Assembly: GCA_020634575.1 (NCBI GenBank)
Contig: JACKBM010000005.1
Coordinates: 1-64,000 of the forward strand
Length of the DNA stretch: 64,000 nucleotides
Direction of reading: 5' to 3'
Source of the DNA: Ardenticatenales bacterium
GTDB lineage: Bacteria; Chloroflexota; Anaerolineae; Promineifilales; Promineifilaceae
Shown here: positions 1 through 64,000 of the stretch, one piece after another
Numbering within the stretch: the stretch's first letter is position 1
Layout: the number at the start of each line of letters is the position of its first letter
Notes under the pieces: model-generated
The model's database searches: none
What the model saw: only the letters and a program-made list of their open reading frames with translations
Told to the model about the DNA's origin: nothing
Program-made: the position numbers and the translations under genes

Positions 1-42
1 AATCTTCAACGCCAATCGCGTCTCAAGCAGGCAAGCGAAAGT

Positions 43-3018
43 ATGAAAGCGATTCAGGAACGCAAGCTGGCCCCTTTTCCCGATCCGTGGGACCTCCCGG
101 AGCGGCAACTCAGCATGGACGATCTGGTGGAGCGGCTGCTCCGGCCGGATGCCAACGGCTTCCTGATCCACGGCGGCCCCGGCAGCGGCAAATCGACCCT
201 GCTCAACTACCTGGCCGAAGCACTGGCCGAGGACGGCCGCGGCCGCGCTCTGGGGCCCATCCCCATGCAGCTCTACCGGGGGCAGGGGCTGCCGGACCGG
301 CTGATACGCGATGTCGCCGAGCAAATCATCTTCTACGCCCGCGAATATCTGCCGGAACTACCCTTGCTGGCCAATGGCAAGGAACATTCCACCCACGAAG
401 TGGTCAGCCAGGTTGAGATGGCGCTGGCGGCCCTGCATAAGGCCGGCGTGCAGCGCTGCATCCTTCTGTTGGATAACTTCGAGCAGAGCCACCCCTGGTC
501 GGCCGTGGCCCTGGCCAACCAGATCCGCCTCATCTTCGACAAGCACAAATTCTATTTTGGCTTCGCTCTGACGGCGGAAAGCGACCTGGAGGAGCTGCGC
601 GCCAAGGAAAGCACCTACTCGCCGATGCTCAACATCTCCGAGTCCTACCTGCTGCTGGATTATGACCGGCAACAGGTTGCTCGCTACGCCCAGGAGACGA
701 TAGAGGCAGCCGGGAAATTACCGGCGCTCCAGCCGGCCGAACAGGCCCGCCTCTGGCAGCTCACCCGCGGCTACCCGGCCCTGGTCGATGAGCTGCTGGC
801 CTACCTGATCCGTGGTCGTCAGAACGCGCCCAGCTACAGCCTGGACGATGCCCTGGCCCACTGCCTGCGTGACTACGGTCGGGTGGAGCCGCTGCGGACG
901 GCGGTGCGCAAGATCGAGTATCTGACTAACCTGGACATGAAAGGCAACCGGCCGGCTGATCTCATCGACAACCTGGCCCGCCGCGACATCTCGCCGGACG
1001 CCAATGATCGGGCGGCGCGGATGCTGCTGGCCCTGGGCGTTTTCGGCTGGGTGCGCAACTATCTGACCTGGCGCAATGAGTTCATGAAGATTTTCTGGGA
1101 GGAAAAGGCCGGGGCGTTGCTGGCAAGCTGGTTGAACCGGCCGGTCTCCTACCGTGAAAGCCAGCTCAGCGGCCAGGGCCAGATCGTCGTCAGCCTGTTT
1201 ATGGATATGGCGCCGCTGCTGGCGCCGGAATCTGAAGCCCGCTTCGACCTCCTGCGGGGCAGCATGGAATGGATCGCAAGCCTGCAAAACCTGCCCGCCA
1301 ACCTGCTGGATGGCCCCTTCCAGCGCTGGCGTGACCAGGAACGGCTCAACAACATCGGCTACGACCTCAACATTTTCCAGCACAATATCGTCACCCACGG
1401 TTTCCTGCCCATTTACGAGCTGGATCCCCATGAGCTGGACCAATCCGTGTTCGACCTGGCCCAACTGCTGGATGCCCTGCTCGGCCGCTTTGGCGTCACC
1501 CTGGAGGATGAGAAACGGCGCCAGGCTGAGGCGATCATCCGCCAGGAATGGGAGCGGTTGGACCAGGTGCGCCTCCAGCTTACCCGCGGCGGCGCCGTCC
1601 ATGTCACCCTGATCCGGGACCTGCTCGACCCCATCCCCTTGTTGCAAATCCTGGCCGAGTTGCTGGGGCTGGAGCAGGAGCTGGATATCAGCGGCGAGAG
1701 CTACCTGGAGATGTCGGTGCAGTGGGAGATTGTGCTGATGGTGGTGCAGGCATTTGTGCAGCAAATCAGCGGCGCCCAATTCCCCCACATCTCCCAGCTC
1801 GGGCTGACCTGGCGGGAGGCGCCGCCCGAGATCTGCCCGGACGGCACGCTCTACCCGCTGCGCGACCGCTATGTCATTTACTCCATGCAGAAGTTGTGTA
1901 ACTGCCGCAACAAGATGGAGACCAACCAGACCGGTCAGCGCTCCCTGATCACCATGGCCGACCTGATGCCGGTGCGTGATCACGAGGGCCGCGATTGGTC
2001 GACTATCGAACAGCCCTACAACTATGGCCGCGAGCTGGCCAGCCTGCTGGAAGGGGTGATGCTGCGCGGCGCCGGCGCCAATAGCGCGGAGCAGAGTAGC
2101 TTCCCCATCCTGAAACCGGCCGAAGTCAGCAACTTCCTGCGCAAGGACCTTTCCAGCTGGGAAAACGAGCTCTTTGTGACCTCGCTGGACAACGCTCTCT
2201 TTGTCTACCAGATCAAACAAAAGCTGCGCGCTGACAGCAACAGCGGCAGCAGCGCCATGCTGCATGATTACTGCCAGTTCTGCGGCGATTATGAGGCGCG
2301 CCTGATCAAGGATCTTTATTTCCCGCAGCGCAAATCAGTGGACTATGAAGATTATTGGCAATGTCTGACGCTGGGGCTGCAATACGTAGTGGAATTGCGC
2401 TGGGGCGCCAGCTGGGTGGCGCAGCGCACCACCGAAGACCTGAACCAGATGGCTGAGCTCATCGGCCACTCTAATGAAGAAATCCGCCAGCGCGGCCTGA
2501 TTCGCGGCCTGACAGAGCGGCTGGCGCTCAGCACCCGGCTGCTGGCCCATCTGCGCGATGCGGCCATTCCCAACTACATGGCCGGGGCCGATTATGCCGC
2601 CCGCAAATACGAGGATTTTATCGCCGTTAGCGGTCTGCGCGGCACCATCGCCAATGCCGAGAAAAATATCACCGCCATCAACGATTTTATCCATCACCAT
2701 GAGCAGCAGGAAAACCTGGCGTTGCAGCGGCGCGAGCAGCAGCTCAACCAGGCCAAAGAGGAGCGGGAGCGGCGCGCCGCCGAGGATTACAACGACCGCT
2801 TCAACCGGATCACCCTCGTCATCGCCCTCATCGCCATCTTCGGCGTCATCCCCTCATTCTGGGTCGACTTCGGCGGCGACACCAACCGGACCGCCATCAG
2901 CGAGTTGCTGCACCTGGATGCCGAACTCTCCTTCATCGTCCTGATCCTCATCTCCGTGATCATGATGCTCTTCAGCGTCGGCTGGTACTACTACGAATTC
3001 CACCGCAGACGGAAATAA
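43..3018 (+). CDS. Membrane-anchored STAND/AAA-like P-loop ATPase
   Basis: A 991-residue protein from the first ATG. The frame stays open to base 1 with no stop, so the true start may lie outside the window. A Walker A motif (GGPGSGKST, residues 44-52) and a Walker B strand ending in LLLDNFEQ (about residue 145) mark an N-terminal NTPase of the STAND/AAA superfamily. A long helical middle follows with no domain I recognise. Residues about 885-920 are rich in Glu, Gln and Arg and look like a coiled coil. Two hydrophobic segments close the protein (about 922-940 and 963-985), so the ATPase part is probably held at the membrane. STAND proteins with C-terminal membrane segments are sometimes signalling or defence switches, but nothing next to this gene shows that here. 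The NTPase call is firm; the role is unknown. Confidence 0.75.
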   Translation: MKAIQERKLAPFPDPWDLPERQLSMDDLVERLLRPDANGFLIHGGPGSGKSTLLNYLAEALAEDGRGRALGPIPMQLYRGQGLPDRLIRDVAEQIIFYAREYLPELPLLANGKEHSTHEVVSQVEMALAALHKAGVQRCILLLDNFEQSHPWSAVALANQIRLIFDKHKFYFGFALTAESDLEELRAKESTYSPMLNISESYLLLDYDRQQVARYAQETIEAAGKLPALQPAEQARLWQLTRGYPALVDELLAYLIRGRQNAPSYSLDDALAHCLRDYGRVEPLRTAVRKIEYLTNLDMKGNRPADLIDNLARRDISPDANDRAARMLLALGVFGWVRNYLTWRNEFMKIFWEEKAGALLASWLNRPVSYRESQLSGQGQIVVSLFMDMAPLLAPESEARFDLLRGSMEWIASLQNLPANLLDGPFQRWRDQERLNNIGYDLNIFQHNIVTHGFLPIYELDPHELDQSVFDLAQLLDALLGRFGVTLEDEKRRQAEAIIRQEWERLDQVRLQLTRGGAVHVTLIRDLLDPIPLLQILAELLGLEQELDISGESYLEMSVQWEIVLMVVQAFVQQISGAQFPHISQLGLTWREAPPEICPDGTLYPLRDRYVIYSMQKLCNCRNKMETNQTGQRSLITMADLMPVRDHEGRDWSTIEQPYNYGRELASLLEGVMLRGAGANSAEQSSFPILKPAEVSNFLRKDLSSWENELFVTSLDNALFVYQIKQKLRADSNSGSSAMLHDYCQFCGDYEARLIKDLYFPQRKSVDYEDYWQCLTLGLQYVVELRWGASWVAQRTTEDLNQMAELIGHSNEEIRQRGLIRGLTERLALSTRLLAHLRDAAIPNYMAGADYAARKYEDFIAVSGLRGTIANAEKNITAINDFIHHHEQQENLALQRREQQLNQAKEERERRAAEDYNDRFNRITLVIALIAIFGVIPSFWVDFGGDTNRTAISELLHLDAELSFIVLILISVIMMLFSVGWYYYEFHRRRK

Positions 3019-3026
3019 GAAAATTT

Positions 3027-3077
3027 GCCGCGAATTTTCACGAATTATTTTTAGCGAAGATTCGCGCCATTCGCGGC
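3027..3077. repeat. Intergenic hairpin repeat, GCCGCGAA type
   Basis: An imperfect inverted repeat directly after the ATPase stop. Outer arms are GCCGCGAA (3027-3034) and TTCGCGGC (3070-3077), with A/T-rich words such as TTTTCACGAATT inside. A close relative lies at 47950-48009, so this is a dispersed family and not a gene-specific terminator. It has no T-run after the stem. Confidence 0.7.
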
Positions 3078-3085
3078 TGACCCTC

Positions 3086-3457
3086 TTATGGATCGAATTG
3101 GATGCCGTAGCCTCGTGCCGCGCAGACGGCCAGGAATGCCTGGGCGGAGGCGATGGGGCCGCGCTGATTTTGGGGGAGTTCGCTGATATCCGGCCAGGTA
3201 ATCTGTTGCTGCAGCGCTTGTGTGTGGGCCACAGACCAGACCGCCGCAATGTCCGTTTCGCCAGCGTAGGTAGCCAGGGTTCGTACAGCACTCGAGGTGT
3301 CCAGACTGCCATGGAGCAGCGCACCATCTACGGCTGCGCCGAGGGCGATCATCTGGTTGGCCGCGGCGCGGAAGGCGGCGGCGGCATCCTGGTCCTGGTC
3401 CGTATCGACGTACTGATAGGCCACGCCAGCGTAAATTGCGTCAGCGCACCAGCCCAT
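3086..3457 (-). CDS. Hypothetical protein
   Basis: A 123-residue Ala/Gln-rich protein whose ATG lies 20 nt downstream of the hslO stop on the same strand, so it is probably translated from the hslO transcript. I do not recognise the family. It has two Cys residues (one in the third to fifth positions, one near the C terminus), no signal peptide and no membrane segment. The composition is predicted mostly helical. It overlaps no other plausible gene. That it is a real gene rests on its position and protein-like composition; a function cannot be given. Confidence 0.5.
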   Translation of the reverse strand: MGWCADAIYAGVAYQYVDTDQDQDAAAAFRAAANQMIALGAAVDGALLHGSLDTSSAVRTLATYAGETDIAAVWSVAHTQALQQQITWPDISELPQNQRGPIASAQAFLAVCAARGYGIQFDP

Positions 3458-3477
3458 GGGGTAAACTCAGGCCAGCT

Positions 3478-4359
3478 CTAGTCGCTGTCCAGTTCCGCCA
3501 GGAGCGCTTCCAGGTCAGCCTGGCTGAACGGGTAGCTTTCGCGGCAGAAATGGCAGTCGACTACGGTCTCGCCCTGTGTTTCGATGATGTCGCGGATTTC
3601 GGCTGGGCCGAGGGAGAGCAGCGCTTTTTCGGTGCGTTGGCGGCTGCAATAACATTGGAAGCGGACCGGCCGGTGCTCCAATACTTCATGCTCGATGTCA
3701 CCCAGAACTTCGGCCAGGATCGCTTCCGGCGGCCGGCCGGCCAGAAGCATCTCCGTGAATGGCGGCAGCTCCTGCAACCGCTCACGCAACTCGTCGATGA
3801 CCAGCTGATTGTAGGGCGGCAGCAGCTGTAACAGCAGCCCGCCCGCCACGACGGCAGCGCCCGATTCTTCCTGGTGCACGCCAATCTCCACCAGGGAAGG
3901 GGTCTGGTCGGATTGGTTCAGAAACCGTTCCAGGTCATCCGCCAGGCCAGCTTCGCCCCGGAGCACGACGCCCTCCATGAGCTCTTTCAGGCCAACGTCC
4001 CGCACCACCGTCAGGATCCCCTGAGCGCCCAGCGCCCGAACGACATCTGCCTGTCCTTCACGTGGCGGCACATCAGCATCGGGATAGAGCACATAGCCGC
4101 GCACCTTGCCATAGGCATCTGATTCCACCACGACTTTGCGCAATGGTCCCTGCCCATCAAACTTGATAGCGACTCGCTGGCGCACCTTAAGTAGAGCGCC
4201 TATCAGGGCGGCGCCGGTGATCGCATGGCCCAGCGCGGCGGTGGCCACCGCTGAAGTCTCATGCCGGCGCGCGGCCTCATTGACCAGATCAGTGGTAACG
4301 GCGGCGAGGGCCCGGACGCCGGCCCCTTTGGCAATGACACGTACGATGTAATCGTTCAT
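3478..4359 (-). CDS. hslO: Hsp33 redox-regulated chaperonin
   Basis: Hsp33 is a cytosolic holdase that is switched on when oxidative stress oxidises four zinc-binding cysteines. The 293-residue product has the family fold throughout and ends with the CYC motif (about residue 236) and the CHFC motif (about residue 268), the CxC/CxxC zinc site. An in-frame ATG exists at 4437, but a consensus TATAAT lies at 4429-4424 on this strand, so transcription should begin downstream of that ATG. The ATG at 4359 gives an N terminus (MNDYIVRVIAK) that fits Hsp33 starts. The small gene at 3086-3457 follows closely. Identification is firm; the start is inferred. Confidence 0.93.
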   Translation of the reverse strand: MNDYIVRVIAKGAGVRALAAVTTDLVNEAARRHETSAVATAALGHAITGAALIGALLKVRQRVAIKFDGQGPLRKVVVESDAYGKVRGYVLYPDADVPPREGQADVVRALGAQGILTVVRDVGLKELMEGVVLRGEAGLADDLERFLNQSDQTPSLVEIGVHQEESGAAVVAGGLLLQLLPPYNQLVIDELRERLQELPPFTEMLLAGRPPEAILAEVLGDIEHEVLEHRPVRFQCYCSRQRTEKALLSLGPAEIRDIIETQGETVVDCHFCRESYPFSQADLEALLAELDSD

Positions 4360-4423
4360 AACTTTTCTTAAATCTTGCTGCTTACCTGAGGCAAAAGCCA
4401 TGCCGGCCTGCCCAAAGGTCGTT

Positions 4424-4429
4424 ATTATA
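4424..4429 (-). promoter_or_regulatory. -10 element of hslO
   Basis: TATAAT on the minus strand about 65 nt upstream of the chosen hslO start. I see no good -35 at standard spacing. Its position excludes the upstream ATG at 4437 as the start. Confidence 0.5.
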
Positions 4430-4480
4430 CGGGCCAACGATTAACAAGTCATTATCGAAGGTTGGGTCATATCGGGCGAC

Positions 4481-4508
4481 GTCATACCCGCGCACGCGGG
4501 TATCCAGG
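4481..4508. repeat. REP-like palindrome
   Basis: A perfect inverted repeat, ATACCCGCG-CA-CGCGGGTAT (4484-4503), set between GTC and CCAGG. Similar GTCATACCCGCG...GGTATCCAG words are widespread REP-like intergenic elements in many bacteria. It sits between the divergent hslO and HAD genes. Confidence 0.65.
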
Positions 4509-4569
4509 AGCTATTTGTCGTGGCGCGATCCTGACTTTGCGAAACTAAAAGGTTCAGGAGTACGGTTGG

Positions 4570-5184
4570 ATGGCAGAAAAAAAGCCAATTATTGTCTTTG
4601 ATCTGGGCGGCGTTTTGATTGAATGGGGGCTGGAGCGGCTGTATGGGCAGCTGTTCAATGATCCGGCTGAGCTGAACTGGTTCTTGAGCGAAATTGTCAC
4701 CCAAACCTGGAACGCGGAGATGGACGCCGGCAAGCCGGTCGCCCAGGCGGTGGCGGAGCGCTGTGCCCTCTTCCCGGAGCAGGCCGCCCTGATCCGCCTC
4801 TTTGACGAGCGCTGGCCTGAGACCATTGGTAATGCCGTTGCCGGCACCGTCACGATCTTCAGCCAGCTGCGCGCGGCCGGCTATACCATCCACGGCTTGA
4901 GCAACTTCTCGGCTGAGACCATGCCCCGCATCCGCCACCGCTTCCCCTTCCTGGAATGGTTTGAGACGCTGGTGCTTTCCGGCGCTGAGGGTGTCATCAA
5001 GCCGGACCCGGCCATTTACCAGATCCTGCTGGAGCGCATCAGCGCTGAGGCCGGCGACTGTCTCTTCATCGACGACTCCTACCCCAATATCGTCGCCGCC
5101 CGCGAACTCGGCTTTGACGCCATCCACTTCCACGACCCAACCCAACTCGCCGCTGACCTCCGCGCGAGGGGTTGCCCAACCTGA
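4570..5184 (+). CDS. HAD-superfamily hydrolase (YihX-like phosphatase)
   Basis: A 204-residue HAD subfamily IA protein. Motif I is FDLGGV with the nucleophile Asp at residue 11. Motif II is the Ser in GLSNFS (about 111), motif III the Lys in GVIKPDP (about 144), and motif IV is FIDDS (about 167). Motif I lacks the usual second Asp and reads DLGGV, as in YihX-type enzymes, which are sugar-phosphate or related small-molecule phosphatases. The natural substrate cannot be read from sequence. AGGAG lies about 10 nt before the ATG. The last codons and the stop run into the palindromic element at 5164-5220, so the C terminus (RARGCPT) may have been reshaped by that repeat. Confidence 0.85.
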   Translation: MAEKKPIIVFDLGGVLIEWGLERLYGQLFNDPAELNWFLSEIVTQTWNAEMDAGKPVAQAVAERCALFPEQAALIRLFDERWPETIGNAVAGTVTIFSQLRAAGYTIHGLSNFSAETMPRIRHRFPFLEWFETLVLSGAEGVIKPDPAIYQILLERISAEAGDCLFIDDSYPNIVAARELGFDAIHFHDPTQLAADLRARGCPT

Positions 5185-5220
5185 CGGGTTCGCCGACCCG
5201 ACGGGTTGGCCAACCCCTCA
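5164..5220. repeat. Nested palindromic repeat (AACCTGACGGGTT family)
   Basis: An inverted repeat with outer arms GAGGGGTTG and CAACCCCTC and inner AACCTGACGGGTT / ACCCGACGGGTTGG words. It overlaps the 3' end of the HAD gene. The same words recur at 19917-19997, 27269-27329 and 32662-32710, and the GAGGGGTT/AACCCCTC arms recur at the end of hen1. Confidence 0.65.
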
Positions 5221-5368
5221 CACAACCGATCAATCTGAAAACTCGTGTCGGGAAAAGGGTCCGAACAGCGTTGAGTGTAGGTGAGACGCGCGCATGAAAT
5301 CGGACTCGTTTCCCGGCTGATTTTGGGCAACTTTTAAGGTTTTGCTGATAGAATATTTGTTCGGTCTG

Positions 5369-5377
5369 TGGTATAAT
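5369..5377 (+). promoter_or_regulatory. Extended -10 promoter for ssb
   Basis: TGGTATAAT is a perfect extended -10 (TGn plus TATAAT at 5372-5377). It gives a leader of about 100 nt before ssb. A convincing -35 is absent, as is usual for extended -10 promoters. Confidence 0.6.
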
Positions 5378-5486
5378 TACAACAATTCTGCGAGGCAAAA
5401 GCAAAGAGTGCCCGGAAGCCGAAAAGAGTCGAAATTCATGATCGCGGCTCTTAACAAAAACCTTTTTATTCTTTGAGGAGACAACC

Positions 5487-5924
5487 ATGTATCAGAAGAT
5501 CATAATCATCGGTAATTTGGGTCGTGACCCGGAGATGCGCTATATGGGTGACGGCACCGCCGTGACCAATTTTAGCGTCGCCACCAGCCGCCGCTGGACG
5601 GACCGCAATGGCCAGCAGGTAGACGAAACGACCTGGTTCCGGGTCTCTGTCTGGGGCCGCCAGGCGGAGACGACCAATCAATATCTGGCCAAGGGCAGCA
5701 AGGTGCTGGTGGAAGGGCGGATGCAGCCTGACCCGGCCACCGGCGGCCCGCGCATCTGGACCCGTCAGGATGGCGGCGCCGGCGCTTCGTTCGAGATTCG
5801 GGCGGATGCGGTCCGGTTCCTCTCCAGCCGGGATGAGATGGAAGCCATCCGTGCCGGCGGCGGCATGGATGATGACCCCTTTGACGGGGGCGGTGCCCAG
5901 GAAGAGGATGATATTCCATTTTAA
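5487..5924 (+). CDS. ssb: Single-stranded DNA-binding protein
   Basis: A 145-residue SSB that coats single-stranded DNA during replication, repair and recombination. The OB-fold starts at once (MYQKIIIIGNLGRDPEMRY) and carries the conserved TTWFRVSVWG segment. The protein ends in the acidic tip DDIPF, the tail that recruits partner proteins. GAGGAGA precedes the ATG at good spacing. The gene has its own extended -10 promoter and a strong intrinsic terminator, so it is a single-gene unit. It is short for an SSB (common length about 150-180) because the linker is brief. Confidence 0.97.
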   Translation: MYQKIIIIGNLGRDPEMRYMGDGTAVTNFSVATSRRWTDRNGQQVDETTWFRVSVWGRQAETTNQYLAKGSKVLVEGRMQPDPATGGPRIWTRQDGGAGASFEIRADAVRFLSSRDEMEAIRAGGGMDDDPFDGGGAQEEDDIPF

Positions 5925-5957
5925 TGTGTATGCGTGAACATCAGGTTCACTTCTGCG

Positions 5958-5991
5958 AGAGCGCGCTCTGCCCGGGGCGCGCTCTTTTTTT
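5958..5991 (+). terminator. Intrinsic terminator after ssb
   Basis: The 9-bp stem AGAGCGCGC (5958-5966) / GCGCGCTCT (5977-5985) is followed by a T-tract to 5991. Confidence 0.85.
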
Positions 5992-6000
5992 CTCCCTGCG

Positions 6001-6098
6001 TCGGGGGTGGAGGTATTGGCCGAGGGAGAGCGGTCGAAATGACAAGGGTGCTCCTCGGGGGTGGAGGTATTGGCTGAGGGAGGGCGGTCGAAATGACA
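6001..6098. repeat. Two-copy 54-bp tandem repeat
   Basis: 44-nt copies at 6001-6044 and 6055-6098 differ at only two bases. Both contain GGTATTGG and GCGGTCGAAATGACA. The spacing of copies is 54 bp. No gene overlaps. Confidence 0.8.
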
Positions 6099-6118
6099 GG
6101 GGAAAGCTTACGCCGTGG

Positions 6119-6811
6119 CTAGTTCGTTTTGTGCCACCAGTGATAGTTGCCGATGTGGGCATAGCCAGAGTGGCGGGCGGTGGTGTGGAGATCCTGCCGG
6201 TCCAGCGGCAGCAGGGCCCCGACCAAAGCCGCCGTTGGGCCGGATGGCAAGCCGGCGGCCAGGGACAGGGCCGAGCCATCAGCAATAGCCTCCAGCCAAT
6301 AACCACCGTAATTGAGTGTCTGCACCGGGATGAGATGGGCGGGGATGGTTGTGGGGTTGGTCTGACCGGCCGGTCCCAATCCACTGCTAAACAACCCCAG
6401 TTCCATCTGCTCCTGGTGGAAACCAGCCCGGCGGAAAGCCGTCTGGCTGGCGATGTTGCTGGTCGCGATTAGCGCCCGCATCGGCTCGTCGGCTTGCCGG
6501 GGCAATTGTCGCAACATCGTTTCGATGAGCTTGGTGCCCAATCGCTGGCCGCGGGCCGCCGGATGAACGCCCAACAGATCCAGCTCCCAGCGCCGCTGAC
6601 CGGTGGCCGTCATCGTGGGAAACGCAGCCGCAAAGCCGACGACCACGTTCCCTTGCCAGCCTACCACGGTGAGCTGATCCGGTGCTGATAACCCAGCCTC
6701 GACCTGTTCGACCGTTGCACGCTCGCCGGGCCAGATAGCCTGCTTCAATTCGTAAAGAGTGGCAGCCTGGGCAGGCGTGGCCGGTCGGATTGTCAGATTG
6801 CTCGAGATCAA
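6119..6811 (-). CDS. GNAT-family N-acetyltransferase
   Basis: About 230 residues. The N-terminal 160 residues form a GNAT domain: the acetyl-CoA loop region reads LDLLGVHPAARGQRLGTKLIE (given here in pieces: LGVHPAARGQRLGTKL), and a late SNIASQTAFRRAGF helix follows. A tail of about 70 residues has no known motif. I choose the TTG at 6811-6809, because it overlaps the TGA of the small upstream gene (TTGA), a typical coupled arrangement, and because it starts just before the first GNAT strand (LTIRPATPAQ). An in-frame ATG at 6877 would add residues that are encoded across the small gene. The acyl acceptor is unknown. Confidence 0.8.
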   Translation of the reverse strand: MISSNLTIRPATPAQAATLYELKQAIWPGERATVEQVEAGLSAPDQLTVVGWQGNVVVGFAAAFPTMTATGQRRWELDLLGVHPAARGQRLGTKLIETMLRQLPRQADEPMRALIATSNIASQTAFRRAGFHQEQMELGLFSSGLGPAGQTNPTTIPAHLIPVQTLNYGGYWLEAIADGSALSLAAGLPSGPTAALVGALLPLDRQDLHTTARHSGYAHIGNYHWWHKTN

Positions 6812-6945
6812 GGTGTGATGACGGTGGCGCCAGCACCCAGGCCAAAGATGAAAAAGAGGGCGCCGAGCAAGCAGCAAAACAGGATAAGAGCGATGACGAC
6901 GACGGCGATGATTATGATACGTTGTTGGGACTTATCTTCTTTCAT
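6808..6945 (-). CDS. Small single-pass membrane protein
   Basis: A 45-residue reading frame, ATG at 6945, stop TGA at 6810-6808. It has a charged start (MKEDKSQQR), a long hydrophobic span of about 30 residues including Cys-Cys, and a short Gly/Ala end. Its stop overlaps the TTG start of the acetyltransferase, so the two are probably translated together. The hydrophobic pattern and the coupling support a real gene; the role is unknown. The Shine-Dalgarno sequence is weak. Confidence 0.6.
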   Translation of the reverse strand: MKEDKSQQRIIIIAVVVIALILFCCLLGALFFIFGLGAGATVITP

Positions 6946-7113
6946 AGGCCTATTTTACAACGGCAGCGCTCAGATTCATTGGCCGGCCGGCCAAGGGATT
7001 GACACGGCTTTGTCACATGGCAGGGAGGAATTACACAGCTCTGCCACAGCTTTTGCCGCCGTTTTGCATTTGCTGGCGCTACCATGGGCGGAGGTTAAAA
7101 AATGCAATGTTGC

Positions 7114-7151
7114 CGCGCCAGAAATAGTCATTTCTGGCGCGTTTTCTGTTT
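7114..7151 (+). terminator. Perfect 12-bp hairpin with T-tract
   Basis: CGCGCCAGAAAT (7114-7125), loop AGTC, ATTTCTGGCGCG (7130-7141), then TTTTCTGTTTT. It looks like an intrinsic terminator for the plus strand, although no plus-strand gene is evident just upstream. It insulates the small gene that follows. Confidence 0.6.
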
Positions 7152-7163
7152 TGTGAGGTTTAG

Positions 7164-7325
7164 ATGTTACACAACTTACAGGCAACCCGAATCCTGTTGC
7201 AAGCACAGGAGCGGGAGATTAACACATACCTGGAGCGCGAGCGGATGCTGCACAAGAGCCAGCCGATCAAGGAAGAACGGCGGAATGGCCTGGTCAGATG
7301 GATGCTGGGGCAGATTCGCCGTTAA
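7164..7325 (+). CDS. Small basic helical protein
   Basis: A 53-residue frame starting MLHNLQATRILLQAQERE and ending MLGQIRR. It is rich in Arg, Glu, Gln and Leu and should form one or two amphipathic helices. GTGAGG lies 6 nt before the ATG. The frame is bracketed by a hairpin terminator upstream (7114-7151) and a strong terminator downstream (7353-7386), so it forms an isolated expression unit. I do not recognise the family. Small nucleic-acid-binding or regulatory proteins have this composition, but that is a guess. Confidence 0.55.
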   Translation: MLHNLQATRILLQAQEREINTYLERERMLHKSQPIKEERRNGLVRWMLGQIRR

Positions 7326-7352
7326 CTGTAGGCATGGTCCAGTAAAAGTAGG

Positions 7353-7386
7353 AGGAGCCGCAGCGCGAGCCGCGGCTCCTTTTGTT
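7353..7386 (+). terminator. Intrinsic terminator
   Basis: AGGAGCCGC (7353-7361) pairs with GCGGCTCCT (7372-7380), followed by TTTTGTTTCTC. Confidence 0.8.
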
Positions 7387-7392
7387 TCTCTT

Positions 7393-7437
7393 TTAGGACT
7401 TTGGTCCTACGTAGCGATACTTAGGACCTTTGTACTA
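7393..7437. promoter_or_regulatory. Two direct repeats of a 17-bp partly palindromic site
   Basis: TTAGGACTTTGGTCCTA (7393-7409) and TTAGGACCTTTGTACTA (7421-7437) lie 28 bp apart. The first is symmetric (TAGGAC/GTCCTA). They look like a pair of operator sites for a dimeric regulator. The regulated unit is uncertain; a possible structured transcript follows to the hairpin at 7525-7558. Confidence 0.45.
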
Positions 7438-7524
7438 TAGAATCGGTTGAACCCTGAGAAAGGCTCCCCTATACTATCCAAAGCTCCCCACCCACGTTAT
7501 CAGCTCAGATAAACGTGAAAAGGC

Positions 7525-7558
7525 AAGAGCGCGGGTCCCACCCCCGCGCTCTTTGTCG
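7525..7558. terminator. Bidirectional-type terminator hairpin
   Basis: AGAGCGCGGG (7526-7535) pairs with CCCGCGCTCT (7543-7552) and is followed by TTTGTCGTTT. It may end a short transcript from about 7440 that also contains the stem CACGTT/AACGTG near 7493-7517, or the convergent gene at 7592-7831. Confidence 0.6.
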
Positions 7559-7591
7559 TTTAAAACGAAACAGCCAATTTATTGCGAAAAT

Positions 7592-7831
7592 TTAGCTTTC
7601 CGTGCGGGGCAGCAGGTACCGTACCAGCGCATCCCGGGCGCTTTCAAGATCGACGGAGAAGAAATCCGCGATTTGTGGCGCCAGAATGAAGGTGTCTGAT
7701 TCCTGTTGTTGGGCGTAGCGAATAAATGTGGCGACTTCCCGGTCACAAAGGCAGCAGGGCAGGTCTTCGGGACCGCTGCGGCGGGCTATTCCCAGGCGTA
7801 GGAGCAGGGCGGTGCGTTCCAGCCAGTCCAT
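7592..7831 (-). CDS. Small hypothetical protein with Cys-Cys-x-Cys
   Basis: A 79-residue protein. GAGGAGG precedes the ATG at good spacing, which strongly supports the start. It contains CCLCDRE at residues 26-32, too few cysteines for a normal zinc ribbon unless it dimerises. The remainder is helical and acidic. No family recognised. It stands alone between a terminator hairpin (7525-7558) and the small-RNA region. Confidence 0.6.
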   Translation of the reverse strand: MDWLERTALLLRLGIARRSGPEDLPCCLCDREVATFIRYAQQQESDTFILAPQIADFFSVDLESARDALVRYLLPRTES

Positions 7832-7940
7832 GGCGTATCCTCCTCGGCAATGCCCGGCCGGTCAGGTGACAAGGGAACCGGCCGGTTGGACAAGCGACTC
7901 AGATAATCTACAGGATGGCGCTGGCGATGGCAAGCCAAAA

Positions 7941-7984
7941 CAGTACCATCCTCTCATACCATCTTTCCGTGTGGCTGTTAAAAT
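7941..7984 (+). promoter_or_regulatory. Promoter A: conserved 20-bp box and -10
   Basis: CAGTACCATCCTCTCATACC (7941-7960) is followed by TAAAAT at 7979-7984. The box start is 38 bp before the hexamer. The same box and the same 38-bp distance occur in unit B at 8101-8144. Between box and -10 the two sequences are unrelated, so the conservation points to regulated or alternative-sigma transcription. Confidence 0.6.
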
Positions 7985-7989
7985 AAGAA

Positions 7990-8090
7990 CAGAAGCTGGC
8001 AACCTTGGGGACGGAGCCACAACTTCAGTTAAGCAACGAAGTTTCATCGAAGAAAACTGGGAAACGGCCGCAATTGCGGCCGTTTTTTTT
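7990..8090 (+). ncRNA. Putative small RNA, unit A
   Basis: A gene-free segment between promoter A and a strong intrinsic terminator (AACGGCCGC/GCGGCCGTT at 8063-8082, then eight T). The expected transcript is about 100 nt and starts near AGAAGCTGGCAACC. Unit B starts with AGGAACTGGCAACC, so the 5' ends are related while the middles differ. No reading frame with a ribosome site is visible. I match it to no known RNA family. Confidence 0.55.
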
Positions 8091-8100
8091 GCCTGCTGAC

Positions 8101-8144
8101 CAGTACCATCCTCCCATACCCCATCCCAGATCCATTGGTAGAAT
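8101..8144 (+). promoter_or_regulatory. Promoter B: conserved 20-bp box and -10
   Basis: CAGTACCATCCTCCCATACC (8101-8120), one base different from box A, with TAGAAT at 8139-8144, again 38 bp from the box start. Confidence 0.6.
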
Positions 8145-8149
8145 GAAAT

Positions 8150-8253
8150 CAGGAACTGGCAACCACCTCGGGGGGATCGGGAGCCTTAACCGGGGCATCA
8201 CAATTTCAACGCAAGAACCTTGAAGGAACGGCCGTTAACGCGGCCGTTCTTTG
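8150..8253 (+). ncRNA. Putative small RNA, unit B
   Basis: The second unit begins near AGGAACTGGCAACC and ends at the hairpin GAACGGCCG (8226-8234) / CGGCCGTTC (8241-8249) with a short T-run. It shares the promoter box, the 5' end and the terminator stem type with unit A but differs in the middle. The pair looks like a duplicated small-RNA gene that has diverged. A cis role on the gene at 8396 is possible but the terminator would have to be read through. Confidence 0.5.
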
Positions 8254-8395
8254 CGTTCCAGACCTATTCGGATCCGAACACAGCCTATTTAGAGGGTGCT
8301 TAAGCCAATTTAAGTTCCGCTGTGTCAGTCATATTCTCGCCATGTTTTATGCTGCACCGCAAATATATCAATCGTCGTTTGCTTGAGGTGACATC

Positions 8396-8788
8396 ATGAT
8401 AGATCGCGAAGAGAATTACCAAAAACTCAAGAAACTATCTCAACTAAAGACTCAGCCATCGCGTTCATCGGGCCAATCCTTGATGAAGAAGGCCTTTATT
8501 CCCGTCGCCCTTGGCATCATAATCACTGTTCTGTTTGTCACATTCAGGTTTTGGCCTTCATTTGTAGTTGGTTACACGGCAATCAAGTTTGTCTGGGTAC
8601 CCTGCTTTTTGGTTGCGGGAGTGGCCTTAGGCCGCTGGGTTTTGCACGACCCGACAGAAGATGAGAGCCGGCCGAATCCAGAGACTGGCTCGAGCAAACT
8701 GTTTACAGCTTTGCTCGTGACCGCTTTGCTTATTGGCATCGCCTGGTTTGCCTTTGCCTGGACGGCAGGTATGGCGCTGTTGCATTAG
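8396..8788 (+). CDS. Hypothetical three-pass membrane protein
   Basis: 130 residues. GAGGTGA sits 6 nt before the ATG. A charged N-terminal segment of about 30 residues is followed by two adjacent hydrophobic spans (about 33-50 and 55-80), a polar loop with Asp/Glu/Pro, and a last span (about 105-128). Codons are less GC-rich than in the neighbouring genes, which could reflect recent acquisition or weak selection. The family is not recognised. Confidence 0.65.
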   Translation: MIDREENYQKLKKLSQLKTQPSRSSGQSLMKKAFIPVALGIIITVLFVTFRFWPSFVVGYTAIKFVWVPCFLVAGVALGRWVLHDPTEDESRPNPETGSSKLFTALLVTALLIGIAWFAFAWTAGMALLH

Positions 8789-8836
8789 CCGAAGCTGTGA
8801 CTTTACCCGGGCTGCGCGGCGGAGCGGTTGTTATGG

Positions 8837-9364
8837 CTAATTGAGTTGTTGATCAACCTTTTTACCAAGGGCAATCATTCCGTCTTCGTCAAAAATGATG
8901 CCAACGGTGGTGATGAGGACCGTTAAAGAATCGCCGCTGTGCCAGCCCAACGACCACGCTGCTTCAGTGCCGGCCAGGATCGTATCGGTGCCAAAAGAGT
9001 CAATAAGATGTTGTGCACCCAGCCCATCGCGCTGGATGGCGAGGAACTGATCGGCGACCCCTTCCTCACCCTGGCCGCGCCAGACGGTCAGGCTGATAAA
9101 TTGCGTTGCGTCGGCAGTCCGCCAGGAACAGGAACTATACAACCCGTCATCCGACCCTTCAGCAGTCATTGTCAACGTCCCGATGGTTGGTACCAGGGCC
9201 TGGAAATCCGCCTCACTCAAAAGAGTGCATGTATCCGGCACAGCATCGCCAGCGGCAACCCTGGTAGCGGGGGGTTCTTCACCGGCGCAGGCCGCCAGCA
9301 GCAAGACCATGGGCATAACAAACCAAACGATTCTCTTTATCATCTCATATATCCGGGAGGGCAT
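8837..9364 (-). CDS. Putative lipoprotein (DUF3558-like)
   Basis: A 175-residue protein with a lipoprotein signal: a positively charged start, a hydrophobic core and the lipobox LLLAAC (Cys at about 26). The mature part has paired Cys residues (CTLLSEADF and SSCSW), as in small actinobacterial-type DUF3558 lipoproteins, to which I compare it only by pattern. It should sit on the outer face of the cytoplasmic membrane. The ATG at 9343 is an equally possible start; neither has a good ribosome site. It is downstream of no other gene. Confidence 0.65.
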   Translation of the reverse strand: MPSRIYEMIKRIVWFVMPMVLLLAACAGEEPPATRVAAGDAVPDTCTLLSEADFQALVPTIGTLTMTAEGSDDGLYSSCSWRTADATQFISLTVWRGQGEEGVADQFLAIQRDGLGAQHLIDSFGTDTILAGTEAAWSLGWHSGDSLTVLITTVGIIFDEDGMIALGKKVDQQLN

Positions 9365-9492
9365 TGGGCAAATTCAGCATGTTGTCCCCCTGATTATTGT
9401 ATGACGCATCAGGTAGCCAGGTCATTAGGATATCCTTATAGAAGTCGCTGACAAAAATGGTTGGGTCGCGCTGTATGGCGCCAGGTGAGGCA

Positions 9493-9527
9493 AAAGAAAA
9501 GGCCGCTGACACAAGCCAGCGGCCTTT
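9493..9527 (-). terminator. Intrinsic terminator after the tRNA gene
   Basis: On the minus strand the stem GGCCGCTG/CAGCGGCC (arms at 9501-9508 and 9517-9524) is followed by TTTTCTTTT. Confidence 0.8.
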
Positions 9528-9536
9528 CTGAATGAG

Positions 9537-9608
9537 TGGTGCTGACTGGGATTGAACCAGTGACCTAGGGCTTATGAGTCCCCCGCTCTACCGCTGAGCT
9601 ACAGCACC
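9537..9608 (-). tRNA. tRNA with CAT anticodon (elongator Met or Ile2)
   Basis: A 72-nt cloverleaf on the minus strand. Acceptor GGTGCTG pairs with CAGCACC, the D-arm is GCTC/GAGC, the anticodon loop is CTCATAA, and the T-arm is ACTGG-TTCAATC-CCAGT. The first pair is G-C, so it is not an initiator tRNA. CAT can be elongator Met or, after lysidine modification, Ile (AUA). The 3' CCA is not encoded in full. A terminator follows. Confidence 0.93.
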
Positions 9609-9713
9609 AAATGTTTAGCGGAGGGGATTATAGCGAATGTTGGAGGAGGATACAAGCAGGAAAATGATGATGGCTAGAGTCGCTCTGTCCATCGCCATTT
9701 TGCTGCTTTCTGC

Positions 9714-9719
9714 TACGAT
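9714..9719 (+). promoter_or_regulatory. Extended -10, leaderless start
   Basis: TGCTACGAT holds an extended -10 whose last base is exactly 6 nt before the ATG of the next gene, which predicts transcription starting at the start codon. Confidence 0.45.
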
Positions 9720-9725
9720 ATTCTC

Positions 9726-10202
9726 ATGCCTTACACCTTTGCCCCGCTGACGGAAGCGGAAGCACGGGATATCGTGAGCTGGCGTTATGAGCCCCCGTAC
9801 GATATCTACAATGGGCACCCGGATCTGCTGGAGGATTCGGTTGCCTGGCTGCTGACGCCCGCCTTTCAATACCACGCCATCCATGACGAAAACATGGACC
9901 TGATCGGTTTTTGCTGTTTTGGTGAGGATGCGACCGTCCCCGGCGGCCTCTATCCCCCCGATGCGCTGGATATCGGCATCGGGTTGCGGCCGGAGTTGAC
10001 CGGGCAGGGGTTGGGCGTGCCGGTCCTGACGGCTATCCTCGCCCATGCTCTGCGCACCTACGAGCCAACCGCCTTCCGCGCCACCATCGCCACCTTCAAC
10101 CTCCGCTCCCAGGCCGTCTTCCGCCGCCTCTGGTTCGTGCCGGAGATGACGTTTGTGAGTGAACGGGGGCGGGAGTTTGTGATTGTGCGGCGGCCGGCTT
10201 GA
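9726..10202 (+). CDS. GNAT-family N-acetyltransferase
   Basis: A 158-residue acetyltransferase of the RimJ/RimL-like kind. Motif A reads IGLRPELTGQGLGVPVL, with the Q/GxGxx loop for the acetyl-CoA pyrophosphate, and the C-terminal part has NLRSQAVFRRLWF, the usual helix after strand 5. It spans just the GNAT domain. There is no Shine-Dalgarno sequence, but a -10 lies 6 nt upstream, so the message is probably leaderless. The substrate is unknown. A palindromic repeat block follows the stop. Confidence 0.85.
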   Translation: MPYTFAPLTEAEARDIVSWRYEPPYDIYNGHPDLLEDSVAWLLTPAFQYHAIHDENMDLIGFCCFGEDATVPGGLYPPDALDIGIGLRPELTGQGLGVPVLTAILAHALRTYEPTAFRATIATFNLRSQAVFRRLWFVPEMTFVSERGREFVIVRRPA

Positions 10203-10204
10203 GA

Positions 10205-10432
10205 GTGGTCAGTACGGACTGAGGCCTTTCAGCCGTCAGTATGTTCGCTGCGCTCACGTTCAGTACGCTGCGCTTTCAGCAGTCGGTACGGGCCTGCGGC
10301 CCCTTCAGTGTTGACTTACCTACTACCCTGTTTGCTGAAAACGAAGCGTACTGACCACTGAAAGGCCGAAGGCCGTACCGAAAGTGAGCGCAGCGAACGT
10401 GCTGACCGCTGAAAGCGCAGCGTACTAACCAG
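10205..10432. repeat. Mosaic GTACG-word repeat block
   Basis: An intergenic patchwork of short words in both orientations: GTACGCTGCGCTTTCAG, GGCCTGCGGCCCCTTCAGT, TTCGCTGCGCTCACGTTCAG and their complements (GAAAGCGCAGCGTAC, GGCCGAAGGCCGTACC). The two halves can fold on each other. The same words build the blocks at 25155-25256 and 38334-38636 and the fragments near 24012 and 41340. No gene. Confidence 0.75.
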
Positions 10433-11509
10433 CTAACCCACCAACCACTCCCACCCACTCCTTTCCGCCTTCAGATACCACACCCCGCCGTTCAGGGCGC
10501 GGATGTAGGTTTCGTTGTATTTCCAGTAGGAGGTCTGCTGGTAGAGGGTGCTGTAGGCCTGCTCAGGTTGGGTGGCCCAGCCGAGGCGGCTGCGGACGTC
10601 GCCGTAGCCTTCGCGCCAGACGAGGCCGAAGCCGCGTACGGGTTGGTACAGGCCGGGCGGTGGCTCCAGCGTCGGGTCGATTTCCGGGTCGCCCTCATTC
10701 CATTCATCAGTGAATATCGCATAGTGCGGCGACAGGCCGTCGGCGAACAGGACGACAATCTGGTCCAGTTCGGCGATCCAGAGCATGAAGCCGTTCTCGA
10801 AGGGTTGTTCGGCAGCCTGAGAGGCGAGCGGCGGGTTGTAGGGGCAAATATCCGGCGGATTAGCGATAAACCATTCGCCCGTACAGCGCAGCGTGACCGC
10901 CAGGGTGACATTGGTGTGGTTGCCGGCGGCATTGGTGGCCGTCAGCATGAAGTTGGTGGCGTTGCGCTCCGTGTCGCGGATGGTGTAGGTGAAGCTGCCA
11001 TTCAGCGGCACTTCCCAGAACTCGCCCAGCTGTCCAGTCGGGACCAGCCACCAGAGCGTTACCTGCGTCGCCCCGCTGGTGCCCCAGCTCAGGATGATCG
11101 TGTCGCCCGGGTCGGCGATGGCGACATCAGCGGTGAAGAAGTGGATGGTGGGGCCGGCGGGCTGGTTTGTTGGGGTGAGCGAAGGCGGCGGTGCCTGGGT
11201 GGGCGTGACCGTCGGGCTGCCGGTCGCTGTGGCGGTAGCGGTCGAGGTTGGCGGCGGCGTCCCGGTTTGGGTTGGGGTGGTTGTCAGAGTTGATGTCGCG
11301 GTTTGCGTGTTGGTAGCGGTGGCCGGCGTGGTCGCTGTTGGTGTATGGCTGGGCGTGGCTGGTTGGGTCGGGGTGTTTGTGGGACCGGCCGGTGTGTCCG
11401 TCACATTCACAATCGGGGTCGGCGTCGTCGGCCCCCCGTCACAGGCGGCCAAAACCAGCGCGCCCAGTAACAGCGTCAGCCAGAAAAGGCACAAACGGGT
11501 GATTTTCAT
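10433..11509 (-). CDS. Lipoprotein with Thr/Pro-rich linker
   Basis: A 358-residue exported protein. The start at 11509 follows GAGGGGG. The signal peptide ends at the lipobox LVLAAC (about residue 23). About 95 residues of Thr, Pro and Ala form a flexible wall- or envelope-spanning linker. A domain with an Ig-like look follows (residues about 125-205, FFTADVAIADPGDTIILSW), then a Trp/Tyr-rich C-terminal domain whose fold I do not know. Chloroflexota encode many such surface lipoproteins. A binding or sensing role outside the cell is inferred only. The stop lies next to the repeat block at 10205-10432. Confidence 0.75.
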   Translation of the reverse strand: MKITRLCLFWLTLLLGALVLAACDGGPTTPTPIVNVTDTPAGPTNTPTQPATPSHTPTATTPATATNTQTATSTLTTTPTQTGTPPPTSTATATATGSPTVTPTQAPPPSLTPTNQPAGPTIHFFTADVAIADPGDTIILSWGTSGATQVTLWWLVPTGQLGEFWEVPLNGSFTYTIRDTERNATNFMLTATNAAGNHTNVTLAVTLRCTGEWFIANPPDICPYNPPLASQAAEQPFENGFMLWIAELDQIVVLFADGLSPHYAIFTDEWNEGDPEIDPTLEPPPGLYQPVRGFGLVWREGYGDVRSRLGWATQPEQAYSTLYQQTSYWKYNETYIRALNGGVWYLKAERSGWEWLVG

Positions 11510-11707
11510 GTTATCCCCCTCAGGCGCCCGCACAGAAAAGGAACGAACGCCCTACAATTTAAACGGGGAACCAACCCCCGGGATACGGCCTGCGCCGCGG
11601 CGTTGAAACGCCGTGCTGATGGCTGAAGAAGTGCCCAGAACGGGCACTCGGATGAGGGGCGGCGAGTTACGAACCAGAGAGTAGTCGTATCCCCGCCGAA
11701 AAGGAGC

Positions 11708-11736
11708 TTTACAGCCTCCCCATCCCCCACTACAAT
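11708..11736 (+). promoter_or_regulatory. Sigma-70-type promoter for hen1
   Basis: TTTACA (11708-11713), a 17-bp spacer, and TACAAT (11731-11736). The -10 ends 10 nt before the hen1 ATG, so the leader is only a few nucleotides and no ribosome site is present. Confidence 0.65.
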
Positions 11737-11746
11737 CTTTTCTGCC

Positions 11747-13144
11747 ATGCTCCTCACGATCTCAACCACCCATCAGCCCGCTACCGACCTGGGCTACTTG
11801 CTGCACAAGCACCCTGACCGGGTGCAGCAGTTCGACCTTTCTTTCGGGGCCGCCCACGTGTTTTACCCGGAAGCGAGTGCGACGCGCTGCACGATGGCGC
11901 TGCTGCTGGACGTCGACCCGGTGCGGCTGACGCGCCGACCGGCCGGTGCCGCCAACAACTTCGCCCTGCAGCCGTATGTCAACGACCGGCCCTATGTTGC
12001 CTCGTCGCTGCTCAGTGTGGCGCTGAGCGAGGTGTTGGGGACGGCGCTGAATGGGCGCTGCAAGGACCGGCCGGAGCTGGTCCAGCAGGCGATTCCGCTT
12101 GAGGTTGGGCTGTCGGTGCTGCCGGTGCGGGGCGGGCCGGCCTTTCTGGAGGCGCTGTTCGCGCCGTTGGGCTACACCGTCAGCGCTGAGCGGCAGCCGC
12201 TGGATGACAAGTTCCCCGAATGGGGGCAAAGTCGTTACTACCAGGTTCAGCTCAGCGGCACCGTGCGCCTGGCCGACCTGCTCAGCCACCTTTACGTGCT
12301 GGTGCCGGTGCTGGATGACGACAAGCATTATTATGTCGACGAGGCCGAGATTGAGAAGCTGCTGCGCCACGGTGAGGGCTGGCTGGCAGCGCATCCGGCC
12401 AAAGAAGAGATCACCCGGCGCTACCTGAGCCATTTCCGGCGGTTGACCCGCCAGGCGCTGGCGCAGCTGGCGGAGGATGACGCCGTGGATCCTGATGCGA
12501 CCCGCGCGAGCCAGGATGCTGAGGAAGAGGCCGTCGAACAGCCGCTGCGGTTACACCAGCAGCGGCTGGAGCGGGTGGTGGAAGTGATTCGCGAGAGCGG
12601 CGCGCGCCGGGTGCTGGACCTGGGTTGCGGCGAAGGGCGCCTGCTGCAAATGCTGGCGAAGGAACGAAGCATCGGCAAATTACTGGGGCTGGATGTGAGT
12701 GTCAGCTCCCTCGAAAAGGCGGCCCGGCGGCTGCGGTTGGAGCGGCTGTCTGAAAGTGAGCAGAAGCGAATCGAGTTGATCCATGGTTCGCTCACCTATC
12801 GGGATGAACGATTGGCCGGCTACGAGGCGGCGGCGCTGGTGGAGGTGATCGAGCACCTGGACCCGCCGCGGTTAGCGGCCCTGGAGCGCGCGCTGTTCGA
12901 GTTTGCCCGGCCCGGCCTGGTGGTCATCACGACGCCAAACCAGGAGTACAACGCGAATTTTGCCAGCTTACCGGCCGGTCAAATGCGCCATCGCGACCAT
13001 CGGTTTGAATGGAGCCGCGCCGAATTGGCCGCCTGGGCCGAAGCTGTGGCGGGGCGCTATGGTTACAGCGTCCGCTTTGAACCGATCGGCCCCCTTGACC
13101 CAGAGCGGGGCGCCCCCAGCCAGATGGCGGTCTTCACCCGGTGA
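11747..13144 (+). CDS. hen1: Hen1, 3'-terminal RNA ribose 2'-O-methyltransferase
   Basis: Bacterial Hen1 works with Pnkp to mend RNAs, mainly tRNAs cut by ribotoxins, and adds a 2'-O-methyl group at the break so that it cannot be cut again. The 465-residue product has the bacterial N-terminal domain that activates Pnkp ligation (about 1-250, starting MLLTISTTHQPATDLGYLLHKHP) and a C-terminal methyltransferase. The SAM loop is VLDLGCGEGRLL (about 289-300), and the metal-site segment includes EVIEH (about 366) and the later MRHRDHRFEW. The gene has its own promoter, probably with an almost leaderless message, and is followed by an esterase gene and pnkp on the same strand. Confidence 0.95.
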   Translation: MLLTISTTHQPATDLGYLLHKHPDRVQQFDLSFGAAHVFYPEASATRCTMALLLDVDPVRLTRRPAGAANNFALQPYVNDRPYVASSLLSVALSEVLGTALNGRCKDRPELVQQAIPLEVGLSVLPVRGGPAFLEALFAPLGYTVSAERQPLDDKFPEWGQSRYYQVQLSGTVRLADLLSHLYVLVPVLDDDKHYYVDEAEIEKLLRHGEGWLAAHPAKEEITRRYLSHFRRLTRQALAQLAEDDAVDPDATRASQDAEEEAVEQPLRLHQQRLERVVEVIRESGARRVLDLGCGEGRLLQMLAKERSIGKLLGLDVSVSSLEKAARRLRLERLSESEQKRIELIHGSLTYRDERLAGYEAAALVEVIEHLDPPRLAALERALFEFARPGLVVITTPNQEYNANFASLPAGQMRHRDHRFEWSRAELAAWAEAVAGRYGYSVRFEPIGPLDPERGAPSQMAVFTR

Positions 13145-13163
13145 GGGGTTAGACAACCCCTCA
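13142..13163. repeat. Short palindrome at the hen1 stop
   Basis: TGAGGGGTT-AGAC-AACCCCTCA. The stop codon of hen1 forms the start of the arm. There is no T-run. The arms match those of the element at 5164-5220. Confidence 0.6.
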
Positions 13164-13179
13164 GGCGGAAAAGGATGAT

Positions 13180-14301
13180 ATGACGATGAAGAATCTCAAC
13201 AAACGGTTACAAACGGAGGCCACCCCGCTCATCGATGGCGAAACGGCGACTTTTGTCTGGAAGGGGGCGGCGCCGCCCAATCTGCGCGGGGATTTCTCGA
13301 ATTGGGAAGGGGTGCCGGCTGACGCCTGGCAAAGCGGCCCCAAAGGGTTCTGGACTTACCAGCAGGCGTTCCCGGCCGATGCGTACCTGGAATATTGCTA
13401 CGGCGAGGATGGCTCCAGGCAACTGGACCCGTTTAATAGCCGGCTAACCTCGAACGGCATTGGTTTTGAGAATCATTATTTCTACATGCCGGAAGGCCGC
13501 CCGAGCCAATGGGCCGTGGCCGACAACGCGGTTCCCCGCGGCACCGTCAGCCGCCATCGCGTGGCCACAGATGGCACCATCAGCCGGCGGCAGCGGACGG
13601 TTTACCTGTACCAGCCGCCGGTTGCGGGGCCAGTGCCTTTGCTGCTGGTATACGACGGCCGCGATTATCGCCGTCGTGCCAAATTAACGACTATCGTCGA
13701 CAACCTGATCGGGGCTGGTCGGATGGCGCCGGTCGCCCTGGCGCTGTTGCCCAATGCGGGTACCGGCCGGATGGCCGAATACGCCTGCTCCGAAGGGATG
13801 CTGCTTTTCCTGATGCACAAATTGCTCCCCCTGGCTGAGCGCGAGCTGGATCTGCTGCCCCTGGCCGGCAATCCCGGCGCTTTTGGTGTCATGGGGGCTT
13901 CGATGGGCGGCTTGATGGCGTTGTTCACTGGCCTGCGCCTGCCGCACATCTTTGGCCGTGTCTACAGCCAGTCGGGCGCCTTTGAATTTGGGCCGTACCA
14001 ATCGCTGGTTTTTGATCTGGTGGCGGCACGGACGCGGCCCGACCTGCAACTTTACCTGGACGTGGGCCAGTTTGAATGGCTGCTGGAGCCGAACCGTCAC
14101 ATGCGCGCCGCCCTGCACAAGGCCGGCTACACCTTCAGCTACCACGAATTCAACGCCGGCCACAACTACCCCGCCTGGCGTGACAACCTCCATCGCGGCC
14201 TGGCTCGCCTCTTCCCCGCGGCGCCAGAACCGGAGGTGGGGGCAGGGGCCGTTGATAAACGGGCGGTGAATATTTGGGGGAAGGAGTTTAGGAAGGTTTA
14301 G
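13180..14301 (+). CDS. Fes-like alpha/beta-hydrolase esterase inside the RNA-repair cluster
   Basis: A 373-residue protein of the enterochelin-esterase/esterase D family. The N-terminal 120 residues resemble an E-set/CBM48-like beta domain (FVWKGAAPPNLRGDFSNW). The hydrolase follows with the nucleophile elbow GASMGG (Ser about 240), a later Asp-containing strand (LYLDVGQFEW) and the His in FNAGHNYPAW. No signal peptide is present, so it should be cytosolic. AAGGATGAT precedes the ATG. It lies 35 nt after hen1 and 92 nt before pnkp. Siderophore esterase is the textbook role of the family, but no siderophore genes are near, so the substrate is open. Confidence 0.82.
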   Translation: MTMKNLNKRLQTEATPLIDGETATFVWKGAAPPNLRGDFSNWEGVPADAWQSGPKGFWTYQQAFPADAYLEYCYGEDGSRQLDPFNSRLTSNGIGFENHYFYMPEGRPSQWAVADNAVPRGTVSRHRVATDGTISRRQRTVYLYQPPVAGPVPLLLVYDGRDYRRRAKLTTIVDNLIGAGRMAPVALALLPNAGTGRMAEYACSEGMLLFLMHKLLPLAERELDLLPLAGNPGAFGVMGASMGGLMALFTGLRLPHIFGRVYSQSGAFEFGPYQSLVFDLVAARTRPDLQLYLDVGQFEWLLEPNRHMRAALHKAGYTFSYHEFNAGHNYPAWRDNLHRGLARLFPAAPEPEVGAGAVDKRAVNIWGKEFRKV

Positions 14302-14302
14302 G

Positions 14303-14376
14303 AGCTGTTAGCTATTAGCTTTTAGCTGTTGGTAATGATTCAAACTCATACTAATAGCTAACAGCTATCAGCTAAC
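14303..14376. repeat. AGCTGTTAGCTATTAGC-type repeat
   Basis: A hairpin-forming run of TTAGCTATTAGCTTTTAGC and, in inverse order, CTAATAGCTAACAGCTATC. The same words occur at 23097-23128, 38334-38362 and 38610-38636. Confidence 0.7.
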
Positions 14377-14393
14377 AGCCAATACCAAAGATC

Positions 14394-16979
14394 ATGAAAA
14401 TAATTCTCCCTGAACTCTGCCTCGTCACTCTCATCGGCGCCTCTGGCTCGGGCAAATCATCTTTTGCGCGGCAGCATTTTTTGCCGACGGAGGTGGTGAG
14501 CTCGGATTTTTGCCGGGCGCTGGTGTCGGATGATGAGAATAGCGCCGAGGCGACCGCGGATGCGTTTGACCTGTTGCACTACATCGCCGACAAGCGGCTG
14601 GCCCGCGGCCACCTGACGGTGGTCGATGCCACCAATGTGCAGCGGGAGTCGCGGGCGCGGCTGGTGCAGTTGGCCCGGAGCCAGCATGTGCTGCCGGTGG
14701 CCATCGTCCTCAATATGCCGCGCGAGGTCTGCCTGGAACGGAACCGGACGCGGACTGATCGGACGATCCCGGAGCATGCGATCCGCCGTCATCTGAGCGA
14801 TCTGCGTCGCTCGTTGCGCCGCCTCAAAAGCGAAGGGTTCCGCCGCATTTTCATCCTCAACAGCCCTGAACAGGTGGGCGAAGTCACCATTGAGCGGGAG
14901 CCGCTGTGGAACAATCTCAAAGAGCGAACTGGCCCGTTTGACATCATCGGCGACATCCACGGCTGCACGACGGAGCTGGAGGCGTTGCTGGCGGAGCTGG
15001 GGTATCTGTATGAGGAAGAACCGGCCGGTCCCCACTGGACCTACCACCGCCGCTATACCCATCCGGCCGGTCGCCAGGCGATCTTCCTGGGTGACCTCAC
15101 CGACCGCGGCCCGCGCAACCTCGATGCCTATCAGCTCGTCCGCCGCATGGTCGAAAGCGGCGCTGCCCTTTGTATACCCGGCAATCATGACGTCAAGCTG
15201 CTGCGCTGGTTGGATGGGCGTAATGTAGCCCTGACGCATGGCCTGGATCTGACGGTCGCCGAGCTGGCACTGCTGCCGGAAGCGGTGGCGGCGCCATTCA
15301 AAAAGGAGATGGCGACCTTTATCCGCGACCGGATCAGTCATTATGTTTTGGACGAGGGCCGGCTGGTGGTGGCCCACGCCGGTCTGAAGGAAGCGTTCCA
15401 GGGGCGTTCGTCGGGCGCGGTGCGGGAATTTGCCCTGTACGGCGATACGACGGGCGAACGAGATGAGTACGGCCTGCCGGTCCGGCTGGATTGGGCGGCG
15501 GATTATCGGGGCCGGGCGCTGGTTGCGTACGGCCATACGCCGACGGCGACGGCGGAATGGTTGAACAACACCATCTGCCTGGATACCGGCTGTGTCTTCG
15601 GCCACAAGCTGACGGCGCTGCGCTACCCGGAAAAAGAGCTGGTCGATGTCCCTGCGGCTGAGACCTATGCCGAATCGGCGCGCCCCTTCTTGCTTGAGGC
15701 GCCCACATTCACGGCGCAGCAGCAAAACGACCGGATGCTGGATATCGCCGATGTGCTGGGCCAGCGGCGGCTATCGACGCGGCTGCTGCCCCGTCTCACC
15801 GTCCGGGCTGAGAACAGCACGGCGGCGCTGGAGGTGATGAGCCGCTTCGGCGCTGACCCGCGCTGGCTCATCTACCTGCCACCGACGATGTCGCCGGTCG
15901 AGACCAGCACTCTGCCTGATTTCCTGGAGCATCCGGAGCAAGCGTTTGCCTACTTCCGCAGTGAAGGGGTTGAGCGCGTGATTTGCGAAGAGAAACATAT
16001 GGGCTCACGGGCGGTGGTTGTGGTTTGCCGGGATGAGGCGGCGGCAGCGCGCGCGTTTGGCGTGGATGGGGGCGAGACGGGGATTGTATACACGCGGACC
16101 GGCCGGCGCTTTTTTGACGATGCGGCTCTTGAGTCGGCATTGCTGGGCCAACTGCGTGAGGCGCTGACCGAAAGCGGCTTCTGGGCTGAGCTGGCGACGG
16201 ATTGGGTTTGCCTGGATTGTGAACTGATGCCCTGGTCGGCCAAGGCGCAGGGGCTGCTGCAGGATCAATATGCGGCAGTTGGCAGCGCGGCGACGGCATC
16301 GTTAGGGGCGTCGTTGGCTGTTTTGGGGCAGGCGGCGGCCCGGGGATTGGCCATCGAGCCGTTGCAGACGCGCTATCAAACGCGCCTGGCGGCAGCGGAG
16401 GCGTATGTGGACGCTTACCGGGCTTACTGCTGGCCGGTGGCCGCGCTGGCCGATTTGCGGCTGGCCCCATTCCATATTCTGGCGACCGAGGGCGCGGCGC
16501 ATGTTGATAAAGATCATGGCTGGCACATGAGCTGGATCGAGCGCATCTGTGCGGCGCCGTCAGCCGCGCCGCTGCTGTTTGCCACGCGCCATGAGACGGT
16601 CGAGCTGGCGGACCCGGACAGCGTGGCCCGGGCCACGGCCTGGTGGTTGGCGATGACCGGCCGGGGTGGCGAGGGGATGGTCGTTAAGCCGTATGGCTTT
16701 ATCGCCCAGGGGCCAAAAGGGGCTGTCCAGCCGGCGCTGAAGGTGCGAGGGCGCGAATATCTGCGTATCATTTACGGGCCGGAGTATACGGCGCCGGAAA
16801 ACCTGGAACGGTTGCGCCGGCGCGGCGTGGGCCGCAAACGGTCGTTGGCCGGGCGCGAGTTTGCCCTGGGCGTGGAGGCGCTGGAACGGTTTGTCGACGG
16901 GCAGCCGTTGCGCCGGGTACATGAGTGCGTCTTCGCCGTCCTGGCTCTCGAATCCGAGCCCGTCGATCCAAGACTATAG
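14394..16979 (+). CDS. pnkp: Pnkp, polynucleotide kinase-phosphatase-ligase
   Basis: Pnkp heals and seals broken RNA. It phosphorylates the 5'-OH, removes the 2',3'-phosphate and ligates. All three modules of the 861-residue enzyme are visible. The kinase P-loop is GASGSGKSSF near the N terminus. The calcineurin-like phosphatase begins about residue 182 with DIIGDIHGC and continues with GDLTDRGP and GNHD. The C-terminal ligase/adenylyltransferase has the nucleotidyl Lys in EEKHMGSRAVV (about 533) and later motifs such as GGEGMVVKP. The length matches the family. With hen1 upstream it forms the known bacterial RNA-repair pair. The start lacks a clear ribosome site. The 3' end meets a dispersed hairpin repeat. 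Confidence 0.96.
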   Translation: MKIILPELCLVTLIGASGSGKSSFARQHFLPTEVVSSDFCRALVSDDENSAEATADAFDLLHYIADKRLARGHLTVVDATNVQRESRARLVQLARSQHVLPVAIVLNMPREVCLERNRTRTDRTIPEHAIRRHLSDLRRSLRRLKSEGFRRIFILNSPEQVGEVTIEREPLWNNLKERTGPFDIIGDIHGCTTELEALLAELGYLYEEEPAGPHWTYHRRYTHPAGRQAIFLGDLTDRGPRNLDAYQLVRRMVESGAALCIPGNHDVKLLRWLDGRNVALTHGLDLTVAELALLPEAVAAPFKKEMATFIRDRISHYVLDEGRLVVAHAGLKEAFQGRSSGAVREFALYGDTTGERDEYGLPVRLDWAADYRGRALVAYGHTPTATAEWLNNTICLDTGCVFGHKLTALRYPEKELVDVPAAETYAESARPFLLEAPTFTAQQQNDRMLDIADVLGQRRLSTRLLPRLTVRAENSTAALEVMSRFGADPRWLIYLPPTMSPVETSTLPDFLEHPEQAFAYFRSEGVERVICEEKHMGSRAVVVVCRDEAAAARAFGVDGGETGIVYTRTGRRFFDDAALESALLGQLREALTESGFWAELATDWVCLDCELMPWSAKAQGLLQDQYAAVGSAATASLGASLAVLGQAAARGLAIEPLQTRYQTRLAAAEAYVDAYRAYCWPVAALADLRLAPFHILATEGAAHVDKDHGWHMSWIERICAAPSAAPLLFATRHETVELADPDSVARATAWWLAMTGRGGEGMVVKPYGFIAQGPKGAVQPALKVRGREYLRIIYGPEYTAPENLERLRRRGVGRKRSLAGREFALGVEALERFVDGQPLRRVHECVFAVLALESEPVDPRL

Positions 16980-16984
16980 GAGAG

Positions 16985-17104
16985 GCCACGGATTAGCACG
17001 GATTTAAGAGGATTTTCTTTTGTTGATAAGATTTGGTCGCATGATGTCCAATAAAAAAAGAATCCGTGCCAAATCCGTGTCAGCTTGTGCTGAGCGCAGC
17101 GAAG
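16985..17104. repeat. CCACGGATT hairpin repeat with attached module
   Basis: An interrupted inverted repeat with GGCCACGGATTAGCACGGATT on the left and AATCCGTGCCAAATCCGTGT on the right, with A/T-rich loop sequence. The 21-nt word CTTGTGCTGAGCGCAGCGAA-G follows at 17084-17104; its exact complement lies at 18620-18640. A second long copy of the hairpin is at 54805-54884. Confidence 0.7.
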
Positions 17105-17107
17105 TGC

Positions 17108-18070
17108 ATGGCCAAAAACATGAGCAGGCTTGAGTTTGAGGCGATTAACCTGGGGTTGATCCAGGCACAGAAAGAGGTGCGCGAGCGGGACCGGTTGCTG
17201 GATATTATGGCCGGGCTGGATCGGCGGCTGGGGCAACTGGAGGCGCGGCTGGTGGACGAGAAGGCGCGAGCGAAGAAGGCTGTGCGCGAATATCGGGATC
17301 CGCCGTTGTACAGCATCCTCAGTCTGGGGGACTCGGGTGGGGCGGCTGGCCGGCGCGATCGGGCACTGGCGGCCCGGTTGGCAGTGGAGGGGACAGAGGC
17401 CGAGATCGCCGGCGTCAGGGGGCAAATTGCCGAGTTGGAAAGCCAGCTCATCGATTTTGCCAACAGCGACGAGCGCGTTCGGGAATTGGCATCGGCCCAA
17501 TTGGCGCTGATTCAGGCGGCGGGTTTGGAGTATGGTGACGAACTGGCCAGGTTGTCGGCCGAATTAAGCGTCGCCGAGGCGGCTGTAAGTGAGTACGGTG
17601 AAGCGCTGACCTGGCAGGGGCGGGCTTTAAGTCAACTACACCGCCTGGACGAAATGGTGCAGGCGCTAGCTACAATTTGTGGCCCCACCCTGGATCTGCG
17701 CCCGGACGACTTCCGTTTGCGAGAACTGGATGAGACGTTGGCAGCAACCTACGACTGGATGCATCAGACGCACCTGACCCTGCGACGCTGCGAACGGGAG
17801 ATGGCCGATACGCCGCAGCAATTACCGGCCGGTTTTGCTGACCGCCCACCATTCGACAAAGCTTTTTTCATCCCCTTTAGCTTGCTCAAAAGGCGGCAAA
17901 CCATCGCTGACTGGCACCATTTTGTGCGTCAGCGCCTGTTGGAACTGGTTGCCCAACAACGACCACTGCAGGATGAAGCTGCCGTGCTCGAGACCCGGCG
18001 GCAGCAACTGCACGCTGAACGAACCGTCCTGCTTAACCTGATGTGGCGCGAGGAAAACTTCGCCGACTAA
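17108..18070 (+). CDS. Coiled-coil protein of unknown function
   Basis: About 320 residues, nearly all helical. Long heptad-like stretches rich in Leu, Ala, Glu, Arg and Gln cover about residues 1-210. A more compact part (about 215-320) has Trp and Arg clusters and ends LLNLMWREENFAD. No membrane span or signal is seen. Starts at 17108 or 17120 are both possible, and neither has a good ribosome site. The longer frame from 17066 would begin inside the repeat at 16985-17104 and is unlikely. It follows pnkp on the same strand at a distance of about 130 bp. A link to RNA repair is not shown. Confidence 0.6.
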   Translation: MAKNMSRLEFEAINLGLIQAQKEVRERDRLLDIMAGLDRRLGQLEARLVDEKARAKKAVREYRDPPLYSILSLGDSGGAAGRRDRALAARLAVEGTEAEIAGVRGQIAELESQLIDFANSDERVRELASAQLALIQAAGLEYGDELARLSAELSVAEAAVSEYGEALTWQGRALSQLHRLDEMVQALATICGPTLDLRPDDFRLRELDETLAATYDWMHQTHLTLRRCEREMADTPQQLPAGFADRPPFDKAFFIPFSLLKRRQTIADWHHFVRQRLLELVAQQRPLQDEAAVLETRRQQLHAERTVLLNLMWREENFAD

Positions 18071-18128
18071 CGATGTCAGGCTGATTGTTCGCTCGTCAGC
18101 CGCATGATTGTCCCCAGCGCAAAGATTT

Positions 18129-18201
18129 TTGACGAATCACAAAAGAATTTTGGTGAAAACGCCAAAATGTCGTTGACATTCGTCAATTCTTTGTGTATTA
18201 T
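18129..18201 (+). promoter_or_regulatory. Consensus promoter with nested inverted repeats
   Basis: TTGACA (18173-18178), exactly 17 bp, TATTAT (18196-18201). Two inverted repeats surround and overlap it: TTGACGAAT (18129-18137) with ATTCGTCAA (18178-18186), and inside it ATTTTGG (18147-18153) with CCAAAAT (18162-18168). The outer right arm lies on the spacer, which is a natural place for repressor binding. The likely regulator is the DUF2089 gene product itself. Confidence 0.75.
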
Positions 18202-18230
18202 CCCCATCAGTAGCACAAAAAAGGAAACAC

Positions 18231-18605
18231 ATGCGCAAAATTCTGGAAGAATGCCCCGCCTGCGGCAGCGACCTCGTCATTACCCAACTGAGTTGCACGC
18301 GCTGCACCACCGTCGTGAACGGCCATTTCCAGGCGACGCCTTTTGCCCGCCTGTCGGCTGATCAGCTCCAATTTTTGGAGACGTTTGTCAAAAGCAAGGG
18401 TAATGTCAAGGAGATGGAGCGGGAACTGGGCATTTCTTATTGGGCCATCCGCAATCAGATCAACGATATGATTGCCGAGCTGGGTTTTGACACGGAGCCA
18501 TTGGATACCTCCGCCGACGCCCAGGCCCGTCATGAAATCCTGCAACGCGTTGAAACCGGCGAGATCACCATCGAAGAAGCCGCCCGGTTGTTGGAAGAGA
18601 GTTAG
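18231..18605 (+). CDS. DUF2089-family putative transcriptional regulator
   Basis: A 124-residue protein with an N-terminal zinc ribbon (Cys 8, 11, 22, 25) followed by a helix-turn-helix-like middle (about 45-85, KGNVKEMERELGISYWAIR). The C-terminal helical hairpin reads EILQRVETGEITIEEAARLL. The same hairpin pattern opens the next gene product (QILQMVANGKITAAEANQLL). DUF2089 proteins are usually encoded next to SHOCT-like or DUF4097-type envelope-stress proteins, which is what is seen. AAGGAAA precedes the ATG. The promoter is near consensus and covered by inverted repeats, so autoregulation is likely. The regulatory role is inferred from domains and context. Confidence 0.85.
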   Translation: MRKILEECPACGSDLVITQLSCTRCTTVVNGHFQATPFARLSADQLQFLETFVKSKGNVKEMERELGISYWAIRNQINDMIAELGFDTEPLDTSADAQARHEILQRVETGEITIEEAARLLEES

Positions 18606-18609
18606 TTTG

Positions 18610-18723
18610 GCCGCAGATACTTCGCTGCGCTCAGCACAAGTTGTCGCGGATTTTGGGGATTCTGCTTTCGCATTTAGCTCAAATCGCGAGACCAACATCC
18701 TGATAATCTGCGAAATCCGCGGC
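18610..18723. repeat. GCCGCAGAT...ATCCGCGGC hairpin repeat
   Basis: An imperfect inverted repeat between the DUF2089 gene and its partner. It contains CTTCGCTGCGCTCAGCACAA (18620-18639), the exact complement of the module at 17084-17104. Confidence 0.65.
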
Positions 18724-18848
18724 TAAAAAAAGATTCAGCTTCTCACCCACAAATTGAAAACATCAGTTGAAGGTCATTTGTAGGCGCCAGCTTATGCCTG
18801 CGTGTCTGGTTCAGGCTGCCTGCCGGGTGACCGAGGAAGGAGTACGAC

Positions 18849-19916
18849 ATGTCCGAAGAACAGATGCAGATTTTGCAGATGGTTGCTAATGGCAAGATCA
18901 CAGCAGCGGAAGCCAATCAGCTTCTGCAGGCGATTGCCAGGGCTGATGCTAAAGCTGAGGCCCAGGAGTCATTTGAAGGGGATTTTGAGTGGCCCGAGAT
19001 GCCGGAAATGCCCAAGATCCCGCCGTTCCCCGCCATGCCCAACCTGCCTAACCTGCCCAAGATGCCGTTCCCGCCGCCGTCCCCCCGTCGTGGGACCGGC
19101 CGGTCTGGCCGTGAAAACCGGCTCAAGAGTTATGGCAACGCCATGAAAGCGGCCGGTTTTGACTTTTCTGACCGGGAATTGCGCTCCATGCAGCACCATG
19201 TCACCGTTGAGTTTGCCCAGGCACTGCGCGACGCCGGCGTGACCGACTTGAATGGGCGCGAGCTGACCGAGATGGCCATTCACGGAGTCCGCCCGCGCTT
19301 CATTCGCGAAGCGCGTGAGCTGGGGCTGGATCTCAACGTGCGTGAGCTGGTGGAAATGCATATCCACGGCATTTCTATCCGCTTTATCCGGAAGGCTAAA
19401 GAGCTGGGGTTGGACAATCTGAACGCCAGGGAACTGGTAGAAATGGGTATCCACAATGTGGACCTGAACCTGATGTCGACATTCAAGGCGATCGGTATGC
19501 ATGTCAATGCCCGCGAGATGGTTGATCTGTCCATCCATAGCGTGACCCCATCGCTGGTTCAGGCCATCAACGGCCTGGGCCTTACAAACCTCACCGTGCG
19601 TGAAGTCGTTAGCATGGGCATCCACGGGCTGGACGAGGATTTGCTTGAGGCAATCGCCGCTCAGCAGCTACCGGGTCTGACCGCCAAAGACGTGATCGAC
19701 ATGGGTATTCATGGGGTGGATGAGGGGCTGCTTGAATCTGCTCGCGAGCGTTACGGCAAGGAATTGCGCCCCAAGGATATCATCGACATGGCCATCCACG
19801 GTGACTGGGATGATGAGCCCTATCGCCCCAGCCGTCATAGCCGCCACGATCGTGGCCACGACCCCGCCGCCGAAATTGACGAGATCAAGCGTTTAAAAGA
19901 CGAAGAAAGCGACTAA
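18849..19916 (+). CDS. SHOCT-like protein with helical IHG repeats
   Basis: A 355-residue protein. Residues 1-33 form a SHOCT-like helical hairpin like that at the end of the preceding regulator. A Pro/Met-rich linker (about 45-80, with EMPEMPKIPPFPAMP) follows. From about residue 100 there are about eight repeats of 26-27 residues, each with a REL-V-M-IHG core (for example NVRELVEMHIHGISIRFIRKA). Similar repeats follow some M56/BlaR1-type peptidases. The C terminus is His/Arg/Asp-rich. It is probably a soluble scaffold or sensor, and resembles LiaX-type proteins only in its start. GAAGGAG precedes the ATG. With the DUF2089 gene it probably forms a stress-response pair. Confidence 0.75.
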   Translation: MSEEQMQILQMVANGKITAAEANQLLQAIARADAKAEAQESFEGDFEWPEMPEMPKIPPFPAMPNLPNLPKMPFPPPSPRRGTGRSGRENRLKSYGNAMKAAGFDFSDRELRSMQHHVTVEFAQALRDAGVTDLNGRELTEMAIHGVRPRFIREARELGLDLNVRELVEMHIHGISIRFIRKAKELGLDNLNARELVEMGIHNVDLNLMSTFKAIGMHVNAREMVDLSIHSVTPSLVQAINGLGLTNLTVREVVSMGIHGLDEDLLEAIAAQQLPGLTAKDVIDMGIHGVDEGLLESARERYGKELRPKDIIDMAIHGDWDDEPYRPSRHSRHDRGHDPAAEIDEIKRLKDEESD

Positions 19917-19997
19917 CCAACCTGACAGGTCCCCCCAACCTGACAGGTTGCCAACCCGACGGGTCCCCGACCCGTCGGGTTATCGACCTGTCGGGTT
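19917..19997. repeat. Array of AACCTGACAGGTT palindromes
   Basis: Five short palindromic units in a row: AACCTGACAGGT, AACCTGACAGGTT, AACCCGACGGGT, ACCCGTCGGGTT and ACCTGTCGGGTT, spaced by a few bases. It fills the gap between two genes. The same units occur at 5164, 27269 and 32662. Confidence 0.8.
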
Positions 19998-20040
19998 GGC
20001 TTTGGTACACTCCGGGCTGTTCACGAGCAAGGAGTGCACC

Positions 20041-20406
20041 ATGGCGGCCATTCTGGAAATCCACCGCGTTCTGTCTAATACAACCTGGCTATTCTTTTTC
20101 TTCCTGGGAGTCTGGGGATTGTTCCGTGCCTTCCGGCGCGAGGCGGTGGATGGGAGCTACCTGGGCGCCCTGGTAATCGCCGAACTGCTGTTTATCGTCC
20201 AGGGAATCCTGGGCCTGATTTTGGGATTGGGCGAGGCGACCTTCGACGAAATCCATGTCCTCTACGGTGTCTTTGGCATCGTCTTTCTCCCCTTCATTTA
20301 CTTCTATCAGCGCGGAGATGACTCTAACCGGGCTCAATGGGTTTATGCTTTTGCTACCCTGTTCATGTTTGGCATCGCGCTACGCTCCATCCAGACGGCG
20401 CCTTAA
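20041..20406 (+). CDS. Hypothetical four-pass membrane protein
   Basis: 121 residues, with AAGGAG 6 nt before the ATG. Four hydrophobic spans cover most of the protein (about 10-30, 42-65, 72-90, 100-117). The loops are short. The family is not recognised. Its TAA overlaps the TAA of the convergent acyl-CoA synthetase gene in the palindrome TTAA (20403-20406), so the two genes end on each other. Confidence 0.75.
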   Translation: MAAILEIHRVLSNTTWLFFFFLGVWGLFRAFRREAVDGSYLGALVIAELLFIVQGILGLILGLGEATFDEIHVLYGVFGIVFLPFIYFYQRGDDSNRAQWVYAFATLFMFGIALRSIQTAP

Positions 20407-22214
20407 CGGCCGGGCGGGGGCGCCAGCGCCTCATCGTATAGCTGGTTGAGCTCGGCAGCGTACGTTGCCTGCACAATTTGCCGCTTCAGCTTCAATGTAG
20501 GCGTCAACATCCCATTGGCGACGGTGAACTCTTCCGGAGCCAGGTGGAAATATTTGATGGTTTCATACCGGGCCAGTTGCGCATTGACCAGTTCCACCTC
20601 AGCCTGAATCAGCGCCTGCACCCCCTCATCCTGCACCAATTCCGGTAAACGCAAGCCTTGCCGCCCGTTGCGGTCGGCCCAATCGAAAATTGCTGCCTCG
20701 TCCAGGGTCAGGACAGCGACGAGGTATTTACGCCGGTCGCCGTAGACCATGGCGCCATTGATGTAGGGGCTGTTCAGCAGCAGCAGCTCGATATTGGCCG
20801 GCGCGATGTTTTTGCCGCCGGCCGTGACAATCAGGTTCTTTTTGCGGTCAGTGATGCGCAGGAAGCCATCATTATCGATTTCACCGATGTCGCCACTGTG
20901 GAACCAGCCCTCAGCATCGATCGCTGCCCGAGTCGCCTCTGGCTCACGGAAATATTCGCGGAAAACGCCGGGTCCACGCAGCAGAATCTCGCCATCAGCG
21001 GCGATTTTCATCTCCGATTCGGGCAGGGCCGGGCCGACGGTGCCGAGGCGGAATTGTTCCGGCCGGTTCAGGGTAATCGGGCTGCTTGTCTCCGTTAGCC
21101 CATACCCCTCATAAAGGGGTAGGCCGATGGCGTGGAAGAATTCCAGGACTTCCAGGCTGAGCGGGGCGGCGCCGGAGGTCAGGTAGCGAATCCGTTTGCC
21201 AAAAAGGGTGGCCCGCAATTTACGGAAAATCAGCCGTTCGTAAAACTTGAGCTGCAGATTGAGCCAGAAGGGCAGCGGTTCGCCCCGCTGGCGGCAGGCG
21301 GTGGCCTGCCGGCCGGCCAGGAGCGCGTTGTGAAAGAGCTGGCGGCGGCGGACCGGGGCGGCCGCGACCCGGGCCAGGACGCCGGCCTGGATCTTCTCGA
21401 AGACGCGAGGCACGGCCGTGACGGTTGTCGGCTGGATGGTTTGGCACGCTGCCAACAGCTGGAAAATATCCTCGATGTAATACCCTTTCAGCCCGGCAGC
21501 CGCAGCAATGTAGCTGTTGACCCGCTGGAGGATGTGGGCCATCGGCAGAAAAGCGATGCTGACATCGTCGGCTGTCACCTGCATGTACTCTGTGACGATG
21601 CGGGCGACGCTGGCCAGGTTACGCTGGCTGAGGACGACCCCCTTGGGTGGGCCGGTGGTGCCGCTGGTGTAGACGAGGGCGGCCATGTCGTCTGGCTGGA
21701 TGGCGTCAAGGCGCGTTTCCAGCAATTCGGGTTGGCTACCAAGCGTCGCCGCGCCGATATCGCGCATAGTGGCCAGCGAGAACCAGGGACCGGCCGGTGC
21801 CCCCGCCTCATCCAGCAGGACAATTTTCTCCAGGGCCGGCAGATTCTCCCCAACCAACCGGGCCAACTGGCCCTGGTCCTCGGCAATCAGCACTTTGCTC
21901 TCGCTGTGGTTGAGAATGTAGGCGCATTGTTCGGTGGTGCTGGTCGGGTAAATGCCGACGGTGACAGCGCCGATCTGCAAAATGGCCCGGTCCATAAGCG
22001 CCCATTCGTAACGTGTCTGGCTGAGGATGGCGACGCGATCCCCCGGCGCCACACCCCAGGCGACCAGGGCGGCACTGTAAGCAGAAGTCAGCGCGATTTG
22101 CTCGGCCGTAGTCAGGGCGCGGTAGCCCCCTTTGCCGTCAGGGTAGAAGACGGTGGCCCGCTCCGGGGCTTTGGCGGCTGCGTCGGCCAGCATGTGGGGG
22201 ATGGTCTCGCGCAT
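20403..22214 (-). CDS. Long-chain acyl-CoA synthetase (AMP-forming)
   Basis: A 603-residue enzyme of the FadD/FAA1 kind. It activates fatty acids with ATP and CoA through an acyl-adenylate. The P-loop motif is YTSGTTGPPKGV (about 180). Further motifs are YEGYGLTET and GWFHSGDIGEID, and the C-terminal catalytic Lys lies in the NGMLTPTLKLKR segment. AGGAGGAG precedes the ATG. The gene starts 15 nt after the stop of the NAT-like gene, so they should be co-transcribed. Chain-length preference cannot be read. The enzyme is cytosolic or peripheral to the membrane. Confidence 0.93.
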   Translation of the reverse strand: MRETIPHMLADAAAKAPERATVFYPDGKGGYRALTTAEQIALTSAYSAALVAWGVAPGDRVAILSQTRYEWALMDRAILQIGAVTVGIYPTSTTEQCAYILNHSESKVLIAEDQGQLARLVGENLPALEKIVLLDEAGAPAGPWFSLATMRDIGAATLGSQPELLETRLDAIQPDDMAALVYTSGTTGPPKGVVLSQRNLASVARIVTEYMQVTADDVSIAFLPMAHILQRVNSYIAAAAGLKGYYIEDIFQLLAACQTIQPTTVTAVPRVFEKIQAGVLARVAAAPVRRRQLFHNALLAGRQATACRQRGEPLPFWLNLQLKFYERLIFRKLRATLFGKRIRYLTSGAAPLSLEVLEFFHAIGLPLYEGYGLTETSSPITLNRPEQFRLGTVGPALPESEMKIAADGEILLRGPGVFREYFREPEATRAAIDAEGWFHSGDIGEIDNDGFLRITDRKKNLIVTAGGKNIAPANIELLLLNSPYINGAMVYGDRRKYLVAVLTLDEAAIFDWADRNGRQGLRLPELVQDEGVQALIQAEVELVNAQLARYETIKYFHLAPEEFTVANGMLTPTLKLKRQIVQATYAAELNQLYDEALAPPPGR

Positions 22215-22229
22215 CGTTCTCCTCCTGAA

Positions 22230-23039
22230 TCAGTTCATGGCCTGGACAATGGCCAGCGCCTGGCGGATGGTCTCGGCGTCGACGCCGGTGACACGACTGA
22301 CCGTGGTGGCTGGGTCTGGACCCGGGTCCAGCGGGGTGTGGTGGCCGGTGCGGAACGCTTCCCAGGTATAGGGAGTGGTCTGGCTATTGAAGCGGTGGAT
22401 GGTCTGGCCCTGGCGGGTGTTGATGACGACCCGGTTGAGGAAATAGCCATCCGGGCCGTAGTCAGCGATGACGGCTTGCTGGTAGGTGGCGAGGGGGACC
22501 GGCCGGTCAATCAGCGTAAACGCATTCGGCGCCGGGTGGGGCGCGCGCAGGATCTGGTAAACATCGTTCCCTGCCGGCACGACCTGGTAGCTAAAAACGG
22601 TGCTGGCGGCGCGTGTTGCCTGGCCGGGTTCGACGGGTAATGGCACAAAAAGCGGCAACCCCACATCCACCAGCCACTTCTCGCCATCCAACCGGACGAT
22701 CAGTGCCGTATGGCAGCCGACCTGTTCACCCATGTTGTTGATGGTCAGATACAGTTCGAAGCCGAGTTGCTCCAGGAGGGCATAGAAGGCCAAGTTGCTC
22801 TCGAAACAGGTGCCGCCCAGGCCGTGTGTTTCGGCCTGCTGCCAGAATGTCGCCGGCCAATTCACGCACGCCTCGTTGTCAGCATGTTGGGCCCGGCGGA
22901 CCAGACGGGAGGCGCTTTCCCAGGGAACGTGTTCCGTGTAGGCTGCCAGCAAGGTTGTCAGGAAAGGCAATGACGGTGGGCTGGCCAACACGTCGAGAAA
23001 GGCTAAAATCTGCTCTGTCTGGTTGTTGGAAAGGAGCAT
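22230..23039 (-). CDS. Arylamine N-acetyltransferase-like protein
   Basis: A 269-residue protein of the NAT/thioesterase-like cysteine family. The catalytic triad is intact: Cys78 in GGTCFE, His110 in GCHTALIV and Asp125 in LVDVGL. Classical NATs move an acetyl group from acetyl-CoA to arylamines or hydrazines. Relatives in biosynthetic clusters make amide bonds on thioester-bound chains. Directly downstream is an acyl-CoA synthetase in the same operon, which makes an acyl-transfer role plausible. AGAGG precedes the ATG. The triad is seen; the substrate is not known. Confidence 0.85.
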   Translation of the reverse strand: MLLSNNQTEQILAFLDVLASPPSLPFLTTLLAAYTEHVPWESASRLVRRAQHADNEACVNWPATFWQQAETHGLGGTCFESNLAFYALLEQLGFELYLTINNMGEQVGCHTALIVRLDGEKWLVDVGLPLFVPLPVEPGQATRAASTVFSYQVVPAGNDVYQILRAPHPAPNAFTLIDRPVPLATYQQAVIADYGPDGYFLNRVVINTRQGQTIHRFNSQTTPYTWEAFRTGHHTPLDPGPDPATTVSRVTGVDAETIRQALAIVQAMN

Positions 23040-23096
23040 CTGGACCTCTGATAGTTCACTAACGAAACTATGTTAGCATAAGGGCGTTTTTGGAGA

Positions 23097-23128
23097 TAGC
23101 TATTAGCTGATAGCTGTCAGCTGTTAGG
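23097..23128. repeat. AGCTATTAGCTGATAGCTG-type repeat
   Basis: The tandem word TAGCTATTAGCTGATAGCTG continues into TCAGCTGTTAG just before the thioredoxin gene. It belongs to the family at 14303-14376 and 38334-38362. Confidence 0.65.
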
Positions 23129-23148
23129 TAGGATGGGCAGGTGGTTTT

Positions 23149-23991
23149 ATGGCGAATTCAAGCAATGTCATCGATGTCAATGAAGGAAGTTTTGAACAGG
23201 ATGTGATTCAGCGGTCGGCCAACACGCTGGTGGTGGTTGATTTCTGGGCGCCCTGGTGTGGCCCCTGCCGGATGTTGGGGCCGGTGCTGGAGAAGCTGGC
23301 GAATGAACCGGGTAGCAACTTTGTCCTGGCCAAGGTAAATTCCGACAACAATCAGAATCTCTCCTGGCGTTATCAGGTGCGGGGCATCCCGGCGGTCAAG
23401 GCGTTCAAAGATGGTAAGGTCGTTGGCGAATTTGTCGGCGCCCGCCCGGAGCCGATGGTGCGCGATTTTATCCAGGGGCTGGTTGGCGCTAATGGCGGCG
23501 AGTCGGATCTGGATGTGGCCCAGGAAGCGCTAGAGGAAATGGATTGGGCGGCGGCAGAGGCGGGTTTCCGCGCGATTCTGGACGAAGCGCCAGAGCATCG
23601 GGCCGGGTTGCTGGGCCTTTCGCGAGCGTTGTTGGCTCAGGGGCATGGGTGTGAACCGGAGCGGTTGCTCAAGCTGATCAAGTCCGGCCCGGAATTTGTA
23701 GCTGCCGAAAAATTGACCGTCCTGGCCCGTTACCTCTGCTCGGCTGAAGAAGAATGGACTGATGAGGATGAGATCACGCCGCTGGAGGCGCAATACCGTC
23801 ATGTGGCCCGCCTCCTGAGCCGGGGCAACGTCCCGGCGGCCCTGGATGGGTTGCTGGATGTGCTGCGGGCCAACAAACAGTATCGCAAGGGCCAGGCCCG
23901 CGAGCTGGCTCTCTCGCTCATCGCCCTGCTTGGCGAAAAGAACAAGCTGGCGGCGGGGTATCGGAGTGAGTTGGCGATGGTGTTGTATTAG
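23149..23991 (+). CDS. Thioredoxin-TPR protein (CnoX/YbbN-like)
   Basis: A 280-residue protein. Residues 1-110 are a thioredoxin fold with an active WCGPC site (Cys37, Cys40). Residues about 120-280 are helical and TPR-like. This layout matches CnoX/YbbN, a holdase that also protects cysteines. CnoX often lacks the first active-site Cys; here both are present, so full redox activity is expected. It is cytosolic, as there is no signal peptide. AGGTGG lies 5 nt before the ATG. A strong terminator follows at 24056-24084, so the gene is a single unit. Confidence 0.88.
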   Translation: MANSSNVIDVNEGSFEQDVIQRSANTLVVVDFWAPWCGPCRMLGPVLEKLANEPGSNFVLAKVNSDNNQNLSWRYQVRGIPAVKAFKDGKVVGEFVGARPEPMVRDFIQGLVGANGGESDLDVAQEALEEMDWAAAEAGFRAILDEAPEHRAGLLGLSRALLAQGHGCEPERLLKLIKSGPEFVAAEKLTVLARYLCSAEEEWTDEDEITPLEAQYRHVARLLSRGNVPAALDGLLDVLRANKQYRKGQARELALSLIALLGEKNKLAAGYRSELAMVLY

Positions 23992-24055
23992 TCCTTCGCT
24001 ACGCTCAGGATGACAGGCGGTCAGTACGCTGCGTTTTCAGTGGATTGGGTTTTGG

Positions 24056-24084
24056 AGCCCGGCTTTTGTGCCGGGCTTTTTTAT
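24056..24084 (+). terminator. Intrinsic terminator
   Basis: AGCCCGGC-TTTTGT-GCCGGGCT followed by TTTTTTA, 65 nt after the thioredoxin gene. Confidence 0.85.
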
Positions 24085-24119
24085 TTATGGGCGGGGCGAT
24101 GGGGTGACGGAAGCTGTGC

Positions 24120-24392
24120 TTATGCGGGCTCGGATTGGATGGATTGTTCCAGCAATTCGGTTACCCATTGGTTGAGACTTTTGCCGGTGGCGGCTGCTTT
24201 TATGGAGAGAGCGGCGTGCAGATCGGCCGGGATGCGCAGGTTGAATCGGCCCGAATAGGCCTTACGCGGCTCCACGCCATCTTCGGCGCACATTTCCAGG
24301 AAAACCTTGAGGGAAATTTCACCTTCCTGGCGCAAGGTGTCAATATGGATTAGCTTTGGCCTTTGCCTTTTGACCAGGCGTTTTGGTCCCAT
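24120..24392 (-). CDS. HicB-like antitoxin remnant (RHH domain)
   Basis: A 90-residue frame. The C-terminal 45 residues match the HicB-type ribbon-helix-helix segment (YSGRFNLRIPADLHAALSIK, then GKSLNQWVTELLEQS). In typical HicB proteins this follows a degraded RNase-H-like domain of about 60 residues; here only the last helix of that domain (LKVFLEMCAEDGVEP) remains. No HicA toxin is adjacent. The frame overlaps the end of the upstream gene by 43 nt, and a TTG just before LRQEGEIS is an alternative start. It may be a stand-alone DNA-binding protein or a shortened relic. Confidence 0.65.
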   Translation of the reverse strand: MGPKRLVKRQRPKLIHIDTLRQEGEISLKVFLEMCAEDGVEPRKAYSGRFNLRIPADLHAALSIKAAATGKSLNQWVTELLEQSIQSEPA

Positions 24393-24970
24393 TTTTGGCG
24401 CCAGGCTTCGCGGGTGCGGGCGATTTCCGGGGGGATGTTGTCGCCATAGGTTAAGCGATCGAGGAAGGGCATGATATCTTTCATCTTGCCCTCGATCAGG
24501 CTTGTGGCACCCGGCCGGCCGTCTGTGGCCCCATCACTTTCCCAGTGAAACCGATGAATCAGGTTGTCAATCAACACCAGGCGCTGCCGGTAGGATTGGG
24601 TGGCGGGAAACTTCTGCACAAACTCCTCGACGAAAGGGGTCAGGCCGCCGGCGAAGAGCTTTTTGTGCTGATAGCTCTTTTTGTACAGAGCCCAGGGGCA
24701 TAGCCAATCACAGTTTTCACATCTGATAAATGCATCTGCCCCCTCATCTAATTGGGCTGTGTTGCCGCAACTCGGGCACAATGGTTGGCCGAGCATTGCC
24801 TGTCTGACTTCGAGCATGCTGAGGCAACGCGAATAAAGGGAGTAGCCTACATCATCGATAAGTTCTTCGTCGATGAGACCCTGACCAGAACGTTTGTAGA
24901 GCTGTTCGATTTGCGATTTTTGCAGGCGTGGCGCCCAGGTGGGGAGCTTGTAGCTGGTGCTCTCAGGCAT
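24350..24970 (-). CDS. Zinc-ribbon protein, conserved in Chloroflexota-like genomes
   Basis: 206 residues. GGAGGG lies 7 nt before the ATG at 24970; the longer frame to 25066 would run through an inverted repeat and is unlikely. The N-terminal helix region reads DEELIDDVGYSLYSRCLSML, and a zinc ribbon follows (CPSCGN then CENC, about residues 63-90). The C-terminal half is helical and basic. I recall similar zinc-ribbon proteins, with the DEELIDxVGYxLYxRC segment, from Anaerolineae, without a known role. DNA or RNA binding is a guess. Confidence 0.7.
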   Translation of the reverse strand: MPESTSYKLPTWAPRLQKSQIEQLYKRSGQGLIDEELIDDVGYSLYSRCLSMLEVRQAMLGQPLCPSCGNTAQLDEGADAFIRCENCDWLCPWALYKKSYQHKKLFAGGLTPFVEEFVQKFPATQSYRQRLVLIDNLIHRFHWESDGATDGRPGATSLIEGKMKDIMPFLDRLTYGDNIPPEIARTREAWRQKWDQNAWSKGKGQS

Positions 24971-24994
24971 CAATGTCCCTCCAACAAGAGTTAA

Positions 24995-25062
24995 TGTCCG
25001 GGATACAACCAGCCGCGAGCCCGATTTACCGGTCGACGCTGTCACCAGTTGCATCCCGGACA
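24995..25062. promoter_or_regulatory. Inverted repeat upstream of the zinc-ribbon gene
   Basis: TGTCCGGGATACAAC (24995-25009) and GTTGCATCCCGGACA (25048-25062) are 15-bp arms with one mismatch, 38 bp apart, starting 25 bp upstream of the start codon at 24970. They could be paired operator half sites or a leader hairpin. Confidence 0.5.
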
Positions 25063-25154
25063 GCACACACCTTAATCAGGGTGCGGCAATATGTCAAGCA
25101 GCAAATATTTGGCCACAGTTGGTACCAAGACCTGGCCACGCCATAGTACTGATC

Positions 25155-25256
25155 ACAAATCGTGAACGGTGAAGCCCTTCACTGAAAGTGCGCGCAGCAA
25201 ACGTACTGACCGCCGAAAGCGCAGCGTACGAACAGCTATCAGCCAACAGCTAATCC
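25155..25256. repeat. Mosaic GTACG/AGCTATCAGC repeat
   Basis: Short words of the 10205-10432 and 38334-38636 families (AACGTACTGACCGCCGAAAG, CAGCGTACGAACAGCTATC) fill the space after the Rieske gene stop. Confidence 0.6.
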
Positions 25257-27001
25257 CCTTCAAACAACCTCTCTCCCCGATGCAACCTGACCGCAATCCG
25301 ATACGTCTGGCCCTGGGCGCGGACGGTGGGGGCGTGGGCGGCGAGGTAGCGGGCGGCGGCGGTGAGGATGTGGCCCGCGGCGGGGTCGGCGCCGAGCTGG
25401 TTGTATTGGGCGATGGCCGCTTCGACGGATTGCAGGGTGTGGAAGTCGCGGTCTTCGCGCAGGAGCATTTCGCCGAGTTTGGCCAGGAGACCGGCCGGTT
25501 CACCCCCACTCGCCAGATAACTGGCCGTCAGGCTGGCCGCTTCATTCACCTGCTGCTGTTGATTGAGCAGGCCATTAAAGCGAGCCAGAAGATCGGCCGG
25601 GGCGGCGCCGTTGCCATTCGGTTGTGGCAGCCGAGTCGAGGGGATGTTCAGGAAGCGGTCCAGATAAACGCTCATGGCCGCATCAAAAACGCCGCGCAGC
25701 AGTTCCGGTGAAGGGGCCCGGCGCAGGCCGCACTCAATCGCATTGCTGAAAGTGAAGGTGTGCAGCGCCGTGTCCCAGTCCGAAAATTCGTTGCTGACAT
25801 GGAAATGGGCGATGCGGCGGGCGGCGGCATAGGTGACAACACTGGCCAGTTCGACCATGCTGCAGCCTTCATTCAGTGCCGCCAGCATGGCCGCGACGGT
25901 GGCCTTCGGGTCGTCGGCCAGCAAGTGGGGGACGAGTTGATCGCGCCAGTGGGCGATAGGCCGGCCTGACGGTTCGATGGCGATCTGCGCTGGGAAGGCC
26001 GCAAAGGTGGCCGCGAGGATTTCGATGATGTCGATCGGGTAGCGCCAGGCATTGCGCTCTTCCATGCGGGCGGCCCGGGCGTAGCCACGCACCAGGCTGG
26101 GCAGGACAACCGGGGCCAGATCCCAGCCCGCTTTGTCCAGCGCCTCAAGGGCTTTGTTGGTGAAATCGGCCGGGTGGCCAACGTCGATGTAGCGGTGGTC
26201 GGTCACGGCGGCGAAGAGCATGTCGGCCATCTCGGCCGGTGTGGCGCCGGCGGCCAACGCCGAGACGATGCAGCGTTCAGCCCCCTCGTCATCCCGTACC
26301 TCAATGAACTGGCGGAACCACGCTTTCAGGGTGGGGATGTCGCTGGGGGCGCCAGGCAAGGGCCGGATGGGGAAGCGGGGCGGGCTGCCCTCGACTTCGC
26401 GGGCGACCATCGACAGGCCATGGTAAAGGGCGCGCGGGCGCTCGTCGGCGTCCAGGTGGGGCAGCATGTTCATCATGCCGGAGAGGACCGTCAGGCCGGC
26501 GCCCCAACCAAACAGGCTGTTTTGGCAGCCAAACTCCAGGCCGATGCGGAAGGGCAGCGTCGGGTCGCCCTCGTTGTCCAGCAGGTAGATAACCGCCTTG
26601 GCGATGACCAGCGGGATGTCCCGTTCCAGGCCAACCTGGAGCCGTTCCAGATAATAGTCATGACGATCCGGTTGGGGCGCGACATCGATGTAGATGGTGC
26701 CGTCACGTACCTCGGCCGGGAAGGCGCGCACATCGTCGGCGAACTGGTCGAAGGTGCCGCCGGTGCGCAAATCAAAGCGGGCGTGGTGCCAATGGCAGGC
26801 CAGCAAGCCATCCTTCACCGTCCCCTTGTCCAGAGGAAAGCCCATGTGGGGGCAGCGGTTGTCGATGGCGAACACCTCGCCATCATAAAGAAACAGGGCG
26901 ATGGTGTGGCCGCCGGCTTGCACGGTGAGCGCGCCGGCATCCTGTAACGCGGTTAATGGGACCGTCGGGACAAAGCGAGTGTCAATCGTAGCAGCGGACA
27001 T
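25250..27001 (-). CDS. Rieske [2Fe-2S] protein with large helical domain
   Basis: A 583-residue protein. Residues 1-110 are a complete Rieske domain: Cys50-x-His52 (CPHMGF) and Cys69-x-x-His72 (CHWHHARF) bind the cluster. The next 470 residues are Ala-rich helices of unknown fold, with repeated short His-containing segments. Related long Rieske proteins occur in actinobacteria. It lacks the ring-hydroxylase mononuclear iron motif that I can recognise, so it is not clearly a dioxygenase. GGAGG precedes the ATG. It stands alone. An electron-transfer or oxygenase-like role is inferred from the cluster only. Confidence 0.82.
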   Translation of the reverse strand: MSAATIDTRFVPTVPLTALQDAGALTVQAGGHTIALFLYDGEVFAIDNRCPHMGFPLDKGTVKDGLLACHWHHARFDLRTGGTFDQFADDVRAFPAEVRDGTIYIDVAPQPDRHDYYLERLQVGLERDIPLVIAKAVIYLLDNEGDPTLPFRIGLEFGCQNSLFGWGAGLTVLSGMMNMLPHLDADERPRALYHGLSMVAREVEGSPPRFPIRPLPGAPSDIPTLKAWFRQFIEVRDDEGAERCIVSALAAGATPAEMADMLFAAVTDHRYIDVGHPADFTNKALEALDKAGWDLAPVVLPSLVRGYARAARMEERNAWRYPIDIIEILAATFAAFPAQIAIEPSGRPIAHWRDQLVPHLLADDPKATVAAMLAALNEGCSMVELASVVTYAAARRIAHFHVSNEFSDWDTALHTFTFSNAIECGLRRAPSPELLRGVFDAAMSVYLDRFLNIPSTRLPQPNGNGAAPADLLARFNGLLNQQQQVNEAASLTASYLASGGEPAGLLAKLGEMLLREDRDFHTLQSVEAAIAQYNQLGADPAAGHILTAAARYLAAHAPTVRAQGQTYRIAVRLHRGERLFEGD

Positions 27002-27457
27002 GGGCAGCCTCCAGAATATTGGGCTCAGGTTGGTTTACGAGGAAAGCCTAGCATACCGCCATTTGCTACGGATGCCACCGAACCGGGGGACAGGGGAAGC
27101 CTGTACGTTTGGGCAGGTTGGTGGGCATTCATGGTCAGCCGATAACAGCCGACGTCACCCCGAGAAAACCCACCCGGCCCACCGCGTTCAATAAGGCAAG
27201 AAATAGGCTGCGAAGGCAGAGCGCAAAGCGCCCAAGGGTGACAGGCGGGTGTGGCTCTGGCCTGTAAGGTCGGAGCGGGCGCAACCCGACAGGTAGGAAT
27301 TCTCCTGTCGGGTTGTCGCCCGCTCTGACGGCGCGCAACGCGCGCCCACCTGGACGACCAACTTAGATACTGAGCCTGCGTCTGGCGCGCGCAGGGCGCG
27401 CGACGCCGGGGCGGCAACCCGTCGGGAGGGCCTCAACGGGTTGCGCCCCGGCGTACG
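27002..27457. repeat. Gene-free stretch with two long nested hairpins
   Basis: Two strong inverted repeats. At 27269-27329 the arms GAGCGGGCG/CGCCCGCTC enclose AACCCGACAGG/CCTGTCGGGTT. At 27403-27454 the arms ACGCCGGGGC/GCCCCGGCGT enclose GCAACCCGT/ACGGGTTGC. Between them are GC palindromes such as GCGCGCAACGCGCGC. The second hairpin stands just after the PLP gene stop and could slow or end its transcript, but no T-run follows. I see no gene. Confidence 0.6.
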
Positions 27458-28648
27458 CTACTTGAAAATCGCCAGCGCCTGCTCCAGGTCCCCGATCAAA
27501 TCTTCCACATTCTCAATACCAGTCGAGTAGCGGATGAGGCTTTCCGGGATGCCCATGGCGGCGCGTTCCTCAGCGGTGCACTCGACGTGGCTGGTGGTGG
27601 CGGGCGGGCCGATGATGGTCTCGACGGCGCCGAGGTTGGCGGCGGCGTGGGCGTATTTCATGCGGGGCAGGAAACGACGGACGGCGTCCAGGTCGTTGTC
27701 TTTGAGCATGAAGCTGAGCATGCCGCCGTAGCCACGCATCTGCTCGCTGGCGATCTCGTGCCCCTCGTGGGATTCAAGGCCGGGGTAGAAGACGCGACCC
27801 ACGGCGGGATGGCTCTCGAGGAAGGTGGCGACTTGCATGGCGCTGGCGTTCTGCTGGCGGATGCGCAGTTCGAGCGTTTTCATGCCGCGCAGCAGGAGGT
27901 AGGCGGCCATCGGGTGCAGGGTGGCGCCGTTGATCTCACGGTAATGGTAAACCTGGTCGACCAGCGCCTTGCCCCCGCAGACGACGCCGCCTAGCGCGTC
28001 GGCGTGGCCACCGAGAAATTTGGTAGCGCTGTGCAGGACGAGGTCGGCGCCCAGGGCCAGCGGGTTCTGGTTGATGGGGGTGGCGAAGGTATTGTCCACG
28101 ACGACGACCGCGCCGACCGCTTTGGCCGCGTTGGCCAGGCGGGCGATATTGACCACTTTGGTCGTCGGGTTGGTCGGGCTTTCCAGGTAGACGACGTCAC
28201 AGCCTTTGGCGATTTCGGCCTCGATTTGATCGTGGTCGGTGGTGTCGCAGAGAGTGACATTCACGTTGAAGCGAGGCAGGAACTCGGTAAAAATGACATT
28301 GGTGCCGCCGTACGTATCTTTGACGGAGACAACCCGCTTGCCGGGCGAGAGCAGGGTGAAGAGAATGCTGTGAATGATGCCCATACCGGTGGCGGCGCTG
28401 GTCGCTGCTTCGGCCCCTTCCAACTGGCGGACTTTGGCCTCAAAGGCGGCGACGGTAGGGTTGGTGTTGCGGCCGTAGATGTGGCCGGGTTTATGACCCA
28501 GGGCGACGTCTAGCCATTCATCCAGATCATGATAGCCAAATGAGACGCTATGGACGACAGGGACCTGGGTTGCCCCCTGTAGCAGGTATTCTTCTTCACC
28601 GGACCAGACACATTGGGTGCCTTTCTGTATAGTAGGTTGGGAACTCAC
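27458..28648 (-). CDS. Trans-sulfuration PLP enzyme (cystathionine gamma-synthase/lyase family)
   Basis: A 396-residue Cys/Met-metabolism PLP enzyme. The Schiff-base Lys is in HSATKFLGGHADALGG, and the PLP-phosphate region is ATGMGIIHS. Members make or break cystathionine, homocysteine or methionine. I cannot separate gamma-synthase, gamma-lyase and O-acetylhomoserine sulfhydrylase by eye. I choose the GTG at 28648: AAGGA lies about 8 nt upstream and the product starts just before the family N terminus (SSQPTIQKGTQCVW). Longer in-frame starts up to 28966 would encode low-complexity leader sequence. It is divergent from the secreted peptidase gene. Confidence 0.9.
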   Translation of the reverse strand: MSSQPTIQKGTQCVWSGEEEYLLQGATQVPVVHSVSFGYHDLDEWLDVALGHKPGHIYGRNTNPTVAAFEAKVRQLEGAEAATSAATGMGIIHSILFTLLSPGKRVVSVKDTYGGTNVIFTEFLPRFNVNVTLCDTTDHDQIEAEIAKGCDVVYLESPTNPTTKVVNIARLANAAKAVGAVVVVDNTFATPINQNPLALGADLVLHSATKFLGGHADALGGVVCGGKALVDQVYHYREINGATLHPMAAYLLLRGMKTLELRIRQQNASAMQVATFLESHPAVGRVFYPGLESHEGHEIASEQMRGYGGMLSFMLKDNDLDAVRRFLPRMKYAHAAANLGAVETIIGPPATTSHVECTAEERAAMGIPESLIRYSTGIENVEDLIGDLEQALAIFK

Positions 28649-28981
28649 GGCAGTAATCCTTACTTGCTGGCCGGTGATCCGGCCGGTATTTTCGCTGAAG
28701 CTGACTAGTTTTAACCCGTTGCCGAACTCCTGCCAAAAACCGGCCGGTTTCGGCCCATTCTGTAAGAAAACTGCCTGGTTTACCGACCTATTGAGATGTG
28801 ATGTGGGGCTGCAACCCACTCTCACCCCCGCCGTATAGGGGACGTACGTTTTTACCAAGCCACGATTGACGCCCTCAACCACGTACCTCGGCGCTCCTTC
28901 GTGGCTTGTTTCGTTGCAGCGGCTAACCGCTGTTTTTAGGCAGGTGCAGCTTTTGCACCCCATCATTCAGGGAGAGATTTG
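28649..28981. other. Divergent intergenic region with a 10-bp hairpin
   Basis: 333 bp between two divergent genes. CAAGCCACGA (28856-28865) and TCGTGGCTTG (28899-28908) form a perfect 10-bp stem with a 33-nt loop. A copy of ACCGGCCGGT lies at 28739-28748. I looked for a SAM riboswitch upstream of the PLP gene and did not find its conserved core. Confidence 0.5.
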
Positions 28982-31102
28982 ATGATGTTGAAGACACGTA
29001 GGCGCTTCTGGTTGCCTGCTCTACTTGTTCTGCTTTTGTTTGTGACCGTCGCCTGTGATGGCGACGATGAACCAGCAGAACCCACCCCGACCGAAGCGGT
29101 CGCTTCCGAAACTGAGGATCCCACGCCGACGACCGCCCCGACTGAGGCGCCGACCGAAGTGCCCACTGAGGAACCAACGGAAGAGCCGGAACCGACGGCG
29201 ACCGTTGAGCCGACGGCGGAGCCGACCGAGGTCCCGGCGATGGCAGCTTATGAACCGCTGTTTGAGACGGCTGATTGTCAGTTTGCGGAACCGGCCGGTT
29301 TTGACATCGAATGTGGTTATCTGACCGTGCCGGAGAACCGCTCGGACATCGAAAATGGCCGTACCGTGCGCCTGCACGTCGCCATCTTCCACAGCGATAA
29401 CCCGGACAAGGCGGCTGACCCGGTCATCTACCTCGAAGGTGGTCCTGGCGGTGATGCGTTGGAGACGGTGCCGCTGATCTTCGCCAGCCGCTTTGCCCCC
29501 TTTGCGGTTGATCGGGATTTCATCATGATTGATCAGCGTGGGACTGGTTACTCTGAACCGTCGCTGGCCTGCCCCGAGATGATTGATTTGCGCGATGACA
29601 CCATCGAGATGGAACTGACGGATGAAGAGGCGCTGGCCTTTAGCCTGGAAGCATTGGATGAATGCCGGGCGCGGTTAGCCCGCGAGGGCGTCGATTTCTC
29701 TGCCTACAACAGTGCTGAGAATGCGGCTGACGTCAATGACCTGCGGCTGGCGCTGGGCTACGACGAATGGAACCTGTTTGGGATTTCCTACGGCACACGT
29801 CTGGCCCAGACCATCATGCGGGATTATCCCGAAGGGCTACGCAGCGTCATTTTGGATTCGGCCTATCCGCTGGAGGTGAATCTGTTCACCGATACCCCGG
29901 CCAATGTGGATCGGGCGCTGAACACGCTGTTTGCCGGCTGTGCCGCCGATGAGGCCTGTGCGGCGGCCTATCCTGATCTGGAGACGGTCTTCTGGGATAC
30001 CGTTGCGCTGCTCGAAACGGAAGCGGCGCCGATTCAGGTCTTTGACCTGCAAAATGGTGAAATGTACGATACCTTTTTCGATGGGGATGGCCTGATCGGT
30101 ATTGTCTTCCAGGGGTTGTACTCCAACGAGATCATTCCGGTGCTGCCGCAATTGATCTACGAAGCCAGCGCTGGTGAGTTTGCCCTCGTGGAAACGCTGC
30201 TTTCTGCTTTTATGCTGAATAGTGAATACATCAGCCTTGGCATGCAATTTGCGGTGCAGTGCAACGAAGAGGCGGTTTTCACCGAGCCGGGCAGCCCGGC
30301 GGCTGCGGCAGCGGCATATCCGGAACTGGAGAACTTCTTTGCCGGCCTCACCAATTTGAGCGAAGTTACCCTGGATGTTTGCCAGGATTGGGGCGTTGAC
30401 GAGGCGCCAGCCATTGAAAATGAGGCCATTTCGTCCTCCGTGCCGACGCTGGTGATGGCGGGCGAGTATGACCCGATCACACCGCCGGCCTGGGGCGAGC
30501 AGGTCGCGGCTAACCTGGACAACAGCGTTTTCTTCCTGTACCCGGGTGTGGGGCATGGCGCCAGTATCAGCGGTGAATGCCCTACGGAGATGGCGATAGC
30601 CTTCCTCAACGACCCCACGTCAGCCCCAGATGACAGCTGTGTGGCCGATATGGCGGCGCCTGCCTTCACCATCGCCGGTGAAACGGCAGCCGTGACCCTG
30701 GTGCCGTACAGCAATGACGACTTTGGCATTGCCGGCGTCGTGCCGGAAGGCTGGACCGAGCAGGCGCCGGGCGTCTTTGCCCGTGGTCAGAGCGGCACGG
30801 ACCAGACAGCGATTATCTTCCAGGCTTTGTCGGCAGATCTGGGTGCAGATTTCCTGTTGGGGCTGCTGGAGCAGCAGCTGCAGATGCCGGCAGCGCCGGA
30901 ACTGGCCCAGGAACTGACATTCGGCGATCTCACCTGGCAGCTGTATGAATCAACGGGCATCCTGGGGCTGTCTGTCGACATCGCGGTCACGACGACTGAT
31001 GACCTGGTGATCACCGTCGTCATGCTCAGTGAGGCGGCGGATCGGGATGCGCTCTATGAGATGGTGTACCTGCCCATGATTGAGGCGGCGGCGCCCCAGT
31101 AG
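28982..31102 (+). CDS. Secreted alpha/beta-hydrolase, tripeptidyl aminopeptidase-like lipoprotein
   Basis: About 706 residues. A lipoprotein signal ends at FVTVAC (Cys about 25). An acidic Thr/Pro/Glu linker follows to about residue 85. The hydrolase resembles Streptomyces SlpD/TAP enzymes: oxyanion segment YLEGGPGG, RGTGYSEP, nucleophile GISYGT (Ser about 268), Asp in AGEYDPITPP and His in GVGHGAS. A C-terminal domain of about 150 residues is unassigned. The enzyme probably removes short peptides or proline-type residues outside the cell. GGAGAG precedes the ATG at 28982. A perfect terminator follows at 31130-31163. Confidence 0.88.
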   Translation: MMLKTRRRFWLPALLVLLLFVTVACDGDDEPAEPTPTEAVASETEDPTPTTAPTEAPTEVPTEEPTEEPEPTATVEPTAEPTEVPAMAAYEPLFETADCQFAEPAGFDIECGYLTVPENRSDIENGRTVRLHVAIFHSDNPDKAADPVIYLEGGPGGDALETVPLIFASRFAPFAVDRDFIMIDQRGTGYSEPSLACPEMIDLRDDTIEMELTDEEALAFSLEALDECRARLAREGVDFSAYNSAENAADVNDLRLALGYDEWNLFGISYGTRLAQTIMRDYPEGLRSVILDSAYPLEVNLFTDTPANVDRALNTLFAGCAADEACAAAYPDLETVFWDTVALLETEAAPIQVFDLQNGEMYDTFFDGDGLIGIVFQGLYSNEIIPVLPQLIYEASAGEFALVETLLSAFMLNSEYISLGMQFAVQCNEEAVFTEPGSPAAAAAAYPELENFFAGLTNLSEVTLDVCQDWGVDEAPAIENEAISSSVPTLVMAGEYDPITPPAWGEQVAANLDNSVFFLYPGVGHGASISGECPTEMAIAFLNDPTSAPDDSCVADMAAPAFTIAGETAAVTLVPYSNDDFGIAGVVPEGWTEQAPGVFARGQSGTDQTAIIFQALSADLGADFLLGLLEQQLQMPAAPELAQELTFGDLTWQLYESTGILGLSVDIAVTTTDDLVITVVMLSEAADRDALYEMVYLPMIEAAAPQ

Positions 31103-31129
31103 AGCCGACCTATCTGTACGTGGTAAAAT

Positions 31130-31163
31130 CACCCGTGTTCCGCAAGGGACACGGGTGTTTTTT
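31130..31163 (+). terminator. Intrinsic terminator abutting the next start codon
   Basis: CACCCGTGT (31130-31138) pairs with ACACGGGTG (31149-31157), then six T (31158-31163) and immediately the ATG of the next gene at 31164. Confidence 0.85.
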
Positions 31164-32570
31164 ATGGATGCTGTCTTACTAACCCTGCAGATTTTGAGCT
31201 TTGGCGTGGCCTGGTGGCTGGGCTGGTATTTGCTCTCCCAGGAGTGGGAGCGGGCGGCGCGGCTATTTGCCGGCCTGAGTCTGCTGGAATACGCGGTGGC
31301 GCTGGCGACCGATCTGTTAGCTCGCCAGGCACCATCAGCCGCGCTGCTGGATTTGTTGTTGCGGCTGAACCGGCCGGTCCTTCTCCTGCCCATCCTCTTC
31401 TGGTTAGGTACGCTTCTCTTTCTGCTCCCGGAAGAAAACAGCCTGCGGCGCTGGCTGGCGCCTCTGGCGCGCCCCGGGCTTATTGCGTTGGCGGTATTCA
31501 TTTTCCTCGCCGGTAGCATGACCAACCTGCTTTATGATTACGAGTCGTTGCGTTGGACGGTCCTGGGTTATGCCTATATCGCCCTGGTCGGCGCGGCGGC
31601 GCTGGTTTTTTCCTATCTGGTGTTGCAAGGGCGACGGCAAGAGGCTGTACGCCTACCCCTGGCGTTGGTCTGGGTAGCGACGATATTTGTCACGCTGGGT
31701 CTGACGTTGGTGTTGCTCCCGGTTGCCGGCCGCTGGGCGCAGCTGTTTGTGCTTTCTATCGGCATTGATTTGTTGGTACTGGGCGTTGGCGTGGCTTCAT
31801 TGGAGGCGTTTTCCTCAGGGGAGACGGTGCGGCTGGATATGGCCCGTTCTTTTGGTGGCTCATTACTGGCGGCCTTGCTTTTTGGCCTTCAGGTTGGCAT
31901 GGCGATCTACCTGGTGGGTGAACTGACCTGGGCCTTGCTACTGCTGTTGCTGGCTACGGTGGCGACGGCCATTCTGTTGCAGACGATGAGTGATAGCTGG
32001 CAGACATTGTTGGACCGGCTGGTGCTGCTGCGGCTGCCGGCGCTGGCTGGTGAACGGCAGGCGCTGCGAGAGACCGCCAGCGCCCTGTCACGCACAGGGC
32101 CGGGTAGCCGGCTGGCGGAAATGTCGCCGGCGGAATTTGCCCGGCTGACGCGCCGGGCATTGGGCCAGATGGGTGATCTGCCACGCCTGGCCAGTAGCCC
32201 GCTTATCTATTTGCCGGAAGTAAGCGAGCGGGTTCGCCATGATGGGAATGGGCAGAGCGCTCTGGGGCGGGCGGCGATGTTAAAGCAGGTGTTGGGGGAG
32301 CGGATTGCGCAGTTGAAACCGGCCGGTCCCGAAACCTTCGGCACGACGGCGGAATGGCGCCATTACAACGCGCTGCATTTCCCTTACGTGGTTGGCGTCA
32401 AACCCTACCGGCGTCGCGATGCTGGCGAGCGTCACCCACCGGAAGCGGAGGCGGCCCTGGCCTGGTTTCAGACCCAGGTGCCGGAGCGCACCCTCTACAA
32501 CTGGCAGACCGCGGCGGCCAAACTGATCGCCGCCGATCTACGCGCTCATTTACCGCAAACAGGCGCCTAA
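31164..32570 (+). CDS. Multi-pass membrane protein with cytosolic C-terminal domain
   Basis: 468 residues. About nine hydrophobic helices fill residues 1-300, followed by a cytosolic part of about 165 residues with charged helices (SPAEFARLTRRALGQMGDLPRL). The layout resembles sensor proteins with a membrane domain of the 7TM/histidine-kinase N-terminal kind, but no kinase or cyclase motif follows. The ATG directly follows a terminator T-tract and has no ribosome site, so the real message may begin elsewhere, may be leaderless, or may start further downstream. The family is not recognised. Confidence 0.65.
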   Translation: MDAVLLTLQILSFGVAWWLGWYLLSQEWERAARLFAGLSLLEYAVALATDLLARQAPSAALLDLLLRLNRPVLLLPILFWLGTLLFLLPEENSLRRWLAPLARPGLIALAVFIFLAGSMTNLLYDYESLRWTVLGYAYIALVGAAALVFSYLVLQGRRQEAVRLPLALVWVATIFVTLGLTLVLLPVAGRWAQLFVLSIGIDLLVLGVGVASLEAFSSGETVRLDMARSFGGSLLAALLFGLQVGMAIYLVGELTWALLLLLLATVATAILLQTMSDSWQTLLDRLVLLRLPALAGERQALRETASALSRTGPGSRLAEMSPAEFARLTRRALGQMGDLPRLASSPLIYLPEVSERVRHDGNGQSALGRAAMLKQVLGERIAQLKPAGPETFGTTAEWRHYNALHFPYVVGVKPYRRRDAGERHPPEAEAALAWFQTQVPERTLYNWQTAAAKLIAADLRAHLPQTGA

Positions 32571-32661
32571 AGGCGTTCTTTTTCCCTGAATTGGCAGAAA
32601 ATGGCACTATTTTGGCTGGTGCCGGCAGTGGCCGGCGCCGTATGCTGCCTCCAGTTCAAAC

Positions 32662-32710
32662 GACCTGACAGGTCCTACCAACCTGTCAGGTTCCCCCAAC
32701 CTGTCAGGTT
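32662..32710. repeat. Three AACCTGTCAGGTT palindromes at 18-bp period
   Basis: GACCTGACAGGTC (32662-32674), AACCTGTCAGGTT (32680-32692) and AACCTGTCAGGTT (32698-32710) lie at an exact 18-bp step, 27 bp before the next start codon. Confidence 0.85.
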
Positions 32711-32736
32711 GGGGTGTCGTTTTATGGAGGTTTAGG

Positions 32737-33153
32737 ATGACAACACAAACATTGGTTTCGCCCGCGAAGCAGTTTCTGGCCCAGGTGATCCGGGCGGACG
32801 CGTTGTATTGCGCTGCCGGCGGTGTGGGGGCGTTGGTTCTGGCGGGCCCCATCAGCCGCTGGTTGGGGCTGGCTGGCACGGGCTACGTGCTGGGGCTGGG
32901 CGCTGTGCTTCTGTTATATGCCGCGGAGCTGTTTTGGCTAACCCGGCAAGGGCAGGCGTCGACAGCGTTGGGCTGGGCCACGGTGGTGATGAATATGCTG
33001 TGGATCGATGGCACGATTTTGCTGCTGTTGACGGATTGGCTGCCGCTGGAACCGGCCGGTCGCTGGCTGCTCATCCTCGTGGGCGCGGGCGTGGCCATCT
33101 TCGGGCTGGCGCAGGCGTACGCGACGTGGCAGCTGCGCGGGGAGAGCCGGTAG
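32737..33153 (+). CDS. Hypothetical four-pass membrane protein
   Basis: 138 residues with GGAGG at good spacing before the ATG. Four hydrophobic spans (about 22-42, 47-67, 77-97, 105-125) have Ala/Gly/Leu-rich sequence. The family is not recognised, although small integral membrane proteins of this shape (SPW or DoxX-like in size) are common. Three palindromes stand in front of the ribosome site (32662-32710), where they could bind a regulator or fold in the leader. Confidence 0.7.
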   Translation: MTTQTLVSPAKQFLAQVIRADALYCAAGGVGALVLAGPISRWLGLAGTGYVLGLGAVLLLYAAELFWLTRQGQASTALGWATVVMNMLWIDGTILLLLTDWLPLEPAGRWLLILVGAGVAIFGLAQAYATWQLRGESR

Positions 33154-33237
33154 GCTAAGGCTCTACTGACGTTGAAATGGGTGGCCGACAATCAAGCCGG
33201 GGTTGTGCCTGGCGCGGTTGCCGGCCGCCTTTTTGTG

Positions 33238-33795
33238 TTACTTCAGTTCAATGGATTGGCTGATGCGGGCCATGGTTGCCAGGTGCTGGCCGTCTGGTGA
33301 GGCATCGATACCTAACAGCAGCGCCAGCCGCCCCTCGTTGATGATAACAGTGACTACGAAGATGCCGGCCTGGCCATCCATCGTCCCCTCCAGCACCACT
33401 GTGGCGCCGTTCTGTCCCCTGATGTCGCGGGCCGTGACCGGCTCACGGATGGTCAGGGCATTGCGGCTGGTGAAATCGCCAGCCAGGAGCGAGAGCAGCG
33501 CGGTGGGGTCCTCGACGTTGCCATAGGCAGCAATCGGCTCAACACTGATGTACCCCCCGGCGCCATTATCAATGTGACTGGCGTTCAGGACGGTCAGATC
33601 GTTGGCAAAGGTGATGTTGTCGCTGGCTTCCGCCGCGACCCAGGTTGCCGGCTGATCAAAGCTGATAGCCAGCGGAACGCTCTCGTAAACGATCCAGGCC
33701 GCGTCGTTCGTCGTCTCGCTGGCATCGTTGCAGGCTGCCAGCAAGAGGAAGATGAGGAGAAGGGCGAGGGACGATTTACGATTTACGAGAGTCAT
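33238..33795 (-). CDS. Putative lipoprotein
   Basis: About 185 residues. The signal peptide is short and positive (MTLVNRKSS), with a Leu-rich core and the lipobox LLLAAC. The mature domain begins with SVPLAISFDQPATWVA, a pattern like PsbP/MOG1-type or surface lipoprotein beta-sheet domains. A longer start at 33819 would overlap the stop of the protease gene (ATGGCTAA) and cannot be excluded. It is the last gene of a five-gene minus-strand operon that starts with the ABC-F gene. Confidence 0.7.
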   Translation of the reverse strand: MTLVNRKSSLALLLIFLLLAACNDASETTNDAAWIVYESVPLAISFDQPATWVAAEASDNITFANDLTVLNASHIDNGAGGYISVEPIAAYGNVEDPTALLSLLAGDFTSRNALTIREPVTARDIRGQNGATVVLEGTMDGQAGIFVVTVIINEGRLALLLGIDASPDGQHLATMARISQSIELK

Positions 33796-33811
33796 AATAA
33801 AGTTGTGTGCC

Positions 33812-34948
33812 TTAGCCATAACCGGTGATTGGGGCTGGCACAAATACCAGGAAGAACATAACGAAGGTGAAAATCGCTAATGCCCGGCGTTTTGGATCCA
33901 GTGGGGTGACTGTATCTAACGGGACCGCGTGCCGGCGTCCAAAGAAGAATAGCAGACCTATCCAAATGGCCCAGGTGATGGCTGCATCTGGTATGAGGAA
34001 GGCCAGCATGGCCAGTCCGATGAGTGCCGGCCAATAAAAATAATTGGCTTTCTCGCCGAAGAGCACATAGGTAATGTGTCCACCATCTAGCTGACCCACT
34101 GGCAACAGGTTGAGCCCGGTGATCAGCAACCCCGCCCAGCCAGCTGTGGCTAATTGGTTGATGAAGACATCGCGGCCACCGGCCGGTAACAGTTCGCCAA
34201 AAACCAATAATTTTGCCAGCGCGTAGATCACAGAATTACCTTCACGCATGCCAATTGGCGGTATCGGTGCAACCTGGGATGTTGCCAGGCCAATCAGGAC
34301 AATTGGTATGGCAAACACCAGACCCGCTAGCGGCCCCGCGGCGCCAACATCAAACAGGGCTCGCTTGTTTTTGGCCGGCGCTCGCTGCACGATAACAGCG
34401 CCCATGGTACCTATGATGCTGGGGAAAGGGATGAAATACGGCAGTGAAACAGGCACGCCATGGTAGCGGGCTGCGAAATAATGACCTAGCTCATGCGCCC
34501 CCAAAATCAAAAGAATGCTCAGGCTGAAAGGCCAACCGCGCCAAACCTCGCCCCAGACCCAGGTAGGATTACTTTGCTCTCCCAGCCAGATGGTGTAGCC
34601 GACCAGCAGAGTTGTCAGGATGGTGCCCAGAAATAGATACAGATTGGTGCGCCAGTTGGATGGTTTGTCGTCGAAGAGAAAGGGGGCCGCCTGGAGGGTG
34701 ACGTGGCGGTTGTCGTCGAGGACATGATCCGGCCGGAGAAATGGGGTGTAGCCCTTGGCTGTAAAGGCAGCGTAGATTTTCTCAAAGCCGGTGGCGGAAT
34801 CTTCCAGAAAGTAGCCGCGGAAGCGGACGTGACCTGGTTCCGGGTCATCCATGGCTGTGGCCGCGATATAGAAGATGCCGGCGGTTGCCGCCCGTAACTC
34901 GGCGACGTCTTCAGGAGGAATCGTGGTGGCGTGTCGCTCGTTAAACAT
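33812..34948 (-). CDS. Site-2 protease-like M50 metallopeptidase
   Basis: A 378-residue membrane protease. The zinc site HELGHYFAARYHG (His about 152 and 156) and the distal NLLPVGQLDGGHI segment (Asp ligand) are both intact, as is the GAAGPLAGLVFAIP stretch. There are about six to seven membrane spans, and about 110 extra residues at the N terminus are cytosolic. M50 enzymes cut membrane-bound substrates within the bilayer, often anti-sigma factors. Its start is 4 nt after the stop of the small membrane protein. Substrate unknown. Confidence 0.9.
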   Translation of the reverse strand: MFNERHATTIPPEDVAELRAATAGIFYIAATAMDDPEPGHVRFRGYFLEDSATGFEKIYAAFTAKGYTPFLRPDHVLDDNRHVTLQAAPFLFDDKPSNWRTNLYLFLGTILTTLLVGYTIWLGEQSNPTWVWGEVWRGWPFSLSILLILGAHELGHYFAARYHGVPVSLPYFIPFPSIIGTMGAVIVQRAPAKNKRALFDVGAAGPLAGLVFAIPIVLIGLATSQVAPIPPIGMREGNSVIYALAKLLVFGELLPAGGRDVFINQLATAGWAGLLITGLNLLPVGQLDGGHITYVLFGEKANYFYWPALIGLAMLAFLIPDAAITWAIWIGLLFFFGRRHAVPLDTVTPLDPKRRALAIFTFVMFFLVFVPAPITGYG

Positions 34949-34952
34949 CCGC

Positions 34953-35174
34953 TCAGGGGTTGTCCGACTCAGCTACATCGTCATCATCCCAACTGATGAT
35001 CCAGATGCAGGCGCCGGCGACCAGGATGGTGATGACGATAAGCCAGAACCATTGCATCGCCATAAGGCCGACATCCTGGGCAGCCAGAACAACGAGAATA
35101 ACCATCCCCAGCGCCAGGACAAACCAGAGCGTCAGGTTGGGATGTTTCGCGATCCATGCTTTGAGAGCTTCCAT
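34953..35174 (-). CDS. Small two-pass membrane protein
   Basis: 73 residues with hydrophobic spans at about 13-32 and 38-60 and a strongly acidic C-terminal tail (DDDDVAESDNP). It starts 2 nt after the CoaE-fusion stop and ends 4 nt before the protease gene, so it is translated within the operon. Such short proteins beside an M50 protease could be cofactors or substrates, but this is only positional. Confidence 0.65.
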   Translation of the reverse strand: MEALKAWIAKHPNLTLWFVLALGMVILVVLAAQDVGLMAMQWFWLIVITILVAGACIWIISWDDDDVAESDNP

Positions 35175-35176
35175 AA

Positions 35177-36310
35177 TTAACTTTTGATGCGGATGTCACG
35201 CAATATCTTCAGCATGATGAAGGTGTCATCCGGTTGTGAATCTTCCACGGCCCGTAGCCAGACCCGGTGTAGGGCGGACGGGTGCCGGACCACGTAGCCG
35301 GCGTCCAGCAGCCATTGGCGTACAGCGGGATCAACGTCATTGGGCGGGAAAACGATGATGAGCTCGCAGAAATGCTCATTGGCTGATTTTTCAATGCTTT
35401 CCAGGGTAGCGGCCCCGGTTGTATGCAGGGCACCGGCCGGATGGATATAAAGCTGATCAACCCGGGCAATACCGCTGTCAATATTCCAGCCAATCACCGT
35501 GGTGATCTCACTACCTTCCTGGCCGATAAAGAAGCTGCGCTCAGCCAATTCCATCAGTAAATCAGTGCGGCTTTTCTTCACCTTGCCGCCACTGGCCTTG
35601 TGCATGTGCAGCAGGACACCCGGCACATCCGAGCGGCGCGCGCGGCGGGTGACAATCTCGACTTCCGGGGCGGCCGGTTCAGCTTCAGGCGCCGGCGGGT
35701 TCAGTAGATTATGCCAGGCGGCCAGGACCTGCTCTTTGGTCTGGGCCATGGTGCCGCCGGTATCGATGACGACGTCCGCCTGCGCGACCTTCTCTTCCTG
35801 GGCGGATTGGGCGTTGAGCCGCATCTCGGCCGTCTCCTGGTCCATGCCCCGGCAGATGAGCAGGCGGTCCAGCTGACGCTGCCGGTCACAATGGGCGACC
35901 CAGATTTGCTGGCAATCGTCTTTAAGCGTCCCTTCCAGCAGCTTGATCGCCTCAATCATAACGACTTTGGCATCATTGAGGCTGATGTATTTATGAATTT
36001 CCTGACGGACCGTAGGGTGGATGAGCCCTTCCAGGCGGGCCAGTTTCTCTGGGTTGTTAAAGACAATCTTAGCCAGGGCAGAGCGATTAATGTGACCATC
36101 CTCCGCGGCAACTTCATTGCCAAACGCCTCAATGATGGCGCGTTGCAGGGCGCGGTCGTTGTTCATGATTGAATGAACGACCTTGTCCGCATCCAGCGTC
36201 AGGGCGCCCTGCTCGGCGGCGATTTTCATGATGGCCGATTTGCCGGTGGCGATGTTGCCGGTCAGACCGACGATAATTTTATCTGGCCATTTGTTTGTCT
36301 CGTCACTCAC
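35177..36310 (-). CDS. coaE: Dephospho-CoA kinase fused to a GNAT-like domain
   Basis: 377 residues. The N-terminal 205 residues are CoaE, which adds the 3'-phosphate to dephospho-CoA in the last step of CoA synthesis. The P-loop is GNIATGKS (18-25), and later features include DADKVVH and IHPTVRQEI. After a Pro/Ala/Glu linker (about 210-225) a GNAT-like domain runs to the end (RRARRSDVPGVLLHMHKASGG, DQLYIHP). The GTG at 36310 overlaps the ABC-F stop by 8 nt, with GGGAGG upstream. CoaE alone is about 200 residues, so this is a true fusion. The acceptor of the second domain is not known. Confidence 0.88.
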   Translation of the reverse strand: MSDETNKWPDKIIVGLTGNIATGKSAIMKIAAEQGALTLDADKVVHSIMNNDRALQRAIIEAFGNEVAAEDGHINRSALAKIVFNNPEKLARLEGLIHPTVRQEIHKYISLNDAKVVMIEAIKLLEGTLKDDCQQIWVAHCDRQRQLDRLLICRGMDQETAEMRLNAQSAQEEKVAQADVVIDTGGTMAQTKEQVLAAWHNLLNPPAPEAEPAAPEVEIVTRRARRSDVPGVLLHMHKASGGKVKKSRTDLLMELAERSFFIGQEGSEITTVIGWNIDSGIARVDQLYIHPAGALHTTGAATLESIEKSANEHFCELIIVFPPNDVDPAVRQWLLDAGYVVRHPSALHRVWLRAVEDSQPDDTFIMLKILRDIRIKS

Positions 36311-38321
36311 TCGCCTGGGCCTCCCATTGAGCAATCAGCTCATTTAGCTCTTCTTGCAACGTCTCATATTCTATGCTTAGCGTTTGTATCTTGTCAAAGT
36401 CCTGGGCCTCGCTGGCTACCTGCAGCGCTTCCGCCACGGCGCCAGCCGCCAATTCCTTGTTTTCGATGGTCAACATCAGCTTTTCCAGCGCTTCTTCGCG
36501 GCGGCGCTGCTCATTTTTGCTTAATTTGGGCGCCCCATTGTCATTGCTCTGAACCTGCTCCTGCCGTTCGGCCTGAGCCGCTTCCTTGAGCGCCTGGGCG
36601 TCGGCCTCGCGCTGGGCCAGGTAATCCTGGTAACTGCCTTTGTAGATGCGCAGGTGGCCATCACGCAAATCCCAGATCTGGGTGGCCAGCCGGTTAACCA
36701 GGTAGCGGTCATGAGAGACGAGCAGAATGGTGCCGTCGAACTGCTCCAGGGCAGTCTGCAACACCTCCTGGGCGGGGATGTCCAGGTGGTTGGTGGGCTC
36801 GTCGAGCAGCAGGAAGTTGGCATCCTCGAGTGCCAGAATGGCGAGCGCCAGCCGGCCGCGCTGCCCGCCGCTGAGGGTTTCGATGAGCTGATAGACTTCA
36901 TCGCCGCGGAAGAGGAAGCGCGCCAGATAACTGCGTGCTTCGCTGATCGCCATCGGGTGATAGGTCAGGAACTCGTCCAGGACGTTGTTATTCAGATGTA
37001 ACCGGTCATGCGCCTGGGCAAAATAGCCAATCTTGAGACTGGCGCCCGGGACAAGCTCACCGGCCAGCGGGGCCAGTTGCGCCAAAAGGGTTTTGAGAAA
37101 CGTGGATTTGCCGGCGCCGTTAGGGCCGATGAGCGCGGCGCATTCCAGACGTTTTAACTCAATGTCATCAGCCGCGAAAAGGTGTGTGCCGGGGTAGCCG
37201 ATGGCCAGGTCGCGGCTGCGCAGGACGATGTTGCCGCTGCGCATGGCGGGCTGGAACTGAATATTGAGGGTGACCGGCCGGTAGTTCGGCCGGGGCAGCT
37301 CATTAATCCGCTGCGCCACGATGGCCACATCCATATGCGCCCGCTTCAGGGCCAGATCATTCACCGCCTGCGACCAGCTACGCCCCGTCAGAGCATCCAG
37401 CCCGCCGGCGTGGAGCGCCTCCACCTCGCGGCTCAGCCGGCTCAGTTTGCCCTTGGCCATCTGCGTGCGCTGCCCGGCAATGTTGCGCCGGATGTAATCC
37501 ATCTCTTTGTCCAGCCGCTCTTTCAGGGCGGTGAACTCTTTTTCGCGCCGGCCCCAGCGGGCCTCACGCTGCTCGACATAGGCGCTGTAATTGCCGCGAT
37601 AGCTCTCCATGCCTGTCTGGCTCAGTTCCCAGATGGTGTTGACGACGCGGTCCAGGAAATAGCGGTCATGGCTGACGATCAGGACAGCGCCGTTCCAGAG
37701 ACGCAAGGTGCCTTCCAGCCATTCAATGGCGGCGACATCCAGATGGTTGGTGGGCTCGTCGAGGATCAGCAAGTCAGGTTGATCCAGAAGGAGGCGCGCC
37801 AGCAGGACGCGTGTCTTTTGGCCGCCGCTGAGGTGGGCTAGAGGCAGGTCCCATTTGTCCTCAGGGAAACCGAGGCCAGTAAGGACTTGTTTGATGCGCA
37901 GCTCATATTCGTAGCCACCGGCCGCTTCAAAGGCAATCTGGGCGCGGCTGTATTCTTCCAGGAGTTCGGCATCATCCGGCCGGTCAGCAATCTGCCTGGC
38001 CAGCGCAGCAATGGCCTTCTCTTGCTCGCGCAGAGCGGCAAAAAGGGCCAGCAGCTCTTCGTAAACGGTATGATGATTGGCGGTAAACGCCTGAGCTGCC
38101 TCCTGAGGCAGATAGCCGATGCGGCTGCCCCGGGCGGTCATCACCTGACCGTCCGATGGGCGGGTTTCGCCTGCCAGGATCAACAGCAGCGTCGTCTTGC
38201 CGACCCCATTGGGGCCAACCAGACCGATTTTGCCGTCATTCGGAATGCTGAGGGAGACGCCGGAAAAGACGTCATGGGGTCCAAAGGATTGGCTAACCCC
38301 TGTCGCGGTGAGAATGGACAT
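36303..38321 (-). CDS. ABC-F family ATPase (ribosome-associated)
   Basis: A 672-residue protein with two ABC cassettes and no membrane domain. Walker A motifs are GPNGVGKTT and GPNGAGKST, and signatures are LSGGQKTR and LSGGQRGR. The linker (about 245-320) has the long charged helices of ABC-F proteins. The C-terminal 90 residues are a coiled coil as in Uup/YdiF. These proteins act on the ribosome to rescue or modulate translation. It is first in a five-gene operon. TATAAT lies exactly 6 nt before the ATG, so its mRNA is probably leaderless. Confidence 0.93.
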   Translation of the reverse strand: MSILTATGVSQSFGPHDVFSGVSLSIPNDGKIGLVGPNGVGKTTLLLILAGETRPSDGQVMTARGSRIGYLPQEAAQAFTANHHTVYEELLALFAALREQEKAIAALARQIADRPDDAELLEEYSRAQIAFEAAGGYEYELRIKQVLTGLGFPEDKWDLPLAHLSGGQKTRVLLARLLLDQPDLLILDEPTNHLDVAAIEWLEGTLRLWNGAVLIVSHDRYFLDRVVNTIWELSQTGMESYRGNYSAYVEQREARWGRREKEFTALKERLDKEMDYIRRNIAGQRTQMAKGKLSRLSREVEALHAGGLDALTGRSWSQAVNDLALKRAHMDVAIVAQRINELPRPNYRPVTLNIQFQPAMRSGNIVLRSRDLAIGYPGTHLFAADDIELKRLECAALIGPNGAGKSTFLKTLLAQLAPLAGELVPGASLKIGYFAQAHDRLHLNNNVLDEFLTYHPMAISEARSYLARFLFRGDEVYQLIETLSGGQRGRLALAILALEDANFLLLDEPTNHLDIPAQEVLQTALEQFDGTILLVSHDRYLVNRLATQIWDLRDGHLRIYKGSYQDYLAQREADAQALKEAAQAERQEQVQSNDNGAPKLSKNEQRRREEALEKLMLTIENKELAAGAVAEALQVASEAQDFDKIQTLSIEYETLQEELNELIAQWEAQASE

Positions 38322-38327
38322 GAGGGT

Positions 38328-38333
38328 ATTATA
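38328..38333 (-). promoter_or_regulatory. -10 element, leaderless start of the ABC-F operon
   Basis: TATAAT on the minus strand, 6 nt before the ATG at 38321. It lies at the edge of the AGCTAACAGC repeat, which therefore supplies the upstream promoter region. Confidence 0.6.
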
Positions 38334-38636
38334 GCTGTTAGCTGTTAGCTGTCAGCTGTTAGTACGGCGCTGCGCGCCTTTCAGCCGTCAGTACGCTGCG
38401 CTGTCGGTACGGGCTGCGCCCTTTCGGTACGTTCGCTACGCTCACTGTCAGTACGCTGCGCTGTCGGTACGGGCTGCGCCCTTTCGGCGGTTAGTACGTT
38501 CGCTACGCTCACTGTCAGTACGCTGCGCTCTCAGGGATAGCCGTTGGCCTCTCTCCCTTACTGAAAGGGCCGCAGGCCCGTACCGACGGCTGAAAGCGCA
38601 GCGTACTAACAGCTAACAGCTAACAGCTCTCAGCTT
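38334..38636. repeat. Large mosaic repeat block
   Basis: About 300 bp without a gene. It opens and closes with AGCTGTTAGCTGTCAGC-type words. Inside are GTACG words; a 41-nt segment beginning GTCAGTACGCTGCGCTGTCG at 38387 is repeated exactly at 38447 (60-bp step). The final third carries the complements (GGCCGCAGGCCCGTACCGAC, GAAAGCGCAGCGTAC), so the block can fold into one long hairpin. Confidence 0.8.
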
Positions 38637-40922
38637 CTATGGCAAATCCGCATACGCCTGCCCCGTATACGACAGCTGCCACGAACCACGCCAATAGAGG
38701 TCGAAGTAGTTGGGGCCGCCGGGTTGGGGGTTGGGATTGGGGTTGGTACCGGCCGGTGCGCGCCGGTCGGTGAAGTAGGCATAGCGGTCGAAGCTGCAGT
38801 TGTCAACGCCGTTCTCAAACAGGTTGACCATGTATTCCAATTCAGCCCGAACCTCGTCCGGCGTGCCATCAAAGTTCTCGACGCCAAACTCGGTGATCCA
38901 GAGCTCGCTCTGGCCGACTTCACCCCAATCATTAAGCGCCTGACACCAATCCTTGAGGACGGTCAGGGTATCTATTTCGCCGTTGTAGAGCGGATAGATG
39001 TGTAGCCCGTAGCCGGCCAGTTCAGGATAGCTGCCGGTAACGGTGCGGACCTGTTCGCGCCAGGCGCGGGTCCAGCCGGCAAAATCACCACCAATAGAGG
39101 AAATTGTTTGCGGGCCGATCAGTTTGGCATGGGGCAAGTTGGTGCGGACGGTCAGGTAATAGTCGACCGCTTCCTCTACGCTCATGCCGCATTGTTCCGG
39201 CCGGTCCGGCTCATTCAGGAAGAGAAGATAGCCATCGTAATCAGCGCCCAGCGACCCAACCACGTAATCGACGGTGCCGTGGCAGGGCCACATCGGGATG
39301 AACTCCATGCTGGAATTCGCCCATTCGCCCGGGAAAAGGGACCAGGTGTAATACCAGCCGCTCCGAAAAGGCTCGAAGCCGGTGTCATAGGCCCAGGCGT
39401 AGGTGGCGGCGATGCCTTTGCGCGGGTTCAGCGGCTGTGGGATGGCTGATGGCGCCGGCGTGACGACTGCCGTTGGTGATGGCGTTGGCGTCGGGCTGGG
39501 TGTCAGCGTGCGGATGGGGATGGGGCTGGGCGCGGCCGACGGCTTGGTCTCTTGCGGGATACTGGTTGGGTTGGCTGGGGCGACGCTGCCGTTGGCCACG
39601 TTGGCGTAGGCCTGGCCCACGTAGGACAGATCCCAGGAGTTGCGCCAGTAGAGGTCGAAATAGTTGGGCCCACCCGGGGCAATTGTTGGGGTGGGCGCCC
39701 CCTGGATGGCGACGCGCCGGTCGGTGAAGTAGGCGTAACGGTCGAGCTGGCAGTTGCCTATGCCCTGCTCAAACAGATTGACCATGCTGGTGAGCTGATC
39801 CTGGACCTGCTGTGGCGTGCCATCAAAATTCTCGACGCCGAACTCCGTCACCCAGATCTCTTTTGTGCCCAATTCGCCCCAGCTAGCCAGCCCATCACAC
39901 CAGGTCTGCATCACCTGGCGCGGCGTGACGACGCCATTCAGGTAGTAAGGGTAAAGGTGGAAGCCATAGCCAGCCACATCCGGATAACTGCCGGTCCGCT
40001 GCCGCACGGCTTCGCGCCAGGCGCCGATCCAAGCAGAGAAATTGAGATTGGTGCTGCCGATGGTCTGCGGGCCGATCAATTTGGCCTGGGGCAGGGCGTT
40101 GCGCACCATCAGATAATAATCGACAGCTTCCTCAATGGAATGGGTGCACTGCTCTGGCCGCTCCGGTTCATTCAGAAAGAGCAGGTAACCATCATAATCC
40201 GCGCCCAGGGTGCCGACGACGTAGTCGACCGTGCCATGGCAGGGCCACATCGGGATGAACTCCATGCCGGAGTTCACCCATTCGCCCGGGAAGAGGGACC
40301 AGGTGTAATACCAGCCGGTGTTGAATGGTTCGTAGCCGGTGTCATAAGCCCAGGCATAGGCGGCGGCGATGCCTTTGCGCGGATTGAAGTTCAGGTTGGG
40401 GGTGGCGCTGGGTTGGGGCGTATTGGTCGGTGGGCTGGCGGTATTGGTCGGTTCGATTTTTGGTGTGGGTGTGGCGTTGCCCTGGCCAGCGGAACTGGTC
40501 GGCGTGGGCGCGCCGGTCGCCACCGGCGCTGTGGTTGCTGACGCGGGGCTGGCAGATGCAATTGCCGTAGGGATCAGGACGGGTTCACCGGTCGCTTCGC
40601 CGGTGCGCCGTACCTCGATGATGGTCGAGTAGCCGGTCAGATCTGGGGTCGCGGTGGGCTCGCCGCGGCCATTGCCTGCCTGGCCGCTGGACAACCCGGT
40701 TTCCTGGCCACCACTGGATGGTGTAAAGGTGGCCGGCATCGTCCCGGCCGACGGGGTTTCTGTAGCCAGGAACAGTCGGGTATAGGTTGGGGCAAAGGCA
40801 AATTCTGAGTTCGACTCGCCATCTTCAGCGGGGGCACACTGAGTGAGTACAAATAGGAAGGAGAAGGTAAGAATGGATAGGAAGACGGCACCCAGAGAGG
40901 TTGCGTGTTTGCGTGTGGCCAT
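38637..40922 (-). CDS. Exported protein with two tandem GH128-like glycosidase domains
   Basis: About 761 residues. GGAG lies 6 nt before the ATG at 40922. The signal peptide ends with FLFVLTQCAP, a probable lipobox. Two near-identical domains of about 250 residues (about 185-440 and 505-760) are separated by Thr/Pro/Ala linkers. Each has NPRKGIAA...AYAWAYDTG, the acid/base motif LFLNEP and the nucleophile motif TEFGVENFDGTP. This is the Asl1/GH128-type catalytic core, acting on beta-glucans in characterised members. Both copies keep both Glu residues, so both may be active. The repeat block 38334-38636 follows the stop. Confidence 0.85.
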   Translation of the reverse strand: MATRKHATSLGAVFLSILTFSFLFVLTQCAPAEDGESNSEFAFAPTYTRLFLATETPSAGTMPATFTPSSGGQETGLSSGQAGNGRGEPTATPDLTGYSTIIEVRRTGEATGEPVLIPTAIASASPASATTAPVATGAPTPTSSAGQGNATPTPKIEPTNTASPPTNTPQPSATPNLNFNPRKGIAAAYAWAYDTGYEPFNTGWYYTWSLFPGEWVNSGMEFIPMWPCHGTVDYVVGTLGADYDGYLLFLNEPERPEQCTHSIEEAVDYYLMVRNALPQAKLIGPQTIGSTNLNFSAWIGAWREAVRQRTGSYPDVAGYGFHLYPYYLNGVVTPRQVMQTWCDGLASWGELGTKEIWVTEFGVENFDGTPQQVQDQLTSMVNLFEQGIGNCQLDRYAYFTDRRVAIQGAPTPTIAPGGPNYFDLYWRNSWDLSYVGQAYANVANGSVAPANPTSIPQETKPSAAPSPIPIRTLTPSPTPTPSPTAVVTPAPSAIPQPLNPRKGIAATYAWAYDTGFEPFRSGWYYTWSLFPGEWANSSMEFIPMWPCHGTVDYVVGSLGADYDGYLLFLNEPDRPEQCGMSVEEAVDYYLTVRTNLPHAKLIGPQTISSIGGDFAGWTRAWREQVRTVTGSYPELAGYGLHIYPLYNGEIDTLTVLKDWCQALNDWGEVGQSELWITEFGVENFDGTPDEVRAELEYMVNLFENGVDNCSFDRYAYFTDRRAPAGTNPNPNPQPGGPNYFDLYWRGSWQLSYTGQAYADLP

Positions 40923-41385
40923 AGTTGGCTCCGAAATACCAATACAATAAAGAAGGATCAGGCAGCACACGACCTGGTGTTAAATGTTGCTGTTGAGTTG
41001 ATCCCCATTGGGGTCCCCTGGCAGCTCATGGCTCGAGAGCGGGAGGGGGACCGGCCGGTCAATAATGCGAATCTCCAGGATAACCGGCAGCACGTTCAGC
41101 GTATCATAATCAGCAAAAACGCTTGTATTAACCGCTTGACAGTATAGAGGTTAATCGAGGTGTGAGGGCGTGAAAAAGGCGTGGGGCTTGCGGGAGCTGG
41201 GTAGGCGCTGTGCTTGTTGGCTATCAGCCGTCAGAACAGTCGCTGCGCTCCTTTTCAGCTGTCAGTGGGCGTTTTACCTGGGGCTCCAGACATCAAAAAA
41301 AGCGTGGATCTGGCAAACCAGATCCACGCTTTCCAATTTTCACTGAAAGGGCCGCAGGCCCGTACCGACCGCTGACAGCCGACAG
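40923..41385. other. Gene-free region with repeats
   Basis: Upstream of the glycosidase gene. It holds TTAACC/GGTTAA arms (41128-41133 and 41149-41154), a copy of ACCGGCCGGT at 41050-41059, fragments of the GTACG repeat family (41217-41270 and 41340-41385) and the terminator of the sigma-factor gene. I see no gene. Confidence 0.55.
41294..41330 (-). terminator. Terminator of the sigma-factor gene
   Basis: A perfect 13-bp stem AGCGTGGATCTGG/CCAGATCCACGCT (41301-41313, 41318-41330). On the minus strand it is followed by seven T. Confidence 0.88.
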
Positions 41386-42627
41386 CTAATTCAAATACTG
41401 CCGCAAATGTCCCGCAAAATTCGGGTGGCGGAGCTTGCGGAGGGCTTCTTTTTCCAGCTGGCGGATGCGCTCGCGGGAGAGGCCGAACATTTCGCCGACT
41501 TCCTTGAGGGTGCGGGACTCGCCATCCTGCAGGCCATAGCGCAGGCGCAGGATACGGGCTTCACGCGGGGTCAGCTGGTCCAGGATCTCACCGATCTCTT
41601 CGGTCAGCATCGTCTGGGCAACGGTTTCGGCCGGGGGCATCGCCTCGACGTCTTCAATAAAATCGCCCAATTCAGCGTCTGACTCGTCACCGACTGGCCG
41701 CTCCAGGTGGACCGGCTGGCGGGAGGTGCGCAGCATCCAGCGAACGCGATCGGCCGGCAAATCCATGTGCTCGGCGATCTCTTCGGCAGTTGGCTGGCGG
41801 CCATAGGTCTGCTCCAGCTCCTGGGCAACCTGATACAGTTTGCTGATACGCCCACCCAGATGGGCCGGAATACGAATGGTCCGCCCATGGTTGGCCAGGG
41901 CGCGGGTGACAGCCTGACGAATCCACCAGGTGGCATAGGTGGAGAAGCGGTTGCCGCGCCGGTAATCATATTTCTCGACCGCTTTCATGAGGCCAACGTT
42001 ACCTTCCTGAATCAGGTCCAGGAACGCCAGGCCACGGCCGCGATATTTCTTGGCAATGCTGACGACAAGACGCGTATTGGCCCGAATCAAGTGGGCCCGC
42101 GCCGCATCACCCATGCTTTTGGTGCGATGTAGCTCGTCTTGTTCATCAAGTGAAAGATTGGCTACGGTGGCAGGTTGTTCGTCTAAAAGGATTTCTGAAG
42201 CGCGACCGGCTTCGATTTCTTTGGCCAGCTGGACCTCTTCCTCGGCTGAGAGAAGGGATTGCTGACCCATTTCGCGGAAGTAAAGACCGACGGAATCATC
42301 TATCGGCACACTACTCAGGTCAAACAGGGGGGCGGCGTGGGAACGTTTTTTCTTGCGGCCGCTAAAATTGTATTGCCCCAGGTCGATGGGATCTTCGTTG
42401 TCATCCTCATCGGCAGCTGCCATCTCTTCGTCTTTGTCATAGACCGGGATGCCACCATTTTGAATTTCTTCCATGATGGCTTCCAGTAGCATGAGATTGT
42501 TTTCGGCTTCTGGGAGCACCTCGAGAATCTGATCGTAAGTAATGTAACCTTTCGATGCTGCGTCCGCCATGAGCAGGCTTACCGTGTCATCCACTTCATC
42601 GAAGGGATGCGTAGATAAATTCGTCAT
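41386..42627 (-). CDS. rpoD: RNA polymerase primary sigma factor
   Basis: 413 residues, the size of SigA-type primary sigma factors. Region 1.1 is present ([20 protein letters not shown]). Region 1.2/2 follows ([54 protein letters not shown] and [15 protein letters not shown], which reads the -10). Region 4 with its helix-turn-helix ([20 protein letters not shown]) reads the -35. The insert between 1.2 and 2.1 is short. The gene is single, with its own promoter at 42789-42818, a leader of about 150 nt and a strong terminator. It could be a principal or a close paralogue; one window cannot tell. Confidence 0.95.
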
Positions 42628-42788
42628 ATTTTGATGAACCTCTCCCGTCCTCTTTTATCTTAGTTGCGTCGTCATTCTTTGGGGGGAATATAGGGCCATG
42701 AAAAAGCCTCGAAATTTTTGATTGTTCATGACCTATATCATGTGATTAGACGAACATCGGAATTGTGAATTGCTTCACACTGCGAGGC

Positions 42789-42818
42789 ATACTAGCATAG
42801 TTGAACCGCAAAAGTCAA
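42789..42818 (-). promoter_or_regulatory. Sigma-70 promoter of rpoD
   Basis: On the minus strand TTGACT (42818-42813), 18-bp spacer, TAGTAT (42794-42789). Confidence 0.7.
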
Positions 42819-42923
42819 TAGCTTGTGAAAAGTTTGTAAACGCCAATTTTGCTGCTGGTCGTCAGGAGGTGGAAGGTACTATGTTCCTACAGAAATCTGG
42901 CACATTTCTGTGGAAATACGTAG

Positions 42924-43763
42924 CTATTTTGGGGATGGGTTATGTCGCGCCAGGACGTCAAAAAAGCCGGGTAAGGGGGTCTTTAAAAGGCGCTGGGCCT
43001 GGCTGATATCCAGCCGGGTATCCAGCGGATATTGGCCCGTTTGATCAGCGCCAATCTGGATTTGATCCGGCGCGGCAATGCCCCAATGGGCCAGCAACGC
43101 CTGGCTATAACTGGCCCGATCCACGGCTTCCGCGCCGGCTACGTGTAACAGGCCACGATAGGGCAGGTTGAGCAGTTCCAGGCAAGCATGGGCCAGGGCA
43201 TCTGCCCAGATGGGATTGCGCCATTGATTGTTGAACAGTGTAAGCGTTTCGCCGGCTGCCAGCCGCTGCTGGAACCCTTCCAGCCCTCGGTCCGGGATAC
43301 GCAGGCCAAAAATGAGTGAGGTGCGTACGGTGACCTGGTTGGCGTGGGCGGCGGCGCGGGCTTCGGCGCTGGCTTTGCAGCGACCATACTCATGCCGCGG
43401 CGCCGGTGGGTCTTCTTCCTTATAGGGAGCGGCATCGCCGGCAAAGACGACATCCGTGGACAAGTTAATCAGGCGGCAGGCTGGATCAAGGGCGTGGACA
43501 AGATTGGTGGTGCCATCGATAATCAGCCCAGCGAGGTCGGTTGTCCGGTTGGAGCCGGCCAGGTGGATGACGCCGTCCGGCTGCCAGCTGCGCACGGTTT
43601 GCCTCACCTGGGCGCCAGCGCGCAGATCCAGTTGGATGGCGTCGCCGGGGAGGTCGGGCTGGTTTTGCCAGTAAGTGAAGGCAAGCGTATGGCCGGCTTG
43701 CACGGCCAGGGGAACCAGGTGGCGGCCGAGGTAGCTGCTGCCGCCGGTAACGAGCAGGCGCAT
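42924..43763 (-). CDS. RmlD-like NAD(P)-dependent sugar reductase
   Basis: A 279-residue extended SDR resembling dTDP-4-dehydrorhamnose reductase. The nucleotide loop is GGSSYLGRHL, the Thr/Ser strand is INLSTDVVFAG, and the catalytic YxxxK is YGRCK. The family completes dTDP-rhamnose, but no other rml gene is near, so the sugar nucleotide is unproven. The gene starts 4 nt after the rnc stop and is last in the fabF-rnc operon. Confidence 0.85.
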   Translation of the reverse strand: MRLLVTGGSSYLGRHLVPLAVQAGHTLAFTYWQNQPDLPGDAIQLDLRAGAQVRQTVRSWQPDGVIHLAGSNRTTDLAGLIIDGTTNLVHALDPACRLINLSTDVVFAGDAAPYKEEDPPAPRHEYGRCKASAEARAAAHANQVTVRTSLIFGLRIPDRGLEGFQQRLAAGETLTLFNNQWRNPIWADALAHACLELLNLPYRGLLHVAGAEAVDRASYSQALLAHWGIAAPDQIQIGADQTGQYPLDTRLDISQAQRLLKTPLPGFFDVLARHNPSPK

Positions 43764-43767
43764 GGGG

Positions 43768-44523
43768 CTAGAGGTTTTCGTCGACGGTGTCGTATGCTTT
43801 GGCGAGGGCTTCGCTGGCAGCGGCCTGGGCGGCGGCTTGTTTGGACCGGCCGGTGCCTACGCCCCAAACATCCTCATTCAGACAGGCTTCAACCGTAAAA
43901 ATCTTGGCGTGGTCCGGCCCGTCAGCTGAAATCACATTGTAATGCGGGGTGATGTTATACATGCCCTGGGCCCAGACCTGGAAATCACTCTTGGCGTCCT
44001 TGTGCAGCCGGCGCGCCTGGATACGACGCAAGGCTGGCTCGGCCAGGATCTCGACCATCTTCAGGATGGGTTCCAGCCCCTGGTCCAGGTAGATGGCGCC
44101 CACCAGCGCTTCAAAGGCGGCACAGAGGGTAGGGGTGCGATCGCGTCCGCCACTTTCGGCTTCGCCGAAGCCCAGGCGCAGATGGGGGCCTATGATGATT
44201 TGCCGGGCAAAACCCGCCAATGATTCCGAACGAACCAGGGCCGCGCGCAGCGCCGTCAATTCACCTTCATCTTTGTCCGGGAATGTACGATACAGATAGG
44301 AAGCCACGACAAAATCAAGGACAGCATCGCCCAGAAACTCCAGCCGTTCGTTATCCCCTAACTCATCGTCAGGGTTTTCATTGATGAAGGAGCGATGGGT
44401 GAGCGCCTGCAGCAGTAGCTTTCTGTCCTGGAAGGTCAGGCCCAGGCGAGCTTCAAAAGCCTCCAGTTCAGCAAGCGACTGTTCCGTTTCGTTGGTGACG
44501 GGGCGTCCTTCCTCGATATCCAT
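43768..44523 (-). CDS. rnc: Ribonuclease III
   Basis: A 251-residue RNase III, which cuts double-stranded RNA in rRNA and mRNA maturation. The signature NERLEFLGDAVLDFVV is intact. The second acidic site is AFEALVGAIYLD. A double-stranded RNA-binding domain makes up the C-terminal 75 residues (DFQVWAQGMYNITPHYNV, then GTGRSKQAAAQAAASEAL). The ATG is 2 nt after the fabF stop. The fabF-rnc order is common in bacteria. Confidence 0.96.
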   Translation of the reverse strand: MDIEEGRPVTNETEQSLAELEAFEARLGLTFQDRKLLLQALTHRSFINENPDDELGDNERLEFLGDAVLDFVVASYLYRTFPDKDEGELTALRAALVRSESLAGFARQIIIGPHLRLGFGEAESGGRDRTPTLCAAFEALVGAIYLDQGLEPILKMVEILAEPALRRIQARRLHKDAKSDFQVWAQGMYNITPHYNVISADGPDHAKIFTVEACLNEDVWGVGTGRSKQAAAQAAASEALAKAYDTVDENL

Positions 44524-44525
44524 GG

Positions 44526-45797
44526 CTACTCAGTATAACGCTTAAAAATCAGAACGCCATTGTGACCGCCAAACCCAAAGGCGTTGTTCATGACGGCCTC
44601 TACCGGCGTCGCGCGAGCGACATTCGGCACATAATCCAGGTCGCATTCCGGGTCGGCCACCTTGTAGTTGATGGTTGGCGGCACGATCTGATCCCGTAAA
44701 ACGTAGGTAGCAATAACGCTTTCAATGGCGCCGGTCGCCCCCATGATATGACCCGTCATGGATTTGGTAGAGCTGACCGGGATGGAATAGGCTACTTCGC
44801 CAAAGACAGCTTTGATGGCTTCTGTCTCGGTTTTGTCATTGAGGTGGGTGCCGGTGCCATGGGCGTTGATGTAACCGATGTCGCGGGGTTCCATGCCGGC
44901 GTCATAAAGGGCTAACTGCATGGCCCGGGCCGCACCGCGCCCGCCTTCGGCAGGGGCCGTAATGTGGTAAGCATCAGTTGTCTGGCCGTAGCCAACGATT
45001 TCGGCCAGGATGTGGGCGCCGCGGGCCAGGGCGTGCTCCAGCGTTTCCAGGACCAGGAAACCGGCCCCTTCACCCATAATCAGGCCGTCCCGTTCCTTAT
45101 CAAATGGCCGCGGGGTTTCGGACTCCCGGGTGGAAGTGGCGTTGGCCCTTTCAAAACCGCCCAGGGCCACGCCAGTGATCGTCGCTTCGGTGCCGCCTGT
45201 CAGGGCTGCGACCAGCTCGCCCTGGCGCAGCGCCTTGAAGGCGTAGCCAATGGCGTCATTGCCGGAGGCGCAGGCGGTGGTAATGGTAGTGGAAGGGCCC
45301 TGGATGCCGTAATCGATCGCCAGCATGCCGGCGGCGCCATTGGGCATGATCATGGTAATGGCAAAAGGGCTGAGGCGGCGTGGGCCATCGTTGACGAGCG
45401 TGTGTTCCTGATCAACGAGGGTATTGATGCCGCCTACACCTGTGCCGGCAAAGATGCCGATATGTTCACGATTCTCGTCTGTGATCGGCAGGTTTGCCTG
45501 GCGCATGGCCTCGTTGGCGGCGATCGTCGCCATCTGTTCAAAGCGATCCCGGCGGCGCGCGTCGCGCCGATCCAGGAACTGGGTCGGGTCAAAGGATTTG
45601 ACCTCACAGACGCCGCCAGAGCTGTGTTCCCCCTTTTTTACCAGGGTGAAGGGGCCAAAACCTGTTTGGCCGGCCTTCAGGGCCGTCCAGGTCTCATCGG
45701 CATTATGCCCCACCGGCGTGATGCAACCGACACCAGTCACGACGACGCGGTGCAGTCGTTGGCGCTGATGTCCATTTTGTCGGTGATCCGCTGCCAT
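44526..45797 (-). CDS. fabF: Beta-ketoacyl-ACP synthase II
   Basis: A 423-residue condensing enzyme of fatty-acid elongation. The nucleophile Cys is in TTACASGNDA, and the two His are in AHGTGTHLND and TGHIMGATGA. The N-terminal 17 residues before VVVTGVGCITPVGHN are extra. GGAGAAGCT precedes the ATG. It is first in the operon with rnc and the RmlD-like gene. The 11-bp hairpin at 45829-45877 lies in its upstream region. Confidence 0.95.
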   Translation of the reverse strand: MAADHRQNGHQRQRLHRVVVTGVGCITPVGHNADETWTALKAGQTGFGPFTLVKKGEHSSGGVCEVKSFDPTQFLDRRDARRRDRFEQMATIAANEAMRQANLPITDENREHIGIFAGTGVGGINTLVDQEHTLVNDGPRRLSPFAITMIMPNGAAGMLAIDYGIQGPSTTITTACASGNDAIGYAFKALRQGELVAALTGGTEATITGVALGGFERANATSTRESETPRPFDKERDGLIMGEGAGFLVLETLEHALARGAHILAEIVGYGQTTDAYHITAPAEGGRGAARAMQLALYDAGMEPRDIGYINAHGTGTHLNDKTETEAIKAVFGEVAYSIPVSSTKSMTGHIMGATGAIESVIATYVLRDQIVPPTINYKVADPECDLDYVPNVARATPVEAVMNNAFGFGGHNGVLIFKRYTE

Positions 45798-45828
45798 AGC
45801 TTCTCCAAACAGCCTTTTATAGTAAATT

Positions 45829-45877
45829 CAGGGGCGCAGCATCCCCTCGGTCCCCGCGGGTCAGGTCTGCGCCCCTG
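45829..45877. repeat. 11-bp hairpin upstream of fabF
   Basis: CAGGGGCGCAG (45829-45839) and CTGCGCCCCTG (45867-45877) are perfect complements with a GC-rich 27-nt loop containing GGTCCCCGCGGGTC. It has no T-run on either side. Confidence 0.6.
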
Positions 45878-45931
45878 CCATGAAATTTATTGCTACAGGT
45901 ACACCGACTGCGGCGCACCCATTTTTGTCTT

Positions 45932-46549
45932 TTAGTTGGCGGCTCGGCCGCCTTTCAACTCATCCTGCAATTTGGCCAATGCGTCCCAATCGCCGGCGGC
46001 AGCCAGGCGAGCCTGATCACCCCAGGTGCCGGGATCGATCATGCGGAAGTTTGCGCCGGCTTCATCCAGGACCCCTTGCAGCATGGCGACGTCAGCGTCG
46101 GCCAGGGCGGCAAAAGTCATGATGCCGGCTTTGTTTAGCAACTCGGCGACCTTGGGGCCAACCCCCTCAATTTTCTTCAGATCATCCGGTTTAGCTGGCG
46201 CGGGTTCCGGAACGACTGCTTCTGTAGCCGGCGCGGCTGGTTCTGGTGGGGCGGGCGGCGCGGCGGCAGCGGCCAGGGCGGCTGCTTCCTGTTCGCGGGC
46301 GGCCCGACGAGCGGCTTTTTCCGCCTCTTCCTGCTCAGCCTGAGTCCGCAGTTCGTCTTCTGTCGGGGCATCCCGATAGGCGAACAAGACGGAGAGAATG
46401 AGGAACAGGATCAGAACAAACGCCACAATTATGATGATGGTCCACCAGTAATTCGTGATCCCACCATCATCCTCCTGAAGGGGCGTAAAAGCTGTCAGGG
46501 CTAAGCTAAGGAGCATTAAGCTGCCAGTGACACCCATTTTGCGTAACAT
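45932..46549 (-). CDS. Membrane-anchored helix-hairpin-helix protein
   Basis: 205 residues. An N-terminal signal-like span (about 8-22), then a membrane helix (about 35-57) precedes an Ala/Glu-rich and Pro/Ala-rich linker. The C-terminal 75 residues are a helix-hairpin-helix/DUF4332-like domain (LKKIEGVGPKVAELLNKAGI, then DALAKLQDELKGG). This domain is often joined to ribosomal or DNA-binding proteins in other bacteria. Here it is tethered to the membrane, probably on the cytosolic side. GAGGAGA precedes the ATG. The role is unknown. Confidence 0.8.
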   Translation of the reverse strand: MLRKMGVTGSLMLLSLALTAFTPLQEDDGGITNYWWTIIIIVAFVLILFLILSVLFAYRDAPTEDELRTQAEQEEAEKAARRAAREQEAAALAAAAAPPAPPEPAAPATEAVVPEPAPAKPDDLKKIEGVGPKVAELLNKAGIMTFAALADADVAMLQGVLDEAGANFRMIDPGTWGDQARLAAAGDWDALAKLQDELKGGRAAN

Positions 46550-46665
46550 AGATGTAATCTCCTCGACCTATTGCCACAGCTTTCCGATTCTAATCGGTAT
46601 TTCACCTGTCAATACCCCACAGAATCGAAAAGTTACGGCACTATGCAATGTTGTTTTCGACTGAC

Positions 46666-47391
46666 CTATTCACGATCGGCTGCAGTGGGTTGATAGGTTC
46701 CTTCCACCCAAACCTGCTGATCCCGCCCAATCTCTTTCTTCCAGACCGGGACAATCTCCTTCAGTCGATCAATACCGTAACGAGCCGCCGCAAAAACATC
46801 CTGGTCACGATGACCAGCGGCACAGGCGACATAAGTTGTCAATTCGCCCACGTCTAGTTTACCTATCCGTTGCACAATCGCAATCCCTTTTACGTTTGGC
46901 CATTGTTGCCAGATTTCGCGGGCGATCTGGGCCATTTTCTGCTCTGCCATCCCGGAGTAGGCTTCGTATTCTAATGAGATCGTTTCCGGGGGCAGACCAT
47001 CCCGTTGGGTCTGGCCGCGCACGGAGCCGGCGAAGCTGACCACGGCGCCAACGTCAGGCTGGGTGAGTTTTTGCCGGATCATCTCAAAGTCGGGTGGCTC
47101 ACTGCTTAAAGCGAAATAGGTGGGATAGGGCATTTCATCCACCTCGCTGCCCCCGCTGACAGGTGGGAACATGGCGATTTCATCCCCATCGTTGAGCGCC
47201 ATCTCGGGAAAAGCGAATTCCCGGTTGACGCTGACGATGCTGCTATCTAGCAGCGGACCCAGGGCCGGATAAGCGCTGGCGATGGCCGCCAGCAGCGTGG
47301 CGACCGAGGCCGGCGCGGACACCGACACCTTAATGCGGTCTCCGTTTACATGGTCTTTCAGGCTGGCGAACAATCTGACTTCAAATTCCAT
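46666..47391 (-). CDS. moaE: MoaD-MoaE fusion, molybdopterin synthase
   Basis: 241 residues. Residues 1-81 are MoaD, the sulfur-carrier subunit, ending in PPVSGG (Gly80-Gly81). After a short linker, residues about 95-235 are MoaE, with VVSFAGSVRGQT and the catalytic-site segments YEAYSGMA and VWKKE. Together they turn precursor Z into molybdopterin. In separate MoaD the Gly-Gly must be the free C terminus, so the fusion should be cleaved after Gly81, as reported for mycobacterial MoaX. The ATG at 47391 is 4 nt after the moaC stop. Confidence 0.92.
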   Translation of the reverse strand: MEFEVRLFASLKDHVNGDRIKVSVSAPASVATLLAAIASAYPALGPLLDSSIVSVNREFAFPEMALNDGDEIAMFPPVSGGSEVDEMPYPTYFALSSEPPDFEMIRQKLTQPDVGAVVSFAGSVRGQTQRDGLPPETISLEYEAYSGMAEQKMAQIAREIWQQWPNVKGIAIVQRIGKLDVGELTTYVACAAGHRDQDVFAAARYGIDRLKEIVPVWKKEIGRDQQVWVEGTYQPTAADRE

Positions 47392-47395
47392 TGGT

Positions 47396-47875
47396 TTATT
47401 CTTGGGTAAAGGTGCCGCTCTTGCCACCGGACTTGTGCACCACCCGGATTTCAGTTAGCTGCATACCCCGATCCACTGCCTTAGCCATATCGTAGATGGT
47501 GAGGCCGGCGACGGTGGCGGCTGTTAGCGCTTCCATCTCCACACCTGTCTGGCCACGCACGCGTACAGAGGCTTCGATGTCGATGCGGTTGGCGGCGACA
47601 TTCGGGGTCAGGTTGACGTCGACATGAGTGAGGAGCAGGGGATGGCAAAGGGGGATCAACTCGCTGGTCCGCTTGGCGGCCATGATACCGGCCAACTTGG
47701 CCGTGGTCAGCACATCCCCTTTTTTCATCTGCCCTTCGAGGATAAGCGCCAGCGTTTCCGGCGCCATCGTCACGCTGCCGCGAGCCACCGCCCGCCGCTC
47801 GCTATCGGCCTTGGCGCTGACATCCACCATGCTGGCTTCGCCCTGCTCATTGACATGGGATAGTTTCTGAGACAT
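47396..47875 (-). CDS. moaC: MoaC, cyclic pyranopterin monophosphate synthase
   Basis: 159 residues. MoaC completes the cyclic pyranopterin made with MoaA in molybdenum-cofactor synthesis. Conserved segments are [29 protein letters not shown] and the active-site [10 protein letters not shown] and HKSGGKSG. The ATG at 47875 lies 6 nt after a perfect TATAAT, so the message is probably leaderless; an ATG at 47911 would lie upstream of the promoter. moaA is not in the window. Confidence 0.94.
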
Positions 47876-47881
47876 GGCGGA

Positions 47882-47887
47882 ATTATA
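47882..47887 (-). promoter_or_regulatory. -10 element, leaderless start of moaC
   Basis: TATAAT on the minus strand exactly 6 nt before the moaC ATG. The -35 region is weak. Confidence 0.6.
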
Positions 47888-47949
47888 TGTCGGTAGAGAA
47901 GGATGAGCCATTGGCCAGACAGGCCTCGGCGTGACAGAGAGGAGAGAAA

Positions 47950-48009
47950 GCCGCGAATGATGCGAATTTTCACGAATTCATTTTCGCGATAATTCGCGCC
48001 ATTCGCGGC
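47950..48009. repeat. Hairpin repeat, GCCGCGAAT type
   Basis: Arms GCCGCGAAT (47950-47958) and ATTCGCGGC (48001-48009) with TTTTCACGAATTC inside, just after the pckA stop. Same family as 3027-3077. Confidence 0.75.
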
Positions 48010-48016
48010 TAATTTA

Positions 48017-49609
48017 TCAGCTGTGGGCCGGTTTGGGGCTGGCCGAGATGATGGCGCTGCTGCTGCCATCCTTGTATTTGCTGAAATTCAGGATGAACAG
48101 GTCAGCCAGCTTGCGGGCCATGCGGTCAAAGTCTTTGCCGTGGGCCCAGGTTTTGCGCGGGATCAGGATGGAATCCGGCACTTCCGGGCAGCTTGTGGGG
48201 ACGGCCAGACCGAAGAGTGGATCTTCGACGGTTTCCACATTATCCAGATCGCCGTTGTGAATGGCGTCGATGATGGCCCGGGTGTATTCCAGCTTGATGC
48301 GCGAGCCGACCCCGTAGGGCCCGCCGGACCAGCCGGTGTTGACCAGCCAGGCCTTGGCGCCATGCTCCTTCATTTTTGCGGCCAGAAGCTCGGCATATTT
48401 GCTGGGATGCCAGACGATAAATGCCGCCCCGAAACAGGCCGAGAACGTCGCCTCCGGCTCCTCGACGCCGACTTCAGTGCCGGCAACTTTGGCCGTGTAA
48501 CCACTGATGAAATGGTACATCGCCTGGGCCGGCGTCAGTTTGCTGACCGGCGGCAAAACACCGAAGGCATCGGCTGTCAGGAGGATGATGTTCTTGGGGT
48601 GGCCGCCAACGCAGGGCACCTTGGCATTGTCGATGTACTCGATCGGGTAGGCCGCCCGGGTGTTCTGGGTAATGCTGGTGTTGTGGAAATCAACTTCGTG
48701 TGTTTGCGGATCGTAGACCACATTTTCCAGGACGGTGCCGAAGCGGATGGCGCTAAAGATTTCCGGCTCCTTTTCCGCTGAGAGATCGATGGCTTTGGCA
48801 TAACAGCCGCCTTCAATGTTGAAGACACCCTGATCCGTCCAGCAATGCTCATCGTCCCCGATCAGCTGGCGCTCCGGGTCAGCCGAGAGAGTGGTTTTGC
48901 CCGTGCCAGAGAGGCCGAAGAAGAGAGACACATCCCCATTTTTCCCCTCATTGGCGGAACAATGCATGGAGAGGATGTTCTTCTTGGGCATAATGTAATT
49001 CATGACCGTGAAGATCCCTTTCTTCATCTCACCGGCGTATTCGGTGCCGAGGATGACGACTTCCCGCTTCTCAAAGGAGAGGTCGACGCTGGTTTTGGAG
49101 GTCATGCCCATGGTGTAACGGTTGGCAGGAAACTGCCCGGCGTTGAAGATGACGTAATCTGGCCTGCCGAACTCCGCCAGTTGGGCATCGGTGGGACGAA
49201 TGAGCATGTTCCACATGAAGAGGGCATGGTAGGGGCGCGAGCAGATGATACGAACCTTAATCCGCTCCCGTTCATCCCAGCCGGCGTAGCCGTCGACGAC
49301 GTAGAGTTTTTTGCGAGTGTTCAGGTAATCAATTGCCCGCTCCCGGTTAATTTCAAACGTATGCTCGTCTACGGCGACGTTGACAGAGCTCCACCAGATG
49401 TCGTCCTGGGAGGCCGGGTGGCGGACGATACGTTTGTCGCTGGGGCTGCGGCCCGTTTTGGCGCCGGAGCGCACCATCAGCGCGCCGGAATTGGCGATGG
49501 CAGCTTCCTCTTCATTCAGGACAGCTTCCTGATAGAGGCCAGCGGGAACGGCGTTGCGCACCACCTGTTTCACGTCAATGCCATGTTGGGTTAAGTTGAA
49601 TTGACTCAT
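48017..49609 (-). CDS. pckA: ATP-dependent phosphoenolpyruvate carboxykinase
   Basis: A 530-residue PEPCK that converts oxaloacetate and ATP to PEP, CO2 and ADP at the entry to gluconeogenesis. The kinase loop is [13 protein letters not shown], with the metal-binding segment and [17 protein letters not shown] following. ATP-type features ([13 protein letters not shown] near the N terminus) are clear and the length is typical. GAGGA precedes the ATG. It is a single-gene unit. Confidence 0.97.
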
Positions 49610-49714
49610 AGATTCCTCGAAAAGTAACTACAGAATGGGAAATAGTCTGTCACGGTGCAGCATTACTGTACCGAATTTTAATGCAGATGCACTTCCTGAC
49701 GAAAGTGATCCTGA

Positions 49715-50971
49715 TCATTTACTATTCTCGTGTTGCGGGCCGGTGGGTTGGGCACCGGCCGGTAACCGCAACACCAGCAGCAAAATCAGCAGAAACGCCG
49801 GCAACTGGACCAGGATCGTGGCTGATGTCAGCCCCACCTGATCCGCCAGCACGCCATACAGCAGCCGCAGCGGCAATAGCCCGAACAACGCATTCACCGC
49901 GCTAACTGTGCCGGCCAGCCCCGGCGCACTGGCCAGAGATTGCGCTTTCATGATAGGCCAAAACATCGCCAGATAAAAACTGAGCGGAATGCCCAGCAGA
50001 AAACGGGGCCAGACGCCCGGCCAATAGAGCCAGAGTGGCAGCAAAAGCAAAACGAGCAGCGTCGCCGTCAGGAGGATGTGGCGCCGGCTGCGCTGCTGGA
50101 GCCAGCGGTCCAGAAAGAACAGGGCGACCAGGTTAACTGCCAGGGCCAGGCCGCGATAAACTGAGATGAGGAATTGGGACATGCCCACTTCGTCGGCCAG
50201 CCAGAGGTTCTGTAAGCTGAAGGGGAGTTCGGTGACGTCATGCAGTAGTAGAAAGGCCAGCCAGAAGAGGGCCGTCCGGTTGGTCAGGACCGCCCGGATG
50301 TTGCCGCCGATAGCCCGCCAGAAGGGGAGTTCGGGTTCGTCATCATCTGGGCTGGCACCGGCCGGTCCCGGAAACCGCGTTCGCAGGATGAAGCCAGCGT
50401 AGATCAGCGCCAGCCCCCCATTGACGACCAGCAGGCTGCGCCAGGGCAGTTCCAGCCAGAAGGTAACCGCCACCATGATGGGCGGCAGCAGGGCGCCGAT
50501 GGTGTCGATCATGGTCGAACGGGCGTAGATCCGGTCCGGCGCCGCCGGATGGCTTTCCACCAGGACCACATCAGCGGTGTGCGCCAGCGGCCCGGAGCCG
50601 ATCCCATAAAGGAAGAAGCCCACAGCCAGCAGAACAAAGGTCGGCGCAACGCCCATGACCATCACGGCCAGGCCGATGAAGATGGCGCCCAGGCCAAGCA
50701 GCCAGCGGCGTTGCCAGATATCGATAAATAGCCCGTTGAGCGGTTCGACGACGACGGCGACGTAGTCGGTGATCTGCCAGAGGAGGCTGGCCTGGGTATA
50801 ACTCAGACCGAGCAGGTCACGGATGGTGGGTAGCAGCAGGTCAGGCAGGCCGCTGAGCAGCTCATCAAAAAAGCGGGCCAATAGACCGAGGCGGACGACC
50901 CGATCAGAGACGCCCTCGGCACGCGGGACCGGTTCAGGTTTTAGTTTGCGTAAAATCTGGTGCAAATTCAT
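49715..50971 (-). CDS. MFS transporter
   Basis: 418 residues with about twelve membrane helices. The helix 2-3 loop has an MFS-like IDIWQRRWLLGLG segment, and the central loop (about 195-220) is acidic and Pro-rich. Cargo is unknown; no drug or sugar signature is decisive. The ATG at 50971 opens the protein with MNLHQILRKLKPEPVPR. The longer frame to 51049 has no supporting ribosome site. Confidence 0.82.
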   Translation of the reverse strand: MNLHQILRKLKPEPVPRAEGVSDRVVRLGLLARFFDELLSGLPDLLLPTIRDLLGLSYTQASLLWQITDYVAVVVEPLNGLFIDIWQRRWLLGLGAIFIGLAVMVMGVAPTFVLLAVGFFLYGIGSGPLAHTADVVLVESHPAAPDRIYARSTMIDTIGALLPPIMVAVTFWLELPWRSLLVVNGGLALIYAGFILRTRFPGPAGASPDDDEPELPFWRAIGGNIRAVLTNRTALFWLAFLLLHDVTELPFSLQNLWLADEVGMSQFLISVYRGLALAVNLVALFFLDRWLQQRSRRHILLTATLLVLLLLPLWLYWPGVWPRFLLGIPLSFYLAMFWPIMKAQSLASAPGLAGTVSAVNALFGLLPLRLLYGVLADQVGLTSATILVQLPAFLLILLLVLRLPAGAQPTGPQHENSK

Positions 50972-51247
50972 TTTCTGTTTCTTTTTTCTGGTGATTGGTG
51001 CCCGGTTGGATGGCGGCATAAAATGCCGGCAGCGTTCAGGACGTCCCAATTCATGGTTGCCAAAACGGGTGTCGTCGTGGACAGAAGTTGCGGCAAGCCA
51101 AACAGGCCGTAGCCATTAATAGCCGGCGGCAGCTTCCTAACAGAAAATGAATAGGGTGGCGCTCGGGCCTAGCGGGGTATGGTTGCGGGTGAAAGTTTCA
51201 TTGTCGGTTATGATAATCGGCTATGGGATTGGGATCAAGGAGTAATC

Positions 51248-52213
51248 ATGAATGAAGCAATTTTGCCGTCGGCGGTGGCGGCGATTGGGCAGACGCCCCT
51301 GGTGGATTTGAGCCGGCTGGTGGCGAACAGTGGATTAACCGGCCGGATCCTGGCCAAACTGGACTATCTCAACCCCGGCTTCTCCAAAAAAGATCGGATC
51401 GCTCGCCAGATCATCGAAGATGCCGAGGCAGCCGGCCAGCTCCAACCCGGGCAAACGGTGGTGGAGCTGACCAGCGGCAATACCGGCACCGGCCTGGCGA
51501 TCGTTTGCGCGGTCAAAGGGTACAAATTTGTGGCGGTGATGTCGCGAGGCAACTCGCTGGAGCGGGCGCGGATGATGGCGGCGCTCGGGGCAGAAGTTGT
51601 TCTGGTGGATCAGCTGCCGGATTCGCTGCCCGGCCAGGTTTCCGGCGGCGACCTGGCCCTGGTGGAGGTTGAGGCCCAGCGGCTGGTGGTCGAACGGGGC
51701 GCTTTCCGGGCAGACCAGTTCAACCTGGCCAGCAACGCCCGGGCCCATGAGCTGCACACCGGCCCGGAGTTCCTGGCGCAAAGTGGTGGCCAGTTCAATG
51801 CCTTTTGTGATTTTGCCGGCACGGGCGGCTCGTTTGCTGGTTGTGCGCGGGCGTTCAAGGCGCATAACGTTGCGATCAAATGTTATCTGGTGGAACCGGC
51901 CGGAGCCGCTGTCCTCGCCGGCCAACCCCTGACCCGGCCCAACCACAAGATCCAGGGCGGCGGCTACGCCATGGCGCCGCTGCCCCTGATCGATGAGGCG
52001 CTGGTAGATGGCTACCTGCAGGTCGACGATGAGACCGCGACGCAGACCGCCCGCCGGCTGGCCCGGGAAGAAGGGATCTTCGCCGGTTTCTCCTCCGGCG
52101 CCAATGTGGCCGCTGCCCTGGAGTTGCTGCGTGGCCCTCATGCCGGGGAGACGGTGGCGGTGATTTTGTGTGATTCGGGGCTGAAATATCTGAGCACGGA
52201 TTTGTGGGGCTAA
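51248..52213 (+). CDS. Cysteine synthase-family PLP enzyme
   Basis: 321 residues, fold type II. The PLP Lys is Lys48 in NPGFSKKDR, where CysK usually has NPGGSVKDR. The substrate loop is TSGNTGTGLA, and the phosphate loop is GTGGSFAG. The family makes cysteine or cystathionine from activated serine, or related amino acids. The altered Lys segment argues against a plain CysK. AAGGAG lies 5 nt before the ATG. It is followed by a palindromic element, not by an operon partner. Confidence 0.87.
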   Translation: MNEAILPSAVAAIGQTPLVDLSRLVANSGLTGRILAKLDYLNPGFSKKDRIARQIIEDAEAAGQLQPGQTVVELTSGNTGTGLAIVCAVKGYKFVAVMSRGNSLERARMMAALGAEVVLVDQLPDSLPGQVSGGDLALVEVEAQRLVVERGAFRADQFNLASNARAHELHTGPEFLAQSGGQFNAFCDFAGTGGSFAGCARAFKAHNVAIKCYLVEPAGAAVLAGQPLTRPNHKIQGGGYAMAPLPLIDEALVDGYLQVDDETATQTARRLAREEGIFAGFSSGANVAAALELLRGPHAGETVAVILCDSGLKYLSTDLWG

Positions 52214-52220
52214 TGCTTTT

Positions 52221-52305
52221 AGCCAAGGAATAATTTCCATGGCTGCGCTAGAACAAGTGCCCTAAGGCACTTCATCTGACTCAGCTATGGAATTTATTCC
52301 TTGGC
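52221..52305. repeat. GGAATAAATTCC-type palindromic element
   Basis: An imperfect inverted repeat of about 85 bp: CCAAGGAATAATTTCCATGG on the left, CTATGGAATTTATTCCTTGG on the right, with AAGTGCC-CTAA-GGCACTT as an inner stem. It separates the CysK-like and beta-propeller genes. An ATG at 52287 falls inside it. Confidence 0.75.
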
Positions 52306-52319
52306 ACTCTAAAACGACC

Positions 52320-53369
52320 ATGCGCGATCGACGACCAATCCTGACATTTATTCTCCTCCTCATTCTCACCCTGCTGGTGCTGATCGCCATCCTGCCATCG
52401 ATCGGCTACCGGCCGTCGACCCGTTACCTGGGGCAGGGGGAGCTGTGGGCGGCGCAGCATCTGACGCCGCTGGGGGAGCTGGCGCAGTATGCCTCGGTGA
52501 TTGAGGTGAGGGGGGAATTGGCCTATGTAGTGGGCGGGCAGGCGCCGCTGCAGGATGAGGGGCGGGCCCGGGGGCTGACCATCTGGGCCGTGGCGGACCC
52601 GGCGGCGCCGGCCGTTGTTGGCTTTCTGGATGGTTTCTTTGGCTACGATCTGGCCGTGAAAGAGGGTTTTGTCTTCATCGCCAGCGGCGGCGAGCTGGTG
52701 GTGGTGGATGCGCGGGATGGGGTCCGGCCGGTTATCGCTGCCGTCATCCCGGCCGAGGGGCTGTTTGAGCTTTTCCAGACTGGCCGGGAGCTTTACCTGC
52801 TGACGGCCACCGGCATCCAGCTTTATGACGTTGCCGAGCCCGCCGAGCCGCGTCTGGTGGACACGATCCCCGGCCTGGTCGCCTGGGATGGGGCGGCGGT
52901 GGCGGACATCCGCCTATTTCTGACTGACGACGCACTGGTCTACCTCATGCCGGACCGCGAGGGGCGGCTGTTTGAATGGGGCCGCCTGACGCTCCAGGCT
53001 GCGCCCGGCGACAGCAGCCTGGTCAGCATTGATAATGAGCTGGCCGCCGCCGGCTCCCTGGTGGTGGCCACCGGCCGGGGCGGCTGGCACCTCTTTGACT
53101 TTGGCCCCGCCACGCCGCAATACCTCGGCTTTTACACAGATGATGTCCGCGCCCCGGCCGGTCTGGCTCTCGATTACCCGCTGTTGTGGCTGGCCGATGG
53201 GGCCAATGGGGTAGTCGCCTTTGACCTGAGCGAGCGGGACCGGCCGGTGCGCGTTGCCTATGACCACGAGCCGTTCGCGACGAATGTGGCCGTGGCCGGG
53301 GATGTGGTGTGGGCCAGCAGCCGGGCGGTGGCGCCGGTGCGTGCGCTGCGGTATGCGGGCCGACGGTAG
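52320..53369 (+). CDS. LVIVD-repeat beta-propeller protein with membrane anchor
   Basis: About 349 residues. A single N-terminal hydrophobic anchor (about 8-28) is followed by repeated blades with LVIVD-like words (LTIWAVADPAAPAVVGF, LVVVDARDG, IQLYDVAEPAEP, VVAFDLSERDRPV). These are extracytoplasmic beta-propellers, usually adhesion or binding proteins. I use the ATG at 52320 because the earlier one at 52287 lies in the palindromic element. The function is otherwise unknown. Confidence 0.8.
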   Translation: MRDRRPILTFILLLILTLLVLIAILPSIGYRPSTRYLGQGELWAAQHLTPLGELAQYASVIEVRGELAYVVGGQAPLQDEGRARGLTIWAVADPAAPAVVGFLDGFFGYDLAVKEGFVFIASGGELVVVDARDGVRPVIAAVIPAEGLFELFQTGRELYLLTATGIQLYDVAEPAEPRLVDTIPGLVAWDGAAVADIRLFLTDDALVYLMPDREGRLFEWGRLTLQAAPGDSSLVSIDNELAAAGSLVVATGRGGWHLFDFGPATPQYLGFYTDDVRAPAGLALDYPLLWLADGANGVVAFDLSERDRPVRVAYDHEPFATNVAVAGDVVWASSRAVAPVRALRYAGRR

Positions 53370-53370
53370 A

Positions 53371-53460
53371 GACGCGCGGTGGCGCGTCTCCTATGGCGTC
53401 GGTCCCGCCTTGATCATGCGGGATGACCGCAGCGGGAGACGCGCCAGCGGCGCGTCTCCC
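53371..53460. repeat. Two GAGACGCGC palindromes
   Basis: GAGACGCGC...GCGCGTCTC occurs at 53371-53391 and again at 53434-53460, flanking a short GC-rich spacer between convergent genes. Confidence 0.6.
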
Positions 53461-54755
53461 TACCGCGGTACCACCAATCCGTGATCGGTGACCGCATACC
53501 CCGGAAACACCTCGTCGATCGACGGATTATTCAACCGGACGCGGATCAATTCGCCCAGGACGTCGCGGTAATCGGTGGTGATGGCCAGGTCGCCGGGGCC
53601 GACGAGCTGGTCGGGCTGGAGGCCGGGCCAGGCGGCGTGGACGCGGCCGCCGTTGATGCCGCCGCCGAGCAGCATCATCATGTTGCCATGGCCGTGGTCA
53701 GTGCCGAGGCCGCCGTTTTCCTGCAGCCGCCGCCCGAATTCTGACATCACGACTACGGAAACGTTATCTTTCAGCGGACCCAGGTCTTCGTAAAAGGCGG
53801 CCAGTCCCTCGCCGAGTTGGCCGATGTTGTTGGCCATCTGCCCCTCGCTGCTGCCCTGGGCAACATGGGTGTCCCAGCCGCCGACGTCGATGGTGGCAAC
53901 CTCGACGCCGACGTCCGCATGGAGGAGGTGGGCGACGGTTTGCATGGCGTTGCCGAAGTCGTTCTGGGGGTAGGGGCGACCGGCCGGTGGCCGGCCCGTG
54001 TCGATGCTGGTCATAATTTCCATAGAGGCCAGCGTCTGGTTGGCCGCTGCTGCCAGCAAATCATCCTTTTCATTATAGAAGGCGGCCAGCAGCGCCTGCA
54101 TCTCGCCGATGCGCTCGTCGCGCCCTTCCAGATGGTACTCGGCGATTGATTTGAGGGCGGTGCCGCTGATGGCACCGGTCAGGGCCGCCGGCAGCATGTC
54201 GCCGACGCCGATGGCGCGCAGGGCGGAACCGTTGCCGGTGTCCAGGCTGGTCAGATGGCGGGCCAGCCAGCCACTGTAATCGCCCCCTTCGCTGGCGCCG
54301 CGCTCCATCAAATCCTGGGCCTCAAAATGAGAACGGGTTTCATCCGGCGAGCCGGTGGCGTGGACGATGCCGAGGTCGCCGGCCTGGTAAATCTCCAGCA
54401 GCGGGGCGAGCGTTGGGTGGAGGCCAAAGAAGCCATCGAGGTCGAGGGCGCCGTCTGCGCCGGCCTGATCCGGCCGGGGGATGCCGATGGTCGGCCGGCG
54501 GCGATAATACTCATCATCCCCATGCGGCACGATGATGTTCAGCCCATCGGCCCCGCCGCGCAAAAAGACAACCACCAGCGTATCGCCGCGCGGCCCGACA
54601 TGCGGGTCAGCCAGCGACACGCGGGGTAGCCAGCTGGGCAGGGAGACGATGGCGTTCCCCAGAATAAAAGCGCTGGCGCTCACCAGGCTCCCCGACAAAA
54701 ACGACCGCCGGCTCAACCGGCCATATTCTTCACAATGCGTTACAAGCTTCTTCAT
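53460..54755 (-). CDS. DUF1501 protein (Tat-exported)
   Basis: 431 residues of the DUF1501/sulfatase-like family. The Tat signal has SRRSFLSG near residue 15. Family segments include VVVFLRGGADGLNIIVPHG, GWDTHVAQ, MSEFGRR and the DHGHGNMMMLLGGG stretch with possible metal-binding His and Asp. GGGAG precedes the ATG. It sits downstream of a DUF1800 gene, the usual pairing in planctomycetes and Chloroflexota. The joint role is unknown, but both parts are exported folded through Tat. Confidence 0.88.
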   Translation of the reverse strand: MKKLVTHCEEYGRLSRRSFLSGSLVSASAFILGNAIVSLPSWLPRVSLADPHVGPRGDTLVVVFLRGGADGLNIIVPHGDDEYYRRRPTIGIPRPDQAGADGALDLDGFFGLHPTLAPLLEIYQAGDLGIVHATGSPDETRSHFEAQDLMERGASEGGDYSGWLARHLTSLDTGNGSALRAIGVGDMLPAALTGAISGTALKSIAEYHLEGRDERIGEMQALLAAFYNEKDDLLAAAANQTLASMEIMTSIDTGRPPAGRPYPQNDFGNAMQTVAHLLHADVGVEVATIDVGGWDTHVAQGSSEGQMANNIGQLGEGLAAFYEDLGPLKDNVSVVVMSEFGRRLQENGGLGTDHGHGNMMMLLGGGINGGRVHAAWPGLQPDQLVGPGDLAITTDYRDVLGELIRVRLNNPSIDEVFPGYAVTDHGLVVPR

Positions 54756-54804
54756 GATCACTCCCAAAGGATGAATGCTGTTCCTGATTTAAGCTGGGAT
54801 CTTG

Positions 54805-54884
54805 GCCACGGATTAGCACAGATTTCCACGGATTTTTCTTTCCCAAAAAAAGAAATCCGTGCCCAATCCGTGTTAATCCGTGGC
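54805..54884. repeat. CCACGGATT long hairpin
   Basis: GCCACGGATTAGCAC... on the left and ...CAATCCGTGTTAATCCGTGGC on the right, with A/T-rich loop. It lies between the DUF1800 and DUF1501 genes. A second copy is at 16985-17080. Confidence 0.8.
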
Positions 54885-54892
54885 TCCTCTTC

Positions 54893-56458
54893 TCACGTCC
54901 ATTGGAAGGTGGGGCTGGCGAAGAGGAGACCAACGGCGTCTTCCAGGTCGGCGCGGACGGCGCGGTTGTTGGGTGGGCCGGCGCTGACGTAGTTGGTGAG
55001 TAACTCGGCTGTGGCCGGATCCAGCGCCCGACCGCCGGCGATCTGGCCGAACAGGCCAATGATCTCGGGTGAGGTTGAGACGCCGGCGGCTGAGACAATC
55101 GCTTCCAGCGGCACGTTGATGCCGGGCAGACTATTCCGAGCCAGGGCCAGGCTGAAGTTCCAACGGGGCAGCAGGTTGCTGGCCCAGGCGGCTGAGACGT
55201 CCGGGTAGCCATCCGGCGGCGGCCAGAGATGGCGGGGCTGGCCCATCTGATTTAGCCAATCTGTCAGGCCGCGGCTGGCGCGGCGGCCGGGTGAGAAGTC
55301 AACATGTAGGGCCCGCAGCGCCGACATCATGAAGGTGTAGGGGCGCTTTAGCTTGGGCGGGGCGGTCGCAAATTCCTCGCTGAGGAAGATGACGCGCAAC
55401 ATGCTTTTGATGTCGCCATCCGTTTCCAGGTAGGTGGTGGCGACCCGGTCGATCAGGCTTGCCGGCGGCTCATCGGCGACGAAGCGGCGGACCAGCTTGG
55501 TGGCGATGAAGCGAGCGGTGGAAGGGTGGGTGACCAGCAGTTCCAGGAGCTGGTTGAGATCTTGCTGGACGGTTTGACCGGCCGGTAACGTCTCCCCCAG
55601 AATCACCTTCGCCCCTGTATCATGCTGATTTTCGTTGAAGACAAGCTGGCCCTGGCGGCGACCGCGCCGGCCGACGTGTAGGCCCGTCAAGGCCCGGGCC
55701 AATTCCTGGACATCCTGCTGGTCATAGCCGCCGTCAACACCCAGCGTATGCAGCTCCATCAGTTCCCGGGCGTAGTTTTCGTTGGGCTCACCCTTGTTGT
55801 TCTGCACATTGTCCAGGTAGGCCATCATGGCCGGGCTTTGGGCGGAGGCCCAGAGCAGGTCGCGGAATTTGCCCAGGGCGTGCGGGCGGATCACGTCGCG
55901 GTCGTCGACGATTTTCAGGAAGAGCATGACCTGGTTTTTACGCACGTAGATGTTGAAATGGTCGCTCCAGAACTCCACCATCGCTTCGTATAGCTGGCGT
56001 TTGGACATCAGGGCGCGGGCGTAGGTGACGCTGGCCAATTCGATGGCGGCATCGCGCGCTTCCTGTTCGACGAGCTCGCCGATTTCCATGTTGTAGAGCG
56101 TCAGACCGCGCACGTAGAGGTCGGCGGCACTGTCGTCGATCGCTTCCCAGGCAAGTTGCTGCTCCAGGTAGGCGGCCAGGCCCAGGTTGCGGGCGGCGCT
56201 GATATCGCCGGGCCGCGGCCCGTAGCCAGCTCGATTGAGCAGTCGCCAGACGGGATCGACGTCGATAGCCGGCAGCCCGGCGGCGCTGCCCGTTTGGGCG
56301 GGCAGGCCGTCGGGGCTGGCGGTGGGGTCGGCCAGGAGCAGCTCATCAGGCAGGTCGCTCTGGTGCAGCTGGCGGCTGACCTCGCTGCAGGCAGTGGCGG
56401 CGACGCCGGCGGCAGCCAGGCTGCTCAGTTTCAGGAAGTCGCGGCGTGTGAGCGGCAT
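54893..56458 (-). CDS. DUF1800 protein (Tat-exported)
   Basis: 521 residues. The Tat signal is TRRDFLKLSS, followed by a hydrophobic stretch ending at a lipobox-like AATAC. The mature protein has DUF1800 features: WRLLNRAGYGP, FWSDHFNIYVRKNQ, NENYARELMELHTLG and KLVRRFVADEPP. GGAGG precedes the ATG. It follows the membrane gene by 15 nt and precedes the DUF1501 gene. The biochemical role of the pair is unknown. Confidence 0.9.
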   Translation of the reverse strand: MPLTRRDFLKLSSLAAAGVAATACSEVSRQLHQSDLPDELLLADPTASPDGLPAQTGSAAGLPAIDVDPVWRLLNRAGYGPRPGDISAARNLGLAAYLEQQLAWEAIDDSAADLYVRGLTLYNMEIGELVEQEARDAAIELASVTYARALMSKRQLYEAMVEFWSDHFNIYVRKNQVMLFLKIVDDRDVIRPHALGKFRDLLWASAQSPAMMAYLDNVQNNKGEPNENYARELMELHTLGVDGGYDQQDVQELARALTGLHVGRRGRRQGQLVFNENQHDTGAKVILGETLPAGQTVQQDLNQLLELLVTHPSTARFIATKLVRRFVADEPPASLIDRVATTYLETDGDIKSMLRVIFLSEEFATAPPKLKRPYTFMMSALRALHVDFSPGRRASRGLTDWLNQMGQPRHLWPPPDGYPDVSAAWASNLLPRWNFSLALARNSLPGINVPLEAIVSAAGVSTSPEIIGLFGQIAGGRALDPATAELLTNYVSAGPPNNRAVRADLEDAVGLLFASPTFQWT

Positions 56459-56473
56459 GGTCGGCCTCCGTGC

Positions 56474-57016
56474 TTAGCGCTGGTTGGCCAGCGTTGGGTT
56501 GATGGCAGTTGCGGCCACAGGTTCTGGCGTTGCTTCGGTCGTTGGTACCCAGCCAATGATGCCAAAGATGGCGGCGCCGATAACGGTTGTGCCCACAATA
56601 GGGGCGAAGAGGAACCAGCCGATGATGGGGAAGAGGCAGGCCAGTTCATAGACAACCGCGCCGCGTAGCAGGTTCAGCATTGCGGAGGCGGGGCTGAGCA
56701 TCGGCTCGAGTCGGGCGCCGAGGGAGCGGGCCAGGCCGGCGGCGCCCAGGGTGCCCAGCCCCATGCCGAAGAGGGCGGCGGCAAAAGCGGTGAAGCGCAG
56801 GGGGCCAAAGGCGGCCTGGGCCGTCATGGCAATCCAGAGGCTGAGCAGGGCAACCAGGGGCAGCCCCATGAAGAAGGATTTGACCGGCGTCTGGCTCAGG
56901 CGCTGGGCAGTTCGGGTTGTCACTTTGGGTAGCAGCAGGTTCAGGGCGACCAGCAGAGCGGGCAGCGTGATCAGCATGCCCAGCAGGGTATAGACGACGA
57001 TATAAACATCAGCCAT
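56474..57016 (-). CDS. Membrane protein in the DUF1800/DUF1501 operon
   Basis: 180 residues, four hydrophobic spans (about 7-28, 48-68, 75-97, 118-155). The C-terminal tail (ATPEPVAATAINPTLANQR) is soluble. GGAGA precedes the ATG. It heads the operon with the DUF1800 gene 15 nt downstream, so it may help place those proteins at the membrane. The family is not recognised. Confidence 0.7.
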   Translation of the reverse strand: MADVYIVVYTLLGMLITLPALLVALNLLLPKVTTRTAQRLSQTPVKSFFMGLPLVALLSLWIAMTAQAAFGPLRFTAFAAALFGMGLGTLGAAGLARSLGARLEPMLSPASAMLNLLRGAVVYELACLFPIIGWFLFAPIVGTTVIGAAIFGIIGWVPTTEATPEPVAATAINPTLANQR

Positions 57017-57174
57017 GGTGTTTTCTCCAGAAAGTGGGGCCGGCGAGCGCGACCCGGATGGTATGTCCCATGGCTACCCACTTTAGGGGAGAAGATTGGC
57101 CATCTTGCTATGCAGATGTAAAGTAATTGTAAAATTTGGCCGGCTGGGGACCGGCCGGTTTGAGTACAGTCCGC

Positions 57175-57801
57175 ATGAACACTTTCTCACACCTGATCGT
57201 CAATGGTGCGTTGGCCCGGCCGCTAAAACGGAAAATGGCCGGCTGGCGCCTGCCCCCCTGGCATACAGGTGCCTTTTTGCTGGGCTCCATCGCGCCGGAT
57301 ATTCCGCTGACGCTTATCGCCGTCGTCCTGGGGGCGTATGACCTGTTTTGGGGTGCCGGCCTGCCCCGGCCGGATGAGCCGGCGGCCGCGACCAGTCTGA
57401 TGAGCCAGCTATTCAACGACTGGTTTTTTCACGATCCCTGGATTATCACCGCCCAAAACATGTTGCAGAGTCCGCTGCTGATCCTTCTATATCTGTTTCT
57501 GGCGTATTGGTTCTGGCGCCGGGGCCGGCTGGGCGGCTGGCTCTTTTGTTTTGCGGCAGGCTGCCTCCTGCACACGCTGGGCGACATACCCCTGCATCAT
57601 GATGATGGCCCGTTGCTGCTCTTTCCGCTCAATTGGGAGTGGCGCTTCTTCAGCCCCATCAGTTATTGGGATCCGGCCCACTTTGGCCAGCAATGGGGTC
57701 GTTTCGAGATGATCCTGGATCTGATTCTGCTGCTTTATCTGCTGGTGAGCTATCGCTCTACCCTGCTGGGCTGGTGGCGCCGCCGGCGATCACCACACTA
57801 A
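57175..57801 (+). CDS. Membrane-bound metal-dependent hydrolase-like protein (YdjM/DUF457-like)
   Basis: 208 residues with an early conserved start (MNTFSHLIVNGAL), SIAPDIP, and a later HTLGDIPLHHDDGP cluster. The spaced His and Asp resemble the LexA-regulated YdjM-type membrane hydrolases. Three to four membrane spans are present. TACAGT lies 4 nt upstream of the ATG. The assignment is by motif pattern only. Confidence 0.7.
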   Translation: MNTFSHLIVNGALARPLKRKMAGWRLPPWHTGAFLLGSIAPDIPLTLIAVVLGAYDLFWGAGLPRPDEPAAATSLMSQLFNDWFFHDPWIITAQNMLQSPLLILLYLFLAYWFWRRGRLGGWLFCFAAGCLLHTLGDIPLHHDDGPLLLFPLNWEWRFFSPISYWDPAHFGQQWGRFEMILDLILLLYLLVSYRSTLLGWWRRRRSPH

Positions 57802-58164
57802 CTTCTCCCTCCAACTTTTTTAGCCCGAGCAATTTCCCTCATTAAGCCTCGCCACTACCTTCAGCCTTTCTTCAGGCAGGCTTTACTTTGTGCTGTTGCC
57901 TTAGGGAATACTGGGGACCGTGCAACCGTTCAGGTGCTACCAGCTGGTGGCGTTGCCGGTCACATGGTTTACCAATGACATCTCCCTCTATCAGTCACGG
58001 TAAAGCGTGGTGACGGGCGCCGGCCCTGAATCGGGACCATTCAAATTCTGAAAGCTTTCGACCAGATTGAATAAACGTGGTTTGGCAAGATGCCCGATCG
58101 GTGAAGGCACGATCCTTCAGGCTGCATGGCGCGGGAACCACACACACATGGAATGGAGATGAAA
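57802..58164. other. Long leader/intergenic region before the peptide gene
   Basis: 363 bp without a gene. Weak hairpins are GGCAAGATGCC (58084-58094) and a TTCAAATTCTG/CAGATTGAA pairing (58042-58070). No consensus promoter is convincing. A four-codon ATG-GAA-TGG-AGA-TGA frame (58148-58162) ends just before the peptide start. Confidence 0.4.
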
Positions 58165-58293
58165 ATGAATCAGTTCACAATCAACTACAAGCGTGTTACC
58201 CTGGCAATTCTTCTGGCTCTGGCTGCGATGGTGCCGTTCGTACCGATGGTGGCCCAGGCCTGTGGCAGCGGTGGCGCAACCGGCGGTTGCTAA
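58165..58293 (+). CDS. Small exported peptide precursor (CGSGGATGGC)
   Basis: A 42-residue frame that is easily missed. GGAG lies 6 nt before the ATG. The product has a charged start (MNQFTINYKR), a hydrophobic core of about 18 residues, and an AQA signal-peptidase site at residue 32. Cleavage would release the decapeptide CGSGGATGGC, with Cys at both ends and otherwise Gly, Ser, Ala and Thr. It could be disulfide-closed; if the site acts as a lipobox, Cys1 could instead be lipidated. A strong terminator follows. It is convergent with an HTH-NB-ARC and TPR regulator pair. A signal-peptide role is inferred, not shown. Confidence 0.65.
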   Translation: MNQFTINYKRVTLAILLALAAMVPFVPMVAQACGSGGATGGC

Positions 58294-58313
58294 ACATCTG
58301 ATGTAAGAACATT

Positions 58314-58347
58314 AAAGGGGAACAGGTCCATACTGTTCCCCTTTTTT
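58314..58347. terminator. Terminator shared by peptide gene and TPR gene
   Basis: AAAGGGGAACAG (58314-58325) pairs with CTGTTCCCCTTT (58333-58344), followed by T-tract and the stop of the convergent TPR gene. It serves the plus strand well and perhaps the minus strand. Confidence 0.85.
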
Positions 58348-59539
58348 ATTGGTAACGTTTCAGGGCGTCACGGACCTGGGCGGCGATGATGTGGTCGGGA
58401 TTTGTGCTGATAAGAGCCAGGCTTTCCAGCCGATCTTTTTCTGCCTGGTCCGCCCATCCGAGCTTGCGATAAACACCAAAGCGTGTTGCCAGGGAGTAGG
58501 CGAGCCGCAACTTATTGTCCTGCTCTTGCCAAAAGCGTACGGCTTCGTTGAGGTAAGGCAGCCCTTCCATCGGACGGCCATCAGCCAGAGCTGTATCGCC
58601 CAGCCCGTGCGCGGTCATGGCCAGTAACCAGAGGTGGCTCCGCTCACGTAGATAATTTGTATCAATGCTTTGAAAAAGGTCGGTTGCCGCTTCATAGTTT
58701 GCCTGCCAGTAATAGATGGCCGCAAGGTTGATGCGACAAAGGTAAAGATCGTAAAGATCGCCGGTGACCATGAGAAGCTGTTCCGCCAGGCGGTATTTCT
58801 CAATAGCCTCTTCCCGCTGAGCCATGGCGCTAAGCGCATAACCCCAATTGATATAGATCCTGGCCTGCTCGATAAGGCTATCCCCCCGATTCTGTTGAAT
58901 CGTAAGGGCCTGCACAAAATAGGCTTCCGATTGCTCTGGCTCTTGCAAATCAAGAGCCAGAAGGCCGCGCAGGCTGAGGACAGAGGCAAGCTCCTGGGGG
59001 CTGGCTTCTGCTTGAGTGAATTGCTGACGCGACTTTTCGGCAAGCGGTAGAGCTTCTGCGGCTCGCTGTAGGCGGTACATGTCGGTAGCCAGCTGATAAC
59101 AGGCAAGGCCAATCAGGCCGGGATCCGCCAGCTTTTCGGCCAGGGCCAGGGCCTGTTGGTGGATCTGGACAGCGTCATGAAGCGACTGCTGGGTATTCTG
59201 GTAGCCAATGAGCTGCCCGAGGCGGCAAAGCAGCCTACAGAAGAGGGCATTGTCCTGAATGGGGGCGATGTCGACAGACTTTTGCAGCCAGCCAACCCAT
59301 TCATAATTCAGGTGCAGGCGTTCGATATAGCGAAACAGGTGCAGTAGTGTCTGCACAGTCTCTTCCCAGAGCTCGGGGTTCTGCAGCCCCCGGCTGATCG
59401 CCTTGCGCATATCGTCGTTACGGCGCAGCAGCATGGCGACATCATTTTCATTGGTATCGATGTTTTGGCGTTGCCAGAAGCGCAGGGTGTTAGCTGTTAC
59501 TTCCTGCAAAAGCTGTTGTTCGAGATCAGTTGCTTTCAT
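58346..59539 (-). CDS. TPR-repeat protein
   Basis: About 397 residues, nearly all TPR-like helices (for example GLACYQLATDMYRLQRAAEALPLAEKS and YINWGYALSAMAQREEAIEKY, quoted by their core words). No catalytic motif is seen. The ATG at 59539 lies inside the 3' end of the HTH-NB-ARC gene (overlap of about 14 nt), so the two are translationally coupled. In many STAND regulators HTH, NB-ARC and TPR are one chain; here they are split. TPR domains of that kind bind ligands or peptides. Ligand unknown. Confidence 0.85.
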   Translation of the reverse strand: MKATDLEQQLLQEVTANTLRFWQRQNIDTNENDVAMLLRRNDDMRKAISRGLQNPELWEETVQTLLHLFRYIERLHLNYEWVGWLQKSVDIAPIQDNALFCRLLCRLGQLIGYQNTQQSLHDAVQIHQQALALAEKLADPGLIGLACYQLATDMYRLQRAAEALPLAEKSRQQFTQAEASPQELASVLSLRGLLALDLQEPEQSEAYFVQALTIQQNRGDSLIEQARIYINWGYALSAMAQREEAIEKYRLAEQLLMVTGDLYDLYLCRINLAAIYYWQANYEAATDLFQSIDTNYLRERSHLWLLAMTAHGLGDTALADGRPMEGLPYLNEAVRFWQEQDNKLRLAYSLATRFGVYRKLGWADQAEKDRLESLALISTNPDHIIAAQVRDALKRYQ

Positions 59540-60938
59540 CAAACCTAGTGGTGAGGAAATTCAGGGTTAATTGGTGCAAAGCGTAGCGTCGTTCCGTGAA
59601 ATTTCCCTGGATTTCCAGAATAGAAGCGAGACTCAACTCCTGAACGGTAGATAAAAACTGATCAGCGGTCAGGTTGCTGATGGCGGTGAGTTCTGCGGCG
59701 GTGCCACCGGCCGGTGAAAAGTTGTAAATGGCCAGCAGTAATGTCTGGCTGGCAATCGATAATTTCTCCCAGGTCCGCTCAAAGATATCGTGATAAAGTG
59801 CCTCAACAGGTTGCCCCTGCCCGGAGGCAAACGCGTCAATCACTTCAGCCAGAGAAGAGCGCTTGAGGAGCGTTGTGATAAGCAGGATGGCTTGTGGATG
59901 CCCGTTCGTTATGGCCAGGATCTGCTCGATATGCTCTTCAGAGACCTCATCGCGCCGGGCAACGCCCTGGTCCTGCAAATGGAACAGCAGCAGGGCCCGC
60001 GCGTCCGCCTTGGAAAGCTCATGAATCGCGCGGGCGGGCACGACGATATGATTCTGCGGCTGGTTACGGCTGGTGATAATGAAGAAGCTGCGCCCGACAA
60101 TGGTACGGAGTTGTTCCAGGAAATAGCTGACAACCGCAGTGGACTCGATGTTATCAATGAGAATCAAGTATTCACGCTCGCTCAAAGCTTCCCGCAACAT
60201 GCGCTCGCGATGATTCAGCGGCAGCAAATTCTGGCCCGGGGCAATAAAACTAATCAGGCGCCCAACAGCCAGATCCCAATACTCTTCCGGCGACCGTGTC
60301 TGGCCGACGACCTCACCGGGCAGTCCGACAAAAAGCAATTGCTTATACCAGGGCTGGCGGGCAACATGATAAGCCAGGGCCATAGCCACAGTGGTCTTGC
60401 CGATACCGCCCAGTCCCGTTAGCAGCAGCATATGCTGGTTGTCACCTGGCTCTGTGAGAGGCTCCAGCTCCAGCAGCAGCTTGTCAAGGCCAAAGGTGCG
60501 GCGATACTCAGGGACCGGAAAATCCTTGAGCTTCAGGGGCATCTCCGGGGCAGCTTCCAGCTGCTCCGCGTCCCAGATAATCTGGATTAGCCAGTCGGCG
60601 CCATCCTTTTGCCGGCGAGAAAGCGTTGCTGTGGAGATATTAAATCTCTCTGCCAGGCTGCGCCGTGACTCGCCCTGGAAGTAAAAAGCGTCGACAATAG
60701 CGGCGATTTCTTCATTCTGGGGGTCTTGCTCTTTGGTGGCGGCAGCTCGCTGTTTTAATGTGTCCAGGGCTTTGTCCAGAATAGCACGGGCCAATTGCTG
60801 GGGCGGGGCAGCCTGCTCCCTGATAAGAGCCTGCTGAAAAAGGCGAAGATTGCGTAAATGAGTGACAAGATCTGAATCATTTACGCGCAAGGCGCGCAGT
60901 GCAGCAAAAATTTGAGCAGCAAAGGCGTCAGTTATCAT
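59526..60938 (-). CDS. HTH-NB-ARC STAND regulator
   Basis: A 470-residue protein. Residues about 75-120 form a helix-turn-helix (SRRSLAERFNISTATLSRRQ). The NB-ARC ATPase has its P-loop at GLGGIGKTT (175-183), Walker B in LILIDNIES, and a sensor-like FFIITSRNQ. A winged-helix-like end (about 390-470) completes the STAND core. Such proteins are ATP-dependent transcriptional switches or immune-type sensors. The start codon itself lies in an ATCATGAT palindrome, with related words upstream (60956-60984). The same words precede the DUF3179 gene, suggesting a shared regulator. Confidence 0.88.
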   Translation of the reverse strand: MITDAFAAQIFAALRALRVNDSDLVTHLRNLRLFQQALIREQAAPPQQLARAILDKALDTLKQRAAATKEQDPQNEEIAAIVDAFYFQGESRRSLAERFNISTATLSRRQKDGADWLIQIIWDAEQLEAAPEMPLKLKDFPVPEYRRTFGLDKLLLELEPLTEPGDNQHMLLLTGLGGIGKTTVAMALAYHVARQPWYKQLLFVGLPGEVVGQTRSPEEYWDLAVGRLISFIAPGQNLLPLNHRERMLREALSEREYLILIDNIESTAVVSYFLEQLRTIVGRSFFIITSRNQPQNHIVVPARAIHELSKADARALLLFHLQDQGVARRDEVSEEHIEQILAITNGHPQAILLITTLLKRSSLAEVIDAFASGQGQPVEALYHDIFERTWEKLSIASQTLLLAIYNFSPAGGTAAELTAISNLTADQFLSTVQELSLASILEIQGNFTERRYALHQLTLNFLTTRFDESN

Positions 60939-60984
60939 GATTTACCGGTTTGGTGTGATAAATTTTGACCCCATCATGATAAAT
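60932..60984. promoter_or_regulatory. ATCATGAT/TGATAAAT operator-like sites
   Basis: ATCATGAT at 60934-60941 covers the start codon. TGATAAAT lies at 60956-60963 and ATCATGATAAAT at 60973-60984. The pair of words is repeated upstream of the DUF3179 gene at 62680-62702. Confidence 0.5.
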
Positions 60985-61396
60985 TCTACCAACTTATCTC
61001 GTATATACTAATCGTAGTCGTAAAACCAGTTGGGGCTACTTGGCAGACAACAACGCAGCACGGGCTGTTGCTGGTGTTAATATTCAACAACGTTGCTCTT
61101 GATCGTTGTCTGGAAAAGCGACTACCTATCTCATCTAGTAAGGGGGATGAGCAAAGACGCTTTTTTGCCAGGTTTGTTGATAATCTATCCGGAGAGTTGG
61201 CAAGCCTGGCACCAGGTGCTTCGTGGGGGAACGCCTAGGGACGCAGTTGATTAACTGATTCAAGCAACGGCCGATGTCAGATGTTGAGGGATGATATCTG
61301 GCATCGGCCTGTTTGCTAGGTGGGTGGATGCAATATGGGCCAGGCAATTTTGCCTGGCCCAACCCGTTTATTGGGGAGTTGGCAACAAACCGCACC
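60939..61396. other. Gene-poor region with hairpins between regulator and DUF3179 genes
   Basis: 458 bp. It holds the operator-like words, a doubtful 35-codon frame (61147-61254), and two hairpins: GGCCGATG/CATCGGCC with inner TCAGAT/ATCTG (61269-61309) and a perfect GGGCCAGGCAA/TTGCCTGGCCC (61338-61361). The second lies just beyond the DUF3179 stop and may end its transcript, although no T-run follows. Confidence 0.5.
61147..61254 (+). CDS. Doubtful 35-residue peptide
   Basis: ATG at 61147, stop at 61252-61254, product beginning MSKDAFLPGLLIIYPESWQ. AGGGGG touches the ATG with almost no spacing, so initiation is questionable. A hairpin follows 15 nt downstream. It is listed because of the small-peptide theme of this locus. 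Confidence 0.2.
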   Translation: MSKDAFLPGLLIIYPESWQAWHQVLRGGTPRDAVD

Positions 61397-62656
61397 TCAT
61401 GAATCAGCATCCTGATAGATGATAGTGTCCGGCCGAAACGCGGCCCAGGAAAACCAGAAATGGTCCGCGTGCACAATAGGCGTGAGCTGGCGGCCAACCA
61501 GAGGCCCGGCCACCGCCAACCCCACAATATTCCAGCTGCTGCCCGTTTCCGCATCGACAAATAGATCGCCTTCCCGACTAAACGTGAGCAGTTGCCCATC
61601 CAGTTCCCGCGCAAACACATTGGTAGCCCCCACATCCTCGCCTTCGGCAATGGTGCGGTTGCCCAGGGCGCTGGCGGTGCCAGGGCGATGGAACAGAACC
61701 AGCTCATGCCCGGCCTGACTATCATTTATCACGCCTTGCTCAGCCAATAGCTCCAAGGGATAAGCCAGCGCTAGCGCTTCGTCGGCGAAGTAGAGCGTCA
61801 CAACGCGCGCCATAGCCGGGAGGCGACCATCCAGCTCGCCCGTAAAAAGGAAAGGATTGCTGCCGATCGTGTCATACCCGGCATAGGGGTTGGTGCCATA
61901 GGCGCGGTTGAACCCGGTCTCGCGGGAGAGCACCTGGCCCAGAGTGTAGGCCTCCTTAAAATCGGCGTAGCTGATGATGGCGGAGGGGAGAAATTCCAGC
62001 TGGGAACCAGTCAGCTCACCCACGATCGCCTCGCCGGTGAACTGCTGCCAGAGTGATTCTGTCTGTCTATCCCACATGACCAGATCCGAATTACGCAACA
62101 GGCCGGAGGTGCCGAAGTCATAGACCGTATCGCCGAGGTGGCGGTTAAAGACGATGGCTGAATTACAGAGGGGGCAAAAGGTGACGGTCACCACCTCACC
62201 GCCGACCTCATCGTTGACGATTTCGTGCCAGGTGAGGATTTGCAGCGGGTAGGCGCGGGCATCGCCATTAATCAGCAGGGAAATGACCGGTTCATTGTCG
62301 GCTAGCCATTCATCGGCGGCGCTAAAAGGGACGAATTGTGGGTCGTCCAGCGGCGGGATGCCGTCACGGGGCGGGCCGCCGGCGAACAGCTCGTCCAGGT
62401 CAATAGCGCTGTTCGACCAATCGGTTGCCCAACTGCCGACATTGCTGGCCAGGCGATCCGGTAGCAGGTTGGTTGTTGTTGGCTGGGTGGTGGCGGTCTG
62501 GGTATTGGCGGTTGGCTCTGGTGCCGTACCGGCCGGTGCCGCCATCGCTGTCTCACTTTCTGTTGCCTCGGTCACCCCGCCGCTGGTCGGCGTGCAGGCC
62601 GTCAATAACAGCGTCATGAGTAGCCAGGCGAATGTCAAAACGGTATGCCTGTGCAT
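61397..62656 (-). CDS. DUF3179 lipoprotein
   Basis: 419 residues. AAAGGA lies 7-8 nt before the ATG at 62656. The signal peptide ends in the lipobox LLLTAC. After a Thr/Ala-rich linker comes the DUF3179 domain with TWHEIVNDEVGG, TFCPLCNSAIVF (CxxC), GTSGLLRNSDLVM and SLWQQFTGEA. The function of the family is unknown; the paired Cys may bind metal or be redox-active. Operator-like words shared with the STAND regulator gene lie 24-46 nt upstream. The longer frame to 62773 crosses these words. Confidence 0.9.
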   Translation of the reverse strand: MHRHTVLTFAWLLMTLLLTACTPTSGGVTEATESETAMAAPAGTAPEPTANTQTATTQPTTTNLLPDRLASNVGSWATDWSNSAIDLDELFAGGPPRDGIPPLDDPQFVPFSAADEWLADNEPVISLLINGDARAYPLQILTWHEIVNDEVGGEVVTVTFCPLCNSAIVFNRHLGDTVYDFGTSGLLRNSDLVMWDRQTESLWQQFTGEAIVGELTGSQLEFLPSAIISYADFKEAYTLGQVLSRETGFNRAYGTNPYAGYDTIGSNPFLFTGELDGRLPAMARVVTLYFADEALALAYPLELLAEQGVINDSQAGHELVLFHRPGTASALGNRTIAEGEDVGATNVFARELDGQLLTFSREGDLFVDAETGSSWNIVGLAVAGPLVGRQLTPIVHADHFWFSWAAFRPDTIIYQDADS

Positions 62657-62679
62657 CAGTTTATCCTTTTTTTGTATCG

Positions 62680-62702
62680 ATTTATCACCAGGATCATGAT
62701 AA
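62680..62702. promoter_or_regulatory. Operator-like words upstream of DUF3179
   Basis: ATTTATCA (62680-62687), 5 bp, ATCATGATAA (62693-62702). Both words also occur upstream of the HTH-NB-ARC gene. Confidence 0.5.
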
Positions 62703-62772
62703 CCATTTGAGGCGGCAATTCCGTAAGCCGCCTTCCTGAAATGATGCTTGGACCGTACTGTCAGCCAACCCA

Positions 62773-62801
62773 TTGCGACATTGTGGCGGGTTCGTCATAA
62801 T
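62773..62801 (+). promoter_or_regulatory. Sigma-70 promoter of the rhomboid operon
   Basis: TTGCGA (62773-62778), exactly 17 bp, CATAAT (62796-62801). The leader is about 12 nt. Confidence 0.6.
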
Positions 62802-62819
62802 ATCAGCAGCGGGAAAGCT

Positions 62820-63389
62820 ATGGATTTACTGCTTCAAACTCTACGTCAGCAATGGATTGTTCTCGGCTCGTTTGTCGCCGTCATGATTGGCCTGCGTTTT
62901 TTGGACGCACGGTTGGGTGGCCGGTTGCTGAACCAGCTGGCGCTGGAACCCCGGACGGTGCCAGCACCCATCACTTTCTTTTCCTATGCCTTCATGCACC
63001 TGGACAGGCAGCACCTGTTTGGCAATCTGCTTTACTTTTTGCCGTTTGGTTGGCTCATTCTGTTCCAGGGTATTCGCAACTTTCTGCTGGTGACGCTGTT
63101 GATAACCTTTCTGACAGCGCTTGGCGTCTGGTTGTTTGGCACAAAGGGCTCCCGGCAAGTGGGTTCCAGCGGCCTTAACCTGGGCTATCTGGGCTACTTG
63201 ATGTCAGCCGGCCTTTTTAATGCTGATGTGGGGATGATTGTACTTTCCCTCTTCGTATTCCTCATCTTCCACGGCCTGTTTCGCCAGATTCTGCCCTGGC
63301 AGCGCGGCGTCTCAACCTCAGGTCATTTTTTTGGCTTCCTGAGCGGTATCGCCACAGCCTGGCTGCTGACCTGGTATTACACACAATGA
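62820..63389 (+). CDS. Rhomboid-family intramembrane serine protease
   Basis: 189 residues, about six membrane helices. The rhomboid markers are HLDRQHLFGN (His60, His65, Asn69), the catalytic Ser117 in VGSSGLNLG and His169 in TSGHFFGF. All are in the right order and spacing, so the protein should be active. Rhomboids cut membrane proteins near the outer face of the bilayer. GGGAAAG is a fair ribosome site. It is the first gene of a plus-strand operon. Confidence 0.85.
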   Translation: MDLLLQTLRQQWIVLGSFVAVMIGLRFLDARLGGRLLNQLALEPRTVPAPITFFSYAFMHLDRQHLFGNLLYFLPFGWLILFQGIRNFLLVTLLITFLTALGVWLFGTKGSRQVGSSGLNLGYLGYLMSAGLFNADVGMIVLSLFVFLIFHGLFRQILPWQRGVSTSGHFFGFLSGIATAWLLTWYYTQ

Positions 63390-63403
63390 TGGATTAAAAA
63401 CTG

Positions 63404-63841
63404 ATGACAGATGCCAAACGCTGGCAGTTTGCGCCTCAAGCGGCTCAGGCTCTGGTGGCTAACACCGCCCTGGAACCGCTCGGTGTGACGATTACTGCCC
63501 TTGACGAAGAACAAGTGGTCCTGACCATGCCCATCACCAATGCGGCCCGGCAGCCGATGGGGATGCTGCACGGCGGCGTCAGCCTCCTTCTGGCGGAATC
63601 AGCGGCCAGTATGCACGCTGCCTTTCTCGTGGATGTGAATGAGAAAGTGCCCGTGGGGATTGAAGTGAGCGGCAGCCATCTCAACAGCGCCGCTGATGGT
63701 ACCGTCGCAGCGGTCGGCAAAGTGTTGCGCCTTTCCCGCTCGCTGGTGGTCCACGAGGTGGCTATCTGGCACCAGGAGACGGGCAAACAACTTTCGGCGG
63801 TCCGGGTGACCAATTATTACAAGACGGTAAAGCGAACATGA
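63404..63841 (+). CDS. Hotdog-fold thioesterase (PaaI/MenI-like)
   Basis: 145 residues. The hotdog signature is GMLHGGVSLLLAESAAS. The family hydrolyses acyl-CoA or aryl-CoA thioesters, such as phenylacetyl-CoA derivatives or dihydroxynaphthoyl-CoA. It lies 14 nt after the rhomboid stop, and its TGA overlaps the ATG of the next gene (ATGA). The substrate cannot be read from sequence. Confidence 0.88.
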   Translation: MTDAKRWQFAPQAAQALVANTALEPLGVTITALDEEQVVLTMPITNAARQPMGMLHGGVSLLLAESAASMHAAFLVDVNEKVPVGIEVSGSHLNSAADGTVAAVGKVLRLSRSLVVHEVAIWHQETGKQLSAVRVTNYYKTVKRT

Positions 63842-64000
63842 TTCCTGAACATTTTCAACTAGACATGAAGCCGGTCGCGCGGCCGGAAGCGATGGTGCGC
63901 GCCCCGGGTGTCCGTATCACGGTTTTGACTGAGCGGCTGCTCCGCCTCGAGCATGATCCGGCTGAGGAGTTTGTCGATCGGGCCAGCCAGGTGGTCTGGT
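63838..64000 (+). CDS. Glycoside hydrolase family 31 N terminus (partial)
   Basis: The first 54 codons before the right edge. The start MIPEHFQLDMKPVARPEAMV and the stretch VRITVLTERLLRLEHDPAEE, then FVDRASQVVW, match the N-terminal beta-sandwich of GH31 alpha-glucosidases. The ATG overlaps the thioesterase stop (ATGA), so the genes are translationally coupled. The catalytic domain lies outside the window. Confidence 0.8.
   Translation, partial: MIPEHFQLDMKPVARPEAMVRAPGVRITVLTERLLRLEHDPAEEFVDRASQVVW

What the first reader, a model, noticed from the sequence alone, without database searches (positions are those of the whole stretch)
1136..62537. A HIP1-like 10-bp palindrome, ACCGGCCGGT, scattered through genes and gaps
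By eye I found 31 exact copies in 64 kb, for example at 1136, 3665, 7877, 11938, 15020, 17824, 22498, 25490, 28739, 31369, 33051, 37273, 41050, 43845, 49754, 53239, 57150, 59706 and 62528, plus many 9/10 matches. At 60% GC a 10-mer of this make-up should occur about 0.2 times. Copies lie in coding DNA in different frames (giving PAG, RPV or TGR), so protein selection does not explain them. The spread of roughly one per 2 kb is like HIP1 in cyanobacteria. A methyltransferase site, a chromosome-structure signal or a mutational bias are possible causes.
Basis: partly seen in the sequence, partly recalled or inferred. Interest (0 to 1): 0.8.

Follow-up and report, generated by a model that had tools for sequence, protein, structure and literature searches.

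The report
Polar-flanked repeated palindromes in Chloroflexota
An uncultured group of Chloroflexota bacteria carries thousands of copies per genome of a short mirror-like DNA word, spelled differently from lineage to lineage around a mostly shared core, held in place over long evolution and flanked by guanine-rich DNA on one side and cytosine-rich DNA on the other, which points to an unknown genome-wide DNA-handling system.

Summary
In detail: 31 copies of ACCGGCCGGT, shuffle expectation 0.05. It is one dialect of a HIP family with core CGGCCG in one Chloroflexota order. Of 56 genomes held for that order, 27 carry ACGGCCGT at 1.0-2.1 per kb. Others use TCGGCCGA or GCGGCCGC, one a different word, TGCCGGCA; the window uses CCGGCCGG/ACCGGCCGGT. 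A-dialect sites are strikingly conserved: 89% of 419 aligned comparisons identical, against 16-32% for other 8-mers tested and 40% for other NCGGCCGN. Two rpoB sites occur in 13 of 14 A-dialect genomes. New feature: in the five relatives tested in depth and the window, DNA 5' of the site is G-rich and C-poor, DNA 3' the reverse. This fades over about 60-100 bp, is strongest at fourfold synonymous positions, is absent at adequately sampled control palindromes, and is weak at cyanobacterial HIP1. Methyltransferases are associated with HIPs but missing from 6 of 19 HIP-dense drafts. Best reading: selectively kept recognition sites of an unidentified DNA-handling system acting outward from the site in a strand-polar way. 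The acting protein and the window's own genome are unseen.

The parts
1136..1145 (.). HIP 10-mer ACCGGCCGGT
3665..3674 (.). HIP 10-mer ACCGGCCGGT
6365..6374 (.). HIP 10-mer ACCGGCCGGT
7877..7886 (.). HIP 10-mer ACCGGCCGGT
11384..11393 (.). HIP 10-mer ACCGGCCGGT
11938..11947 (.). HIP 10-mer ACCGGCCGGT (in hen1 gene)
12970..12979 (.). HIP 10-mer ACCGGCCGGT (in hen1 gene)
15020..15029 (.). HIP 10-mer ACCGGCCGGT (in pnkp gene)
17824..17833 (.). HIP 10-mer ACCGGCCGGT
19095..19104 (.). HIP 10-mer ACCGGCCGGT
21789..21798 (.). HIP 10-mer ACCGGCCGGT
22498..22507 (.). HIP 10-mer ACCGGCCGGT
25490..25499 (.). HIP 10-mer ACCGGCCGGT
28739..28748 (.). HIP 10-mer ACCGGCCGGT
29290..29299 (.). HIP 10-mer ACCGGCCGGT
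31369..31378 (.). HIP 10-mer ACCGGCCGGT
32318..32327 (.). HIP 10-mer ACCGGCCGGT
33051..33060 (.). HIP 10-mer ACCGGCCGGT
34178..34187 (.). HIP 10-mer ACCGGCCGGT
37273..37282 (.). HIP 10-mer ACCGGCCGGT
38748..38757 (.). HIP 10-mer ACCGGCCGGT
41050..41059 (.). HIP 10-mer ACCGGCCGGT (outside called ORFs)
43845..43854 (.). HIP 10-mer ACCGGCCGGT
49754..49763 (.). HIP 10-mer ACCGGCCGGT
50357..50366 (.). HIP 10-mer ACCGGCCGGT
53239..53248 (.). HIP 10-mer ACCGGCCGGT
53979..53988 (.). HIP 10-mer ACCGGCCGGT
55577..55586 (.). HIP 10-mer ACCGGCCGGT
57150..57159 (.). HIP 10-mer ACCGGCCGGT
59706..59715 (.). HIP 10-mer ACCGGCCGGT
62528..62537 (.). HIP 10-mer ACCGGCCGGT
948..955. HIP 8-mer CCGGCCGG with one outer base of the 10-mer different; 16 more of this kind start one base after the places at 7853, 12066, 13762, 15062, 16098, 16656, 21058, 28678, 35432, 37975, 39196, 51338, 51895, 52723, 53070, 53153. 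The remaining 8 of the 56 CCGGCCGG differ at both outer bases and were not listed one by one.
   Evidence: 56 CCGGCCGG in all, of which 31 are the 10-mers

Best explanation
SHOWN: ACCGGCCGGT is the window's dialect of a highly iterated palindrome (HIP) with core CGGCCG that fills many genomes of one Chloroflexota order; in the A dialect single sites are kept far beyond what the surrounding divergence allows, and in every dialect tested the copies sit at a local switch from a G-rich, C-poor to a C-rich, G-poor strand. INFERRED: each copy is a recognition site for a lineage-specific DNA-handling protein system (core shared by four dialects, outer base set by dialect; one genome, G185, uses another core). 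From the site the system works outward along the DNA in a strand-polar way, for tracts of tens to a few hundred bases, as nick- or break-directed excision, strand transfer or guided translocation would. Loss of a site is selected against, so sites persist. Strand polarity around the site changes which of G or C is tolerated on each side, which builds the skew after a site has arisen. The most likely biological role is homologous repair or recombination of the cell's own DNA. The acting protein is not identified.
For: Excess and dialects. The dialect word makes up 69-87% of all CGGCCG in G167, G006, G171 and G198, and 49% in the window. Site conservation 0.888 of 419 comparisons against 0.16-0.32 for 8-mers centred on five other tetramers and 0.40 for other NCGGCCGN in the same alignments. 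In rpoB two sites occur in 13 of 14 A-dialect genomes. Flanking identity is near background right outside the octamer (0.81 at the first base, global 0.82), so the 8-mer itself is the kept unit. One-mismatch forms sum to 0.74-1.32 of expectation in four genomes, so there is no large halo of decayed copies. Polar flanks in all five relatives tested in depth and in the window, not at adequately sampled control palindromes in G167 and G006 nor at non-HIP CGGCCG in G167. The skew is strongest at fourfold sites (0.46 at 2-10 bp, 0.046 at 200-400 bp) and mirror-symmetric on the coding strand: fourfold C 0.20/G 0.52 upstream, C 0.54/G 0.20 downstream. Decay without a fixed register apart from the codon period suggests tracts rather than base contacts. 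Skew accompanies the site: at 18 rpoB and pck positions, genomes with the site exceed those without by 0.243 (SE 0.071), 15 of 18 positive, none of 400 random placements as large.
Against: No protein is tied to the site. Flanks do not diverge faster near sites, as a mutagenic repair tract might predict. At fourfold and non-coding positions G replaces C while T does not rise, so simple cytosine deamination in exposed strands does not fit. In close relatives (81% identity) flanks opposite a missing site keep much of the skew (0.140 +- 0.031 against 0.168 +- 0.031 at 10-30 bp, 47 comparisons), which could also mean that skew precedes the site. Searches use related genomes that are not independent. 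MutL is present in genomes with and without HIPs and is missing from the HIP-dense draft G166. PF00145 MTases are associated with HIP presence, which favours a methylation role. One rpoB site word also stands in 3 genomes outside the A group. Outermost-base mismatches are 1.8-1.9 times expectation in G167 and G171, which may be decayed copies. Site conservation was measured in the A dialect only.
Confidence: 0.37

Rival explanations
1. Self-DNA uptake tag: the palindrome is the signal by which a competent cell takes up related DNA, and biased uptake plus recombination (molecular drive) multiplies and preserves it, as for DUS/USS.
For: Dialects with a shared core that follow clades, thousands of copies, long-term site conservation, and depletion in MTase genes, which are often mobile: 5 observed against 33 expected in PF00145 cores, 7 against 18 in PF01555 cores. 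Frye 2013 (PMC3630211, abstract and 12 passages seen) describes eight DUS dialects with a constant CTG core that follow phylogeny.
Against: Known DUS and USS are not palindromic (recalled), whereas these words are. Strand-polar flanks are not part of the DUS accounts that I saw. The MTase depletion is only partly special: rpoB, a vertical gene, also holds fewer sites than the genome average (1-5 against about 4-8). No competence gene or receptor was tested.
Confidence: 0.25
2. Chromosome-architecture site: a nucleoid protein or SMC-type loader binds the palindromes and their spacing is what matters.
For: About one site per 0.5-1.1 kb, in and out of genes; even spacing of the 31 10-mers; mild shortage of gaps under 200 bp in most relatives.
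Against: Spacing is not regular in most genomes (CV 0.80-1.12). Duplex shape alone cannot tell a G-rich from a C-rich strand, so polar skew over 100 bp is not expected from a static dimer.
Confidence: 0.15
3. Methyltransferase with methyl-directed mismatch repair ratchet (Elhai's model for cyanobacteria): sites accumulate as a by-product.
For: In cyanobacteria the genomes with over-represented HIPs generally have an MTase able to modify them (PMC4390886, sections 2.3, 2.5 and part 1 of 3.4 read). Here PF00145 is found in 13 of 19 HIP-dense genomes and in 3 of 3 bare-core genomes, against 1 of 8 others (Fisher one-sided 0.005 for 16 of 22 against 1 of 8; 0.09 for 13 of 19 against 4 of 11). The grouping was made after seeing the data and relatedness and genome size are not corrected for.
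Against: 6 of 19 HIP-dense genomes show no PF00145 match, and G004, G169 and G197 also show no PF01555 match better than 4e-8 (drafts of untold completeness, G197 looks incomplete). The MTase genes present are themselves poor in HIPs. The model does not predict polar flanks.
Confidence: 0.14
4. Pure mutation or conversion bias that creates and restores the word.
For: Very high copy number and skew that decays with distance. Some inner one-mismatch forms are low (position 3: 0.34-0.64 of expectation in G167, G006 and G171), but similar lows occur in G084, which has no HIP.
Against: One-mismatch forms as a whole are not depleted as restoration would predict (0.74-1.32); A- and T-dialect sites take different rpoB positions.
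Confidence: 0.07
5. Chance, codon usage or base composition.
For: PAG is a common peptide frame (22 of 30 genic 10-mers).
Against: Shuffles and Markov models; three frames and non-coding copies.
Confidence: 0.01

Closest known systems
HIP1 (GCGATCGC) and alternate HIPs of cyanobacteria
   Same: Palindrome of about 8 bp at about 500-2500 per Mb, in and out of genes, replaced by other palindromes in some relatives (PMC4390886).
   Different: Core CGGCCG instead of CGATCG; other phylum; dialects differ mainly in the outer base and group by clade; no MTase found in every HIP-dense genome; strong polar flanks where HIP1 shows a weak one beyond its two adjoining bases.
DNA uptake sequences (DUS) of Neisseriaceae, dialects
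   Same: Thousands of copies, shared core with dialects that follow phylogeny, strong conservation (PMC3630211, abstract and passages).
   Different: Here palindromic, with symmetric skewed flanks; uptake untested.
Chi and KOPS polar motifs (recalled)
   Same: G-rich strand reading 5' to 3' toward a centre.
   Different: Here no single G-rich motif stood out, only composition, and the arrangement is around each palindrome; arrangement along chromosome arms was not examined.
REP/BIME and MITE repeats (recalled)
   Same: Dispersed, self-complementary.
   Different: Those are longer and mostly intergenic; here the conserved unit ends at 8 bases and flanks show no hairpin excess.

Membership tests
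HIP (highly iterated palindrome), broad sense | One palindromic octamer at hundreds to thousands per Mb, far above Markov expectation | tested here: met
   ACGGCCGT 819 against 28, TCGGCCGA 626 against 30, GCGGCCGC 330 against 17, window CCGGCCGG 56 against 15; whole-genome counts
HIP (highly iterated palindrome), broad sense | Occurs in and out of genes | tested here: met
   1.36-2.02 per kb inside and 0.94-1.75 per kb outside ORFs of 150 codons or more, four genomes
HIP (highly iterated palindrome), broad sense | A methyltransferase able to modify it is present | tested here: inconclusive
   PF00145 found in 13 of 19 HIP-dense genomes; in the other 6 none, and in 3 of these no PF01555 match better than 4e-8; specificities unknown, drafts of untold completeness
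HIP1 proper | Sequence GCGATCGC | tested here: not met
   Core here is CGGCCG
DUS/USS uptake signals | Shared core with clade dialects | tested here: met
   G185 with TGCCGGCA is an exception to the shared core
DUS/USS uptake signals | Non-palindromic, oriented word (recalled) | tested here: not met
DUS/USS uptake signals | Increases DNA uptake through a pilus receptor | not testable with these tools
   needs a cultured member
Restriction-modification or orphan MTase target | Base in the site is methylated | not testable with these tools
   no methylation data
REP/BIME or hairpin element | Extended inverted repeat around the site | tested here: not met
   Pairing of positions -k and +k near marginal expectation beyond the first few bases (0.42 against 0.29 at k=1, 0.33 against 0.29 at k=4); folding no better relative to shuffles than random windows

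The most novel reading that the evidence does not exclude
A genome-wide, strand-polar DNA transaction unknown so far starts at the CGGCCG-type palindromes of these bacteria (for example programmed nicking or strand exchange at thousands of sites per chromosome). It is specific enough to have evolved dialects, and it leaves a measurable strand-composition footprint around the sites.
Probability: 0.3. Interest if true: 0.93.

Novelty: new variant of a known kind. Interest (0 to 1): 0.8.

Why it matters
The purpose of HIP1 in cyanobacteria is still debated (PMC4390886 offers a model, not a proof). A second HIP family in another phylum, with four dialects of one core plus a different word, clades that lack it, site-level conservation across many genomes and a polar footprint that is weak at HIP1, gives a comparative system in which the candidate causes (methylation, repair, uptake, structure) can be told apart. 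The flank skew is a new observable for testing this in any genome. No report of such palindromes in Chloroflexota came up in my searches of the held papers (listings were capped at 30 of 47 papers and 20 of 333).

Tried and rejected
Extended hairpin or cruciform: rejected, no positional pairing excess beyond the first few bases and no folding excess over random windows (the excess seen lacked that control). Cytosine deamination in exposed strands as sole cause of the skew: rejected by fourfold and non-coding compositions. A single Chi- or KOPS-like motif in the flanks: not seen, only general G-rich words. Helical periodicity of the skew: none among the periods tried, only the 3-base codon period. 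Skew as pre-existing context: disfavoured, but not excluded. In-place conversion of one dialect to another: not seen in rpoB, where A- and T-dialect sites lie at different positions. Strictly regular spacing: holds only for the window's 31 10-mers. MutL presence: uninformative. An ortholog set from the random stretches was too small to use. A PEPCK phylogeny did not resolve the window's place. An obligatory methyltransferase: not supported, though an association exists.

Change made on checking: I had not reported that PF00145 is commoner in genomes with the palindromes; one search counts it. I therefore moved the MTase rival from 0.10 to 0.14 and the best explanation from 0.40 to 0.37, and set the MTase membership row to inconclusive.

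Limits: the order's name is not told by the tools; it holds the MAGs of loci L001-L006, L008 and L020. Genomes behind G handles are drafts of untold completeness. Counts take each alignment in both directions and include overlapping genomes and possible paralogs. ORFs were called by length only. Sites whose flanks ran off a sequence end were dropped. One search dropped lacking genomes with a gap nearby, with any NCGGCCGN at the position, or with their own dialect site within about 60 bases. MTase loci of genomes without a dialect were dropped (23 of 30 and 22 of 30 used), and loci of 3,300 bases or less gave no core; one search was a first, partial version of that count. The pck tree and comparison used 14 sequences: the window's and 13 picked from the 80 loci. 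One fetched stretch (L095) gave no base composition and was not used.

Full report
Observation. Of the 31, 30 fall in ORFs, in all three frames (22 xPAG, 6 xRPV, 2 TGRx). The 10-mers are spaced more evenly than chance, but the larger set of 8-mers is not.

A family with dialects. Relatives were found through the window's PEPCK gene (the best 80 of 311 loci kept). The Chloroflexota among them carry few or no ACCGGCCGGT but several carry other palindromes on the same core: ACGGCCGT up to 42 times in 21.6 kb, TCGGCCGA 38 times in 21.6 kb; others (L007, L009-L014) carry none of note. Across the 56 genomes held for the order, 27 carry ACGGCCGT at about 1.0-2.1 per kb, up to 15,176 copies against 183 for the reversed control word. 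Longer stretches gave TCGGCCGA in G006 and G171, GCGGCCGC in G198, the different palindrome TGCCGGCA in G185, and no comparable word in G084. G172 carries the bare core CGGCCG at 5.4 per kb with no fixed outer base and weak polar flanks; G202 and G203 look similar at lower density, with skews of about one to three standard errors. ACCGGCCGGT itself is rare in the 17 relatives, 150 genomes of the class and the 56 of the order (at most 149 copies in 6.5 Mb, against 31 in 64 kb here); these sets overlap. The window's species is therefore not among them, and its placement by PEPCK is unresolved. On a midpoint-rooted rpoB protein tree of 24 genomes the 14 A-dialect genomes form one group (support 89/93), the two T-dialect genomes lie in one group with G172 (100/100), and three genomes without a HIP join the A group (90/97). 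Dialects thus follow clades as far as 24 genomes show.

Sites are held in place. In alignments of A-dialect relatives with mean identity 81%, 88.8% of 419 comparisons keep the whole octamer. Background 8-mers with six G or C keep it in 27%, 8-mers centred on five other tetramers in 16-32%, other NCGGCCGN in 40%. Identity just outside the octamer is near the global 0.82 (0.81 at the first base, 0.80-0.88 in the next bins). In rpoB two A-dialect sites are shared by 13 of 14 genomes, another by 10, another by 8 and another by 5, while the T dialect uses other positions; the word at one of the two also stands in 3 genomes outside the A group. In pck one A site is present in 5 of 6 A-dialect genomes examined. 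One-mismatch forms sum to 0.74-1.32 of expectation in four genomes and 0.83 in the window; mismatches at the outermost base reach 1.8-1.9 in G167 and G171, and some inner ones are low, in part also in G084 without a HIP. So there is no broad halo of decayed copies and no general removal of near-sites. Methyltransferase genes, which are often mobile, hold few HIPs: 5 against 33 and 7 against 18 expected in the matched domains; the whole loci hold 77 against 138 and 100 against 115. rpoB, a vertical gene, is also below the genome average, 1-5 against about 4-8, so this is a sign, not proof, that new DNA fills up slowly.

Strand-polar flanks. Around the window's sites the G-C skew is +0.42 in the 10 bases to the left and -0.27 in the 10 to the right, far outside random positions. 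The same switch is present in G167 (815 sites), G006 (626), G171 (286), G198 (322) and G185 (79; clearest up to 30 bp). The two bases next to the octamer follow preferences of their own, with the opposite sign in several genomes. The switch is absent at eight control words in G167 (non-HIP CGGCCG among them) and four in G006, and at CGGCCG words in G084; two further control words had only 12-13 sites, too few to judge. L008/G008, with a weak CCGGCCGG excess, shows no clear switch. At fourfold synonymous positions the skew is 0.46 at 2-10 bp, 0.26 at 20-40, 0.10 at 70-100 and 0.046 at 200-400. Along the coding strand, fourfold C falls to 0.20 and G rises to 0.52 upstream, with the mirror image downstream; A and T change little, and twofold sites swap C for T upstream and G for A downstream. 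The window alone shows the same (fourfold +0.38 to -0.68 across the site). Cyanobacterial HIP1 (447 sites in seven unnamed HIP1-rich genomes of the phylum of locus L059) has G at its two adjoining bases in most of them, then near-zero skew in most bins, with a weak sign in the same direction at 20-50 bp and at fourfold sites 12-40 bp away. At 18 positions in rpoB and pck, genomes having the site have more switch than genomes lacking it (15 of 18, mean difference 0.243, SE 0.071). In close relatives the flank opposite a lost or not-yet-gained site still carries much of the skew, so the order of events is not settled.

Methyltransferases. Of 19 HIP-dense genomes among the 30 searched, 13 have a PF00145 match; G001, G004, G169, G173, G185 and G197 have none, and of these G004, G169 and G197 have PF01555 matches no better than 4e-8. 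They are drafts, and G197 also gave no MutL match and only part of rpoB. On the other side, PF00145 is associated with the palindromes: 16 of 22 dense or bare-core genomes against 1 of 8 others (grouped after the fact, relatedness and genome size not corrected). So an MTase is not shown to be necessary but may be connected. MutL is over the cut-off in 51 of 56 genomes and does not discriminate. No gene for DNA methylation was among the 39 distinct window ORFs scanned (ten of them against NCBIfam, the rest and one of the ten against Pfam; Hen1 is an RNA methyltransferase).

Mechanism. The kept unit is the palindrome; four dialects share the core and differ in the outer base, which is how a sequence-reading protein with a drifting specificity would look. 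The skew distinguishes strands, which duplex shape cannot, and fades with distance without register. That favours a process that starts at the site and runs outward with defined polarity, over tens to hundreds of bases. Repair or recombination is the most natural home for this; a self-DNA uptake tag is the strongest rival because dialects, conservation and scarcity in often-mobile genes match DUS (PMC3630211, passages seen). Hairpins are not supported. Which base-level force prefers G on the 5' side is unexplained.

Compared with what is known. It works like HIP1 in abundance and dialect replacement (PMC4390886, read in part; that main text holds no 'skew' and no 'Chloroflex'). It fails the HIP1 sequence, is undecided on the MTase feature, and adds polar flanks. 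Searches for the words, for HIP with Chloroflexota and for palindromic octamers listed no report of this family (30 of 47 papers listed and 20 of 333).

Noticed in passing
L166:10887-11041 (genome G167): About 155-bp imperfect inverted repeat (folding z -6.9) with many related copies in G166, G168, G169 and G170; looks like a MITE or REP-type element; no Rfam match.
   Followed up: partly
11747-16979: hen1 and pnkp genes of a bacterial RNA repair pair (NCBIfam TIGR04074 and TIGR04075), carrying three of the palindromes.
   Followed up: no
10261-10427, 24022-24034, 38389-38608: Dispersed short repeat CAGTACGCTGCGC and one- or two-mismatch forms on both strands, partly in a 60-bp tandem array at 38387-38529, next to a TAGCTGT array at 38332-38362.
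   Followed up: partly
58346-60938 and 43-3018: NB-ARC type STAND NTPase next to a TPR protein, and a 991-aa protein with an AAA_16 ATPase domain; possibly signalling or defence.
   Followed up: no
L085 (G172), L098 (G202), L099 (G203): Genomes with the bare 6-mer CGGCCG strongly over-represented but no fixed outer base, and weaker flank skew: possibly a transitional or relaxed dialect.
   Followed up: partly
L031:1-21569 (G016, MAG titled Calditrichia bacterium): TGCCGGCA six times in 21.6 kb, the same word that is the HIP of G185, in a genome that was not listed in that order.
   Followed up: no
30 genomes: C5-cytosine MTases are commoner in genomes with the palindromes (16 of 22 against 1 of 8); relatedness and genome size not corrected.
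   Followed up: partly
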